Below are positions 1 through 64,000 of a stretch of DNA of 64,000 bases, piece after piece. Every line of letters starts with the position of its first letter. The first letter of the stretch is position 1. The notes under the pieces are model-generated. The model saw nothing but the letters and a program-made list of their open reading frames with translations, made no database searches and was not told where the DNA came from. The stretch is from positions 5,208,001-5,272,000 of the forward strand of contig NC_060024.1 of NCBI RefSeq assembly GCF_021134715.1. The letters run 5' to 3'. This DNA is from Daphnia pulex (lineage: Eukaryota; Arthropoda; Branchiopoda; Diplostraca; Daphniidae). The position numbers were made by a program, and so were the translations under genes.

Positions 1-579
1 AAATCAAAAGCAGAAAGTCTCAATTGCGGCTGAAATCGTTAAAGCCAACCAACGGCCAAGCAACAAATGTAAAGAGGAGACTTCTTTACAAGTGTAGGGA
101 AGACGAGTAAAGCCAGCAGTAAATCAGTAAATTAAAATTAAATTTAAACAGTAACAGGAAATAAAAAAAAGGGAAAGGTAATAAAATTTCCGTGATCCAA
201 TGGTTCGCTCCCGTTTCTTAAATATCGAGTTGCTCATCGAGGAATCGCAGGAATATTAACGTCGGTAAGTTCCGATTGCTACAATATTTCTTCTCTGTAG
301 TTACGTTGAAAGTATGACCAACCCCAACGGACAGAAGGATAAAAAAATTTCCCAAAGGGAGGGTTTACGAAAAAAACTGGGATAGGAATATCACAAAAAG
401 TTAACTTAGATCGATCGTCGAAGAAGACGCCCTGGTTATATAAACGTGTGTCGAAAAATCCCCATATTTCTGTCCTTCTCCAAGGCAAACCGTTTTGTTT
501 CTTTTCTTTAATATTAAAAGGGGGTGAATAGGTGTAACTCGATTCTCCCGGTTGTTTTTTTTGTGGGGGGGAGGGGGAG
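1..579. other. No gene recognised
   Basis: AT-rich sequence with no coding region I can support. The open frames on the minus strand here are low-complexity and have no recognisable motif. The run of T then G at 551-579 lies directly before the coding fragment at 580. Confidence 0.5.
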
Positions 580-1335
580 GCAAACGGTAAGCACATCCGT
601 GCTTATTTTATCACCAATTTGGCCATCACTTTGGTCCGTCAAACCATCGCCACAGCTCTGGGATGTGTCCTCCGCCCGGTGTTCGGTCCGGACACGTCGT
701 TCGTAGACCCGGTGACGTCCCGTGATTTCTCCATCCTATGGGAAACGCGGATTAACATCAGCTACAGCAACCGATCGGAGACGGTCGTGGCGTATGTAGT
801 TAAGGACGAGGAGATAGGCTTTCCCCTCCTCGGAGGAATGGGTACGATTCTGGCGTTACAAGGAGCCCTGTTAGTTAAAGGTAACGAACAAATTAATCCA
901 CTGTTCGGGACCACAGAGCCTAACGACCTAGATCCGAGACCGGTACTGGCGACCGGCCTTCTCCCTTCATTTGTATCCCGCGAATGGGCAGCCGAAAGCG
1001 AAGCAGTCGCGACACCAATACAGCAGAAGCAGTTCCACGACCCCTTAACGCACACGACGATTAATCTATATGGAATGGTGGACGTTCAGGCCGACGACGA
1101 CCCCACGTTCCTAGCATTTATCGCAGATATAAAGACGAGCCTAGTACTTGGGATCAATTATTTCGAAGAAACGGACGTGAAATTGATATTCCCAGAGACA
1201 ACAATCTCCTGGCCAAAAACAGAGATAGTCCGCCCCTACCGTCCGCCCGTTCGATCACTAGCCGGCCCGACGTGCCCTAACTGCGGCCTCAACGGACATG
1301 TGCAATCCAAATGCACGAAGGACCATGAATTTTAA
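580..1335 (+). CDS. Retropepsin-like fragment with CCHC zinc knuckle
   Basis: The open frame runs from about 580 (first ATG-like start used is TTG at 619) to TAA at 1333-1335, about 238-250 aa. Two stretches look like the C-terminal half of a retropepsin: a hydrophobic strand followed by GGMGTILAL, and later SLVLGINYF followed by a VKLIF strand. Both recall the ILG-D-L motif of LTR-element proteases. The catalytic D-T/S-G triad is not visible in either. The C terminus has one CCHC knuckle, CPNCGLNGHVQSKC, typical of Gag nucleocapsid. It is paralogous to the fragment at 4512-5110 (shared LVR-TI, GPD, DPVT, ILWE). The likely source is an old LTR-type retroelement or a domesticated derivative. 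No reverse transcriptase is nearby. The true start or splice boundary is unknown. Confidence 0.5.
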   Translation, partial: ANGKHIRAYFITNLAITLVRQTIATALGCVLRPVFGPDTSFVDPVTSRDFSILWETRINISYSNRSETVVAYVVKDEEIGFPLLGGMGTILALQGALLVKGNEQINPLFGTTEPNDLDPRPVLATGLLPSFVSREWAAESEAVATPIQQKQFHDPLTHTTINLYGMVDVQADDDPTFLAFIADIKTSLVLGINYFEETDVKLIFPETTISWPKTEIVRPYRPPVRSLAGPTCPNCGLNGHVQSKCTKDHEF

Positions 1336-1771
1336 AAAATTGAAGGGGAGGGAAGCGATAGTCGCCATCAGGCACCACCCTCGGTTGTAGTTGCCAGCTC
1401 TAGATCTTTCGTACCTTCGTTTTACTTTCGTAATTTTCCCAGGTCTGTTTCTTTCCATGTCTCTACTATACAATCTTCAAGTGTTTCAATTTTCCCCAAA
1501 AACTGTTATAATGCGCCACATTTGTCAATTTACTTTCTATTCCCAAACAACCCTAGCCGTATTCCCCGTACATTCCTCCCCCTTCTGTTCTCTTCACACG
1601 TTTCCCTATGTGTCTTCTATTATCTTTCCCTTCAAACGTGTCCCAATATTAGGTTTCCCTTTTTCCCCCTCGCATAACTAAGCACATTTTTTTTATCTTT
1701 TCCTTCTCGCAGTATATTTTTTTATTATTATCTTAACCGCTTCCTTTGCATGGCGCAGAATTTTTCCATCG
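1336..1771. other. No gene recognised
   Basis: Pyrimidine-rich, TC-skewed sequence after the zinc-knuckle ORF. One 96-codon open frame (1391-1681) is low-complexity and I give it no function. Confidence 0.4.
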
Positions 1772-1773
1772 TA

Positions 1774-2713
1774 CAGTGGGTACCGAAAGTATCCGTACGG
1801 CTGAGAGGATCAGTAGGGAAAAGGCGTTTTTCAAAACGCTCCCAAAAATAGAATTCTCGGTGGAATTCGATAAAAATTTTTTCAAAGGTTAATATTAGGG
1901 CGGGGTATCATGTGATTTTTTTTGGGAATTTTTCGACAACGCGATATGTGGTTTTTATCGCGTTGCGTAAGTATCCGTACGGCCGAGAGGCCTAGTAGGG
2001 AATGGGCTTACTTTGGAGGCCTGTCATTCGGTATCTACGTAATATTATAGGGTGGGAAAGTTCTTAAAAAAAAGAGCTGCATTAGCTCTATGTGTGGTCA
2101 TAAGATCACATTTTTCAAATTTCATTTATAGTAATGAAATCGAAATTGAAAACACGAATTATAAGTTTTCCGTTTTCTTCCCCTCGATTCCCCATCACCA
2201 GTGTTGCCATATCTCAAAATCTCTTTCTTCCCTTGGACGGAAGAGGGAGAAAGAGAAAGGATAAATATTTTTTGATATGGCAACACTGGTGATGGGGAAT
2301 CGAGGGGAAGAAAACGGAAAACTTATAATTCGTGTTTTCAATTTCGATTTCATTACTATAAATGAAATTTGAAAAATGTGATCTTATGACCACACATAGA
2401 GCTAATGCAGCTCTTTTTTTTAAGAACTTTCCCACCCTATAATATTACGTAGATACCGAATGACAGGCCTCCAAAGTAAGCCCATTCTCTACTAGGCCTC
2501 TCAGCCGTACGGATACTTACGCAACGCGATAAAAACCACATATCGCGTTGTCGAAAAATTCCAAAAAAAAATCACATGATACCCCGCCCTAATATTAACC
2601 TTTGAAAAAATTTTTATCGAATTCCACCGAGAATTCTATTTTTGGGAGCGTTTTGAAAAACGCCTTTTCCCTACTGATCCTCTCAGCCGTACGGATACTT
2701 TCGGTACCCACTG
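1774..2713. mobile_element. Tc1/mariner-type fold-back element with IR/DR ends
   Basis: A 940-bp near-perfect palindrome with arms of about 445 bp and a loop near 2220-2265. The ends read CAGTGGGTACCGAAAG and its complement, flanked by TA on both sides (1772-1773 and 2714-2715), the Tc1/mariner target site. Each arm contains two direct copies of the motif AAGTATCCGTACGG, one at the tip (about 1787 and 2690) and one about 185 bp inside (about 1969 and 2505). This is the IR/DR layout known from Tc1-like elements, where the direct repeats are transposase-binding sites. The identical 54-codon reading frames on both strands are only a consequence of the palindrome. It is non-autonomous. Confidence 0.88.
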
Positions 2714-2788
2714 TATATATGTATTTTCTCATTCATAATTCTGCTACGTTAAGCCGACTCCGGGAGTCGCCTTCAAAGAAGGCGGCTA

Positions 2789-3172
2789 TGTAATGCCCCG
2801 CAGAGCCTATTGGCCCCGCCCCCTTCAGCGATGGCCACCACCCACCGTCCACGTCACAGCCATGACGTCACCACAGACAACACGTCACACCCCGTGACGT
2901 CCACGCTGCACGCTGACCCGGCGAGATCCCGGCCCAGCTACACCAGCTCTCTGGTCGAGCTCCACCAGCTCGCTGGTCCAGCTCCACCAGCCCGCTGGTC
3001 CAGCTCCACCAAGAACACGATCCAGCGGGATCATCAATAACCCCCTATATAAACCTGTACTCTCTCTTGCTCTCGCTCTCTCTCTGTACTCCCACCTAGT
3101 AACTCACACGCAATACATCTCCTGCTACTACTCAACTCAGTCTTTTTATCTTAGTGTAATCTACACATTACA
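2789..3172 (+). promoter_or_regulatory. LTR-like promoter block with TATA box and CRE cluster
   Basis: The segment begins TGTAATG and ends CATTACA, a 7-bp inverted terminal repeat of the TG..CA type seen at LTR ends. It contains a palindromic CRE site TGACGTCA at 2873-2880 with further CGTCA half sites at about 2851-2900. A three-fold repeat of a CTGGTC-AGCTCCACCAG unit follows at about 2950-3010, then a TATA box TATATAAAC near 3045 and a TC-rich leader. The ankyrin-repeat ORF starts 50 bp downstream. No TGG-type primer-binding site and no target duplication were found, so it may be a solo LTR or simply an ordinary promoter. A hairpin (AGCCG..CGGCT) lies just upstream. Confidence 0.45.
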
Positions 3173-3221
3173 AGTATAACAGTGCTCCAAAAAAATTTTT
3201 GTGCCGTGAACAAATAGTGAA

Positions 3222-3910
3222 ATGAGTGACCGGGGTAAACTGAACAACAAGCGTTGTGGCACAGAACCCCTTAACGGTGACAGTGTGTTACACAAATGTA
3301 CCCGCTCGAATAGTGCAAATAAAATTGAAAACGCAATCGGCCCAGTGGGCGGAACAAACCATAGAAAAGAAACGGCACTAATCGTCGCGGCCCAGAACAC
3401 TGCCTGCCGCGCGATGGCTGCGTTAATCCGTCTAGGAGCAGAAGTCAATCATCAAGATTATAAAGGTAATACAGCATTACACTACGCCGTTTAACAAAGT
3501 CGGAAAAGGCGGTCGAAATTCTAGCGACCGCTGCTGCGGATTTTAATATCCAAAATTCAGACGGACAAACGGCAGTGCATTTGCTGGCTCCCGCAAACAA
3601 TTTTAAATTAGCTAAACGGATATGTAGAAATTTGTCCCAGTTAAAAATGGATATGATCGATGTCAACGGACACGATCCGTTCATTGCGGCTGTCGTACAC
3701 AGCAGCCTCAGGATGGTGGATTACTTCCTCCATTTAGGTTACGACCCAACAACTAAAACGCGTTTAAATAAAACACCGTTGCACATAGCTGTAGAATTGA
3801 ATAATTTGCCAATGATTAAGTTATTTGCTAGATCACACCAAATTAACATCGATGACAACGGCCACAGCGCTGACGTTACTCTTCTTAATCGTTTTTTTTT
3901 AATGTCGTAA
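3222..3910 (+). pseudogene. Ankyrin-repeat protein, frameshifted
   Basis: The ATG at 3222 opens a frame that reads into ankyrin repeats (TALIVAAQ, GNTALHYAV) and stops at TAA 3492-3494. The repeats continue directly in the other frame (about 3491-3910) with GQTAVHLLA, DPFIAAVV and NKTPLHIAVE. Together about five ankyrin units are present across 225 codons, so one indel at about 3490 broke a single coding exon. Ankyrin stacks bind proteins. I cannot assign a partner or a family beyond that. The upstream TATA-containing LTR-like block is the likely promoter. Whether the product is cellular or carried by an element is open. Confidence 0.65.
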
Positions 3911-4511
3911 TAAAAGTCCCTCCCAGATTTACTTGACTCCTTTGCATTTTTCTCCTTTGTGAATTTGAATGAAGTTTACCCGCCTTTTACTCCTTCTAAA
4001 CTTTCCATATTACTAATTTTTTTTTCCATTCCATAAACTTCAAAACTATTCTCGATTCTCTCCGTATTAAAAAATTCGAAGCATGATCCTTTATTTTATT
4101 TTTTTCCCCGCTCTCCACCCTTACACCCAATTCCCCACCAGATATTTTTTTAAGTTAAGGCGCATGTTTGACTGTAAAAATCAAATTTTTTTCCCCTCTT
4201 ACCCCGCTCAAAGAACATTTTTTTAATCCTCACTCCCTGCACAGTCCCATTTTTTTAACCCCGCTGAACAAGTATGGAAAAAACAAAAAGAAACGGGAGG
4301 ATCAGATTAAAGGAAGGGGGGAGGTGGGCCCGATCATAAAGATGTCGGCCGCCCACACACTGTACGTATAGGCATCTCCGATCCAACAAAGCCTACTCGT
4401 CTTTCTTAATAAGCGTCAACAAGGGCCACACATCATCGTTGAACAACGATCTCGTCAAACGAGAATATTGAAACCCGGAGTTAGTCCACTCCGAACTCCA
4501 ACCCATGCAGA
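3911..4511. other. No gene recognised
   Basis: T/C-rich then purine-rich AT-poor sequence between two coding fragments. The 67-codon open frame at 4168-4371 is low-complexity. Confidence 0.4.
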
Positions 4512-5110
4512 ATGGAGAAAAGAGTAATCAAACAACTCGAAATCAACAAGTTGGCAGTGGAGGCCAATTTTTCAACAAGTTTAGCTATTTCACTCGTACG
4601 TGAAACGATCGTGAAGTGCGCAAAGTTCGTGTTGCTGCCCGTACAGGGCCCAGACATCGAATTTTCCGACCCAGTAACAGGGCGCGTGTTCCCTATCCTT
4701 TGGGAACACGTACCCTTATTAACTTCGGCCGACTTCGGCAACACCCCAACAACGGCAATCCTATATGTCGTGGCCGACCACGAGAAAGGATTCCCACTAA
4801 TCTTGGGGATGGATACGCTGATAGCCCTGGGAATGGAAATCAGCATGAACGAGAACAACCCCATGAACCCGTTATACCCGATCCCGGGGGAGAATCTACA
4901 AATCTTCTCGACGGGATTGGCCACGTCAATGGCGTCAGAAAAGTTTCTCCACGACAATGCCGAAGCAGTAGCCATCGACTACATCGGCCCACCTACCATC
5001 TACGACCCGGTAACAAAAATCACCATCAATATCATAGGGAAAGCGAGGCACCCGTTACCTTCTGCATCCTAATAGCAGAAATCCCAGCATGGCCACGACG
5101 GATTCAATAG
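4512..5110 (+). pseudogene. Second retropepsin-like fragment, frameshifted
   Basis: ATG at 4512 opens 186 codons to TAA at 5070-5072. It is a paralogue of the fragment at 580-1335: SLVRETI, the GPD motif, DPVTGR, ILWE, and the retropepsin-like ILGMDTLIALG near residue 98 align in the same order. Where an active retropepsin would carry DTGA the sequence has EANF, so catalytic Asp is absent. After about 5040 the similarity to the first copy (a FIADI-like strand) continues in the next frame to 5109, so a 1-nt indel near 5040 truncated it. The zinc knuckle of the first copy is not found here. It is probably a decayed gag-pro piece of an LTR-type element. Confidence 0.55.
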
Positions 5111-5229
5111 GAGGAAAGAGGGTTATTAGCCAAGAGATTGATCCTTGTTCACCCACTCCAACATTCACCTTTGTACCGTGTGCTATATTCGATTGTGTGT
5201 TCTCTTAAAAGTTCAAGTTCTCTTTTAAA

Positions 5230-6044
5230 ATGGAATCCCCACGAAGTGAAAGTTCCAACGAAAGTGATGACCGAAGGGGCGAGTTCGAAAAAGGGCGGGT
5301 AGTATACCTCCCGAACAATATGCCCGATGAAAGGGTTAGGGAATTGCGCAGCAGTCTGCAGGACCTAGAATTTTATCACCGCTACAACGCGGGAGACATT
5401 TGCCTAGGTCCAGGTGAGAACCACTGGGAGGCTCTAGGCCGCCGAAGTGAAAACTCAAAAAGATTAATTACAGCAGTGTACATTAACAGGCTCTCGGCGG
5501 ACGTCACAAACGACGATTGGGACAAAGTGAGGGAAAATATGAGGGCAATACTTGATGTAGATCCGGCCATGAGACGTTCACCACTGAACTGGAACGTACA
5601 GGATCAGGAGCAACATCACTTCCACTACGAGCCCGATGGCGCGATAGATAGGGAAGTAGAACGAGAAGAAGAATACGAAGACTATGGAGTCCCGTTCGTG
5701 AGACGACGGGAAGAACGCATTCAAGATTTCAACGACGACTAAAGAGAAGAGAATGATGGCCACGTATCCCCGTTCGTGAGATGGAGACAAGAACAAGTTC
5801 AAGGTATCAACAATGGAGACGCATGGGGAGACGAACCAGATGCGTGGGCCATAGCATCACCCAGAAGAAGCCCAGTAGACCCACGCCCAGAAGAGTGGGG
5901 ATGTATTGGGACCCACCGGCAGCGCCCCAGCTAATCGAAGATATTCCTAATTGGATTCAACAAGGAAACGTAGGCCGTTACAATCGGAGCGGGTTGCCTG
6001 CGGAGGACTGGGAGCGAGAAGAGAAAGGAAGTCCCGAAAATTAA
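5230..6044 (+). pseudogene. Unrecognised acidic ORF with internal stop and frameshift
   Basis: ATG at 5230 encodes 170 residues to TAA at 5740-5742. The N terminus is Ser/Glu/Asp-rich, the centre has a possible folded part (GDICLGPGENHWEALGR, then DDWDKVRENMRAIL), and the tail is very acidic. The same frame stays open after the TAA for about 65 codons and contains a second version of the SPFVR-R-E motif found just before the stop. This suggests one longer protein interrupted by a nonsense codon. Around 5900 the sensible reading (YWDPPAAPQLIEDIPNWI) moves to another frame until 6044. I do not recognise the family. It may belong to the same element as the retropepsin-like fragment upstream. Confidence 0.45.
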
Positions 6045-7352
6045 AAAAATTGTTGTTTTGCTTTTCAGCAATAATGTCTTTGTTTTTTTGTTTTTTGTTT
6101 TTTTAGCCAATGTAGGCCTGTGTAATGCTTTTACATGCTTATTACGCATTTATATTCTCTGATATGCTTATCCCAGAAAAATATACTTAACCTTAATGAA
6201 TCAAATAAGAAAAATAGATAAATAAATAAATAAAAAAAAATAGTTCAGTAAATATGCGAAAGAAAGAAAGAATGAGCAGTAGGAAATACAGGGAAGGGTG
6301 AAAAAAAAGAAAATTGAAGAACATAACAAAGAATGAAAAAAAGGGATTAGAAAGGAGCGAGAGAAAGAACGAGAAGGGGCATACTGCATATCGGTAGACT
6401 AAAAGGGAGAATAAGAGGGAGAATAAGAGAAAGTATGCTATGGGACATCGAAAATACTATTTTTTTAAGCCTAAGGACTAAGATTTCGGCCCGGGAGAAG
6501 CACTTTTAAAATATTTCCGTTATGATGAAATGAAATACTTTTAATTTCTAAAAATATTCTTTTAACTTCAAAGTTGAAAAAATTCAATAAACTTGAGTTA
6601 AGTTTGATAAACTTTTTGAAACGAGTTTCAAGTTTGCTTGATCCTAAAATTTTTATTGCAAAATTTGTAGGAGAAAGCAAGTAATTCTGGCTTCAAAAAA
6701 GTTTACTCAACACTAAAAAAACAAGTCACTCAACTTTAAATGGTCACAGTCTAAACATTTTAAGTATCGACACAATTAAACAGTGAAATGTGTTGTAGTG
6801 TCGTGGACGAAAGCTCAACACGAAATGTGAAACACAACTGAAAATCGTAGAACTTTTAGGAACTGCAAGAAAAGGGCGTTTCAATTCAGCAGAAACGGAG
6901 AAAATGTAAAATAGTCGAGTTGCTATTGGTAGGAGATTTATCGTGGATGCTTTGTGGGCGGGGAATGGTAACAGTTCTATGCCTGACCAACTGATGTTGT
7001 CCTGAAAAGTGTAGGTCTTAATATATGGCCAATATACTGGTGTACCCGAACAAAAGAAAGAAAAAAAAACAGATGCTGGAAGCATGGCGCACATAAAGAA
7101 ATTATAATGAAATGCTTCAAGCTGTTTGTGACGTAGTGGTAGGACTATAGATAGTCTGCACCGCTAATTGGGAAAAAATATAAAAACTTTTTTTTTTTAT
7201 ATTTTTGCGTTTTTGTTTGCTAATGAAGTAAGATATTTGACAAATGTTATTGCACGTTATGATGGTAGCCCTATTTTGAATTTAAATGGATGATTAAAAT
7301 CGCTACGTTAATTCTTGTTGAGGTGCGAGTCACGCGATATTCCATTATGTAT
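6045..7352. other. No gene recognised
   Basis: About 1.3 kb of AT-rich sequence with A/T homopolymers. Nothing coding or repetitive could be supported. Confidence 0.5.
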
Positions 7353-7356
7353 ATAT

Positions 7357-7685
7357 TGTCGCGTATGGTTTAGCACAGACGTCGATCAGCAGACAATTCT
7401 GGGAAATTACGATAAGGGGACGACTGACGACGATGACATAAGGTCACCTTGGTTCCCTCTACTTTAAAGACGACCCCCTGTAGACTTAAGGTAGACGAGT
7501 TTGGCCCTGACTGGTGTGTGGATCTCTCCTTTTGACTGGTGTTGGGCACTGTCGTCGGTCTGTAGTGACGGCAGTGCATGTGCTTTGGCGGAGGCTGGGC
7601 TCGTGCAATCGTGGAGCCAGCTCCGTGAAACTGCAGCACTGGTCGGCCACAGCAACGTGAAGCCCGCATTGACCTGCCCGTGACA
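7357..7685 (+). repeat. LTR copy 1
   Basis: Begins TGTCGCGTATGG and ends TGCCCGTGACA. The primer-binding site TGGTGGAGATGCAGG starts at 7688, 2 bp after the LTR end. Confidence 0.85.
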
Positions 7686-9114
7686 TTTGGTGGAGATGCA
7701 GGGTAAGCGGATGCTTTCACGTGTGGCTCGATCAGGTACTTGTGAGTTTTCGAACGACTTTTTTGTGATTGGACTTTTGGACGACGTGTTGAAGAAGAAC
7801 AGTCTAGCGACGCGGTGACGCCGATTCGCGCCGATTTGAAGGAGAAACTTTCAGCGACTTCCAGCAGTCATCAATGGAGAATGGCCTGCGTACCGCAGCC
7901 AAAGAATAAGTTTATTTTGATTATTGTTTGAAAATGTTGATCTGAGGGCAAACGGGGATTTCGAATCGTTGAATAGGCCATTGCAATTTGCGATTATTTG
8001 ATGCCCGAGTATTTGGACTATTTGCATTGAGTGGAAATAGCGAATTAGAGACGACACGTAATGTCTGAGAGAGAGCTGTACCCTTATTTTTAGTGCCGCG
8101 TTTGTGTAAAAATCGAACTTGTTGATCACAGTTCAGGGTGATTTTTAGCCAGCTTGCCCGTGCTTGAAATTGTGATAATCTGACGCTGAACTATTTTCTG
8201 TTGATCTTTTCCTAATTAGTAACCACCAGTAGCTTAGCGAATCAGGCAATCGTATTTGATCTTGACTTTGTAATCTGTGCAACGCTTTGTAATTTAAAAT
8301 TGATAAAAGAAAAAGGGAATGCTTTGACTATTTTGCTAGCCAATCGGGATGACTGAAAATGAGAATGAGCGCGAACTTAATTATTTCCAATCGTATTCGA
8401 ATTTGTTTGATTGAACCCTGGAATCGCAGCTAGAGGTAGAAATTAGAATTATTGGGTGTTTGAGTGTGTCACAGGGTTTGGGCATTTTTCGGGAACTGAT
8501 GAGCTTGGGCTCAACGTGGAAAATTTGTTATGCGCGTATGATTTCTATTCGTCCTTGTAAAGAATAAGACCCCCGTATGTTTAGAAAGAGAAGAAACGTA
8601 GACTACCGTAGGGAAAGTTTGTTATACCAGAGATGATTTGGGGAATCGAAATTAACTTTTTGTTGAGTATCAAGAGCATTATGCTAATAGCAGATAACCG
8701 AGTCGTCGTCGAAATAAAAGTACCATAGTTAAAACTGACAATTAACGGAAAAGAAGAGGGTGATGTGAAATGCGCAACTCATGTGATGTTGATGTACGAG
8801 TCAAGTGGGCCTAACGTTATGTGATTTAAAGATTGTGTGAATTGAGCTAGTCAGCTAGATTGTGTAGGCCTAAGTTGCTAATAACGAAAGACACCAGTGT
8901 TGTTGAGTCTGTTTCAGGTACATTGGAAGTGATGAGGCCAGATCTGAGAGACGTGCGGACGATCGAGATCGACCTGAGGTGAATCGGCTGGACGGCCAGT
9001 GACAACCGGAATGTGCCGGAATGGATGTTGAAGACCAAGGAGCCGACGGATCGAGGTCACAAAAGAACAGCCCAAACGAAGTCGTGGTTGAGTTGAAGTG
9101 AGGGTCGTGTTGGA

Positions 9115-9215
9115 GCACAGTGCAGAGCGCGGAGCAAGTCGCAGAGCGCAGAGCACAAGCGTGCAGAGCGCAGAGCGCAAAGCAGGGCGCAGAGCACAAA
9201 GCTGAACACGGAACC
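9115..9215. repeat. GCAGAGC minisatellite inside LTR element
   Basis: Degenerate repeats of GCAGAGCGCAGAGCAC. The second element copy carries the same block at 11403-11503. It generates meaningless Cys/Ala/Leu frames on the minus strand. Confidence 0.75.
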
Positions 9216-9644
9216 CAGAACTGAGTACAGAGCTCGAAAGAGATGGTGGCCACCAAGCGCGTCGCGAAACTCGGTTAAAAATGGTTGAGAGGCGGCCACA
9301 GTGTTGGGCAAGAATCGAGAGACTGTAGCTACAGCGCGCCGTGCGAAAAACCGATTTAGGAAAATTGTCGAAATAGAAGCGAGCGTCGTGGCGTCGAACA
9401 AAAAAACAAACCGCGAGCGTCGTTGCGCACCCATCTCGGGTGATTAGTTTGCGAATTAAAGAATTGCGCCTTAAAGGTCGTCGCCATGCGAGTCAAACGA
9501 ACGGCCGAATTTGACAACTGCGAAGCGTTGCGTATTGCGTCGTCATGCGTGGTCATAGAGTAAATTTGAATCCGCCGCCGATATCTTTGACCTTCGGATA
9601 AGTTCGATGATCGAGGGCGATCATTCCATTAAGGAGGGGGAAAA

Positions 9645-9973
9645 TGTCGCGTATGGTTTAGCACAGACGTCGATCAGCAGACAATTCTGGGAAATTACGA
9701 TAAGGGGACGACTGACGACGATGACATAAGGTCACCTTGGTTCCCTCTACTTTAAAGACGACCCCCTGTAGACTTAAGGTAGACGAGTTTGGCCCTGACT
9801 GGTGTGTGGATCTCTCCTTTTGACTGGTGTTGGGCACTGTCGTCGGTCTGTAGTGACGGCAGTGCATGTGCTTTGGCGGAGGCTGGGCTCGTGCAATCGT
9901 GGAGCCAGCTCCGTGAAACTGCAGCACTGGTCGGCCACAGCAACGTGAAGCCCGCATTGACCTGCCCGTGACA
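9645..9973 (+). repeat. LTR copy 2 (shared, middle)
   Basis: Same ends as copy 1, preceded by the polypurine tract at 9631-9644 and followed by a second primer-binding site. It acts as the 3' LTR of the first unit and the 5' LTR of the second. Confidence 0.85.
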
Positions 9974-11932
9974 TTTGGTGGAGATGCAGGGTAAGCGGAT
10001 GCTTTCACGTGTGGCTCGATCAGGTACTTGTGAGTTTTCGAACGACTTTTTTGTGATTGGACTTTTGGACGACGTGTTGAAGAAGAACAGTCTAGCGACG
10101 CGGTGACGCCGATTCGCGCCGATTTGAAGGAGAAACTTTCAGCGACTTCCAGCAGTCATCAATGGAGAATGGCCTGCGTACCGCAGCCAAAGAATAAGTT
10201 TATTTTGATTATTGTTTGAAAATGTTGATCTGAGGGCAAACGGGGATTTCGAATCGTTGAATAGGCCATTGCAATTTGCGATTATTTGATGCCCGAGTAT
10301 TTGGACTATTTGCATTGAGTGGAAATAGCGAATTAGAGACGACACGTAATGTCTGAGAGAGAGCTGTACCCTTATTTTTAGTGCCGCGTTTGTGTAAAAA
10401 TCGAACTTGTTGATCACAGTTCAGGGTGATTTTTAGCCAGCTTGCCCGTGCTTGAAATTGTGATAATCTGACGCTGAACTATTTTCTGTTGATCTTTTCC
10501 TAATTAGTAACCACCAGTAGCTTAGCGAATCAGGCAATCGTATTTGATCTTGACTTTGTAATCTGTGCAACGCTTTGTAATTTAAAATTGATAAAAGAAA
10601 AAGGGAATGCTTTGACTATTTTGCTAGCCAATCGGGATGACTGAAAATGAGAATGAGCGCGAACTTAATTATTTCCAATCGTATTCGAATTTGTTTGATT
10701 GAACCCTGGAATCGCAGCTAGAGGTAGAAATTAGAATTATTGGGTGTTTGAGTGTGTCACAGGGTTTGGGCATTTTTCGGGAACTGATGAGCTTGGGCTC
10801 AACGTGGAAAATTCGTTATGCGCGTATGATTTCTATTCGTCCTTGTAAAGAATAAGACCCCCGTATGTTTAGAAAGAGAAGAAACGTAGACTACCGTAGG
10901 GAAAGTTTGTTATACCAGAGATGATTTGGGGAATCGAAATTAACTTTTTGTTGAGTATCAAGAGCATTATGCTAATAGCAGATAACCGAGTCGTCGTCGA
11001 AATAAAAGTACCATAGTTAAAACTGACAATTAACGGAAAAGAAGAGGGTGATGTGAAATGCGCAACTCATGTGATGTTGATGTACGAGTCAAGTGGGCCT
11101 AACGTTATGTGATTTAAAGATTGTGTGAATTGAGCTAGTCAGCTAGATTGTGTAGGCCTAAGTTGCTAATAACGAAAGACACCAGTGTTGTTGAGTCTGT
11201 TTCAGGTACATTGGAAGTGATGAGGCCAGATCTGAGAGACGTGCGGACGATCGAGATCGACCTGAGGTGAATCGGCTGGACGGCCAGTGACAACCGGAAT
11301 GTGCCGGAATGGATGTTGAAGACCAAGGAGCCGACGGATCGAGGTCACAAAAGAACAGCCCAAACGAAGTCGTGGTTGAGTTGAAGTGAGGGTCGTGTTG
11401 GAGCACAGTGCAGAGCGCGGAGCAAGTCGCAGAGCGCAGAGCACAAGCGTGCAGAGCGCAGAGCGCAAAGCAGGGCGCAGAGCACAAAGCTGAACACGGA
11501 ACCCAGAACTGAGTACAGAGCTCGAAAGAGATGGTGGCCACCAAGCGCGTCGCGAAACTCGGTTAAAAATGGTTGAGAGGCGGCCACAGTGTTGGGCAAG
11601 AATCGAGAGACTGTAGCTACAGCGCGCCGTGCGAAAAACCGATTTAGGAAAATTGTCGAAATAGAAGCGAGCGTCGTGGCGTCGAACAAAAAAACAAACC
11701 GCGAGCGTCGTTGCGCACCCATCTCGGGTGATTAGTTTGCGAATTAAAGAATTGCGCCTTAAAGGTCGTCGCCATGCGAGTCAAACGAACGGCCGAATTT
11801 GACAACTGCGAAGCGTTGCGTATTGCGTCGTCATGCGTGGTCATAGAGTAAATTTGAATCCGCCGCCGATATCTTTGACCTTCGGATAAGTTCGATGATC
11901 GAGGGCGATCATTCCATTAAGGAGGGGGAAAA

Positions 11933-12261
11933 TGTCGCGTATGGTTTAGCACAGACGTCGATCAGCAGACAATTCTGGGAAATTACGATAAGGGGACGAC
12001 TGACGACGATGACATAAGGTCACCTTGGTTCCCTCTACTTTAAAGACGACCCCCTGTAGACTTAAGGTAGACGAGTTTGGCCCTGACTGGTGTGTGGATC
12101 TCTCCTTTTGACTGGTGTTGGGCACTGTCGTCGGTCTGTAGTGACGGCAGTGCATGTGCTTTGGCGGAGGCTGGGCTCGTGCAATCGTGGAGCCAGCTCC
12201 GTGAAACTGCAGCACTGGTCGGCCACAGCAACGTGAAGCCCGCATTGACCTGCCCGTGACA
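11933..12261 (+). repeat. LTR copy 3
   Basis: Preceded by polypurine tract 11919-11932 and ending TGCCCGTGACA, then the ATAT target repeat. Confidence 0.85.
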
Positions 12262-12265
12262 ATAT

Positions 12266-13570
12266 GATCTTTGATAGGACTATAGTCTTAAAGTTTATAT
12301 ATTTATACCAAGACACTTCGCGAATATTTAAGCAAATAGCATACTTGGTAGGCCCTACAAAATAAATATAAGATATTTGAGTTTTTTAACAAACATTCAA
12401 TTAATTTGTTTGACGATAAAATACGACACGAAAAAGAAATAGGGAAGAACTATTGCCAAGTCTATTGTAATAAATTCACGCTCAAATTGTATTAAAGATC
12501 TGGGAGGTTTCCTATACTAATAGGCCTGTATGTTCGGGCATATTCTGTTATGGTTATCACATATATGGCCAAATATATATAGGCCTACATGCTATTCGTG
12601 TCTGCTGATGCCAATATTATAATTAAAATATTCAAAATAAATATATTTTCAACTATATTTAGTTGAATTAATATTTCCGGTGTATAATTTTGGGACATTG
12701 TTGAGGGGTGGGTGGGTAAATGTACTGGTTGGTACTGAAGATGGTAGTAGCTATACTGCTATAGTGTATGTAGATATATAGGCTATAGTAGATATCTTAT
12801 CGGTGATGGCCGCCTTTTTTCGAATTTTTCCGATTTGTTACGTATCAAACCGTCGAACTTTTTTTTTAAATATGAAAAATGGGCGAAAATGAAACTGTTG
12901 GTGCACAGGTGCTCGTCGCTATCGTGTTTTTTATGTGTCGCTAGGGCTTTTCTTCTTTTTATAAAGGTGCTGGTTCTTCTCTCATGAGATCTCACAAGAG
13001 ACTGTAAAAGAGCTTTCCAGCACGTCAATAATAATGAAAATAAAAAGGCCAGTGTACCAATCCATTCAATCCAGCCTTATGGCCTATTGTTTTAGGTTGG
13101 CGATATTTCCGAGAAGTTAAAAGTGCGCGAGTGTTTTCTCTCCTGAGGTTTTACCTCTTGGGACAGCAGCAAAAAGATCTTTTTAAAAACTTTACATGAA
13201 TTAAATTCCCATGAGTGCAGAACTCCCTGCTGCGCAGAATACCCGCCCTTGGACCTTTACACTAAACAACCTTGTTGTGCCACTTTCTGTATACTTTAGT
13301 GTATCCAGGGGAAAACGAACTGAGGAAACCATACTCTTGCATGGGCTAGGTGTTGGAATAAGCGAGAGGAAGAAAAATGCAAAGCGTTTTCTAGAGCAAT
13401 GCTTAAATCATTTCATTCATTGAAAAACGTTAATTATATAGCTGTACAAATCTATATCTCAAACAAAACGCACAAATTGGCTTGTTAGCTTTATTGGGTT
13501 TTAGAGCGCCTTGCCGATGTCAGCATGAGTTCGATTCTCTTACTAGCCGAAATCTCGAGCGCCAAATCTC
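12266..13570. other. No gene recognised
   Basis: AT-rich spacer. An 81-codon minus-strand frame at 12783-13028 and a 70-codon plus-strand frame at 13211-13423 are open but unrecognised and I do not call them genes. Confidence 0.4.
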
Positions 13571-13910
13571 TTGTTATTCCCTTACGGAAAAATCTCATCA
13601 AACTATATGAGAAATCATATGTTTATTAATGACATCAATGATTTTTTAATAATTTTTGATGATCTCATATATTTCTCATTAAATTGATGAGAATTTTCAC
13701 CCTCATATTTATCATTAAAAGTGTTTAAAATATTTTTGTCTCATTTTATATGAGATATAACCCAATCCGTAGTAAGAAATCAGAAAGAAATCATATAAAT
13801 TTCATGATTTTACCACAGACTTTTCGCATGAGAAATATGCAAGAAACTGGTGATAAATAACCATAAATATCATGATATTTTCTTGAAATAAATCAGTAAT
13901 ATATCATGTA

Positions 13911-14480
13911 TTCTCAGTTTTTAATCATTAATTTCTATTGGTATTTTGTAATGAGATACTTGTATAAAATCATGTGGAAATCAATAAAATGTCATGATTT
14001 TCCCGCAGTTTTTTCGCATAAAAGATCTGCAAAAAATCAGTGATTATTAAGCAGGAATATCATGATATTTTCTTAAAATCAATAAGTAATTTGTCATAAA
14101 TTCTGAGTTTTTAATCATTAATTTCTATTGGTATTTTGTAATGAGATACTTGTATAAATTCATGTGAAAATCAATAAAATCTCATGATTTTTCCACAGTT
14201 TTTTCGCATGAAAAATCTGCAAAAAAACAGTGATTATTAAGCGGGAATATCATGATATATTCTTATAATAAATCAATATTTTATCATATATTCTGAGTTA
14301 TCAATCATTAATTTCTATTGATGTTTTGTGTTGAGATACTTGTATAAAATCATGTGAAAATCAATTTTACCTATGACATTATAAGATTTTTTTGGTTTTC
14401 TTTTATACAGTTTTTTGGCTTAAAAATAACGAAATTTATTATTAAATGTCTATCAGAAATCAGGTTGATTTAGGTGTGAG
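13911..14480. repeat. 190-bp tandem repeats inside TIR element
   Basis: The phrase TTAATCATTAATTTCTATTG recurs at 13921, 14111 and (with changes) 14301, exactly 190 bp apart, with the flanking ATCATGATATTTTCTT and GAGATACTTGTATAAA segments repeated too. A further diverged unit follows near 14537. Confidence 0.75.
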
Positions 14481-15347
14481 ATCATGATATTTAATTATAA
14501 TTATTTTGCATATTATCATTTATTAAGAGCTTTTTATCAATCATTTCTCTAATGCTTTATAGTGAGATTTTTCATTAAAATCATGTGAAAATCAGTTCCC
14601 ACTAAGGAATCAAAAGATTTTTTTGTATTATTTTTACCCAATTTTGGGCTTTAAAATCTTCAAATTCATAACAAAAAGTCAGTAATAATCAGCTACAATT
14701 CAACAGATCAGATGTGAAATTATAACTATTTAATCGTCAATATTTTCTTATGTTTTGTAATGATGTGTGAAAAATCAAGGGAAAATTTCTACATATATGA
14801 CATCAAAATATTTTCTTGTATTCTTTTAATAATACAATCCTAAAAATATCAGTTAAAATCAGCAAATAAATATATAGGCCTACCTGGAATGAAATATTCT
14901 GACTTTAAATTCTTTTTGAACTTTTACATTTTTTATTTTATACCTTTCGTAAATATATGGTAGCTATCTAATTCTCACAAAAATTACGCGATGTTTTTAT
15001 AATCACAAGATAGGCTGGGATAACTATTTTTTTTAACGCGCTAAGTAAATTTGAGTGAAAGTTCTATTTTACTCTGGTGTGTTTTTTTGTGTGTGAATTA
15101 TTCTAAGTCCCGAAATCTGGCTTTTATCTAACTAAACTAACCAATTGATAATATGGTATGTCAAAACGCATCATAGAAATTTTTACTAAGTTTTTTCACG
15201 CGCTAAGTAAATTTGAGTGCAATTTCTATTTGACTCTGGTATGTGTTTTTTGTGTAAATTATTCTAAGTCCCATAACCCTGTTGTTATATCACTAAACTA
15301 ACCAATTTATTAATTTCTCCGTTAAAAAGCTTCAACCATAACATCAA

Positions 15348-15416
15348 TTAGTGGTGTAGTGGTTAGCAGATTGGCAAGCCACCCTGGAAGTCGAGGTTCG
15401 ATTCCTGGTCAGGGCA
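15348..15416 (+). other. tRNA-like module (A box/B box) in TIR element
   Basis: Contains GTGGTGTAGTGGTTAGCA (A-box type) and GGTTCGATTCC (a perfect B box) about 30 bp apart, as in a tRNA. The acceptor strands do not pair, so it is not a functional tRNA gene. It could act as an internal pol III promoter. Confidence 0.6.
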
Positions 15417-15809
15417 ATTCTTTTTTCAATTTATATAATTAAAATCTCATTTAAAAGCGCTCAAATTCTCATTCAAATTTTAGTGAGAAAATCATTAACA
15501 TTTTTGGGGAAAAAGAGAAATTAAGCGAGATTACAGTGAACCCTCAGTCAGAAATCATTATATTTACGTGACTAATAATTTATATTTAGATGAGAAATAA
15601 CATAATTCTCACTTTGTTCACATGAAATTAATGATTAACGGCTGATTTTAAACTTGAAAATGTCCCAAATTCTCATCAAAAGTCATCAAATAAATGATAT
15701 TTTGCTGTTAATCTCACCAAAATATCACGACAAAATGAATGAGTATTAAGTTTATTCTCATGTATTTCTTTATGAGTTTTAATGAGATTTTTCCGTAAGG
15801 GTTGTTATA

Positions 15810-16279
15810 AAAAGATTTAATTATTTTGAATATTTCCCCCCTAGGTGAACGTTTCAGTTTTCGTATTGTATTTACGACAGGCCTATTAGGCCTACTGAAT
15901 TAAATCACTAGGGTCTATTTCATCAATCGTTTAGATTGCGCAATGGTCTAAATATATATAATATTCGCAATGCGACCGATTTGAATTTCCTGTTATTCCA
16001 GATGCTCATGTGTGACTTATTTGCTTCCGAATCAGTGAAAACACAATTTACATTAAATTATATAAATTTATTTTATTTGGGATATAGAAAATTGCTTATA
16101 AGGAATCGCAAAGATAGGCATAATATTTAACACGGTGCTTCGTCCATCTGTATAGCATTAACGGCAAAACCCATTTTGGCATAATATAACAAACAATAAA
16201 TTTGCGGCTGCGGATGATGGTGCTTATAGGGTGCTTATCGTCTCTCACGTTGATCATTCAATTTTTCACGATTGTCGGA
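15810..16279. other. No gene recognised
   Basis: AT-rich flank of the TIR element. The open frame 15936-16130 has no recognisable content. Confidence 0.4.
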
Positions 16280-17350
16280 TCAGAGATTGGAGATCGCTGT
16301 TCAATTTCCTCTTCTTCTTGTAAGTTTTTGGGGTGGACAACCGAACCGAGTAGGCCTATTATAAAATGCCCCAAATATTAGCTGGCGTGGTTTAACTGTT
16401 TTCGTCTTGCTTTGGGTATTATATATCGCGCTAGAATAGCATCCTATCGAGTTTCTTTTTGCTAATTGGCTGACAGAGGTTAAATTTTTCCTGCTACGCG
16501 CATCACATTGCAAGACAATATAAGTATAAGACTTAAAAAAAGGAAGGGGGGAGCATTCAAATATTTTTACCACATTAATATCTTCAATAGACCTAATCCA
16601 AGGGTAATAATAATTTGATGAAAAAATGGCTCACGATGTAGGCTACTCACGACTGAGCGGATGATTGATAGAAATGAACGAACGGTGGGGACCAATAGGC
16701 CTATGCTGCTGGAAGCTTTGTTCAAGATAAACCTTTTTTTTTTAATTCCAATGAAATAGCTCATATAGATTTCTGCCAGCATCTGGTTTTAACTCACAAC
16801 AAACCTAATAAAAGTCGAAAAAACAACAACAATGTAATTTGAGAATCTTGGACACGCGTGCGCGGCTGCTGGATCTGGATGGCCGCTGAACCAGTATAAC
16901 TTTGTATATAAAGTATCCATATATAATAAAAGAACAAGCTTTTGGGGGAGGAGCCTGTGTCTGTCACGGATAATGTGTCAACACAGGCTCCTCCCCCAAA
17001 ATGGAACATGCCCAAACATGCCCAAACAAATCACCACCAGATGACGCAACAACCAGCATCACCACCAGATGTCTATAGCATCGCCGTGATGACGAAATCT
17101 TCAAGTAAGGTACTGGGCAGATTTCCCACGATAAAATCTATTACGGGCAGATGATTAAGCTACAGAAAAGCGAATTGAAAAAGAGTCCGACTTTATACGC
17201 TAGACAAAAGTTCCCCGGATTTGAACGGGGCTCAGGTTGCTCGTAGCCTATATATTTATTATATCTTGGAGGTGGCAGCGCACCAGCAGCAGCACCAGAC
17301 ATTGTGAGCAGCAACGACGATCCCTTGTCTTATTATAATACATGGACAAA
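16280..17350 (-). pseudogene. Partial diverged duplicate of the DNMT3 relic
   Basis: Nucleotide similarity is visible to two separated parts of the neighbouring locus. 16280-16690 matches 17850-18200 (shared TCAATTTCCTCTTCTTCTTG, then matching blocks to the GGCTC..GGCGG segment). 17265-17400 matches 20095-20225 (GGAGGTGGCAGC, CATTGTGAG, AATAAATAAAA). On the minus strand this is a tandem copy lying 3' of the main relic, with the segment between the two matching parts lost or replaced. No reading frame is usable. The intervening DNA holds a perfect hairpin at 16940-17001. Confidence 0.55.
16940..17001. repeat. Perfect 21-bp inverted repeat with 20-nt loop
   Basis: Arms 16940-16960 and 16981-17001 are exact reverse complements (TTTTGGGGGAGGAGCC..), GC-rich in an AT-rich setting, with a 20-nt spacer. 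Possible roles are a small-RNA hairpin precursor, a miniature fold-back remnant or a cruciform. Expression is unknown. Confidence 0.8.
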
Positions 17351-17619
17351 GGAATAAATAAAACTACACCCTCAGTTACAATGCGGCAATAACACGATCA
17401 AAATTTCGTAAAAAATATAACTAGCTATAATAATTGAGAAAAAGAAACTATTTTGAAAGCACGACTTTGTCGACTGACAACATCATGCAGCCATCTGCCA
17501 TCTATTTAGCTCATATATAGTCCATCAGACCATTATATAATATCGTCGTCGAATGAATCATTTAGGCTGTATAATGTACATCCGCGGTTTATTTAGGACC
17601 AACGACACGGACCAACTTC

Positions 17620-20110
17620 AAATCTTCAACGGCAGTTGAAAATGTTAATCAACAGAGACACGGGCAAACTACAATTCATTAGTTCTTGATGTACTTCAGC
17701 TTCTTCCACATGAAACACGTACTCCGGAAACGGCACGGGGAAACACGATCGGTGGCTTGATCCGTCAGAAAAGCGAAAAGTCGCCCGTTTCGTCACTAAT
17801 TCCGTCGCTGTCCTCGTCAGCACTGCCGACGGCTTCGCAAAGTTTCCAACACGGGCGGAGATCACTGCTCAATTTCCTCTTCTTCTTGGCCGTTTTATGA
17901 GTCAGCTGGACGACCGAGTAATGCTCCAAAAAGGCTGGAGCTTTAATTGTTTTCGTCTTACTTCGAGTATATCGCGCTGAAACAGCATCTGGTCGTGTTT
18001 CTCCTGCCAGTTGGCTGGCAGGGGTTGGTTTATGGCCTGTGGGCATCACATTACAATTTACAGTCAGACTTTTATTTTTTTTTAAGATGTAGCCTTCAAA
18101 TATGTTTATACCACGATATCTTCAAGAATCCAAGAGTATTTGGTGAAAAAAGGCTCTCGGCTGGGCGGAAGACTGGAAATGGACGAACCGAATGGTCGTT
18201 GTTGATGAATTGCTCGTCCAATTGCGGATTGAAATTCTGTTCCTAATAAAAGCAAAATTCCTTTAAGCTTTATGTTTGAAATTATTTTTCTAATTTTATC
18301 AAATACCGACACCAGACGATGTTTGGTGGAACCTTGGGCATCCTTCATGTTGAATATCGGTTCCATCTGGAGAAATCTGAAAAAAAGAAAGAAAATGTTT
18401 TTGCTCATCAGCAGATTCCAATACTGAATTTCAAACCTGGAAATGGTTATGTGGTAGCTGGCGACATTTTCCACAGCCCACAAGAGTGGCGTTTCCTCGT
18501 TGTTGCGTTAGATGCAATTCTTGACGTGGAAAAAATCGAAAAAAGCTTCTCCATACTCTACAGAAACAAGGAGAAACTCAGATTCATTGTAAATAATAAA
18601 ATATATTCCAGCGGTTCAATGTACTGACCCAATTCAAGTCGCAGTGAATTAAGGGCGTAGTTGACGGCTCCGAGATTGTCGTGGAGTATGACGACGCAAA
18701 GAGAAGGTTGCCCTTTCTTGGACAGATGTCGATGTGTATAAATTTTGGTGGAGGAAGCTTTTATTTCAGCTGTCGGAGAAACTGTTAAAGAATATTCTGG
18801 AAAATAGCTAGTGAACAAAATAAAATACTTTTAAGGCCCAGTCGGAGCGAGGCTGAAGGAGGCCGTGGGATTATTGTGATGGTGAAACTGGCGCAGAGGA
18901 AGCAAAACCACGGCGTCTTTTGCCTGATGACGGACATCGATCCATCGCCAACCAGCAGCTCCACGCAATACGAGCAAAACACTCTATTAATTATTTAACA
19001 ATAATTCAATTTTTGTTCTTGAAGGAAAAGGTTTTTAGAAAATAATAAAGTTTTACCTGGAACATGAACTATTTTCGCATACCAGACAATCTCCTGTGGA
19101 ACCACAGATGGCGCAATAACTCACCTATTAAAATTGAACGAAGAAATTATTCTATTAAACAATTATTTTCAAATTAAATGAAGCGCTTACGTGAATATCG
19201 GTCCTCGCCAATGCTGCAACTCGTTGTCAGCCAACAGTCAAGTTCATTCTTTAGAAGAAAAAAAACCATCAGTCAGCGCTCATAATTAATTGGGAAAAAG
19301 AGAATGGACTTTATCACCTTCCATTCGCGATTGCATAAACTTCCAAAGAAGAGCGGATGTTCCATACATACGGGCCCATAATTTCTACATGACAACCGAG
19401 ACAGAAGTAATCCATGTCCAAAGTTCCGGCCTTGATCCTGTCCACCAAAACTGTTGGTTGAGTTTTCACGCAAAAATAAAAGATACAATTTGATAGACGA
19501 AGATTTATTACCAATGACGTTATCCCGCGGACCGTAAGTGAGATCATCTTCTCCGGAATGGTTTTTCTTCTTTTCCTTCTTGTTGTTGCTGCCCTGAAAC
19601 ACTGACAGGCTCTTTTTTCTCGTTAGCGATCCTCTTCAACTTGGTGTTGGTGTCTTTGATCCGGTGGTCGATGCTGAAACGTTGCAGCCATTCCGGGAAC
19701 TCGTCCAAGACCACTGGAATTATTTTAAAGAAATATATGTTGATAATAAAGGTTGACGTATTCATAGAAAAATAATTACAATCTCGACTGTTGTTGCTCT
19801 TTGACGACGCCAAGAGTTTGATAGCCCACGTCTTCAATTTGTCAGCCGTGCCTTTAACTAATTTCTTCTGATCTCTGTTAAAGGCGACTACCTGTGGATT
19901 TAAAAAAAAATTAAAAACGTTTGATGTCAAGAACTGGCAATAAAAATTTTTAGTCATTAAAAACCCGCAGGGCTTCCAAGACTCCTCTTTCATAGAGACT
20001 GCTGCAAGCTTGATTATTTAACAGACTGGCCAATCGGTCAACATCTGACACGGCTTTGATGGCCGCCGAACTAAAATATCCAGTAACTAGTCGGTTTTCT
20101 AGGAGGTGGC
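17620..20110 (-). pseudogene. DNMT3-like de novo DNA methyltransferase, degenerate
   Basis: Exon-like pieces occur on the minus strand in the order expected for PWWP-ADD-methyltransferase. A PWWP C-terminal helix region (LNNQACSSLYERGVLEALRV) is at 20110-19965, and a linker exon at 19891-19780 (VVAFNRDQ..) has good splice sites. A Lys-rich exon follows at 19713-19512. ADD zinc-finger parts are at about 19480-19320 (FCLGCHV, MEHPLFFGSLC) and 18980-18890 (CSYCVELLVG, TPWFCFLC). Methyltransferase parts are at about 18730-18610 (motif I region, FDG replaced by LHDN), 18480-18400 (the ENV motif as VENVA), 18370-18320 (MKDAQGSTKHRLV) and a C-terminal end near 17690-17630. The ADD halves are in different frames and the Lys-rich exon also changes frame. 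With motif I altered, activity is very unlikely. Assignment rests on recalled family motifs. Confidence 0.6.
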
Positions 20111-20225
20111 AGCCCACAGTCATTGTGAGTAACAACGATTCCTTTATGGTAATATCGACAAATGTGAATAAATAAAATAACACGAATAACATTATAACAA
20201 TGGCAAGACGATCAGAATTTCTCAA

Positions 20226-21248
20226 ATGATAATTAAAAATTCAGAAAAACAAAAACAAAACAAAAAAAAAACAATTTAATAGGCCCCTATAAAAGCGTGA
20301 CTTACCAGCCATCTAACTTAGTCCAGACGATTGTCCCCAGTCGAATGAAGAAGGAGTTCTAGCATTTACATTTTAACCTACCCTGATCGGTCATTGTTTC
20401 AGCGCTATAATATTTGTCATATCGGTTCATTATATTCTTAATAATAAATAACAGTGGGCTCTATGCCTTAATTATAAAATTGAACCAACAACCGAGCTCG
20501 ATCCATCCCAATTTCTTAAATTAATAGTAAACCTTGAGTCCATGACCCTATCATTAGGCTATATTACCCTAAAACACGAATATAAACGACAAGGACTCAG
20601 AATTATTATACACACGCTTGCTATAATTGGGATATATGAACAATTAGTATAATCTAAGCTATAATGTATATGGAGTTATGGACAGTTATGTTGCAATTAT
20701 AGTAGCCCCATGCATACATAAATTTTTTATCTACGTTATCAGTCTTTACGCGTCAGCCTTTGTTGCAACACAACAGAGGCAAACAGTGATTTGACTTTTA
20801 TCAGTTGATGCATTCATGTCGACATAATTGGTCACACAAAGAAAACTTTAAAATGTCATAAAAATAAAAACCCGGGGGATTTTTTATTTTTGAATATCTT
20901 ATTGATGAATTAGGCAATTTGAAATGATAAAAAAATCGTATCGCTGACACGATACAAAGTTAGATTCGATTTCCTTTCTTTTCCTAAAAATAGGATACAA
21001 CCACCAATGCAAAATAACAGAACCTATTCGATCTTTCGTCGATCCAATGGCTAAGTCGTACCACACCGAGACACTCTTGACTCTTCGTCTTCGTCTGTGC
21101 TTTTTTGTTAAGCGTGACAAGTGGCCAACATCAAAATCACTTGCCGCAAACGAAAGACGACACTAATCTTCGTTTAGAATACGTATGAAATTTCGAAAAA
21201 TAAAATTTTACATTTCTTTAATGTAATGTTAATGTTTTGTTTTTTTAG
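20226..21248. other. No gene recognised
   Basis: About 1 kb of AT-rich sequence with A-runs. The minus-strand frame 20899-21120 is unrecognised. Confidence 0.4.
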
Positions 21249-22863
21249 GAAACTTTGAAAACTCGATTAGAGAGCATCGAGATTCAATTTGACCGGCTGA
21301 GCTGAGAGGAAGTCCGACTGCTAAAAACAAAGGCTAGCGAAAAAGATTTACATACGGGTGATGTCGCCTCATCTATAAAGGTGGAATTCCAAGATCTTGT
21401 CATGAAGCCCGATTGGCTGACCCTTCATTGTCCACCGGCGTTTACTGGATTGATCCCGACGGCCAAGGTGTTGGAGACGATCCCATTCAAGTAAATTGCG
21501 ACATGTCTTCAGGTATGATATATATAGCCTACCTATATAATTGCTGACCGTTTTATATTTATCTTGATATTTATGGTACACAATTTTCACTGTAAGCTGC
21601 GTTTTCTATTCGACAGGAATGACAATTATTGGACACGACACCGAAGCATCGACAAACGTCGGCCATTGCACAGATCCCGGCTGTTATACGAAACCAATCG
21701 TGTACCAAGCATCACTAAAACAGATCACAGCCCTTACACAACTTTCATCGGATTGTCGGCAGTCAATTAAGGTTCATTTCGAAAAATAATTCGTCGATCA
21801 TAAACTTTATTCGTCAATTAAATTTTCTGCTGGTATATACAGTACGAGTGCTACTCAGCTCCTCTGCAGTTTGATGGCGTCGAATATTCCTGGTGGAACG
21901 ACCGCAACGGTAACGAGCAATATTACTGGCACGGTAGCGATAACTCCACACATATGTGTTCGTGTGGAATTTCAAAGACCTGTGCCGATCCGATTGAAAA
22001 GTGCAACTGTGACGCCGCCGTTCCCGTCGACTTAGTCGACGAAGGTAATATTGGAAAACCAAATAGAATTTATTTTATTGAACGTGTTTCAAATATATGT
22101 TTTGTATATTTTAAACAGGTGAGATAACTGCGAAGGAAAGTTTGCCCATCACACGTTTGAATTTTGGAAGAACGATCCCTGCAGCGTCGAGTGCATTCAC
22201 ACTTTAGGAAAATTGAAATGCTCCGGCCAGAAGTTGGTCGACGGAATGCCAACCTCTTGCGTGGAATTGTGGCAGATCGGGCATGTCCTTAACGGCTTAT
22301 ATTTGATCAAAGGCGCATCTCAAGTAGAAACGGTTTACTGTGATTTTAGCAAAACTTCAACCGACGCAGGTTTGTTCAGACTTGAATTGAATTGAATCAG
22401 CATGAAATAATATCAAAGGTTTTACGCAATAGGATTTGAAAAGTGAATTGGCTTTGTTGATGTCAAATCATCATCTGTCTATTTTTATGTACAGAAGAAT
22501 ACGGTTTACTCAACTATTAACTCTGTCATTCCATTCGAAATCATAAGAACTAATGTGGGGAATGCCATGAACCCTTCGACTGGAATATTCATAGCACCGA
22601 GACCGGGGAAATATTTTTTTGATTATTCTGGTATTGCTGATGTCACTCAAGGAACCAATGCTGCACGCGTTGATTTTCAGTTGAATGGTGCTAGGATTGC
22701 ACAAGGATATAGTCACACCACTTATGATACATTTGCACACCAATCCACTTTGGAGCTTAAAGGAGACCAAATAAGACTGTTCTTGGTAGCCGGAGCTATT
22801 AATGGTTATCTTACTACTTTTGTTGGCTGGTTAGTCGAAGAAGATGATGTGTTCAATGTATAG
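21249..22863 (+). pseudogene. Fibrinogen-like/C1q secreted protein, probably broken
   Basis: Five exon-like blocks have GT..AG boundaries: 21249-21512, 21617-21771, 21843-22044, 22119-22369 and 22495-22863 (TAG). Blocks 1-3 encode a fibrinogen-like/neurexin-type module (GVYWIDPDGQGVGDDPI, VNCDMSSG; then YSWWNDRNG.EQYYWHGS and CSCGISKTC). Block 4 has a second GH..NGLYLIKG..VYCDF segment. Block 5 is a C1q domain (FIAPRPGKYFFDYSG .. VGWLVEE) ending naturally. Blocks 1 to 4 join in phase. Block 1, however, has an in-frame TGA after a coiled-coil-like start and a frame change before the SCHEA motif. Block 4 to 5 does not join in phase with the visible splice sites. No signal peptide exon is present. 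C1q/fibrinogen-like proteins of this sort are lectin-type secreted factors in arthropods. Confidence 0.6.
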
Positions 22864-23720
22864 AGTGACAGCCGACGCGCAGAAGAACAAAAAACAAATT
22901 TTGATTTGATTTGGGCATTTTGAAATACGTTTCGTGCGGTTTCTCCATGGCCTAAATTGAGTCGAAAGTTTGTGTCAAATATATAGTTCGCGATAGTTCG
23001 TTTAACTGCGTTTAACCATCCGATAAAAAAAAATTATGCAATAAATCAAGTGTTTCCGATGGTAAATTATTCTGATATTCGTCTGATATTTTTTTTTCAT
23101 TATTGCAAAGAGCTAAGCAAAACTATAATGAGATTGCCCGTATTATCCGTGACTCTTTTGGCACTTGCAAACTCTCAGTTGTTGCTGGATGCGGGACTGG
23201 ATATGATTTTTAAAAGAAATTGAATATCGTTAATAATAAGACAAATTTTATCCAGCTTATACTCCTTATTACATAGCCTACACTTGAATCGAAAAATACA
23301 CCCGTTGCGATTGCTTTTGTATTAGGAGTTAGGACGGACAGAAAAGAATTCGATTCATAACAAAATCGAGGAAGAAAGAAAAACAAATAACGACGTTATT
23401 CAGATAGAAATGTTGGATTTCTACAGGAATTTACCATTTAAGATGGCCGGATCGACTACACAATTGATGGGTAAACAATAACTGCCCACAAATTGATTTT
23501 GTTCTTAAAGTCGACGACGACACATAAACCGACGTCAACGTAAACGTATTAACCTATTTCATCAACACGGATGTCGCCATGACGTGTGTAATACTAATAA
23601 TCAACGTTCAAATTAAACTTCTACAAAGAACAAACAGCTCAAAGTCTCAAACGCAACACATTTTCAGCGAACCAAGCGGCTGAAAGCCGCAACTTGTCTT
23701 TTGCCTTTTGCGTCAGAAAC
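22864..23720. other. No gene recognised
   Basis: AT-rich spacer between the C1q-domain block and a MITE. Nothing supported. Confidence 0.4.
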
Positions 23721-23731
23721 CAGAAACTCAG

Positions 23732-24680
23732 GGCGTCCCTAAACTGCGAAAGCGAAACGCGAAACGCGAAACGCCTAAAATGCGGAAAAGCTGTGCGAAA
23801 CGGACCAAAATTTTGGGACCGTTTCGCGGGACCAAATGCCGGAGGGCATACTAAAGAGCGAAACATCTTGCGAAACAAAAAGTTTTCCTTTTCTCCACAG
23901 AGGTCCAAATTGACGGAGATTGCCGCCATTTTTCATTGTCTCCCGCTATGATAAGGCATTAAAGGAGGAAGGGGGGCAATCAAATTCGATTTCTTCGCCA
24001 CTACCCCTGTATGTTTCAATATACATTTTACGATTATTAAACTAATGAAAGACATAGAGCAGCACGTTATGGTGATATTTTTAAATAATAAAATATTAGG
24101 TAATGCATACATTACATTAAATGATTTAAATCAACCAGTATGTACGTGCACAAAGAAATAATCGATCATAACAGTATGAGTGCCTTATATCAAGCTAAAA
24201 ATCAAAGCTACCATGTTCCAAATCAAGCTAAAATTTAATCAACTAAATAAACTTCCCTTAAAATTAAGAATGATAATCTGATCGGGAATCTGATTGATAC
24301 TGATACATGGAAACGAGAAGTTCCATTAATTTTTTTTATACCAATCTTCTAATTAAAAACACCTATTGCATATTGCATTCAAGGTATTCCGTATTCATGG
24401 TCAACACACAAATAGACAGCCATAAGGTGCGCGAAACTCGAAGTCTCGAAAATTTGAAACTCTTAACAATTTGTTTGTTGACGCCTTGACGGCGTCCATT
24501 GTCGTCTGCTACCAAGACGTTTACACTGCGACGTTTCGCAAACACCGATTTCGCAGTTTAGTACGGACCCAAAGACTAAAATGCGAAACAAGGTCCCAAC
24601 TTTTGGGTCCGTTTCGCACAGCTGTTTCGCATTTTAGGCGTTTCGCGTTTCGCGTTTCGCTTTCGCAGTTTAGGGACGCC
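23732..24680. mobile_element. Mutator-like MITE with 11-bp target duplication
   Basis: Long inverted termini of about 95 bp begin GGCGTCCCTAAACTGCGAAAG and contain three tandem copies of GCGAAAC. They are flanked by a perfect 11-bp direct repeat CAGAAACTCAG (23721-23731 and 24681-24691). Duplications of 8-11 bp plus long TIRs fit MULE elements. The 949-bp interior codes for nothing. Confidence 0.82.
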
Positions 24681-24691
24681 CAGAAACTCAG

Positions 24692-25221
24692 ACAGAAATT
24701 TTGAGTGAAATTGTTTTACGTTGACTGTTGAAAGCCAAATGCAGCTGGAGATTTAGGCCTAATTGTCTCTGCATCATTTGATGCCAGTATAATATCTTCA
24801 AACAGGTCTCCTGTAAATAAACATTTGTATATGTATTATATAAGCATTGTTTTGCTCACTTATTAAAGCAAATAAACCATGTTCCATGTTAAGTGTTGTA
24901 CCAATCCCGGCTCCTTTGGTAATACTGTCACCTGTTGCAGAGTTAATCACATAATTGTTATAAATCTTAAGAAAGATTATATATTATCAAAACTATTACC
25001 AGTAGATTGTTTTTTATTTTTGGGTCGACTTGGAAGAGGAGGAAATGCATTACTATTAATTTTAAATGTTTTGGTAATAAGAGTTTATGCCCTTCCGCCA
25101 CCATGAGCGCTAGTTGTATAAGGTTGACAGCGAGAGAAAAAGTGGCGCAGCAGTCACGCAAACGTGTGCACAAGTGCAGCCCAATTTGAATCCCCAATTT
25201 GAAGCCCAATCGATTCACACC
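24692..25221. other. No gene recognised
   Basis: Sequence between the MITE and the TBCD relic. The short open frames are not convincing. Confidence 0.35.
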
Positions 25222-27435
<2,214 letters not shown>

Positions 27436-27478
27436 GTTTCACGTTGTACAGCCATGAACCTTAAATGTTGTTTTTTAG

Positions 27479-28652
27479 GAAATTGCTTACAAGAGGTGAT
27501 TGGCTTCCTCAAGAAAATGTTGCTGTGGTTGATAACAAAGTTGGTGGAGGCTGGGATATTTTGGGACACAACAGGAACGGCAAAACTTTTCTTCATCCAG
27601 AAGAAGCACTGTTCCTTATCGAAGTGGTAACATTTTTCTGTGGGACACCTAAAATGAACTCTTATTAATGATTGCCTTGTTTATTCACAGTCTAAATTAG
27701 AGTTGTGCTACTCTGGTACCCCAGTCAGTGTTCAACAAGCATACCAACTTTTGCTTACAGAAAATTCATGTTCAATTCTCAAGTATCGCGTGTATTCTCA
27801 CTTGTGCCGACAAGGCTATCGTCTTATTCGTAGAGTCAATCCTCCTCCGGTTACTTCTTCAAAACGGAGTGGTGAATCTATGGAGAATTTGAATCCCAAA
27901 AGATTGAAGGTGGAAGACAAACAGCCTAATCTCATTGTTAACAGTGTAGCAATTGTCGATATGGAAACAAAGGCTGTCAATTTGCCTACTGAAACTGTGA
28001 ATAGCCCCGTAAAGTTGCGATTTCTGACTCCAGCGGCTGAACCAAGTGACTATGACTGCATTCCACATCTCTTAAGCCCTGGAACGGAAACAATTGAAAT
28101 TAAGTTTCCTGATCAGCAACTTCTTCCTGAAAACACTCGCAACCGACAAAGTAGCTACGTCCTCAACAAAAGGGATTTCTACATTTTTTCAGAACTCGAA
28201 GAAATTCCGACTAATCTCAACTTTGCTTCAAACAATCCACTTTTCAGCGGGAAAACTAAACCTCTTCTATTGGGGAATTTCATTGGTAATTTCATCTCTA
28301 ATATTTTAGAATTGTTTCTAACTTATCCGTTCCGAGTGCAGGGGATCCGTACTATGCCAATTATGGATTGTACAATCCATCCACAGAAGAATTGAATCAA
28401 CACAACGATGACGATGAATTGCAAGTTTGTTACGACGTCTTTTCACCAGGTCGGCATTTCCGCAAGTCCAATCCTGGCCCACCGTGTTATATTTTGGCTA
28501 TCGCTAAATGGACCTCAAAGCCACCTAGTCTGTCGTGTTTGGAAGGATTCAAACGACGATGTGGTTCCGAAAGTGTGCCTTTAATTGCAGTCATAGGCGA
28601 AGGGTCTCAGGTGTCATTCTATCAGTTGAAAGGAGTTGTCAGTCCAATGTAA
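27479..28652 (+). CDS. TSEN54: tRNA-splicing endonuclease subunit Sen54, 5' end not found
   Basis: Three exons join in phase: 27479-27626, 27691-28285 and 28342-28652 (TAA), giving about 350 residues. The N-terminal block (GDWLPQENVAVVDN, LHPEEALFLIEV-like, SVQQAYQLLLTE, HLCRQGYRLIRR) matches the conserved Sen54 N-terminal domain. The last exon (YDVFSPGRHFRKSNPGPPCY .. VPLIAVIGEGSQVSFYQLKG) matches the C-terminal nuclease-fold domain. The middle is a Ser/Lys-rich linker, as in other Sen54 proteins. Sen54 is a structural, non-catalytic subunit of the complex that removes tRNA introns. The first exon begins abruptly, 44 bp after the last TBCD block, and the usual first 50-60 residues are missing. 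The gene is thus either 5'-truncated or has an undetected exon. It converges on the SORD gene, with 134 bp between stop codons. Confidence 0.85.
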
Positions 28653-28786
28653 ACAGTTAATATTTTTGTGTATTTCATCTTCATGTGTTTCCCCCCCCCC
28701 CCCCCACCACCACCCCAGAGAATTAACCAAGAAAAAAACTACCACCCAAACAATTGGTTGAATGAACAAGGAACAAATAGTTCTTT

Positions 28787-30288
28787 TTAATCTGAACACG
28801 ATATCATCACTTTAATTGCTCCGCCGGCACCAGTACGGGCTGTTTCAAAGGCTTTCACGGTTTCTTCCAGTTTGAACCGATGGGTGATTAATGGTTTAAC
28901 GTTGACACGTCCACTAGCTACCAGCTCCAATGCTGTTGGATAGCTGTAATTTTTAAACCGTTATAGATGATAATTTACCAATCAAGTTATTCAAGGATTT
29001 ACCAATTGGCGTAACGGAAAATCCCCCTAATATCAACTTCACGGACGGCTGCATTAACAATTGGCAATTTGATTTCTGCTGGTCCACGTCCAACCAAAGC
29101 GACAACTCCTCCACTTTTAGTTCCCTATAAAGGTAACATTTCCTTAAATTAATTGAAAAATAAGTTGTGCTTTGATCCAATAACTTACAAAAATGGCAAG
29201 CCTAATGCTAGATTCAGCACCGCTACACTCGATGGTAACGTCAGAAGGTCCACCAAGTTTTCCAGCAACTTGTTTGCCCAATGTTTCCGCATCCTCTCCA
29301 CCCACCAGCAAAGTATGGTCAGCTCCCAGACTTTTAGCAACTTCCAATCGGCTTTCAGATATGTCTGTCGTTCAATTTTAAGTTTATTTTAACAATCTTG
29401 ATGCACACATTTTTTAAAACTATTGTTATATTACCAGTAATAATGACGGATGATGCTCCCATAGCTTTAGCGGTGAGGAGACAGACAAGACCAATCGGTC
29501 CAGCTCCACAAATTAGGATTTTCTGTCCGATAGTGACTCCAGCTCTGCGGCAAGCGTAAACGGCGACTGAAAGAGGTTCCAAAAGAGCTCCTTCTTCCAT
29601 GGTCATATGATCCGGAAGTTTGTAACAAAAATCAGCAGCGTGCGTATAATAACGAGCCAAGTTGCCATCATAGGGCGGGGTAGCACAGAAAACAATGTCC
29701 AGGCATAGATTATAACGACCACCTTTGCAGTAATCGCAGGATCGGCATGGAACTCCTGGTTCGATCGCCACTCTATCGCCTTATGTAAGTAGAAAAAATC
29801 ATGTACAACAGCAATTAATCTTATAAACTAAATATTTGCAGTTTCTACCTGGTTTCAAATGTGTTACACCTTCTCCAACTTCATGCACCACTCCAGCAGC
29901 TTCATGGCCTAAAACCATTGGTTTGGTCACAACAAAATCACCAATTCTTCCATTCACCCAGTAGTGGACATCAGATCCACATATTCCAACTTTATCCATT
30001 CGCAACAAAACCTCTGGTATGTACAAAAATTATTATTTAGTTTATTTTTGTTTCCTAGAAAAGAATTATGAGCAATGGTGCACAGGGACATTTTCCCTAG
30101 TGCTTCCATTCATTGATTTATTATCATTATTACCATTCTTTTGAGCCTTAGGGGTAGTCCGATTTTCCTGAATAATTATAATAATAGGCTAGATGAGGGA
30201 AAACAGAATTAATTGCATTGATAATAGTTGTTACCAATCGAATATCGTTGACAGAGTAAAGGACAGCTGAGAGATTTTCGGTAGTCAT
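28787..30288 (-). CDS. SORD: Sorbitol (L-iditol 2-) dehydrogenase, complete
   Basis: Seven exons join in phase: 30288-30235, 30167-30134, 30013-29849, 29779-29435, 29364-29189, 29124-29003 and 28943-28787. They encode a 350-residue zinc-dependent, NAD-type polyol dehydrogenase that oxidises sorbitol to fructose. Visible features are the catalytic-zinc residues Cys41 (GICGSD), His66-Glu67 (GHEAAG) and Glu151 (LLEPLSV), the Rossmann loop GAGPIG at 175-180, and Asp199 after the second strand, which favours NAD over NADP. Four cysteines (96, 99, 102, 110; [16 protein letters not shown]) form the structural-zinc lobe, which the human enzyme has lost. Length and start agree with the family. This is the only complete, unbroken gene in the window and probably functional. 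Confidence 0.95.
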
Positions 30289-31100
30289 GATGAAAGCAAT
30301 TCTGGGAAAGGAATCCGAATTAGGAAGAAATGGACATTGAAATACGAGAAAGGCAAATTGAATACTGCGTAGCGTAGAAAAGTTACGTACCCAAATCGTC
30401 GTTATCTCAGCTCCCCTAGACGATTGACATCTGGAACTTGTTGGGAGGCATTGTTATGATCCGAGTTTAAAAATTTTATCGCTAGAGGTGCTCAAGGTTG
30501 AAAAAGTCAAAAGTTTAAACCGCCCGCGAATTCTACTGCTTTTTAAGGACGTGTCGTAAAGTTTTTAAACCCAGATTTGATTGAACTCGCGAGTATAGAG
30601 AATTAATTAATTCAATAGAAGGTATAAATTAAACACAAAAGTTTTTATTCCTCTAGGACAACATCGTGCCATTCGTGCGAACATCAGCAAAAAGTTGTTT
30701 TGAATTTCCCGAAGGGATTTCGGGCGAGGCATTTTGGGGTTGGTGGGGTTGGAGTGGGTGGGTGGGTGTTGTTGGAGGAAAAAATGGAAACGAATGAATG
30801 GAAACGAATGAAATTCGCCTGCTAAGCTCAATAGATGGCTTTGGAGATGAATGAAATTCGCCTGCCAAGCGCAATAGATGGATTTTGAGTTTTCTTAAGT
30901 TACATAGAACTAATTCGGGAAAGAATTTTAAGGATAAATAATTACGGATAAAAATGTTCTGTTAACGTTTTCATGCCATAGCATTCCATTTGTCGTAATT
31001 ATTAAATTATTTGAAAAATGATAAAGAAATAAACGGCAGCCACAATTTCAACTTGGTAAAAAAAAAACAAAGCAGACGACTTAATCTCATACCTTCTCAG
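30289..31100. other. Upstream region of SORD and target of LINE insertion
   Basis: No further gene seen. A short direct duplication (AATGAAATTCGCCTGC..CAATAGATGG) of about 50 bp occurs twice at 30807-30890. The LINE target duplication CTCATACCTTCTCAG is at 31086-31100. Confidence 0.5.
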
Positions 31101-31216
31101 GGAGTTACGTGCCAGACGTCACCGTGGATAGACGTAAAACAATCGGTGCGCCAAATCAGTCACATCTGTATCTCACCTCCTCCCCCACCCCCATTCTACA
31201 CCTCGCCCACGCGACT

Positions 31217-32487
31217 ATGACCGACGAACAAAATCCAATCTCTTTATCCGAGCCCATCGACCACACCATGGATGGAATCGAAGAAGGCAATGCCAAACGA
31301 AGACTAAACTACCCTCACGCGCCTCGCCCCCAACACGCCCGGCTGATTGACACTCTTAATTCTCCCCCTGAAAATGGAGCCCCTGTGATTGTGAACCTTG
31401 TTAGTGAACCCCAATCATTCGACAAGCTAAGTCTACTGGAGAAAAAACACTTCATCAACGGACTAATCGACACTATTGGCACCGTAAAAGATGGCACTAA
31501 GTGGACAAAGCATGGACAACTCTACATCTACCCCACGTCAAACCGGCAAAAGAAAAATCTACTAGAGCTACATGCGGTAAAAGAATTCCAAATCACCTGT
31601 TCACTAAGTAAATCAGAGACTGAACTAAAAGGTATAATCTACAATGTGCCCATTAACAATTCCGACAACGACCTACTATAACTATTGTCTAACCAAGGAG
31701 TCATAAAAGTTAAACGATTCCACTCAGGCCCAGAAGGAGGAAAATCACCACTGACGACAGTAGCTTTATTCTTTAACTCTAAAATCCTCCCTAGTGAAGT
31801 TATCGTAGCCCACGAAATCTTCAGAGTTAAAAAATTCATCCCACGCCCCTCTCAATGCCGCCAATGTTGGTCACTCCAACACCAAGAAGATACTTGCCAA
31901 ATCGCTGCAATATGTAGATACTGCGCCCAACAACACCCCCCATCCCCCTCTTGCCCGAATCCACTACTATGCCCAACATGCCATAAGACAGGTCACGCCG
32001 CGGGCTCAAATGCTTGCCCCCTCTTTGCCAATAAACAGAAAGTAATATAAGATTCGCTTATGAGAACAATATCCCGATTAGTGAAGCAGGAAAACTCCTA
32101 GATAGAAGAGACCACCAAGCGAAACCAATCCACCTACCCTCCATTGAACAAGAGAATCCTGAAATCCTGGCGCTGCGCCGCGAAGTCAAACAACTGAAAC
32201 AGCAGATGGACAACCTCTTATTATCCCCACCCATCACGGAACTGACAACCAGAGTAGCTAACCTGGAATCAGAATTGGCAACAGTGAAGGAACAAATTGA
32301 ACCCCTCGTCGCCCTACCCACAATAGTAGACCAAAATAATAAGGAAATGCGTAAGGGATTCACCGACACCCAAGAACAACTAGCGAAACTTCATTCCCTC
32401 CTCGAGAGAGTAATAAGCCCAAACCTCCGACCCCAAGCAAAACCAAACCCCGTTACTAGCACCAACCAAAACACACCAAAAAAATGA
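31217..32487 (+). pseudogene. LINE ORF1 (Gag-like, zinc knuckles, coiled coil), broken
   Basis: From ATG 31217 the frame reads an RNA-binding Gag-like domain. A TAA at 31679-31681 interrupts it without changing frame. Three Cys/His clusters follow (CRQCWSLQHQEDTC, CRYCAQQH, CPTCHKTGHAAGSNAC). Near 32048 a 1-nt shift moves the reading into the frame that continues (NNIPISEAGKLLDRRD) through a Glu/Leu-rich coiled coil to the TGA at 32485-32487. ORF1 proteins coat LINE RNA. The stop overlaps the ORF2 start as ATGA. Confidence 0.8.
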
Positions 32488-35320
32488 CCAAACCACTAAA
32501 AGTTATCCAATGGAACGCAAGAAGCCTCTACAAATCTAAGTTACAGGAGTTTAAATACAATCTTAAGTTAACCAACCCCCATATCGTCCTCCTCAGCGAA
32601 ACCCATTGGAGAGATAACTACACAGCCAAATTCTCAGCATACAAATCCTTTACACTTAACCGTCCAACACTAGGTGGCGGAGTAGCCATACTAGTTAAGA
32701 AGAATATCCCGACGGCCCCCCTACCACTCCCACCATCAAGGAACATCGAAGCAATAGGAATAACAATTAGGACTAGGAATAACCAACCCATCGATATCCT
32801 ATCCATTTACTGCCCAAACGGCAATGCATGCACAGCAGAAGAGATTGAGTCAATCTTCAACACCCCACGCAACGAGACGATCATAGGCGGTGACATGAAC
32901 GCACACTCGGAACTATGGGAAGAAGGAAGACCTGAAAATAGAAATGGAAAAACAATTAGTGAATACTTAATAAGTGAACCCAACCGCATTCTTATTACAC
33001 CGAAAAACCTAGGAACCCGACCCAGCAACAACAGCCCCGTAAACTCAACAATCGACCTCACTATAGCATCACCGGAACTAGCCCCATCAATGACTATCCA
33101 CACCGGCCCCTACTGGAGTAGTGACCACCTACCCGTCATTATCAATGTCAACCTCGACATATCCCCCCCGAACATACCAAACCCTAACTGGAAATTTACA
33201 GATGAAAAATGGGACGAATGGAATGAAATCGTGTCAAAATCACTCACGAATAACAACCTCAGGGATGCAAGCTCCCCGGAAGAAGCCTACAACACCTTCT
33301 ACACCTCCATTATAAATGCCAGCCAAGAACTCTTCACGCCCAACAAAAATCCGCTCCCAAAAGAAAGCCCCAAATCGTGGTGGACCCCCAATGCAAAAAA
33401 GCAACAAGCGCCGCAAGAAGAGCGTACAACAAGTGGCGATCAACTTTACTACAAACAGACAAAATTGAACTAAACAGACTAGAAGCCATCAAAAGGAAAA
33501 CAATAATGAAAGCAAAGAACGATTCATGGACGAAGTACATCGACTCCTTAGACCACCCTGGGAACACCTCCGTATTTTGGAATTTTGCTAAGTCGATGAT
33601 CAACGGGAAAAAAACTCAATACGTATGGCCTAATCTAATCGGTGCATCAAATCACCATCTAACAACCCCCATGGAGAAAGCAAATGCCCTGCTGGACCAA
33701 TTCTGCCCCAACACAGCACAGATAGTAGATGACAGAGACATCCTCTACCAACAAATAATTCAAGACGCAATCGTTAATGAAGACCCGCATCCACTCAATA
33801 CTAGGTTCAATATTATCGAACTAAAAAATTGCACAAGAGGACTTCCAAATAAAGCCATGGGCGTCGATAGGATCCACAACAAAATGCTCTCACACCTATC
33901 TGAAGAAAATCTAAACGCCCTACTATTTACGTTAAACTACACCTTTCAATCAGGATACATACCGAATGCATGGAAGAACGCGACAGTAACCCCAATCCTA
34001 AAGCCTGGGAAAGCACCAGAAAACGCCGACTCGTACCGTCCGATTTCCCTGACCTCCTGCCTGGCAAAACTTATGGAAAAAATGATCAACAATAGAATAA
34101 AATGGTACTTAGACAAACACTCATTCCTACCCAAACACCAGACTGGATTCCGACGGGGATGCACCACTTCAGACAACCTCATCCAATTAGAAGCAGCTAT
34201 TAAAAGTGGATTCAACCAAAACCACACCACAACAGCTATCTTCCTCGACCTCGCCAAAGCGTATGACGACACCTGGATCACGGGCCTGCTCTACAAAATC
34301 GCCAAACTGAAAATCAGAGGCACAACGTTAAAATGGCTCAACAACTTCCTCACGGATAGATCAATAAACGTTAAAGTAGAAAATGCCATATCAAACACCC
34401 GTACTCTACACAAAGGAGTCCCCCAAGGAAGTGTCCTCAGCCCCCTTCTCTTTAACATCATGATGTCCGACATTCCACAGCCTGGACCACGAGACAAACT
34501 TTCCCTTTTTGCTGATGACATTGCTATCTACACAACAACACCTTCAAAACCGGAAGCCCAACCCATTCTCCAAAGGTATCAAAACAAAATTGAACATTGG
34601 GCAACTACCTGGAAATTTAAATTCTCTGTCCCAAAATGCGCCATCATTACTTTCTCAAGAAAAAGATCAAATGAAACAGACCCAGTTATCTACCTCAACG
34701 GAACCCGGATTACCCCTGTCAACCAATACAAATATCTAGGTATAATCCTAGATTCCAAACTAAACTGGGAGGCCCACACCAACCATATCCTACACAGCAT
34801 CAATAGGAAAGCCAACCTACTAAAACTCCTGACGTCCGGCAAATCTACACTCAATACAGGATTATTAATCAGAATTTATAAAGCCCTTATACGCAGCAAA
34901 ATCGAATATGGCTCTATCGTCCTGTCATCCATGAATAAATCCAAGCTCCTGAAACTAGAACAAACCCAAAACACTATACTACGCAACATCCTTGGATGTC
35001 TTAAATCCACCCCCACTGCCCTTATTTACATCGAATCCGGACTCACACCAATAAAACACAGGTGGGACCTGCTCAGCTCCAGATACCTCATGAAACTGAA
35101 CGAGAGACCCGGGAACCCGGCCTACACAACACTACACAACCTTACACTAAACTCAACTGGCTGGAAACTACGAAGCACACCGGCAGTGATCCCACACCTA
35201 AAAATGATCCAAACAAACACAGAAGAAGCCTTCAACACCGCCCCCAGTGAAATACCGTGGATAGAACCCCTCCCACCCTGGCAGCTATTTGAAATAAAAA
35301 CTCAACTGCTCCCAACATAA
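32484..35320 (+). pseudogene. LINE ORF2: endonuclease and reverse transcriptase, frameshifted
   Basis: ATG 32484 overlaps the ORF1 stop (ATGA). The apurinic endonuclease shows QWNARSL, LLSETHW, GGDMNAH, STIDLTIAS and SSDHLPVI, all active-site motifs. Around 33385 one C appears lost in a C-run and the reading passes to the frame open to 35320. The reverse transcriptase follows with PGKAPENADSYRPISLT, FLDLAKAYDD, GVPQGSVLSPLLF and the FADD box. The frame ends at TAA 35318-35320 just before an A-run, where another 1-nt loss separates it from RNase H. Apart from the frame breaks the domains look intact. Confidence 0.88.
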
Positions 35321-35469
35321 AAAAAAAGTGGCAAGAAACAACCCACAACTTACTCAAGAATTATTCAGGAGATTCACTGAAAATGCAGCAGACTCAGCCC
35401 TCTCCGTATTCACAGATGGATCGTGTCACCAACTCGAAAAAGTTTCATCCTGCGCTTTTTTCATCCCTA

Positions 35470-36110
35470 CCCTACTAACACAGCGATGTACCATGGATAT
35501 GACTGCAGCGTACTCCCAAGGATAAGGGAGATACAAACAGCATATCCATGGAATGCTTCATGGTGATCCTTATTTCCCCTTCCCCGCACGTACCATTTGT
35601 ATGTCCCTTGAATATACCGGTTTGTGTATACACAGTATCCTTAAATAACATCCATCTTTGGATATGATTTCTGTCAGAAATTAAAAGATAAAAGTCTACC
35701 CCGAGACTTGAACTACTGACCTTCAATTCCGTAGCTCACCTCTCTAACCATTTGACCAACTGTTCATACATTTAAGGAACAAATGTTTGTGTGTATTGGA
35801 AATAGAGATATTCTTTAGCTTTTTCGTCCACTGTGTACCTTATATGGTTATACTGTGATGCTCATTCTGTGTATGTACCAAATGGTATCACAACAAAATC
35901 ATACCCCCGGGTATATTACTTTGACGTACAATCAGTATATTAATGAATATACGCTGGTGGATCTACGATGAATATTCTTTATTTCATCCCATCCTAGATC
36001 CGAATAAATTTATACCTACGCTATACTACCGCCCCCCAATTGTGACCTGGATGTATTCATCCCATATTAACCTACATCTTACATAAATTGGATGGGCCGT
36101 GTTAGTAGGG
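35470..36110. mobile_element. TIR element with CCCTACTAACAC ends inside the LINE
   Basis: Inverted termini CCCTACTAACAC are flanked by TA on both sides (35468-35469 and 36111-36112). Removing 641 bp plus one TA rejoins the RNase H coding sequence. The interior has several degenerate GGATATGA/ATATCC motifs and one tRNA-like module on the minus strand. There is no coding capacity. Confidence 0.8.
35696..35763 (-). other. tRNA-like module (minus strand) in TIR element
   Basis: On the minus strand it reads AGTTGGTCAAATGGTTAGAG (A-box type) and, about 35 bp on, GGTCAGTAGTTCAAGTC (B-box type). It is not a foldable tRNA gene. Confidence 0.5.
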
Positions 36111-37317
36111 TAAATTACAAGAAAGAAAAGCATGGGTATTAGAAAACTACACTACTAGCTTCAACGCTGAACTAGCAGCAATCCAACAATCACTCAAATT
36201 TGTGTACCCACTCGACTGGCAAGATATTATAATCATAACTGACTCCAAGTCAGCAATTCAAGCCGTCACACACTTTAAATGGGAAGCCAGCTCACTAATT
36301 CCTGAAATCATTGAATTAATAAAAAACTTAAAATCAGCAGGAACGCAAGTCACCTTTCTCTGGATCCCAAGCCACTCAGGAATATATAGTAACGAAATTG
36401 CCGACGAACTAGCAAATAAGACCAGAACTGATCCAGATGGCTTGACGATGGCCTACACCTCCAACATTAAAGAAAACCTCTCAAAACTCAAAGACAGACA
36501 CAAACAAGAAACATTTATCAAAATAAAGGCACTATCAACGAACCTGGCGGTGACAAACCGAACAGATATGAAAATATTACCTTGGCTCACCCACAAGAAA
36601 AGATATATCCAAGTAGCCCTTCTAAGGCTTAGATGTGGTCACAACAAACTCAACTTCTTCACCAACAAATGGAACTCTGAAATCTCACCGTACTGTTCAA
36701 GTGGCTGCCAAGAAATTGAAAACAACAATCACATCCTCATCGAGTGTCCACACCACGCGAGCGCGAGAAACCCACTGATAGACTTCCTTGTATCACAGAA
36801 GCTCCCCCTGGACGTTCCAACAATAACAGGACTCAACTACTCCATCCCTAAACACACACAAAAACAAATAGCAAAACACCTTATCACATACCTCACAAAA
36901 ACTAAACTGATTAATCGACTGTAAACCAGTAATCCCCCCCCCTCTCCTCCTTTAAATAATTAAATCCATGCCCCCAAACAACCACAAAAGAAAAACGGTG
37001 TGTAAGGGTTTCCTCCGGAATCCCGTAATCTGCAACCAGTGGCGCATACGCGCCATGGCCAGAGACACCTAAGGTCTCAAATCAAATCAAACTCATACCT
37101 TCTCAGTCCTTCTTCTTCTTTGACAACTTTTTTGAGAAATCAAAATGACTCTAGAAGTTGCATATGAGTGCACCCAAAAAGAAATCGATGTCATTGGACT
37201 TGGGTGCTGAAAAGAATCATTTACTGAGCACTCGGAGGTTGAAAAACTCATTGACGAACTGAGGACGTCAGCCCAACATCAGACAAACCAAACGGATATT
37301 CGTTTAGTGGAGGGAAA

Positions 37318-37563
37318 CTGGAAAAGGTTTTCGTTCATTCTAGAATCTAGAATGATGACTCATCATGGAGAGGGCGAAATTCCCAGCGGCGAGATCGTCC
37401 AAATAAAAGGACAATTGACGGGCGGCCGATATGCAATAACTGCGAGGATTCCGGGCACGTAGCGCGCGGTTGTTCAAAGGAGAAAGGATGCTTTGATTGT
37501 GGGGATCCTGGGCATTACTCACGGGAATGTCCCAATCGTCGACAAGATCGTGACGCAAAGTAA
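37318..37563 (+). pseudogene. Gag nucleocapsid remnant with two CCHC knuckles
   Basis: The reading frame ends at TAA 37561-37563. It carries a basic stretch (RNSQRRDRPNKR) and two zinc knuckles, CNNCEDSGHVARGC and CFDCGDPGHYSRECP, separated by five residues, then a basic tail. This layout is the nucleocapsid of Ty3/gypsy-like elements. Upstream (37145-37317) the probable gag frame has a stop and breaks. Confidence 0.8.
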
Positions 37564-38152
37564 AAAGCGGGATGTTGTGAACGAGTTGTGAATTATGAAA
37601 CTCTAACTATTATCTTTAGTGAATGTTGGTGAAGTTGTTTTAGGTTGGCGAAATCCGGGCCTTGTGTAGCACCATCACCGAAAATCATGGCGAATCGTGG
37701 AACCCTTGTACAGAAGAAGGAAAAAAACTCCGATTGTGCTCATGTGTCTCGTCGAATTCCGGATTGTGTTCATCAGTCTCGTCGAAAGCCGCTAAGGCAA
37801 AAAAAAAAAACGTTGAGTGAAAAGCGGGTGTGTAATCGCCTGTTGCCAAATCGCCCGTTGCAGTTATCGGAAGATATCGGAGAAGCAACGAGTGAACGAA
37901 AAGACGCCTAGTGCAGTGGAGTGATCAGCAATCTTGAGCTGTGGTGCGGATGCAGCATTGCGACAAATACGCTTTCTTGCCGACTGGATTTAGTGATGAA
38001 CGAGTGAGCGAGCATGCCCTCCGCCCTCGACGATGATTGAAGTCCCCGATACGTCTGGATTTGAAATTGTGTGATTTGTTGTGTGACTGAACGTTTGAGT
38101 TTGTCACTGGTTTTATTGTGTGCATTTGGCTCGATTGATTTATGTTGTTTTG

Positions 38153-38330
38153 AGGTTGTGAAGAGGATTGCCTTCATTGTGTTGAAGAGGTGTACCTTTA
38201 CGAGAGAGGTTGTGAAGAGGAGTGCCTTCAATGTGTTGAAGAGGTGTACCTTCACGACAGAGTGAAAAGGAGTGCCTTCGTTGTAACGGAGAGGTGTGCT
38301 TTCACTGGGTGTGCGGAAGCTTCCGGGGAA
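38153..38330 (+). repeat. ~53-bp minisatellite in LTR element
   Basis: About three imperfect units of GTTGTGAAGAGGAGTGCC..TGTTGAAGAGGTGTACC. It is followed at 38385-38460 by a CTAAG/TAAG-rich simple repeat. Confidence 0.7.
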
Positions 38331-38569
38331 GACGTGTCTTCCTTGTGTGTGTGAGTTAAGTTAGAGTGCACTTAGTTGTAGTTTTTTGCTAAGTTAGAGT
38401 AGAGTAAAAGCTAAGAATAAGACTAAGGCTAAGAGTAGTATAAGGGCTAAGACTAGACGATTTGATTTTGGCTTGAATGTTGTGTGTGTATGCCTGTATG
38501 GTGCTTAATTAATACATTTGTTGTTTCGTGTTAATGATCGGGACGATCATTCTCCGTGGAGGGGAGAAA

Positions 38570-38953
38570 TGTCACGTTCCGTCTGTTCACTAATGCTATT
38601 GTTTGTAGGGCGAGCGCTAGATGGCCTCGCGTCGACCTGACTTCCCTTCTTTAACCCCTTTTTCCAAGCAGATCTTGGCTACCTGTTGCGTCGGACAGTC
38701 GCATTTACTCTCCTGTCTGTGTTCGTTCTGTTCCCCGTGTGATGCTCGCATGTAAGCTGTTTTAGAGTGCTTGTGTGCGTAAGTTAGCGTTAGACCCATT
38801 AGGGGCATCATTGGCATAGGTTAAGTGTAATTAGTGTAGGGCCAATGGTGAAAGTCACCCAGTCGAACTGTGCCGGTGTCGTTGGCCAGCGGTTAGGTGG
38901 CTTTTATTGATTGTGTTCAAACGACAAGTGTGCCGAACTGATTGCCCGTGACA
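38570..38953 (+). repeat. 3' LTR
   Basis: 384 bp beginning TGTCACGTTCC and ending ATTGCCCGTGACA, directly after a polypurine tract. It is followed by ATAT. Confidence 0.75.
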
Positions 38954-38959
38954 ATATAC

Positions 38960-41930
38960 TCGTCATGCTTTATGTAATCTTCGTCCTTTTTGCGGTATTG
39001 AGGAACATACTTTCTAGTTTCTTCGAAGTAGGAATCTTGTATTTTTTTCTAAGGTTTTCCATACAAATATTGAAAAAATGATGTGTTTAGCAATGGCTCG
39101 GTGCGGTAATAAACTAATTGTTTATTATTACTATTATAAACATACCAATTTGGCCCAGGCTTTCTCCAATTGTTTTCTGATGACGAGGTGGTCGGCTTCC
39201 CCCGTTTGTCCTACTTCCATTACCCCACCATCAGCAACATCGGGTTCATTGGAACCCTAGAATATTTTGTAATAGATCAACACCGGTAACGAGATCATCC
39301 TAGATAAGAACTTTTACTTCTAGATCACGGAGCTTAATCTTGGCTTTCACGGTCATTGGAACTGCTGTACCTAATAGATCAAAGAGTTTATACTACCTTA
39401 GATAATAATCCAACACTTGTGTAAGTAGCATAGGCAATCTTAGTGCAAAATCACACCATATCACTGGAAGGTTTCCAAATGATACCCAGCACCATCTCAA
39501 GCTCGTGCTGTGCTGCGCCGCGTTCCTTCCGTTCTCTCCCAAACCATACCCGTACCCACAACCCTACCCCAACCTAAACCTCTCCCCTTGTTAGCTTAAT
39601 TGGTGAATTAAGGGTCAGCCATTTGCTAAACTTTCCTTCTGTGGTGACTGAGGAAGTTGACGAAGTCGGAGATGATGGACACATAATAAAGGGAGTTTAC
39701 CTTGCTGAGCCGACCGCAGAGGATGGCCTCTTTAGTGTGGTTGTGGACGTTGACGATTAACCTTGAGAAAAAACATGGGGAGTTGGTACTGGAGAACCGT
39801 CAATATTCAAATATTGTGCTATAGAGTTGGATTGATTTAATAGGTTTCGTAGGAACATCACTGGTTTTGTCGTAGAAGTTGGACGTACCAGGTGATTCAA
39901 GTATGTTGTTGAGAACATCAGACGCTGCTCTTCAAACCTTAATCCTTGGTTAAATTCTTGCTATAATTTTTTCGAAGGGGCAGTTCACGTTTGATGTGAC
40001 TGACTTTTTGGCAATTTTTTACCCCCTTTAATTTAAATTGAAATTGTAAGTATAAAACTTTAAGGTTGTGCTGCCGCAGGTGCATGTGGATCATCATCTT
40101 CAGAATCCAAACTTGAATCGAAGAATACTCTCTGAAGATGGTAAATTTCTTGTTCTATTTCTTGTTTCTTTTTCTTTCAATCGTCTTTAAACCATTTTTT
40201 AGTATCGCTATGGGTTCTTTCTTCTTCTTAATCACAACTCGTGAGATTCTGCGAGACAAATAGCATCGGGAAAAAGTATGATTCAGTTTTTTATCATTCC
40301 GGAACCTTGAAATCTTCACTAGTTTGAGAAATAGGCAGTGTTGGTTGGTAAAATATTCTTCCTTAGTGGATTCCAAAAGGTTTATGAGATAAGATCATTT
40401 AATTCATCCCTCAACTGAGCAATTTTTCTTTCGACGCGGTTGAAAGCACTTCTTATATTGGCATTTGTAGCCACAAAAAGACAAGTAAGGTCATAATTAA
40501 CTTAATTATGGATTTCAATCTCTAACTTTTTAATATCGGGGGTTTTCGTCGGATCCTCCGTGTAAGTAAAAATCACAATTGGTTTCACTAGCTGATCGAG
40601 AACACAGCTGATATTCGGCAAATTCTTCGAGATTCAAACGTTTTTCGAAGTCAATTGCGTGACTTAATGCTGTGGTTGATGAGTGATTTCCTTACCGAAC
40701 TGCAATGTATGTTGGGCCGGAATTACTGACGCATTCTTTATTTCCGAATTCTAATAGCAATTTAAAATATATTTAAACTCCTGAAAAGTTTTAATTCATA
40801 AATATTTAGTTAACTGTTCTGAGGAATTTGGATTCCAGTGTAAATTGAGGGAATTATTGTATATCTCGGCAACAACCCAATAATAAGGCAGACGACGGTG
40901 TTTCATATGCATGAGTAGAGGGCTCTATTTATTTGTCGCAGTAAAACACATTGAGACGAGACATTTGTCATCTTGACTTACGTAGCAGACTTCTTGGGGC
41001 CAATAAATGAGGTCAATTTTTCTAGATATTTAATGGTGGTTGTACAAAATGGCCCATCATAATGTTTAGCATGACGGTAGTTTTTGGGCTCATATGATTT
41101 CCACGGGGATGGTTACAACATGGTGCCAGCCTTTAAAAGATGCAACTCTTTTTGGCAAAAGTGTATGATAAACCCCGCTCCTAATTATCTTGAATCCACC
41201 TTTATTTAATTTCTCAGTAAGTTCGTCCATTGAGTTTTGATAGTTTGATACACGTCGCTCTGTCTTTTTAAATGAAAAGCGGAACCGTGCACGCTCAATG
41301 CAATAATAGTTTTCAAAAGGCAGATTTTAACTCACAATTCATCTCGAAGATTTTTTCTATTGCTACTTCTTGAAGTTTTTTCTTTTCGTTTCTTTCTTTT
41401 TGAGATCTTTGTGTGTCAGTCCTCTTCTTATCTTAAGTGTCTTCTCTTATTATTTTTTTTTAAATTTTTGACTAAGTTCTTTCTCTTGAACATCAGACAA
41501 CAGTCTTTTTTTGTTTTCAAATTTCAGCATGCAAACTTCTGAGTTCATACAATCACAATCTTTTTGCAATTGTAGCTGAATATGGGGACATATCCATTAG
41601 AATTTTGAACTGGTGAATCAATAGGCTTGGTCCTGATGCCTTCGCAAACAGTTTCAACATCATCGTTGGGTTCAATGTCCATTGCTTTAGCTCAAATTTG
41701 CACAAATACACCTTCAGCTTTCATTGAAACCGCTCGATATTCTTTAAAGAAAATGGCAATTTTCCCAGGAAAAATCTACATCGTTTTTATTTCGTTCCAT
41801 TACTTTATGACTTGTTCTTGGCAAGACTTTCTACTATTTGTTCTCTCAAAAGCTCTTAAATAGCCTTTGAAAACAGACTGAAATAGTTCGTTTTCGTTCA
41901 TTATGCATAGTTGTTAAATTAGTCGAGCCA
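38960..41930 (-). pseudogene. Decayed transposon-like coding region
   Basis: No intact gene is present. On the minus strand, 41230-40860 reads in pieces as SMDELTEKLNKGGFKI, GVYHTLLPKRVASFKGW, SQDDKCLVSM, LLMHMKHRRLP and WVVAEIY. This order I recall from a repetitive, transposon-like protein found in many invertebrate genomes, whose name I cannot give. Stops and frame changes interrupt it every 30-60 codons. Another minus-strand frame at 40376-40155 is Lys/Arg-rich and may belong to the same protein. The plus strand near 39500-39760 has acidic pieces (VTEEVDEVGDDGHIIKG) with no assignment. Confidence 0.4.
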
Positions 41931-42777
41931 ACATGATGCCGACGATGATTGGCGGAGATATAGGACCGGTCGAAATAGGCCCCGACGAAATAGGCCCGGC
42001 AAATAGGACCGGACGAAATAGGACCCTACGAAATAGGCCCACTTTTAAAATATTTTTAAAGCGGTCCTATTTCTCCGTCAAAGTGGGCCTATTTCTCCCA
42101 ATTATTTCTAAGTTCCATAAAGTACTCTGAAATATTTAAAAAATTAATTCGACCTACTCTACATGAGCGAGAAGGCGGAATTATCTGCGAGAGATCCGCC
42201 ACCGTATATATCCATTGCCGTAGCTCAAACCACGATGATTGATTTCACACATTGCCGTTTCGTTTTTCACATGTTAGGCAGCTGATTCCCGTCTTTATTT
42301 TTTGATGAACGTATTCCCCTTTATCTTAACTGTAAAATTCATTTTTTACAAACGTCGTTTTCACTTATTAACTATCGCTAATTTAAAAAAATGAACAAAT
42401 TTCCGTGTTTTCTTCGCCATTTATTTGTTCCGTAGCTCGATCCCCCCTTCAGCGGCTCAGCCTTGAACGCGTCTCCCCCCTCTACCTATGCCAGTACTCA
42501 GGTGAAGTAGGAAATGAACATGTTTGATGAAATAAATCTTACGGATTGATTTCAAACATATCCATAACAATTTAATGTTTTTTTTTTTTAAGCAACAAAC
42601 GCATATCACTTTTAAGTTTCTTGTTTTATGGGGCTGACGCGAGGTGCTGCTCAAGCCAGCCAGAAGGGTGGTCGAGCGGGGGAGGCTGCACGCACTCATG
42701 GGAGAGGGGTGAGTGAAGGGGGGTTTACCTGGGCCATACCATACATGCCCATGTTTTCCCTTCACCATATATGTTAA

Positions 42778-42847
42778 AGGATGGACTAGTGGTTAGCAAC
42801 TCGGGCTATGATTCTCAAGCGCCGGTGTTCGAATCTCGGCCATGTCG
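42778..42847 (+). other. tRNA-like module in left arm
   Basis: GGACTAGTGGTTAGCAA (A-box type) and GGTGTTCGAATCTC (B-box type) at tRNA spacing. The acceptor ends do not pair. Confidence 0.55.
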
Positions 42848-43477
42848 ATAAATATTTTTATTTACAAAATATTTTAGAAAATTAATAGCTCAACAGCATA
42901 AAGCGGTGTGGAACTATCCTGGCGAAATTGATGGTTTTTTCTTTTTTTAATTGATTTAATATACAGCACGAAAAGGAAATTTCTATTATAGTTGAATACC
43001 AAATGTGGTTTTGAAGATTTCCATCTATCGGTGATAGTAGCGTCACTAGCGTGGTTCAATAGCGTCATGAAGATGGCGTCATCTGCTCATCGTCAACTTC
43101 AGCGTTTAATTTACAAATAAGAAATAGAAATCTTATAAAAAAATTAAAATAGCTTCAAGATGTGTACATTTTATTTTTAATCATTTTAAAATTTGAATTG
43201 CAATTTTCGTTACATTTGATCTGTAAGAATTCGATTCTGAATCATTCTCATTTCAAATCGATTCACACACATAGCAGACGCTAACACATCAAGCGTCATC
43301 AATAGCGTGGTCTATGGTGCAATGCTATCACTGGAGTAAGGCGTTTATCTTCTATTCGGGTATGTTAGAGAACTCTTATCATGTTATTTTCAATCTTTAG
43401 TTTCTAATATTGTAATTATCAACTTGTGTGGATAGGTAGCGTCATGATTGGCCTACCCTGATGGCGTCATGATCGCT

Positions 43478-44081
43478 GCTGATTGCCTTTCAAATAGGTT
43501 TTCAGCATTCTGCTTACACCTTTGGCATAGAGTCACATATTTCACAATCCAACATCAATTGGTACCAACAGCAGCCCTTCTCTCCATCATCCAGAAGGGT
43601 CTGAGATCAGTGTTGGAGATGTGTGTGACAATTTTAATATGATGAAATTTATCTACCACCAAATTTTTACTCTTATGTTTTTGTTTTTCAGGATGGTTCG
43701 GAACAACCCATGGAAAGCTTATCACTCATTGATGCTGTGATGCCTGATGTTGTTGCAAGTCGTCAACAGCAAACCCAGAACAAACAGAAACCACAAGTGG
43801 TAAAGACAGAACCACCAAATTCCAATGGAGATGAACCCATGCATTCCAATCGTAAGATAGTCACTACTTTTTTTTGATCCCCTGAACTGCTTACTTATTT
43901 TCCCTTCAACTATTTAATGAAGGCTGGGAAGAGGAAACAGGAGTAGAGATACCTGCCAGCAAATCTACTGTACTTCGTGGCCATGAATCTGAAGTTTTCA
44001 TCTGTCTGCGCCTGAACCCAACAACATTCAGAAGGGTGGAACTGAAGTTCCGAGCAACAAAGATGTCACCTCACTTGACTG
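43478..44081 (+). pseudogene. TBL1/ebi fragment, left-arm copy
   Basis: Three exon-like blocks match transducin beta-like 1, the WD40 co-repressor subunit of the NCoR/SMRT complex. Block 1 (about 43478-43630) holds the LisH-region motifs HSAYTFGIESHISQSNIN and, in another frame, LVPTAALLSIIQKGL. Block 2 (43692-43851) reads MESLSLIDAVMPDVV. Block 3 (43923-44081) reads STVLRGHESEVFIC and, in another frame, VPSNKDVTSLDW. The WD40 propeller beyond the first blade is absent and part of block 3 is deleted. The frame changes make it non-functional. Confidence 0.82.
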
Positions 44082-44297
44082 GTATGTAAGTTGTGCTATG
44101 TAATGCTATGTGTAATGTAATGTGTATGTAAGCAAGTGCTTTTGACGGAAGTGTAAGTTTGGTTTTACTATTTCATTCGATTTGTTTTAATTTTGTTTCA
44201 TTTCAAGGTATTTGCTGGGATAACTGAACAGAAGTTTTAAAGAAAGACAGAAACAATTGACAAGACCCATCTCTTCTAGATTAGTTGTTAGTTGCAG

Positions 44298-44458
44298 ATC
44301 CCGATCTTATCGATTTTATGAAAGGTCTGTTAATATTTTTACTGGAACGTGTAATTTCTTTACTTAATTTTTACACTTTTTTCTCAGGATTTCTAGTTGA
44401 AGCAAAGGAGAAAGTGTTGGCAATGCAGAATGCATTCATGGAACAATTAATCATTTAA
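44298..44458 (+). pseudogene. Last two exons of an unrecognised gene
   Basis: Blocks 44298-44324 and 44388-44458 have good splice sites (CAG before, AAAG/GT between). They join in phase as DPDLIDFMKGFLVEAKEKV followed by LAMQNAFMEQLII and TAA. It is a short amphipathic helical C terminus. The upstream part is cut off by the left arm. I cannot identify the family. It converges on the CCDC22 fragment, 340 bp away. Confidence 0.45.
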
Positions 44459-44799
44459 TTCAACAATTCCAACGTAATACGAAGGAAATCTGATTTATGG
44501 CTTATTTAATAGCTTAGCTTATCGTCGTTAGTAACTTGCATCGTAACGAATTAAATTTTTGGTAGCTTCTTGATTGTTTAAACGAAGTACAAGGTTACAA
44601 TCAATGCATTATAGTAGCGTTGTATAATGTACAATCCACTTAATGGCCACTTAATGAGATGGAATATTGGAATGTTAAACTTTATTGAAGTGAGAAAAAT
44701 TTAATTTGAACAAAGTGAGACTGACTGGAAACAAACTAAGATGAATAATTAAATTTTAGTACCGACTCGTTCTTCTAAAATCTGATTTTCCGTCCGTAT

Positions 44800-46576
44800 C
44801 TATTCGAGGTCACTTTGCAGTCGCCTAATTTTGGTAGCAATATTCTTACGTAATTCGGTCTCCGCCTGATTACGAAACAAACAGCATCATTATTTGACAT
44901 TATTTGACAATAATGCAAACAAACAAACAAAAATTAGCGAAACATACTTGATCTTCTAAATCCTTTATCTCTCGTGACAAGTTGCCAGATTCTTTCACTA
45001 ATTTTTGGATGTCAGAGCAATCAGTTTGCAATGAAATCAAATACTTGTAAATACGCCGGGCAGTCTCATCCGATTTGGCCATCTAATAAAAAAAGAAAAA
45101 GGTAACAACATTTTTTTATTAATAATATCAGCATTTTGACGGGGGTTGGCAACTCCCCAGAATCCTCGTACACCCTAGCCAGAATCTTGTCAGAATCTCA
45201 AGAATCCCTCCAGAATCCCCGGAATCTCATAGAATCTTCAGAATCTCGTAGAATCTTTAGAATCTCACAGAATCCCGTAGAATCCCATAGAATCTCGTAG
45301 AATCTCCAGAATCTCACTAAATTTACCCCCTTTTTTAACTTTAAACTACCCCAAAACCGTCTAAAATTCAAGATATTTTGTGAATTTGGTCTTTGAAAAG
45401 CTCCAATTGTAAAAAATGCACTAGAAATACTGCAAAATGTAAAAATATGGGTTGCGCTAAATCTTTTTAAATTTTCCCTCCTTTTTCCCACCGAATGGTG
45501 GCGTACACATTTTTTCATCTGCTCATGAATGTAAAATGGGGTGGGAAAAATTTATGGTTAAAAACACTTTATTGATAATATGCCAATAATTCCCAGCAAT
45601 TAAAGTTAATTTTCCCCGTATATTTTATTTTAAAATTAATAATCTGGACTTTTAATTCAAACCTATCAAATTTCTAACTATCAGATTACTTCATTCTACT
45701 TGAAACTACAAAACCTATTGTAGCACCTATTCCTATCAGTAAATCATCTTAAAGATAATACGATCTACATGTCTATAAGCTGTATAGAGCATGCCAAAAC
45801 GGAGCTACGCCCACTACGTAACATAGTGCATACTTCTGTACAGAAACTGGGCCAAGGACTAGTGGCGCCCCTAGCGGAATTTCGGGGAAAACTTGTTTCA
45901 GAATCTCGAGGAAATCTCGTAGAATCTCTCAGAATCTCTCAGAATCTCTAGAATCTCTCGGAATCTCTGAGATTCTGAATCCTCGTACACCCAAATTTTG
46001 AGTTGCCAACCCCCGCATTTTGATAATAAGTAATAGATACCCGAAAAATAATTTCATCCGTAACGGTAAACGTACGCTCAACTTTTCCCTGTATTGAATT
46101 GATTTCACGCTGCACACTTTTTACATCTTCAAGCACCCGATGCATTTCTTCATTTTGTTTCTTGACGTTGGCTACGATACTCAGTATTCTTTGAGTATAA
46201 AATGTTCTAAAAAGAAAGAGATACAACTATCTCGTTACTCAAGTAAATAACAAAAGTTTATTACCTTGTTAGTACTGAAGGTGGCATAGATTCGATATGC
46301 GTTTGAAGTTTTTGTATAGTATCTTCTTTAGTACGAATTTCTTCTACAATGCTTCTTAAGGACGTCACTGTATGTTCAAGTGCAGCTTTAAGCTTCTCGC
46401 CTGCACTCTGTTCAGATAAAAAGAAGAAAATCAGAAACAAAAAATATTAATGTAGAGATACTTAATTACATTTTCGTGACGAAGAATTTTAGAACACATT
46501 ATCTTATTTTTATTGATGTTTAAAATGTATTGGCACTAGTTACCTGAATAGCATTCAGGTTCCCAATCTTTTGCCT
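44800..46576 (-). CDS. CCDC22: CCDC22 homologue, 3' part only
   Basis: Five exons on the minus strand join in phase without any break: about 46576-46544, 46407-46265, 46206-46041, 45082-44948 and 44865-44800 (stop at 44802-44800). The coiled-coil sequence (FYTQRILSIVANVKKQ, VQREINSIQGKVERTF, VTDEIIFR, ARRIYKYLISLQTDCSDI, REIKDLEDQ) matches the C-terminal half of CCDC22. That protein pairs with CCDC93 and COMMD proteins in the CCC complex for endosomal recycling. The 5' half is removed exactly where the right arm of the inverted repeat begins. The intron between exons 3 and 4 contains a hAT-type MITE. Its open frame contrasts with the broken TBL1 pieces, so it is a recent capture or still selected. 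I cannot see whether a full copy exists elsewhere. Confidence 0.85.
45140..46015. mobile_element. hAT-type MITE in CCDC22 intron
   Basis: Termini CGGGGGTTGGCAACTC are inverted, with a perfect 8-bp target duplication CATTTTGA (45132-45139 and 46016-46023), as in hAT elements. Near both ends are many degenerate AGAATCTC(GT) repeats of about 10-11 bp. It is 876 bp and non-coding, and does not disturb the flanking splice sites. Confidence 0.88.
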
Positions 46577-46744
46577 TGTCAATTGTTTCTGTCTTTCTTT
46601 AAAACTTCTGTTCAGTTATCCCAGCAAATACCTTGAAATGAAATAAAATTAAAACAAATCGAATGAAATAGTAAAACCAAACTTACACTTCCGTCAAAAG
46701 CACTTGCTTACATACACATTACATTACACATAGCATTACATAGC

Positions 46745-47400
46745 ACAACTTACATACCAGTCAAGTGAGGTGACATCTTTGTTGCTCGGAACTTCAGTTC
46801 CACCCTTCTGAATGTTGTTGGGTTCAGGCGCAGACAGATGAAAACTTCAGATTCATGGCCACGAAGTACAGTAGATTTGCTGGCAGGTATCTCTACTCCT
46901 GTTTCCTCTTCCCAGCCTTCATTAAATAGTTGAAGGGAAAATAAGTAAGCAGTTCAGGGGATCAAAAAAAAGTAGTGACTATCTTACGATTGGAATGCAT
47001 GGGTTCATCTCCATTGGAATTTGGTGGTTCTGTCTTTACCACTTGTGGTTTCTGTTTGTTCTGGGTTTGCTGTTGACGACTTGCAACAACATCAGGCATC
47101 ACAGCATCAATGAGTGATAAGCTTTCCATGGGTTGTTCCGAACCATCCTGAAAAACAAAAACATAAGAGTAAAAATTTGGTGGTAGATAAATTTCATCAT
47201 ATTAAAATTGTCACACACATCTCCAACACTGATCTCAGACCCTTCTGGATGATGGAGAGAAGGGCTGCTGTTGGTACCAATTGATGTTGGATTGTGAAAT
47301 ATGTGACTCTATGCCAAAGGTGTAAGCAGAATGCTGAAAACCTATTTGAAAGGCAATCAGCAGCGATCATGACGCCATCAGGGTAGGCCAATCATGACGC
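46745..47400 (-). pseudogene. TBL1/ebi fragment, right-arm copy
   Basis: Inverted copy of the TBL1 relic at 43478-44081, with the same frame breaks and internal deletion. The gene piece was therefore already broken before the arms were duplicated, or the arms are kept alike by conversion. Confidence 0.82.
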
Positions 47401-47993
47401 TACCTATCCACACAAGTTGATAATTACAATATTAGAAACTAAAGATTGAAAATAACATGATAAGAGTTCTCTAACATACCCGAATAGAAGATAAACGCCT
47501 TACTCCAGTGATAGCATTGCACCATAGACCACGCTATTGATGACGCTTGATGTGTTAGCGTCTGCTATGTGTGTGAATCGATTTGAAATGAGAATGATTC
47601 AGAATCGAATTCTTACAGATCAAATGTAACGAAAATTGCAATTCAAATTTTAAAATGATTAAAAATAAAATGTACACATCTTGAAGCTATTTTAATTTTT
47701 TTATAAGATTTCTATTTCTTATTTGTAAATTAAACGCTGAAGTTGACGATGAGCAGATGACGCCATCTTCATGACGCTATTGAACCACGCTAGTGACGCT
47801 ACTATCACCGATAGATGGAAATCTTCAAAACCACATTTGGTATTCAACTATAATAGAAATTTCCTTTTCGTGCTGTATATTAAATCAATTAAAAAAAGAA
47901 AAAACCATCAATTTCGCCAGGATAGTTCCACACCGCTTTATGCTGTTGAGCTATTAATTTTCTAAAATATTTTGTAAATAAAAATCTTTATCG

Positions 47994-48062
47994 ACATGGC
48001 CGAGATTCGAACACCGGCGCTTGAGAATCATAGCCCGAGTTGCTAACCACTAGTCCATCCTT
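47994..48062 (-). other. tRNA-like module in right arm
   Basis: Inverted copy of the module at 42778-42847, with the same A-box and B-box sequences. Confidence 0.55.
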
Positions 48063-48935
48063 TAACATATACGGTGAAGGGAAAACATGGGCATGTATGG
48101 TATGGCCCAGGTAAACCCCCCTTCACTCACCCCTCTCCCATGAGTGCGTGCAGCCTCCCCCGCTCGACCACCCTTCTGGCCGGCTTGAGCAGCACCTCGC
48201 GTCAGCCCCATAAAACAAGAAACTTAAAAGTGATATGCGTTTGTTGCTTAAAAAAAAAAAAACATTAAATTGTTATGGATATGTTTGAAATCAATCCGTA
48301 AGATTTATTTCATCAAACATGTTCATTTCCTACTTCACCTGAGTACTGGCATAGGTAGAGGGGGGAGACGCGTTCAAGGCTGAGCCGCTGAAAGGGGAGA
48401 GACGCGTTCAAGGCTGAGCCGCTGAAGGGGGGATCGAGCTACGGAACAAATAAATGGCGAAGAAAACACGGAAATTTGTTCATTTTTTTAAATTAGCGAT
48501 AGTTAATAAGTGAAAACGACGTTTGTAAAAAATGAATTTTACAGTTAAGATAAAGGGGAATACGTTCATCAAAAAATAAAGACGGGAATCAGCTGCCTAA
48601 CATGTGAAAAACGAAACGGCAATGTGTGAAATCAATCATCGTGGTTTGAGCTACGGCAATGGATATATACGGTGGCGGATCTCTCGCAGATAATTCCGCC
48701 TTCTCGCTCATGTAGAGTAGGTCGAATTAATTTTTTAAATATTTCAGAGTACTTTATGGAACTTAGAAATAATTGGGAGAAATAGGCCCACTTTGACGGA
48801 GAAATAGGACCGCTTTAAAAATATTTTAAAAGTGGGCCTATTTCGTAGGGTCCTATTTCGTCCGGTCCTATTTGCCGGGCCTATTTCGTCGGGGCCTATT
48901 TCGACCGGTCCTATATCTCCGGCTTCCCCGACGAT

Positions 48936-49811
48936 CACATTATTGTGACGATCTAGAAAAAAACTAAGTCTTTGGGGTAGTTGCCAACATATCCATGGTG
49001 TACCGAGTGTTTTTGACGTCTTTGTGACGTACCATTGCGAATACCCCAACAACCCCCTTCGTCACAATTCGTCACAGTGGTCAGAAAACCATCGACCTCA
49101 GACCGTGACGTCATATGTGAACGGCTCCAAACAGATAATCAACAGATTGGATATTTAGTTTCTTCAGCGAATTGTTTTAAAGGAATCTGCAAGATGGGGC
49201 AGAAGTGTGTAGTCGCGACATCCTAACCGACCTCTTTGTTTTTTTATGTATATAGGACTTAGCGAAATGGCCATCACATCGATCGATAGTAAGTGGTTTC
49301 CAGTTAAAGTCCCAAAGTGCTCCACTTCTTGGAGCTATTGTTGTTAATGGCTAAATTTTATGAAACCCAAGAACCCATCTTATAAATGTTCGAGTCAATG
49401 TTTTTTGTTAGAGTAGATCGTGAAACCTGAGAAAAAAATTAGTTAAACTGAACAAAATGTTTACACCACTTTCTTAATTTGGTTCAAGTAATTTTATTAC
49501 AGTTTTTTGTATGCATTCATTTGTAGTAATAACGATTCCAAATTTTGCAACAGAAGCTGTATGAATTCTTACTTGTGTGTTACAAACGAATCCTTGTCTG
49601 GCTAGAAAACTGAAACTTCATCTTAATCCAAGCATGACTCCAACAACAAAACAACTGAATGTTTTGAAGCAACATTTGTGATAGCTTTCTCTAAATTAGT
49701 CAAAGTTTACTTTTTTGATGAAATGTTCGTGGAATAGGTATCATCTCCTGTGAAAGAAAAAAATCGTGAATGCATAGTTTATCCGTAAATCATGAACATA
49801 AGCGGAACTAC
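48936..49811. other. No gene recognised
   Basis: Flank of the giant element, AT-rich, no supported feature. Confidence 0.4.
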
Positions 49812-49813
49812 TG

Positions 49814-50421
49814 CCCTGGTAGCACGCCTCTATCTATAGGATGTACGTCGCCCATCTTTTGCAGCCGAGTGAGATGTCTTAACCCGACGTCCATAGGATT
49901 GCCTATGTCTATACTAATGTCGCGCTGTAAGACATCCAAATGGGTACGGCTTACAGCCGTCTTCAAAAGACTTAAATTTAAGCAAAAAGAAAAAAAGAAA
50001 CGTTTCTTGATGGGCGCGAAACCACGTTCTTTGGAGTGGTATTCCAGTGCTCTACCCACTACACCACTCTATATTACTTTTTAACTGTGTTTGGTTCAAC
50101 GGCTTTAAATAAATACTAGCAGTTAAAATTATGAAAATGTAAAGTCCTTGTCTTCCTCATCTATCCTGTGGACAGATAATTTGGACATCTCACAGACGTC
50201 ATGTTACGTCTGTCTGTTAAGCGTCTAATTTCTAGACACAAATGGATGTCCGTGATCGTATGAGAAACGTAGATCTATAGGACATCTATACGAAGATAGC
50301 ATAAGGCCGTAGTAAATTGAGTATCCATGTGATATCCAATTTAGGTTGCAGATAGATCAGATTTGATTTAGACATTAAGACATCTATATGATAGACGATG
50401 GATGTAAGTGTGCTACCAGGG
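49814..50421. mobile_element. TIR element with CCCTGGTAGCAC ends and tRNA-like module
   Basis: Inverted ends CCCTGGTAGCAC, 608 bp, flanked by TG on both sides (49812-49813 and 50422-50423). The interior has many AGACATCT/AGACGTC/GGATGT variants and one tRNA-like module on the minus strand. Its first bases nearly match those of the element at 58779 (CCCAGGTAGCAC), so the two are relatives. Confidence 0.75.
50008..50072 (-). other. tRNA-like module (minus strand) in TIR element
   Basis: Minus strand: AGTGGTGTAGTGGGTAGAGC (A-box type), then ACGTGGTTTCGCGCCC (B-box type). The ends do not form an acceptor stem. Confidence 0.55.
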
Positions 50422-50423
50422 TG

Positions 50424-51450
50424 GCATGTCTTTAAATTCAGTTTGCATATGTTTAAAATCGCAATCCTGAGTATTTGATTCAAGTAAATACCGTAGTCTT
50501 CTTTAAACGGAACTATTGTTCATCGGATTCTTCACCAAAATATCGGATGAGCATTTGATATGTGAATTTTTGAGCAATTTCTCGCAATTTTTCGTTCAAA
50601 TGGGTCGATTAAAACATTTCTCTTCTCTTTCTGCGACTTAAAGTAATATTTCTTTCGTGTTAATCCCGACTTACTTGTTATGTACTAAGTTGGAGTGGCA
50701 CCTTGGATCCAGTAAAATTCAACATTTCGCCAGTTTTTTTAATTAACCTTTGTGACTAGTAAAAAATATGTTAAAAAACACATTTTGGTAAAAGAGGGTT
50801 TTTGGTGAGAACCTAGACACCTCTCATAGTGGTTCAAAAAACTTCAAAATACCATCTAAGTTTTAATTTAACGAAATTTTGTAAAGAACTTCACTTTTTA
50901 TGCGTTAAAGATTCACACGAACACAACACGAAACACTTGAGATCAAACAGACAAAACTGATGTTATAAACTCGATAGAACTAACATTTCGGCCTCCACAT
51001 TAAACTTCTTTTACCCTATGAAAACATCGTCTCATCCCTCCTAAACCAATTTCAGCACCGATAACAGCGACCTCTAAATAATTTAAGATTATGGAATATT
51101 TTGTTTATTCTACACTAAGCATATATTTCCAAATTTACATCTGGAAAAAAATATAGTTTGAATTAACGTTATAATGTGCATTTTTTTTTAAATGGCAGTG
51201 AAATTCAAAGAAATTTAAAAAAGTGTAAATTCAAAGAATTCAACGGAATATCTGAAGCATACTGTGGTAGCTAAAATAACCATTTCATCAACATGTTTTC
51301 AACTCGTTTTCAATCTTACCTCGAAATCCAGACATGTTAAAAAAGTTTGATTTGCATATTTTAGGTAGCGAACATTCGTCTGATGCATGGAAAGTATGGG
51401 GATTTGATGACTTCTACAGTTTTCGACCGAAATCCACATTTTAGAATTCC
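50424..51450. other. No gene recognised
   Basis: AT-rich spacer, nothing supported. Confidence 0.4.
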
Positions 51451-51479
51451 ATTTTGCACCCTGCTTATCAAAGACATTG

Positions 51480-52135
51480 CAACACTTGGCTTCCCCAGCA
51501 TCCTTTTTTCTTTAAACTCAAACTACTAAAAACAGCTCAAAACTGCACCAACATGGATAGTATCCCCATACACACCTCTTTGGTTCCGAATGAAAAAATC
51601 CGATGCAACTGCCATCGGATACACAAACGGAGCAGCCAACACAGAAGCTGCGTCCTTCGCTTATACTTTACCTGTTTAACAAAAAAGAGGCATGCACCTC
51701 ATTACATATCCAACATCCAACCTGCCAAACTACAAGGGATCAAAAGGCCCTCAAAGTTATCAGCAAAACAAAACGAGCTGTTCATCTTCAGTTATTCCAA
51801 AGCGGACATTCAAACAATAGACGAAACTATCAATATATTAAAAAACTCGGCCCTGCTAGACATCTGGAACATCCTACTCTCCTCAAAACATCCGGTAACC
51901 AAACATAAATGATGATGATGGTCCACTGGAAACGAGTCAGTAGACCAATTGGCAAAACATGCGGATGGAATGCCATTTCAAAATCGAATTCAAAAATCTT
52001 CTCACGGGCAATGTAGAAAAGAATGGTCAACAACAATAACTCTTAATAATCAGAATGAATGTGGCAATTGGTGTGTGACTTTCAAAGCCAGGCTAGCCAT
52101 CGTCGTTTTATGCCATTTGGTTCCCTATTTATAGA
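51480..52135 (+). pseudogene. LINE RNase H relic
   Basis: Two frames carry RNase H motifs in order. YTNGAANTEAASFAYTLP has the first catalytic Asp changed to Asn, IFSYSKADIQTIDE has the DSK Asp changed to Tyr, and GNESVDQLAKHADG is the C-terminal GNE..D..AK motif. The frame changes at about 51680 and 51905. It is a 5'-truncated, inactive fragment of a non-LTR element, different from the LINE at 31101. Confidence 0.65.
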
Positions 52136-52156
52136 CCGGCAAAGTAGCCTGATTTT

Positions 52157-52380
52157 GATAAGCTCCTCCCGCGTGTTCCTAAACTTTTACATCCATTTAT
52201 TGATGTCCTGCCCTTAACAAAGAAAGTCTGAAAAAAATCAGGAAGTAGCCAACCTCATGGCTACTTAAAAAAATATTCGTTGTCCCCCGTCAAAAATTCA
52301 ATTTTTGGAAACGCCGCAAAAATCACCCTTTTAGATAAGGTTCTCTCACGCGTTCCCAAACTTTCGGTAGCTTCTGTAGG
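52157..52380. repeat. Diverged direct repeat about 180 bp apart
   Basis: GATAAGCTCCTCCCGCGTGT at 52157 recurs as GATAAGGTTCTCTCACGCGT near 52336, both followed by TCC.AAACTTT. Confidence 0.45.
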
Positions 52381-54162
52381 TCATTTCAAAAACGTTTAAT
52401 GTATGGAAAAGTCTGTCAAAAGAAATATCTTATAGTTCTATAACAGCAGTTCAGTCTAAATAGATTCATTTTTTTGAAATTTTGATCTCATTCTTTGTAC
52501 ACGAATTGCAACCTTAACGCGGATCTCGAATAAGGGGTATTGTTAGATCTACCAGGTTTTAAAAATGTGCGTTAAAGTATCTGTACTATTAAAAATTAAT
52601 TTTTTAAATAAATTGATTTTAAATCTAAACATACACGAATTTTATATTACATTTTCTGATTTTTATGGCAATTTCGCAAACATATCAATTGTTGGATCAT
52701 AATGTTACATCTTATCAGTAAGTGGACAAGAATAACTCCACAAATTTTTTGCTACCTACTTCGTGGTAAGGTATAGCCACAACTAGAATAATATAATAAC
52801 ATTAAATTTGTTTATTTCGTAACTATTTTTCGAAAATCGAGTTACACATCAGCAAAAAAAAATTTCGAACAAATCAGAATTTCAATAATTGTTCAAAACA
52901 ACCACAACTAGTGTTAACAAATCACAATTAGTGGAATATACACCATAAAAAATAACGACGAACACATTTCATTTTTTGCTCTTGTAATGTAGGTAATAAA
53001 AATTGGTGCACATCATCCTATACATCTTTTTACAATTTGAAAATGGGAATTATTAAAAAACCAAATTTAAATTGGAATATAGGGATTTGATATTAATCGA
53101 AAAATCACTTCCAATGAACAATTTTTCAAAACTTGGATAAAATTACGTTTATATAACGTACAGGCAATTTTATTTACGGATAGGTTCATTGAGTGTACAA
53201 CAGGAAAATTACATAGTTAAGTACTGTCATCCTTATGTGTGTTATTACATTACTGCCACTGTTGTAACGAATGCAGCCAGGAACTGATGTCAATGCAGTA
53301 AATTCATAGGCGGCCACCTCTGAATAAACTCCTGGCGTGGTTACGTAGTGACCAAAGTACTTCTTCCATGAGAGATTTTTAAAATTCTTACTTTAAAAAG
53401 CCGAAGGCTTACCGCACTTTAAGACCGAGAGATTTGAAGAAACAAAAGTTCCGACAGCCCTCCAAATACTATTGACCTGAGAGGTCCCTGGGGAATTGGG
53501 CGGGGGGTTACGAAAACAGTTTTCGAGACTTTGACGCTCTCGTGGTAATCTGATCACGATGTGACCTATCTCATTCGACGTAGAATTATTTTTACATAAT
53601 AGTTGACTAATATTTACAAATATTAACTAAATTAACGGGGTGATAGGGGTGGAAAAGCACGAAAAAAAGGAAATACTTCTAAATTATAGGAAAAATTTTG
53701 CTTCTAAATTTAGAGCGTGCCGCATCACTCGAAAGAAAGAACAGCTTTTCTTCTTTGACATATAAAACAATTAGGGACTTAATATTTTTTGTTCGTGAAA
53801 TATCTTTGGTTGAAAAACACCCCCAAATGCAAAACTCGGGTGGAGCGTCAAATCAAAAGAGACGAACGTTTATGTAGTCTGCTATCATAACTTCTTGTTT
53901 ACTTCTTCAAAAAGACTGCTCTTCTTAGGTATCACTAAAACTTAGCGGTAGGGGAAGTAAAACTTGGGAAAAGCACTCGGGTTCGTCATTTTGTCGTCTG
54001 CTATAAAAGCTTGAGCGAATTGGCCACCAAAAATTCTTCGTTTTTATGGACGCAAATTGCACAAAAAATCTTGTGGAGGCGAGCCATAGAGCATTCAACG
54101 ACCTTATAGAAACCGCCCATATTCTAACCCATGGATCTTAATGATTACATATTTTCAAGAAA
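52381..54162. other. No gene recognised
   Basis: About 1.8 kb of AT-rich sequence with no convincing frame or repeat. Confidence 0.45.
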
Positions 54163-54721
54163 ATGCCAAATCACACAAATAACCTTGCAAATTTTCTGTT
54201 TTTTAAGATCGGCTTCAAGAGAATGAACACGATATACATCTATCTGGCTGCCAGGGATGGGGCCCCTCTGAGAGATCGACGGAGGAAAGAATACGTTAAT
54301 AGAGTTTGGGAAATTTTGGCTCTACAGAGCAATTTACAGAATGGCCGGATCACGATACGTGCATTCCTCATGGCGGCTGCCTACCACTTCAATCCTGTTG
54401 AATTTGAATTTGGCGATCAGGATATTGAAGTTATGAATCGCCACCTCAACGAGGTACGTGCGGCCTTTGAAGCCTTATTAGAAGATCCAGTTGCCGTTCC
54501 AGTCGCCGCAGAAGCGCCCGTCCCAGTCGCTGCAAGAAGTGGCCGTCCCAGTCGCAGCAGAAGCGGCTATACCAGTCGCCGTGGTTGCAGCAGAAGGGGT
54601 CAACCCAGCAGCAGTTGTCGCTGTTGAAAAAAATCCGGTGGTTTCAGCCATAATAGGTCGAGGACGAGGACGGCCACCTTTGAATAGCCGAGCCCCAAGA
54701 CATTGGGGAAATAGAGTGTGA
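54163..54721 (+). pseudogene. Unrecognised ORF with Val/Pro/Ala repeats and AT-hooks
   Basis: The ATG frame at 54163 (or at 54223, NTIYIYLAARDGAPLRDRRR) gives a possible helical domain (RVWEILALQSNLQNG, IRAFLMAAAYHFNP). After about 54490 the sensible reading moves to the next frame: PVAVPVAAEA-type repeats and then an AT-hook-like GRGRGRPPLNSR before TGA at 54719-54721. The frame change inside a repeat tract suggests an indel. Not assigned to a family. Confidence 0.45.
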
Positions 54722-55066
54722 AATCATGATCCGGTAGCTGCCGGACCACCAGCAGAAGTAAGGGGAAGACCCCGTGGCTGCCCTCCTGAACAAGGGGCTC
54801 GGGCGTGTGGTCCGGCTCGTGGGGCTCAGCCGCCCAGCCCGGCTGGTGTTGTGGATCAGTCACCAATCCCAAGGGGACGACACCGTGGCCACCCTCCTGG
54901 AAAAGGGGCTCGTGTGCGTTGTCCGGCTCGTGGGGCTCAGCTGCCCACCCCAGGCCGTGTTGTGGATCAGCCTCCCAGACCAGCTCGTATTGTGGATCAG
55001 CCGCCCGTCCTAGCTCGTGTTGTGGATCAGCAGCCTGGCCCGACTCGTGTTGTGGATCCCGAATAG
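54722..55066 (+). pseudogene. RGRPRG / RVVDQPP low-complexity coding relic
   Basis: The frame continuing after the TGA at 54719 stays open to 55066. It has another AT-hook-like RGRPRG and repeated units of the form PARVVDQPP. All six frames are open here because the DNA is a GC-rich degenerate repeat of about 27 bp (GCTCGTGTTGTGGATCAG), so the coding status is uncertain. Confidence 0.35.
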
Positions 55067-55139
55067 CCATAGCCCAAATAGCGCATTTTCTGGATTCAGA
55101 TGGTCCCGGAGATTGAGGTGTCGGAAAAAGATTTTAAAG

Positions 55140-55480
55140 GTTTTTAGCTCTTCAAGAATCGAACTTTATCAATCGACGTGCTAACATCAGAGCAAGATTT
55201 CAAGAAAACCGCCGACTACGCCAGGACGACGATTCCGAAGATGACTTGGAGGAAGAAGCAGATGAGGATCAGGAAGTCCCTTGTCAAGAACTCCCAGAAG
55301 TAAATCACGAGGGCCTCTGTCCAGTGTGTTGGGTAGAATTTTTAACACAATATTGACAGCTTGTGGCCATATTGCACGCTGGTGCTGATTCCGTGATATA
55401 TCTAGAAATCAGTATCATTATCACCAACACAACCGTGGGTCACTGCTCTGCAACTCTTCTATTGACTAGATTCAACCTGA
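55140..55480 (+). pseudogene. RING-like zinc finger relic
   Basis: An acidic stretch (DDDSEDDLEEEADEDQE) leads into LCPVCWVEF and, in another frame, ACGHIARWC, the first half of a RING finger. The distal cysteines are replaced and a TGA follows. It may be the C terminus of the AT-hook protein upstream. Confidence 0.4.
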
Positions 55481-55906
55481 TTTCTTCATGGCGGAAAAGC
55501 TATCCGGTCAGAGTTCTTCGGATTCCAAAAATAAGTTTGTAAATTTATTTAACTATTTACTATTTCTTATTGAATTAATTCTTATCTATTAGGGGACGAA
55601 GAATTGTGAGCCGAATACCCTGAAGTCTACAAAATTATCAACGAGAAATTTAAGAAATTGCTCAGTCTCCCACTTTCCTATCCGTGGACATAGACCTGTT
55701 CCACAAAACGATCTCGATGCCGCTAACGTCTTGTTGGATTTGGGTAATCAACCCTAGAGGTTAAACAATTCTTTCCATATCTGCCCCTAACCTGATGATC
55801 TAAACTAATGATTGAATTATTAAGAGCGTTTGATTGGCTTAGTCATGTCAAATTTCTTAATTTTTTACGCGAAGAAATTCAACTGACAAATAAGTGCTGT
55901 AAATAA

Positions 55907-57830
55907 TCACAAGAATAAATATCGGATTTGGCGAAGTAGTGTAGCAAAAATTATACTGTGAGGGGTAGACACAATAGTGCTCATTCGCGGTTCTTCGTCG
56001 ATCAATCTGGTTTCACGAATGCACTGATGAATCCAATCGATTCCAACGATCCACTTGCCGCTGGCGACTCCGTAAAAGAACTTCAGGGTGCGCTGAGCAC
56101 AGTTTTCTTCGTCCACCTGAACGATGATGTGGGTCACGGCCGAACTGTACGTCAAGGAAATTTCAGCCCCTACGCGCCGAGCCCAATCTTCTACCATCTT
56201 CACCTGCGGACGCTGCATTGTTGGAAAAAAAAATTAGAATACATATGTAATTTTGCGGACTAAAATTTAACATTACCGGAAGCCCGGAACACGTAAGAAC
56301 TTTTTTTTGCATGGTACAGGCTTTGGAGTAGGTGGGTGTGGTGGGGTCGCTACCAGAACGTCATCCTCATCTGGATCGCTCTCCATCACAACAGTTTTGC
56401 TAGCTAAATCCGCACTCGCTTGTTGTGGGAATAGTCGCTGGGGTACGTTCGCAGTAGTTGCTCCATCCGCAGAATGAGACATCGAAGAAATCGGACCGTC
56501 TGTATCGACGGATTTCACGGAAGAGCAGGGCTTCTTCCTCTTGGTTTCCATCTTGTCATCATCACTGTCACTCGAAGACAAAACTCTGGCTCGTTTGAAT
56601 GGCTCAGCAGACATGAACAAATCTTCGCTTTATTCATACGGTTCTCCCACCAAAATGTTTTCATCCCGTAATTGCGCGTCGAGTGATTTCAGTACACTGT
56701 CGATAGGAGGGGCTTTGTCCGGAACTATTAATGTCTGATTATTCATTAACGGATGGTCTGTATTCGATTCCTTGTTTGAGGTCACTGATGCTTCAACTGG
56801 TTCCGTCTGGGTGGAAACTAAAGCAAAAGACAGAGGCGATGGTGGAAAGGTTTGAGTTTCTTTATCTTCAAAACATTTTTGAGTGTGAACGGGCGGATGC
56901 ACCAAAACCGGAGGACATTCCGGGGGAAGGTCAAGAAAAGGACCCAATTTCCCCAATCGAGTGAAAACGATTTGTTGTTTCTTGAATGAACTGATGGGCT
57001 TCCCCGGAACGATCCGACCTTTATGGAAAAAATTCACGTTGCGCCTTCCAGTGCCAGATCGCAGCTCTTCTGAAATGGAGTGACGTCGAAAATCCCTATC
57101 AGATGTTTGAAGATCATGTATAGCAGATCCCAAGGAATTTCGAACTCTGGGCCGAGAAACCGGTGTCAAGTGATAAGCTGTCGAGGGAACACTGACGGGC
57201 TTGTCAAGTTGAGGACTTGGGGCTGATACTGGTTGCAATACATGAATGTTTGATCTGTCCGCCAGAACTGATTCAAATGGTCGTGGTGTAATACATCGAA
57301 CATCTGAAACACAGTTCAGATAGGGTTCGCAGACGTCAACTAGTCGAGCAGAAGTGTCTGAAGATTTTTCCGGAGCTTCATTGGTTGGTAGGGCGAAAGA
57401 ATTTCCAATACTTATAGAAATATTCCTTTCTTCCTCCCCTACGTGACTACTGTTTTCGTTCCGCGAATCTATGAATAATAAATAACACGTAAGAAAATCG
57501 ATTGTCATTTTAATATAAATTGGGTGTACCTTTTGATCGTTCGATTCTGCTAGGAATTTCAATGGGGGGCTTTGACGAACGCGTCAAAGGAGTGATGGTG
57601 GTTGCGATTGACGGCGCTTTAGATGCAGTTGTGTTGCCTAATTCTGGTGAGTAATCCGGCTCTCCTTTGGGTGTTGTAGATGTCGTTGGTTTAGTTTCTG
57701 GTGTGTTACCGGCCGACCGTCAGCGTTTCTTGGCTGGAGGTTCACCAGAACTAATCGGTAGGGCATTCTTTCTTGTGCAACCTCTTCCCCGACCACGTCC
57801 ACCTCGTCCCCTTTAATCTGATGAATAATT
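55907..57830 (-). pseudogene. BRCA1-like C-terminal part with one BRCT domain
   Basis: Read on the minus strand: an Arg/Gly-rich AT-hook-like segment (GRGGRGRGRG, about 57815) is followed by a stop within 30 codons. Next comes a long Ser/Pro-rich exon from about 57470 down to 56274. Its single frame is cut by TAA at 56627-56629 and then resumes as SEDLFMSAEPFKRARVLSSS. After an intron, exon 56214-55907 encodes a BRCT domain: VEDWARRVGAEI, VTHIIVQVD, AQRTLKFFYGVASGKWIVG, DWIHQCI. Trp and Gly-Gly positions match BRCT1 of BRCA1. No second BRCT repeat follows, and the frame ends after a hydrophobic tail. BRCA1 acts in homologous recombination repair with BARD1. With two in-frame stops this copy is not functional as read. 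Confidence 0.65.
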
Positions 57831-58489
57831 TTAAATATATTATTAAAAAACCAAAAAAATAATGAATTGCTATTATTAACTGTTGTGGTATTTCCCTGGA
57901 AGGTGGTGGACTGGGAGCTGAAACGATATCATACGACGATTCTTTGCCAGTACTAGACGAAATATCCACGGGCGAAAAAACTAGTTTAGACGTAGTTTTT
58001 TATTCAAAGGAAAGTGCTTTGGAAAGTGTCCTGGAGCTTTTAATGCTAGGATTTTCACCATTCTCTTCACTGAAGACAGCTAGTCCCAGACAGCACGGTT
58101 TCGTATTTAAGACGTCTTTTAGTCCATCAGAGGGGACCATGCATACCGCATTAAAGACGTCTCGAAGGGGGCGAGTAGGTGGTCCGTTATGGTTTTTATG
58201 TCCCCCCTGACGGGGATATTTCAAGTCTAATATGCGGTTTTTATTGGGCGCTTAACTGGTTCATATAAAGGATATTACAGGACTCATGTTCGTTTTCTTT
58301 TGGGCTTTGATTGGGTTCATAAAAGGACCTAACTGGGATAATACTCGTTCTACTTTGAGCACATGAGGGACATAACTGGGCTAGTGCTGGAGGAAAAAAT
58401 ATTTAATGGAATTTTTTTTTTAAATAAAAAAAATGTCTCAAAAGTTGCAATCATCTTGGTTTATTACATCAATTTGGCAATTAAAGAAT
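57831..58489. other. No gene confirmed
   Basis: Minus-strand frames at 57751-57969 and 58000-58224 may contain exons of the BRCA1-like gene (VSAPSPPPSREIP), but no boundaries can be fixed. The sequence 58240-58440 is low-complexity. Confidence 0.35.
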
Positions 58490-58778
58490 ATACAACTGTA
58501 TAGGCTTGAGATTGGTTAAGGTTAACAAGTATATATAGAGAGAAAAATTGGAATGTCCATTTAATTTCTTCTGGCTTTCGATTTTCGGTGACTGAATGTT
58601 GGAGACCCCCAGCAGTGTGCTTCTGATGGCTCGGTCCAACCTCTTGGATATCAGCTATAGCTGATTGTTGGTGAGCTGTAAACAAAAAATTTAAGGTGTT
58701 AATGGACGTACTGTAATTACATGAAAGAAGTATTCTCACCAGGTGGTAGAAGCTTCCTTCCTTCAGTGCGTTAACCTC

Positions 58779-60031
58779 CCCAGGTAGCACACAGAGCTGT
58801 TACAGACTCCTGTAACCGATCTGTTTCACATACGTGTGAAACAGATCCGTATCAGACTTGTTACATATCTGTTTTACAGGAAATTTGTCTGGAATTTCTC
58901 TGTTTTAAAGGATTTGGTTAAAGTTTGTTTCACAGATCTGGAACAGATCTGTTATCTTTCTGTAATACATATAACTGGTTTTTAACTGTACTATAGACCT
59001 GTTACAGATCTGTTTTTTACTTGAGAAAATTGTTTCTGATTTAGCTATGTTTCCCATGTTTGTCACTTGTCTGTTTTTACTCTGTAGAAAGACATTCTTT
59101 TTTTCTTCTGTATTACAGGTATGTCACATGCATGTTTTTACTCTGTATTACCGAGTACAATATGTTTCTGTTCTGTGTCTGTACTCCAGGTCTGGTACGG
59201 GTCTGTATTTCCCTTGTAAGACATGAGTCAGTAATAATCTGTTCTGAGTCTGTACCCCAGGTATGGTACAGGTCTGTATTTTCTATGCAAAAATTAGTTC
59301 AGTGATTATCTGTTCTGTGTTTGTGCCCCGGGTGTGTACGGGTCTGTATTTCCCTTGTAACACCTATAAGTCAGTAATCATCTTATCTGTGTCTGTATCC
59401 CAAGTATGGTACATGTTTGGATTCCCAATGGAAAACTGAATTAAACGTTTTCTTATATGTGTAATATCACTGCAATACCATGCAGTAAGAAGTTACACTC
59501 TAATAGTCAATGCAGGCCTAATGGCTATGAGTTTAGTTTAGTAGGCCTTCTCGAACAACAACAATAGCTGTTTATCCACCGGACGGAGAAGTATCACCTA
59601 AATAGGTATAATAAAGACTTGTAATTGGTGTGGGGCCAATCTTGGTCTTGTTACTATTGGAAGAGACCAGTGGTAGTCATATGTAGCAATCAGTTTCGTG
59701 AGAGAGACATGTCAGACTGTTTGCTGAATGTACAAGTGTAAAACTGTGAAATATAGATCATTATGAAATATATCTAATATTAATTATCGAATTACGGTAT
59801 AGTGTTTAGTGTACTGGCTTGTGAACTCAGAGATTGATGGTTCGGTACCAGGGGTAGGCAAATCTTTTTTTTCTTGAAAATCTGTTTTTGGTCTGTAAAT
59901 GGTGATCCCGTTTTACGGATCTGTCACAGACCTGTATGACAGTCTGTAAAAGTGTGACACTACAAACAATTTACAGACTCTCAGAAACAGATCTGTAACA
60001 GACCTAAAACAGAGTCTGTGTGCTACCTGGG
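58779..60031. mobile_element. TIR element with CCCAGGTAGCAC ends and tRNA-like module
   Basis: Inverted ends CCCAGGTAGCACACAGA, 1253 bp, flanked by TC on both sides (58777-58778 and 60032-60033). The interior is a dense field of ACAGATCTGT/CTGTTACAG/GGTCTGTA variants resembling the terminal CAGACTCTGT. One tRNA-like module lies about 80% along. It is inserted in a coding exon of the minus-strand gene. Confidence 0.78.
59792..59859 (+). other. tRNA-like module in TIR element
   Basis: ACGGTATAGTGTTTAGTGTA (A-box type) and GATGGTTCGGTACCA (B-box type) at tRNA spacing. Not a foldable tRNA gene. Confidence 0.5.
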
Positions 60032-60122
60032 TCTTCCTCTTTTTTCTATATCAGTGCTAACCACCTGTTCACCATCAATTGCACTCTTCAATTGGTCTTG
60101 TGCTCCTCTGTAAGTGTCTGCA

Positions 60123-60475
60123 AATAAATTAAAATAAGGATCAATTTCTAAAAAAAAGGAAGTCGTAAAGAAAGAAGCTTGCTAAATAAGGATAAATTTC
60201 TCAAAAAGTTTACGTAAAAAAATAAACTTGCTAAATAAGGATAAATTTCTCAAAAAGTTTACGTAAAAAAATAAACTTGAAAAATATGGATAAATTTCTC
60301 AAAAAGTTTACGTAAAGAAATAAACTTGAAAAAGATGGATCCATTTCTCAAAAAGTTTATGTAAAGAAATAAACTTGAAAAATATGGCATTTCTCAAAAA
60401 GTTTACGTAAAGAAATAAACTTGGAAAATATGGATAAATTTCAAAAAAAATTGTCGTAAAGAAAGAAACTTACCT
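60123..60475 (-). repeat. 49-bp tandem repeat at an intron 5' end
   Basis: About seven units of GGATAAATTTCTCAAAAAGT..AATAAACTTG at 49-bp spacing (60192, 60241, 60290, 60339), the fifth shortened. On the minus strand the array begins at the splice donor GTAAGTTTCTTTACG of the preceding exon. Each unit carries a donor-like but altered CAAGTTTATTTCTTTACG. Confidence 0.8.
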
Positions 60476-60970
60476 AACTTAGCTATTATTGTTACATTCA
60501 ATACCGTCCAATTTTCTTTATCAACAACAGCTCTCTTATTTGTTATCAAATTTACCAATACAGTAACATTCTCTGCTACATCTTCATTTGGCCAATAACA
60601 TGTGGATTTATTCCCCGTCTTCTTGATCCACTCCAAAGGGGCATATCAAGCTGACTCGTGTCAGCAAGTAAATGAAATTTGACTGTGGCAAAAGACTACG
60701 AGATGAATTAGTGAAAATTAAACAATGAAAAAATCAACTTATTACTTACGTTTGTTGTGGCAAGAGTTGAAGGCAAACCACGCTACTTTGATGCCATCAC
60801 TTATCAGATAACTTTGGGAATTCGACCGGACACAGATTGTAAAAGATAGGGAATAAAGGCACACAAAACGACTTGGTAAAAGAGTAGCACCACCACGATA
60901 TAACAGTTTCGTAACAATAAAACACTTATTCCAATTTTTAGTTGTGGCTCTCATAACGTTGTCTTCCATC

Positions 60971-61560
60971 TTTTGTTTCCATACCTCTGCTGCTATTTAA
61001 GCGTTGCCACCAGGTTGCCACATGCCAGATCGCGAGAATTAGTCTTCTCATAAGCGGGAAAATTGCAAAGTCGTTTATTGAAGAATAGGGAATGCCAAAG
61101 GCTTTACATATGATTTCTGTTATGGGCCATGATTTTTGAGAGGATAAACTCAAAATTTTCACTGTATAAATGCCGAGTCGTGAAGATTGAAGGATTAAAA
61201 AATCAAATTTTTCACGAAGCACCGACATTAAAGTTTAGGCCTACAAACGATGAGACTACTACGACAAAACTTAAGTTGCCAAGTCTATTATTGCTGTTGC
61301 TTTTCATATATAATTTGTCATAAAAAAAAGAAAAAAAAGTTTTTCTATGAATATACAATTTGCGACGAGCCAGTTATCTAATTTAAAAATTAAAGACCAA
61401 TTAAAGGCGCTTATAATACCGTAACAATCGGTAAAATAAAGCACAGATTAAGACCGGAAAAAGCCATCTACTTGATGGCTTTTTTTGGTAATTCCCAATA
61501 CCAAGTTTTCACTCACAGTAAAAAATACCCGAAGTCCCCCAAAAAAATAATTGACCATTT
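60971..61560. other. No gene recognised
   Basis: AT-rich spacer. A small inverted repeat AAAAAGCCATC..GATGGCTTTTT lies at 61459-61486. Confidence 0.45.
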
Positions 61561-61563
61561 TAA

Positions 61564-62546
61564 CAAGCAATCCACCACTCAAGTGCACCAAATCCATGGA
61601 CCCCCCTTATTTTTCCCATTCCGCTATGGGACCTAAAAATCTGAAATAATTCAGGGATATCAAATTTTTTACTCCGGATTCACCTGTTTTTCCAGAATTG
61701 AAATATTCCCTGCCGTTCGGGAGATATTTAATGTTAAAGTTTGACTTTTTTCAAATTTTAACAATTTTGGGGGGTCTTTGGCATCGCTTTTTGGGTAAAT
61801 GCTAACATTAAAAAACAAACAAATTCAACCAAAAGTTTGCTCGGCCATCCCTTAACACCAATCCAAAAGGAATTTACATTTCGGATTAGATTGGCCGAGT
61901 TATTCCCAATCTAGTAAAGTGTAATTTTGACCAGTTTCCCACCCAGACTAGTCGCCATTTTTTATGACTCTCCCTCGCGTTCCTAGCGGATGACAGACGA
62001 AGCTACGCTTTCCTGGCCTTCACTTTAGACCGGGGGACATACTGTAGGCCTTTTCATATAGTCTAGTGACCGCCAATATGAAGCCCGAGGTGTAGAGAAC
62101 TCGTATGCTTCGTCTGTCATCCGCTAGGAACGCGAGGGAGAGTCATAAAAAATGGCGACTAGTCTGGGTGGGAAACTGGTCAAAATTACACTTTACTAGA
62201 TTGGGAATAACTCGGCCAATCTAATCCGAAATGTAAATTCCTTTTGGATCGGTGTTAAGGGATGGCCGAGCAAACTTTTAGTTGAATTTGTTTGTTTTTT
62301 AATGTTAGCATTTACCCAAAAAGCGATGCCAAAGACCCCCCAAAATTGTTAAAATTTGAAAAAAGTCAAACTTTAACATTAAATATCTCCCGAACGGCAG
62401 GGAATATTTCAATTCTGCAAGAACAGGTGAATCCGGAGTAAAAAATTGGATATCCCTGAATTATTTCAGATTTTTAGGTCCCATAGCGGAATGGGAAAAA
62501 TAAGGGGGGTCCATGGATTTGGTGCACTTGAGTGGTGGATTGCTTG
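61564..62546. mobile_element. TTAA-flanked fold-back element
   Basis: A 983-bp palindrome: arms of about 445 bp, starting CAAGCAATCCACCACTCAAG on both ends, around a spacer of about 95 bp near 62055. TTAA flanks both sides (61560-61563 and 62547-62550), the target of piggyBac- and Kolobok-type elements. The arms differ at a few positions. Non-coding. Confidence 0.8.
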
Positions 62547-62559
62547 TTAAAGACGTGTT

Positions 62560-63463
62560 TTAAACAGGTTGTATTATGAAAGGGGAAGACCAGTATGCAA
62601 TCGAGAATAAGCCGTCTTTCTCCGGTTGTTTTCAACGGTTTTGTGCTGACGTCTTTAGTCCCAAAATAAAACGCGGAGTGTTGTCTGGGGTGGATCTACA
62701 TTCGGATTGGTCATCAGCCATTGATGTACTTTGTGTTCTGGTTCAAGTGTACTCTGATGAGCCAGTTCAGAGGAAGATGAACTGCAAATAATAACAGAAC
62801 CACTGCCTTCTTCAATATCAGCTGCTGTTGTACTACAGTTTTCTCAGACTTCCCTTCTAAATTTAAGGGTAGTGATCTTGAAATTGGTTGACCATTTGCA
62901 GAACTACTCAACAAAGTATCTGGAAAACAAAACAAAAGGATAATTGTAAGTGCTTAAACTCAGGCACAATACAATATAATTATTGGCTAAAGGTTTACCA
63001 AAGAATTCAATTAGGAAGTCAGACAATAGCAATAACAATCTAAAGTCTAGTGAACTTGTTTATACCAATTTTCCATCCTCCCTCTCTACAAAAATCTTGT
63101 AAAAAGTGCTGCAGGGAAGAGGTAATTTTGCTCATCTTGGGTTTTCAAGTCATCTTTGCAGACTATAGTTTGACACACGCCACACAAAAGGGTTGGTTCG
63201 CCAGTTGAGTTTCTTGGTAGCTCAGTAATGCAGCCTCGACAAAAGTAATGTCCACATTTTGCTTCCACTGGGTCAAGTAGCAAACTGGTGCTAGAATAAT
63301 AAGAATAACATTATTAAACTTAAATGTAAACAGAAAACTTTTGTGGTGACATACCATTTGGAACATTCACTTAAATCACGAGTTTGTCCTATGAAGGTTC
63401 TCATTACCGACTCCTCTTCTTCACTCTTCATGTTAGAAACTGATTTTCTTTCAAGATTTTCAA
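62560..63463 (-). pseudogene. BRCA1/BARD1-like N-terminal RING part
   Basis: Exon 63463-63355 (ENLERKSVSNMKSEEEESV .. LSEC) and exon 63290-about 63085 join in phase. They form a C3HC4 RING finger: CSKC, CGHYFCRGC, CGVC, with a spacing typical of the BRCA1/BARD1 class. A third exon near 62936-62560 reads SSSANGQPISRSLPLNLEGK. It then needs a frame change at about 62830 to continue as IEEGSGSVIICSSSSELAHQ. It ends next to the TTAA fold-back. RING domains of this class recruit E2 enzymes for ubiquitination. Together with the BRCT piece 5 kb downstream on the same strand it may be one broken BRCA1-type gene, or two separate relics. The upstream ATG exon is not identified. Confidence 0.65.
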
Positions 63464-63503
63464 CTGTTGGTAAACAAAACGTATAAAACATTTGAGGTTT
63501 CAA

Positions 63504-64000
63504 TTTTTAATCAAACCCAGTGGAATATTTTTCTTAACTACCTGGATCCCTTACAAAATTCTGCTTACTTCCCTAACTCTTTTGGGCGCCAAAAACACAC
63601 GTGATTGCCGACGCCATCTAGCGCCGACTAATCGCGTTGGTTGTTAAACTGTAGGCAGCGTAGGGTAAGGTACCCGAAGGGAATGTTAAGGGTATACTAG
63701 TTGGTATAGTAGTATTGGTATAGTTTTATAAAGGCAGAGCTATAGAATAGTTATAGAATAATAATAATATTCTGTTATAAAGGTAGGCCTATTATTAAGA
63801 TTAATTAATAACATTAAAAAAAATGTATGCCCTTAGTTTCCTGAAGATGTAATATGCAGAAATCGAGAAAGAGATAAAAAGAATATTTCCGCATGTTTCT
63901 ATCCAAACATTAAATAAAAATTCAATTAAAAAAACCTAATATGATATGGCGCGGCGTAAGGGTAAGGCGTGACTTTGGTGCGGCGGAGGCTTCGCCCCGC
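63504..64000. other. No gene recognised
   Basis: AT-rich upstream flank with TAGGCCTA motifs. It could hold the promoter of the RING gene but shows no clear signal. Confidence 0.4.

Follow-up and report, generated by a model that had tools for sequence, protein, structure and literature searches.

Candidate MITE-like DNA transposons with CCC ends and putative tRNA-derived pol III promoter cassettes in Daphnia pulex

Four CCC-ended elements in the window

The window analyzed here is a 64,000-nt stretch of the Daphnia pulex genome (C8:5208001-5272000 of a 133-Mb assembly in 13 contigs), and the whole analysis concerns this one genome. Four elements lie in it, each flanked by a 2-bp target-site duplication (TSD) and each containing an A-box/B-box module:

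E1, 13579..15801, no strand: 2,223-bp non-coding element, CCC...GGG, TSD TT
E1 module, 15352..15405, plus strand: A-box TGGTGTAGTGG, 32-nt gap, B-box GGTTCGATTCC, T-run 15 nt on
E2, 35470..36110, no strand: 641-bp element, CCC...GGG, within the RNase H region of a LINE, TSD TA
E2 module, 35704..35758, minus strand: A-box TGGTCAAATGG, 33-nt gap, B-box AGTTCAAGTCT, TTTT 10 nt on
E3, 49814..50421, no strand: 608-bp element, CCC...GGG, TSD TG
E3 module, 50012..50066, minus strand: A-box TGGTGTAGTGG, 33-nt gap, B-box GTTTCGCGCCC, T-run
E4, 58779..60031, no strand: 1,253-bp element, CCC...GGG, interior with many repeats resembling CTGTTACAGA, TSD TC
E4 module, 59795..59849, plus strand: boxes decayed in the window copy

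The termini of E1-E4 are inverted repeats of approximately 12-24 bp that start with CCC and end with GGG. The original prediction had placed the element ends at exactly these positions, and the multi-copy families described below support this placement. To say that the four elements differ in their termini holds for E1, whose terminus CCCTTACGG has only CCC and T in common with the others, and is overstated for the rest: E2, E3 and E4 all have the terminus CCCWRSTARCA, which is also that of a fifth family, E5.

In BLAST searches of the assembly, at least 32, 46, 42 and 49 rows were obtained for E1, E2, E3 and E4, respectively, counts that take in fragments. The full-length copies span the query from base 1 to its last base, and the best other copies of each element are 96-100% identical to it. 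For E1, 15 full-length rows at 97-100% identity and one at 91% were found among the rows listed. Two E1 copies elsewhere on the same contig match the window copy at 100%, and all three have equal bit scores; they lie within 275 kb of each other and differ in their flanks, which points to recent mobility.

All four interiors had been described as filled with motifs resembling the element ends. Such motifs are clear in E1 and E4 and weak in E3, and none were called in E2; E1 also holds a 190-nt tandem unit. No open reading frame of at least 150 amino acids was found inside E1-E4, with the sole exception of one whose start falls within the two final bases of E2.

It is the genome copies that establish the ends, since a scan of the window for CCC pairs (at least 12 of 14 matches plus a 2-bp repeat) performed no better on the window than on its reversed sequence: 7 versus 9 pairs, both counts including pairs inside long inverted repeats. 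A search for further CCC pairs with a TSD, covering the window and those retrieved loci that were 1,000 nt or longer (with flanks of only 1.5 kb) and filtered for known termini and for pairs inside longer inverted repeats, returned none; it missed E5, which spans two loci.

Target-site duplications and empty sites

The flanking repeats TT, TA, TG and TC proposed for the window copies of E1-E4 were confirmed, and an exact 2-bp TSD was found at 72 of 78 full-length copies overall. By family, this corresponds to the window copy and 8 of the 10 other copies tested for E1, the window copy and all 20 other copies for E2, 26 of 29 copies for E3 (25 of 27 by event, as two pairs are duplicated loci) and 16 of 17 copies for E4, a count that leaves out one truncated E4 match. 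The proposed rule that the duplication always begins with T did not survive: 71 tabulated duplications (one duplicated locus dropped) use 15 of the 16 dinucleotides, which makes the rule a small-sample effect. Only 26 of the 71 (37%) begin with T, versus a window background of 29%. A weak palindromic target preference was observed: A is favored at -3 and C at -1, with the mirror image on the opposite side.

Empty sites confirmed the 2-bp duplication for E2, E3 and E4. For E3 and E4, 8 of 50 joined-flank queries matched an empty paralogous site contiguously; two of the 50 queries duplicate others, and the empty sites are repeats in the same or a duplicate locus. The E3 sites are L002 (100% over 238 nt, gapless), L009, L012 and L026, as well as the duplicate pair L021/L022 at only 76%; those of E4 are L032 (97% over 238 nt, gapless) and L040. 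For E2, an unfilled copy at C10:7863722-7863918 matches at 98% over 197 nt, and the two filled halves overlap there by exactly TA. The E2 insertion is as clean as had been proposed, its joined flanks reading through as a single uninterrupted RNase H frame of the LINE.

Inverted terminal repeats, TSDs and empty sites together argue for cut-and-paste movement by a transposase acting in trans. The enzyme would be of the DDE type and would make a 2-bp staggered cut in the target. E2-E5, with their shared terminus, are probably served by one transposase lineage and E1 by a related one.

Comparison with known transposon classes

Non-autonomous DNA transposons with 2-bp TSDs carry Repbase names of the 'DNA2' style. 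Like the miniature inverted-repeat elements (MITEs) of this class, E1-E4 are short and non-coding, with terminal inverted repeats, precise TSDs and many near-identical copies; the inverted repeats, the TSDs and the multi-copy, non-coding and homogeneous nature of the families are those expected of MITEs. They differ from such MITEs in that each family has a putative tRNA-derived pol III-type cassette and that almost any dinucleotide may be duplicated.

Other classes were compared in turn. Tc1/mariner elements duplicate TA only, which accounts for just 10 of the 71 duplications, and piggyBac elements target TTAA, whereas E1-E4 copies have 2-bp TSDs; both assignments were rejected. Elements of the CMC group have subterminal repeats, and CACTA/EnSpm and Plavaka resemble E1-E4 in this respect and in their TSDs of 2-3 bp. 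They differ in their ends, which are CAC, TGT or CATCA (PMC12730594), with CAC...GTG expected for CACTA/EnSpm, and CCC in E1-E4.

ISL2EU, of the PHIS superfamily, is similar to E1-E4 in its 2-bp TSD, its animal hosts and its presence in this genome. The genome-wide search for transposon genes covered two families, PF13613 and PF09588, whose matches are found together at five loci; ISL2EU genes are present. Derivation of E1-E4 from these transposons would agree with the size of the TSD and with the five loci, and yet we give it almost no weight. In the published description, ISL2EU has the TSD AT with flanking A and T, repeats usually starting with GG, and a transposase together with a YqaJ protein (PMC4482050), whereas in E1-E4 AT makes up only 13 of 71 duplications, 15 dinucleotides are used and the ends are CCC. 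In two local ISL2EU copies with long terminal repeats (L063 and L067), the sequence common to the end regions is TATAGACC and not CCC, and ISL2EU was rejected as the partner. Three further loci, L064, L065 and L066, have no clear terminal repeats.

Comparison of ends and TSDs, together with the genome-wide search for these two Pfam families, matched E1-E4 to no known superfamily.

Longer relatives of the elements

A test for a common partner encoding a transposase had been suggested. None was found among the longer loci with E3 or E4 ends, and the genome search for PF13613 and PF09588 likewise identified no transposase for these elements. Ten open reading frames from these longer loci (L061/L056, L062, L069 and L070) gave no Pfam family above the cut-off; one sub-threshold match was ASD1 at 15.4 of 25 bits. 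L062 is a 3,110-bp E3-ended locus with flanks AG/AA and no TSD. L069 and L070 are 5-kb stretches that start at E4-like ends and were read up to a point before their other ends. L069 shares a coding-like stretch with a 4,154-bp element on C3; the encoded protein gave four genome rows, of which two are pieces of one locus and one is the query itself. L070 contains broken pieces of a protein, possibly SAMD3-like, for which a search of the protein collection gave three relatives.

The A-box/B-box module

In E1-E4 the module consists of an A-box, a gap of 32-33 nt, a B-box and, 10-15 nt further on, a run of four or more T. Other copies of E4 have intact boxes (TGGTGTAGTGG, 33 nt, GGTTCGATTCC) and the T-run. 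The end of the B-box lies 396 bp from the nearer terminus in E1 (right), 234 bp in E2 (left), 198 bp in E3 (left) and 182 bp in E4 (right), and the modules of all five families read outward. As controls, a module with a T-run appeared in 3, 1, 0 and 1 of 400 dinucleotide shuffles of E1, E2, E3 and E4, respectively, and, when the window outside the elements was cut into 43 tiles of 1,200 nt, in one tile. The positive tile belongs to a large palindrome with a module in both arms (42782/48057), the second arm being uncounted. Looser modules with no T-run also occur in the window at 5882, 49260 and 51919, and one occurs in the reversed window.

Alignment of 67 full-length copies of E2 (21), E3 (29) and E4 (17) showed the module stretch in every one, and 62 of them pass the test for both boxes and the T-run (19, 27 and 16, respectively); the window copy of E4, itself scored on another alignment, is missed in this tally and passes in a separate scan of the window. 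The original prediction would have been contradicted by copies that mostly lack the module, and this is not what the aligned copies of E2-E4 show. Its common design of CCC inverted repeats, 2-bp TSD and tRNA-like module is indeed found in all four elements. A strict version of the module pattern matched 35 places in the genome, and the reversed pattern matched none. The sequences of the 35 identify 16 as E1 and 9 as E4, with 10 others.

The modules were rejected as tRNA genes. The best score with a tRNA model, obtained for an E4 copy (L041), was 17.2 bits and thus below the cut-off of 29, with a fit in register over the D, anticodon and T arms and without an acceptor stem, which points to a tRNA-derived promoter and not to a tRNA gene. 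ARAGORN called no tRNA in the window or in 18 of 19 loci, and detected ten in the remaining one, the L009 cluster; Rfam returned nothing at the gathering threshold. Folding of the module RNA was unremarkable apart from E2 (z -2.7). Judged by their sequences, the modules of E1-E4 are putative tRNA-derived promoters.

Each element would thus carry a type-2 pol III promoter cassette that reads outward from 182-396 bp inside its end, and in E1-E4 the cassette would have its own T-run terminator. The RNA predicted for E1-E4 is approximately 90 nt long and contains neither element end. It had been suggested that a pol III transcript serves as a mobilization intermediate or a capture signal, and young copies with intact boxes and terminator would suit such a role. 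In E1-E4, however, the T-run would stop the RNA inside the element, so the transcript cannot be the mobile form. Insertions with precise 2-bp duplications, the empty sites and the E4- and E3-ended copies with no module (see below) speak against transcription-coupled mobilization as well, which we regard as highly improbable; the short RNA of the cassette is, we infer, not what moves.

Short interspersed elements (SINEs) derived from tRNAs have no terminal inverted repeats, a longer TSD of variable length and a 3' tail, and move through RNA. They share with E1-E4 an A/B-box promoter of tRNA origin that lacks the acceptor stem, and differ in their RNA-mediated movement and in having neither inverted repeats nor a precise TSD of 2 bp. 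An assignment to this class was rejected, given the inverted repeats and 2-bp TSDs of E1-E4 and the empty sites of E2-E4.

A fifth family and modules in other contexts

E5 was found through its module, outside the window, by looking for modules in flanking sequence:

E5, C8:7046849-7048351: 1,503-bp element with CCC ends, TSD TA (only copy tested), nested in a copy of E4

The family has 214 rows in the genome. The match to the host E4 copy resumes 124 bp past E5, and E4 positions 194-255 are unmatched. E5 carries two modules in inverted orientation, 301 and 312 bp from its ends, which are 83% identical to one another over 53 nt and unrelated outside that stretch; neither has a T-run within 40 nt. 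The expectation of exactly one module of tRNA spacing per element does not extend to E5, in which the common design recurs without T-runs. The left part of E5 resembles a tandem unit of approximately 222 nt in another locus (L113). E1-E4 were picked by a reader who saw the modules, so that finding a module in all five families does not amount to a blind count, and the set is small.

The module is neither required by nor exclusive to CCC-ended elements. The 4,154-bp element on C3 has perfect ends of the E4 type and the TSD AG and carries no module, from which it follows that the module is not strictly required in cis. A 433-bp deletion form of E3 with the TSD TT also lacks the module region (one event, in a duplicated region). 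The module scan found none in the C3 element, L069 or L062, and one weak match in L070.

Conversely, tRNA-like modules occur outside known CCC elements, in the palindrome of the window and in L036, L055, L111, L112 and L114; for L036 and L055, no convincing enclosing CCC pair was found within 1.5 kb. Of the 10 other places matching the strict pattern, four were read, and none of these had a CCC/CCT pair with a TSD or an E2-E5 terminus within approximately 1.1 kb on the upstream side and 0.4 kb on the downstream side; the other six lie at C6:6383436, C6:7047110, C6:7148706, C8:213585, C8:398042 and C10:3548870. A looser search of flanking sequence and other loci, 228,560 bases in total, gave 21 modules, 8 of them with a T-run, which include real tRNA genes and relatives of E2, E4 and E5.

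We also compared the conservation of the module with that of the rest of the element. The boxes are not more conserved than their surroundings, being more variable in E4 and E2 and slightly less variable in E3. Between subfamily consensus sequences, divergence of the module and of the whole element was 0 versus 3.5% in E3, 3.6 versus 7.3% in E4 and 7.3 versus 3.6% in E2, and in none of the three did the module rank in the top 10% of windows by conservation. With no excess conservation and with subfamily comparisons that disagree, we do not claim selection on the module.

Origin and possible role of the cassette

Our preferred reading, to which we assign a probability of roughly 60%, slightly reduced by the lack of T-runs in E5, is that E1-E5 are MITE-like non-autonomous cut-and-paste DNA transposons, each with a tRNA-derived cassette of the pol III type. 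What the cassette does, if anything, is a separate matter. It may have arrived as a passenger, common tRNA-derived repeats such as SINE heads or tandem satellite units having inserted into ancestral elements and been copied without function. The elements that lack a module, the absence of excess conservation, the modules outside CCC ends, the likeness of E5 to a tandem unit and the non-blind choice of families make this a strong rival, which we place somewhat short of even odds. Against it stand the presence of the module in all five CCC families seen, near an end and facing outward in each and with a T-run in E1-E4 (albeit in that small set), the lack of any SINE-like body or tail seen attached to the modules, and the low window background outside the elements.

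If the cassette of these transposons is functional, its most likely role would be to recruit TFIIIC and TFIIIB and so keep the element end open or insulated, allowing escape from silencing or access for the transposase; we advance this tentatively, as our best candidate for a role, with the odds overall leaning against it. More doubtful still is the fuller proposal of a transposon lineage served by one transposase, in which selection maintains the outward-facing, tRNA-derived pol III cassette at one end or both because it turns each element into its own tDNA-like insulator or patch of open chromatin, and so helps it to move or to evade silencing.

The combination of CCC inverted repeats, a nearly unrestricted 2-bp TSD and a putative tRNA-derived promoter cassette is unusual. 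In literature searches on ISL2EU, MITEs, families with 2-bp TSDs and tRNA-like or pol III promoters, no title or opening of an abstract among the matches listed describes a DNA transposon with a tRNA-derived module. If the cassette works, it would serve as a marker for a transposase with nearly unrestricted 2-bp target duplication, and TFIIIC biology would be tied to cut-and-paste mobility in a way that is testable in young copies. DNA transposons would then, like SINEs, have acquired promoters of the tRNA type, though for a different purpose.

ISL2EU-type transposons

Matches to HTH_Tnp_4 (PF13613) and YqaJ (PF09588), gene families of ISL2EU transposons, lie side by side and convergently at five loci of the genome (L063, L064, L065, L066 and L067), which are read as ISL2EU-type transposons. 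Terminal repeats measure ~200 bp at L063 and L067.

tRNA-like modules and other repeats

Both arms of a palindrome in the window, whose termini are other than CCC, carry one tRNA-like module (A-box and B-box at tRNA spacing) followed by a T-run (T4 or more):

41953-48921, palindrome of ~7 kb, near-identical 2.3-kb arms
42782 (+), module of one arm
48057 (-), module of the other arm

Outside the window, a copy of E3, one of the window's CCC...GGG elements, sits inside a tandem tRNA gene cluster with 10 called tRNAs (L009), and tandem units of roughly 222 nt at L113, related to the fifth such family (E5), contain one module each.

Two further repeats were located in the window:

about 7370-11780, tandem duplication of a ~2.3-kb unit, the ORFs identical in both copies
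61559-62551, inverted-arm element, 445-bp arms at 99% identity

A relative of the latter's arm was found within the 4,154-bp C3 element (L061), which has the ends of E4.

A broken gene and a possible gene piece with E4-type ends

L061 837-1181, open frame within the C3 element
L068 794-1138, duplicate of that frame, in a duplicate of the element
L070 1980-3240, broken multi-exon gene adjoining an E4-like end

In the protein collection, relatives of the broken gene reach 85% identity. The L061/L068 frame, which we take to resemble an HSP70-family stress protein, is possibly a captured gene piece.
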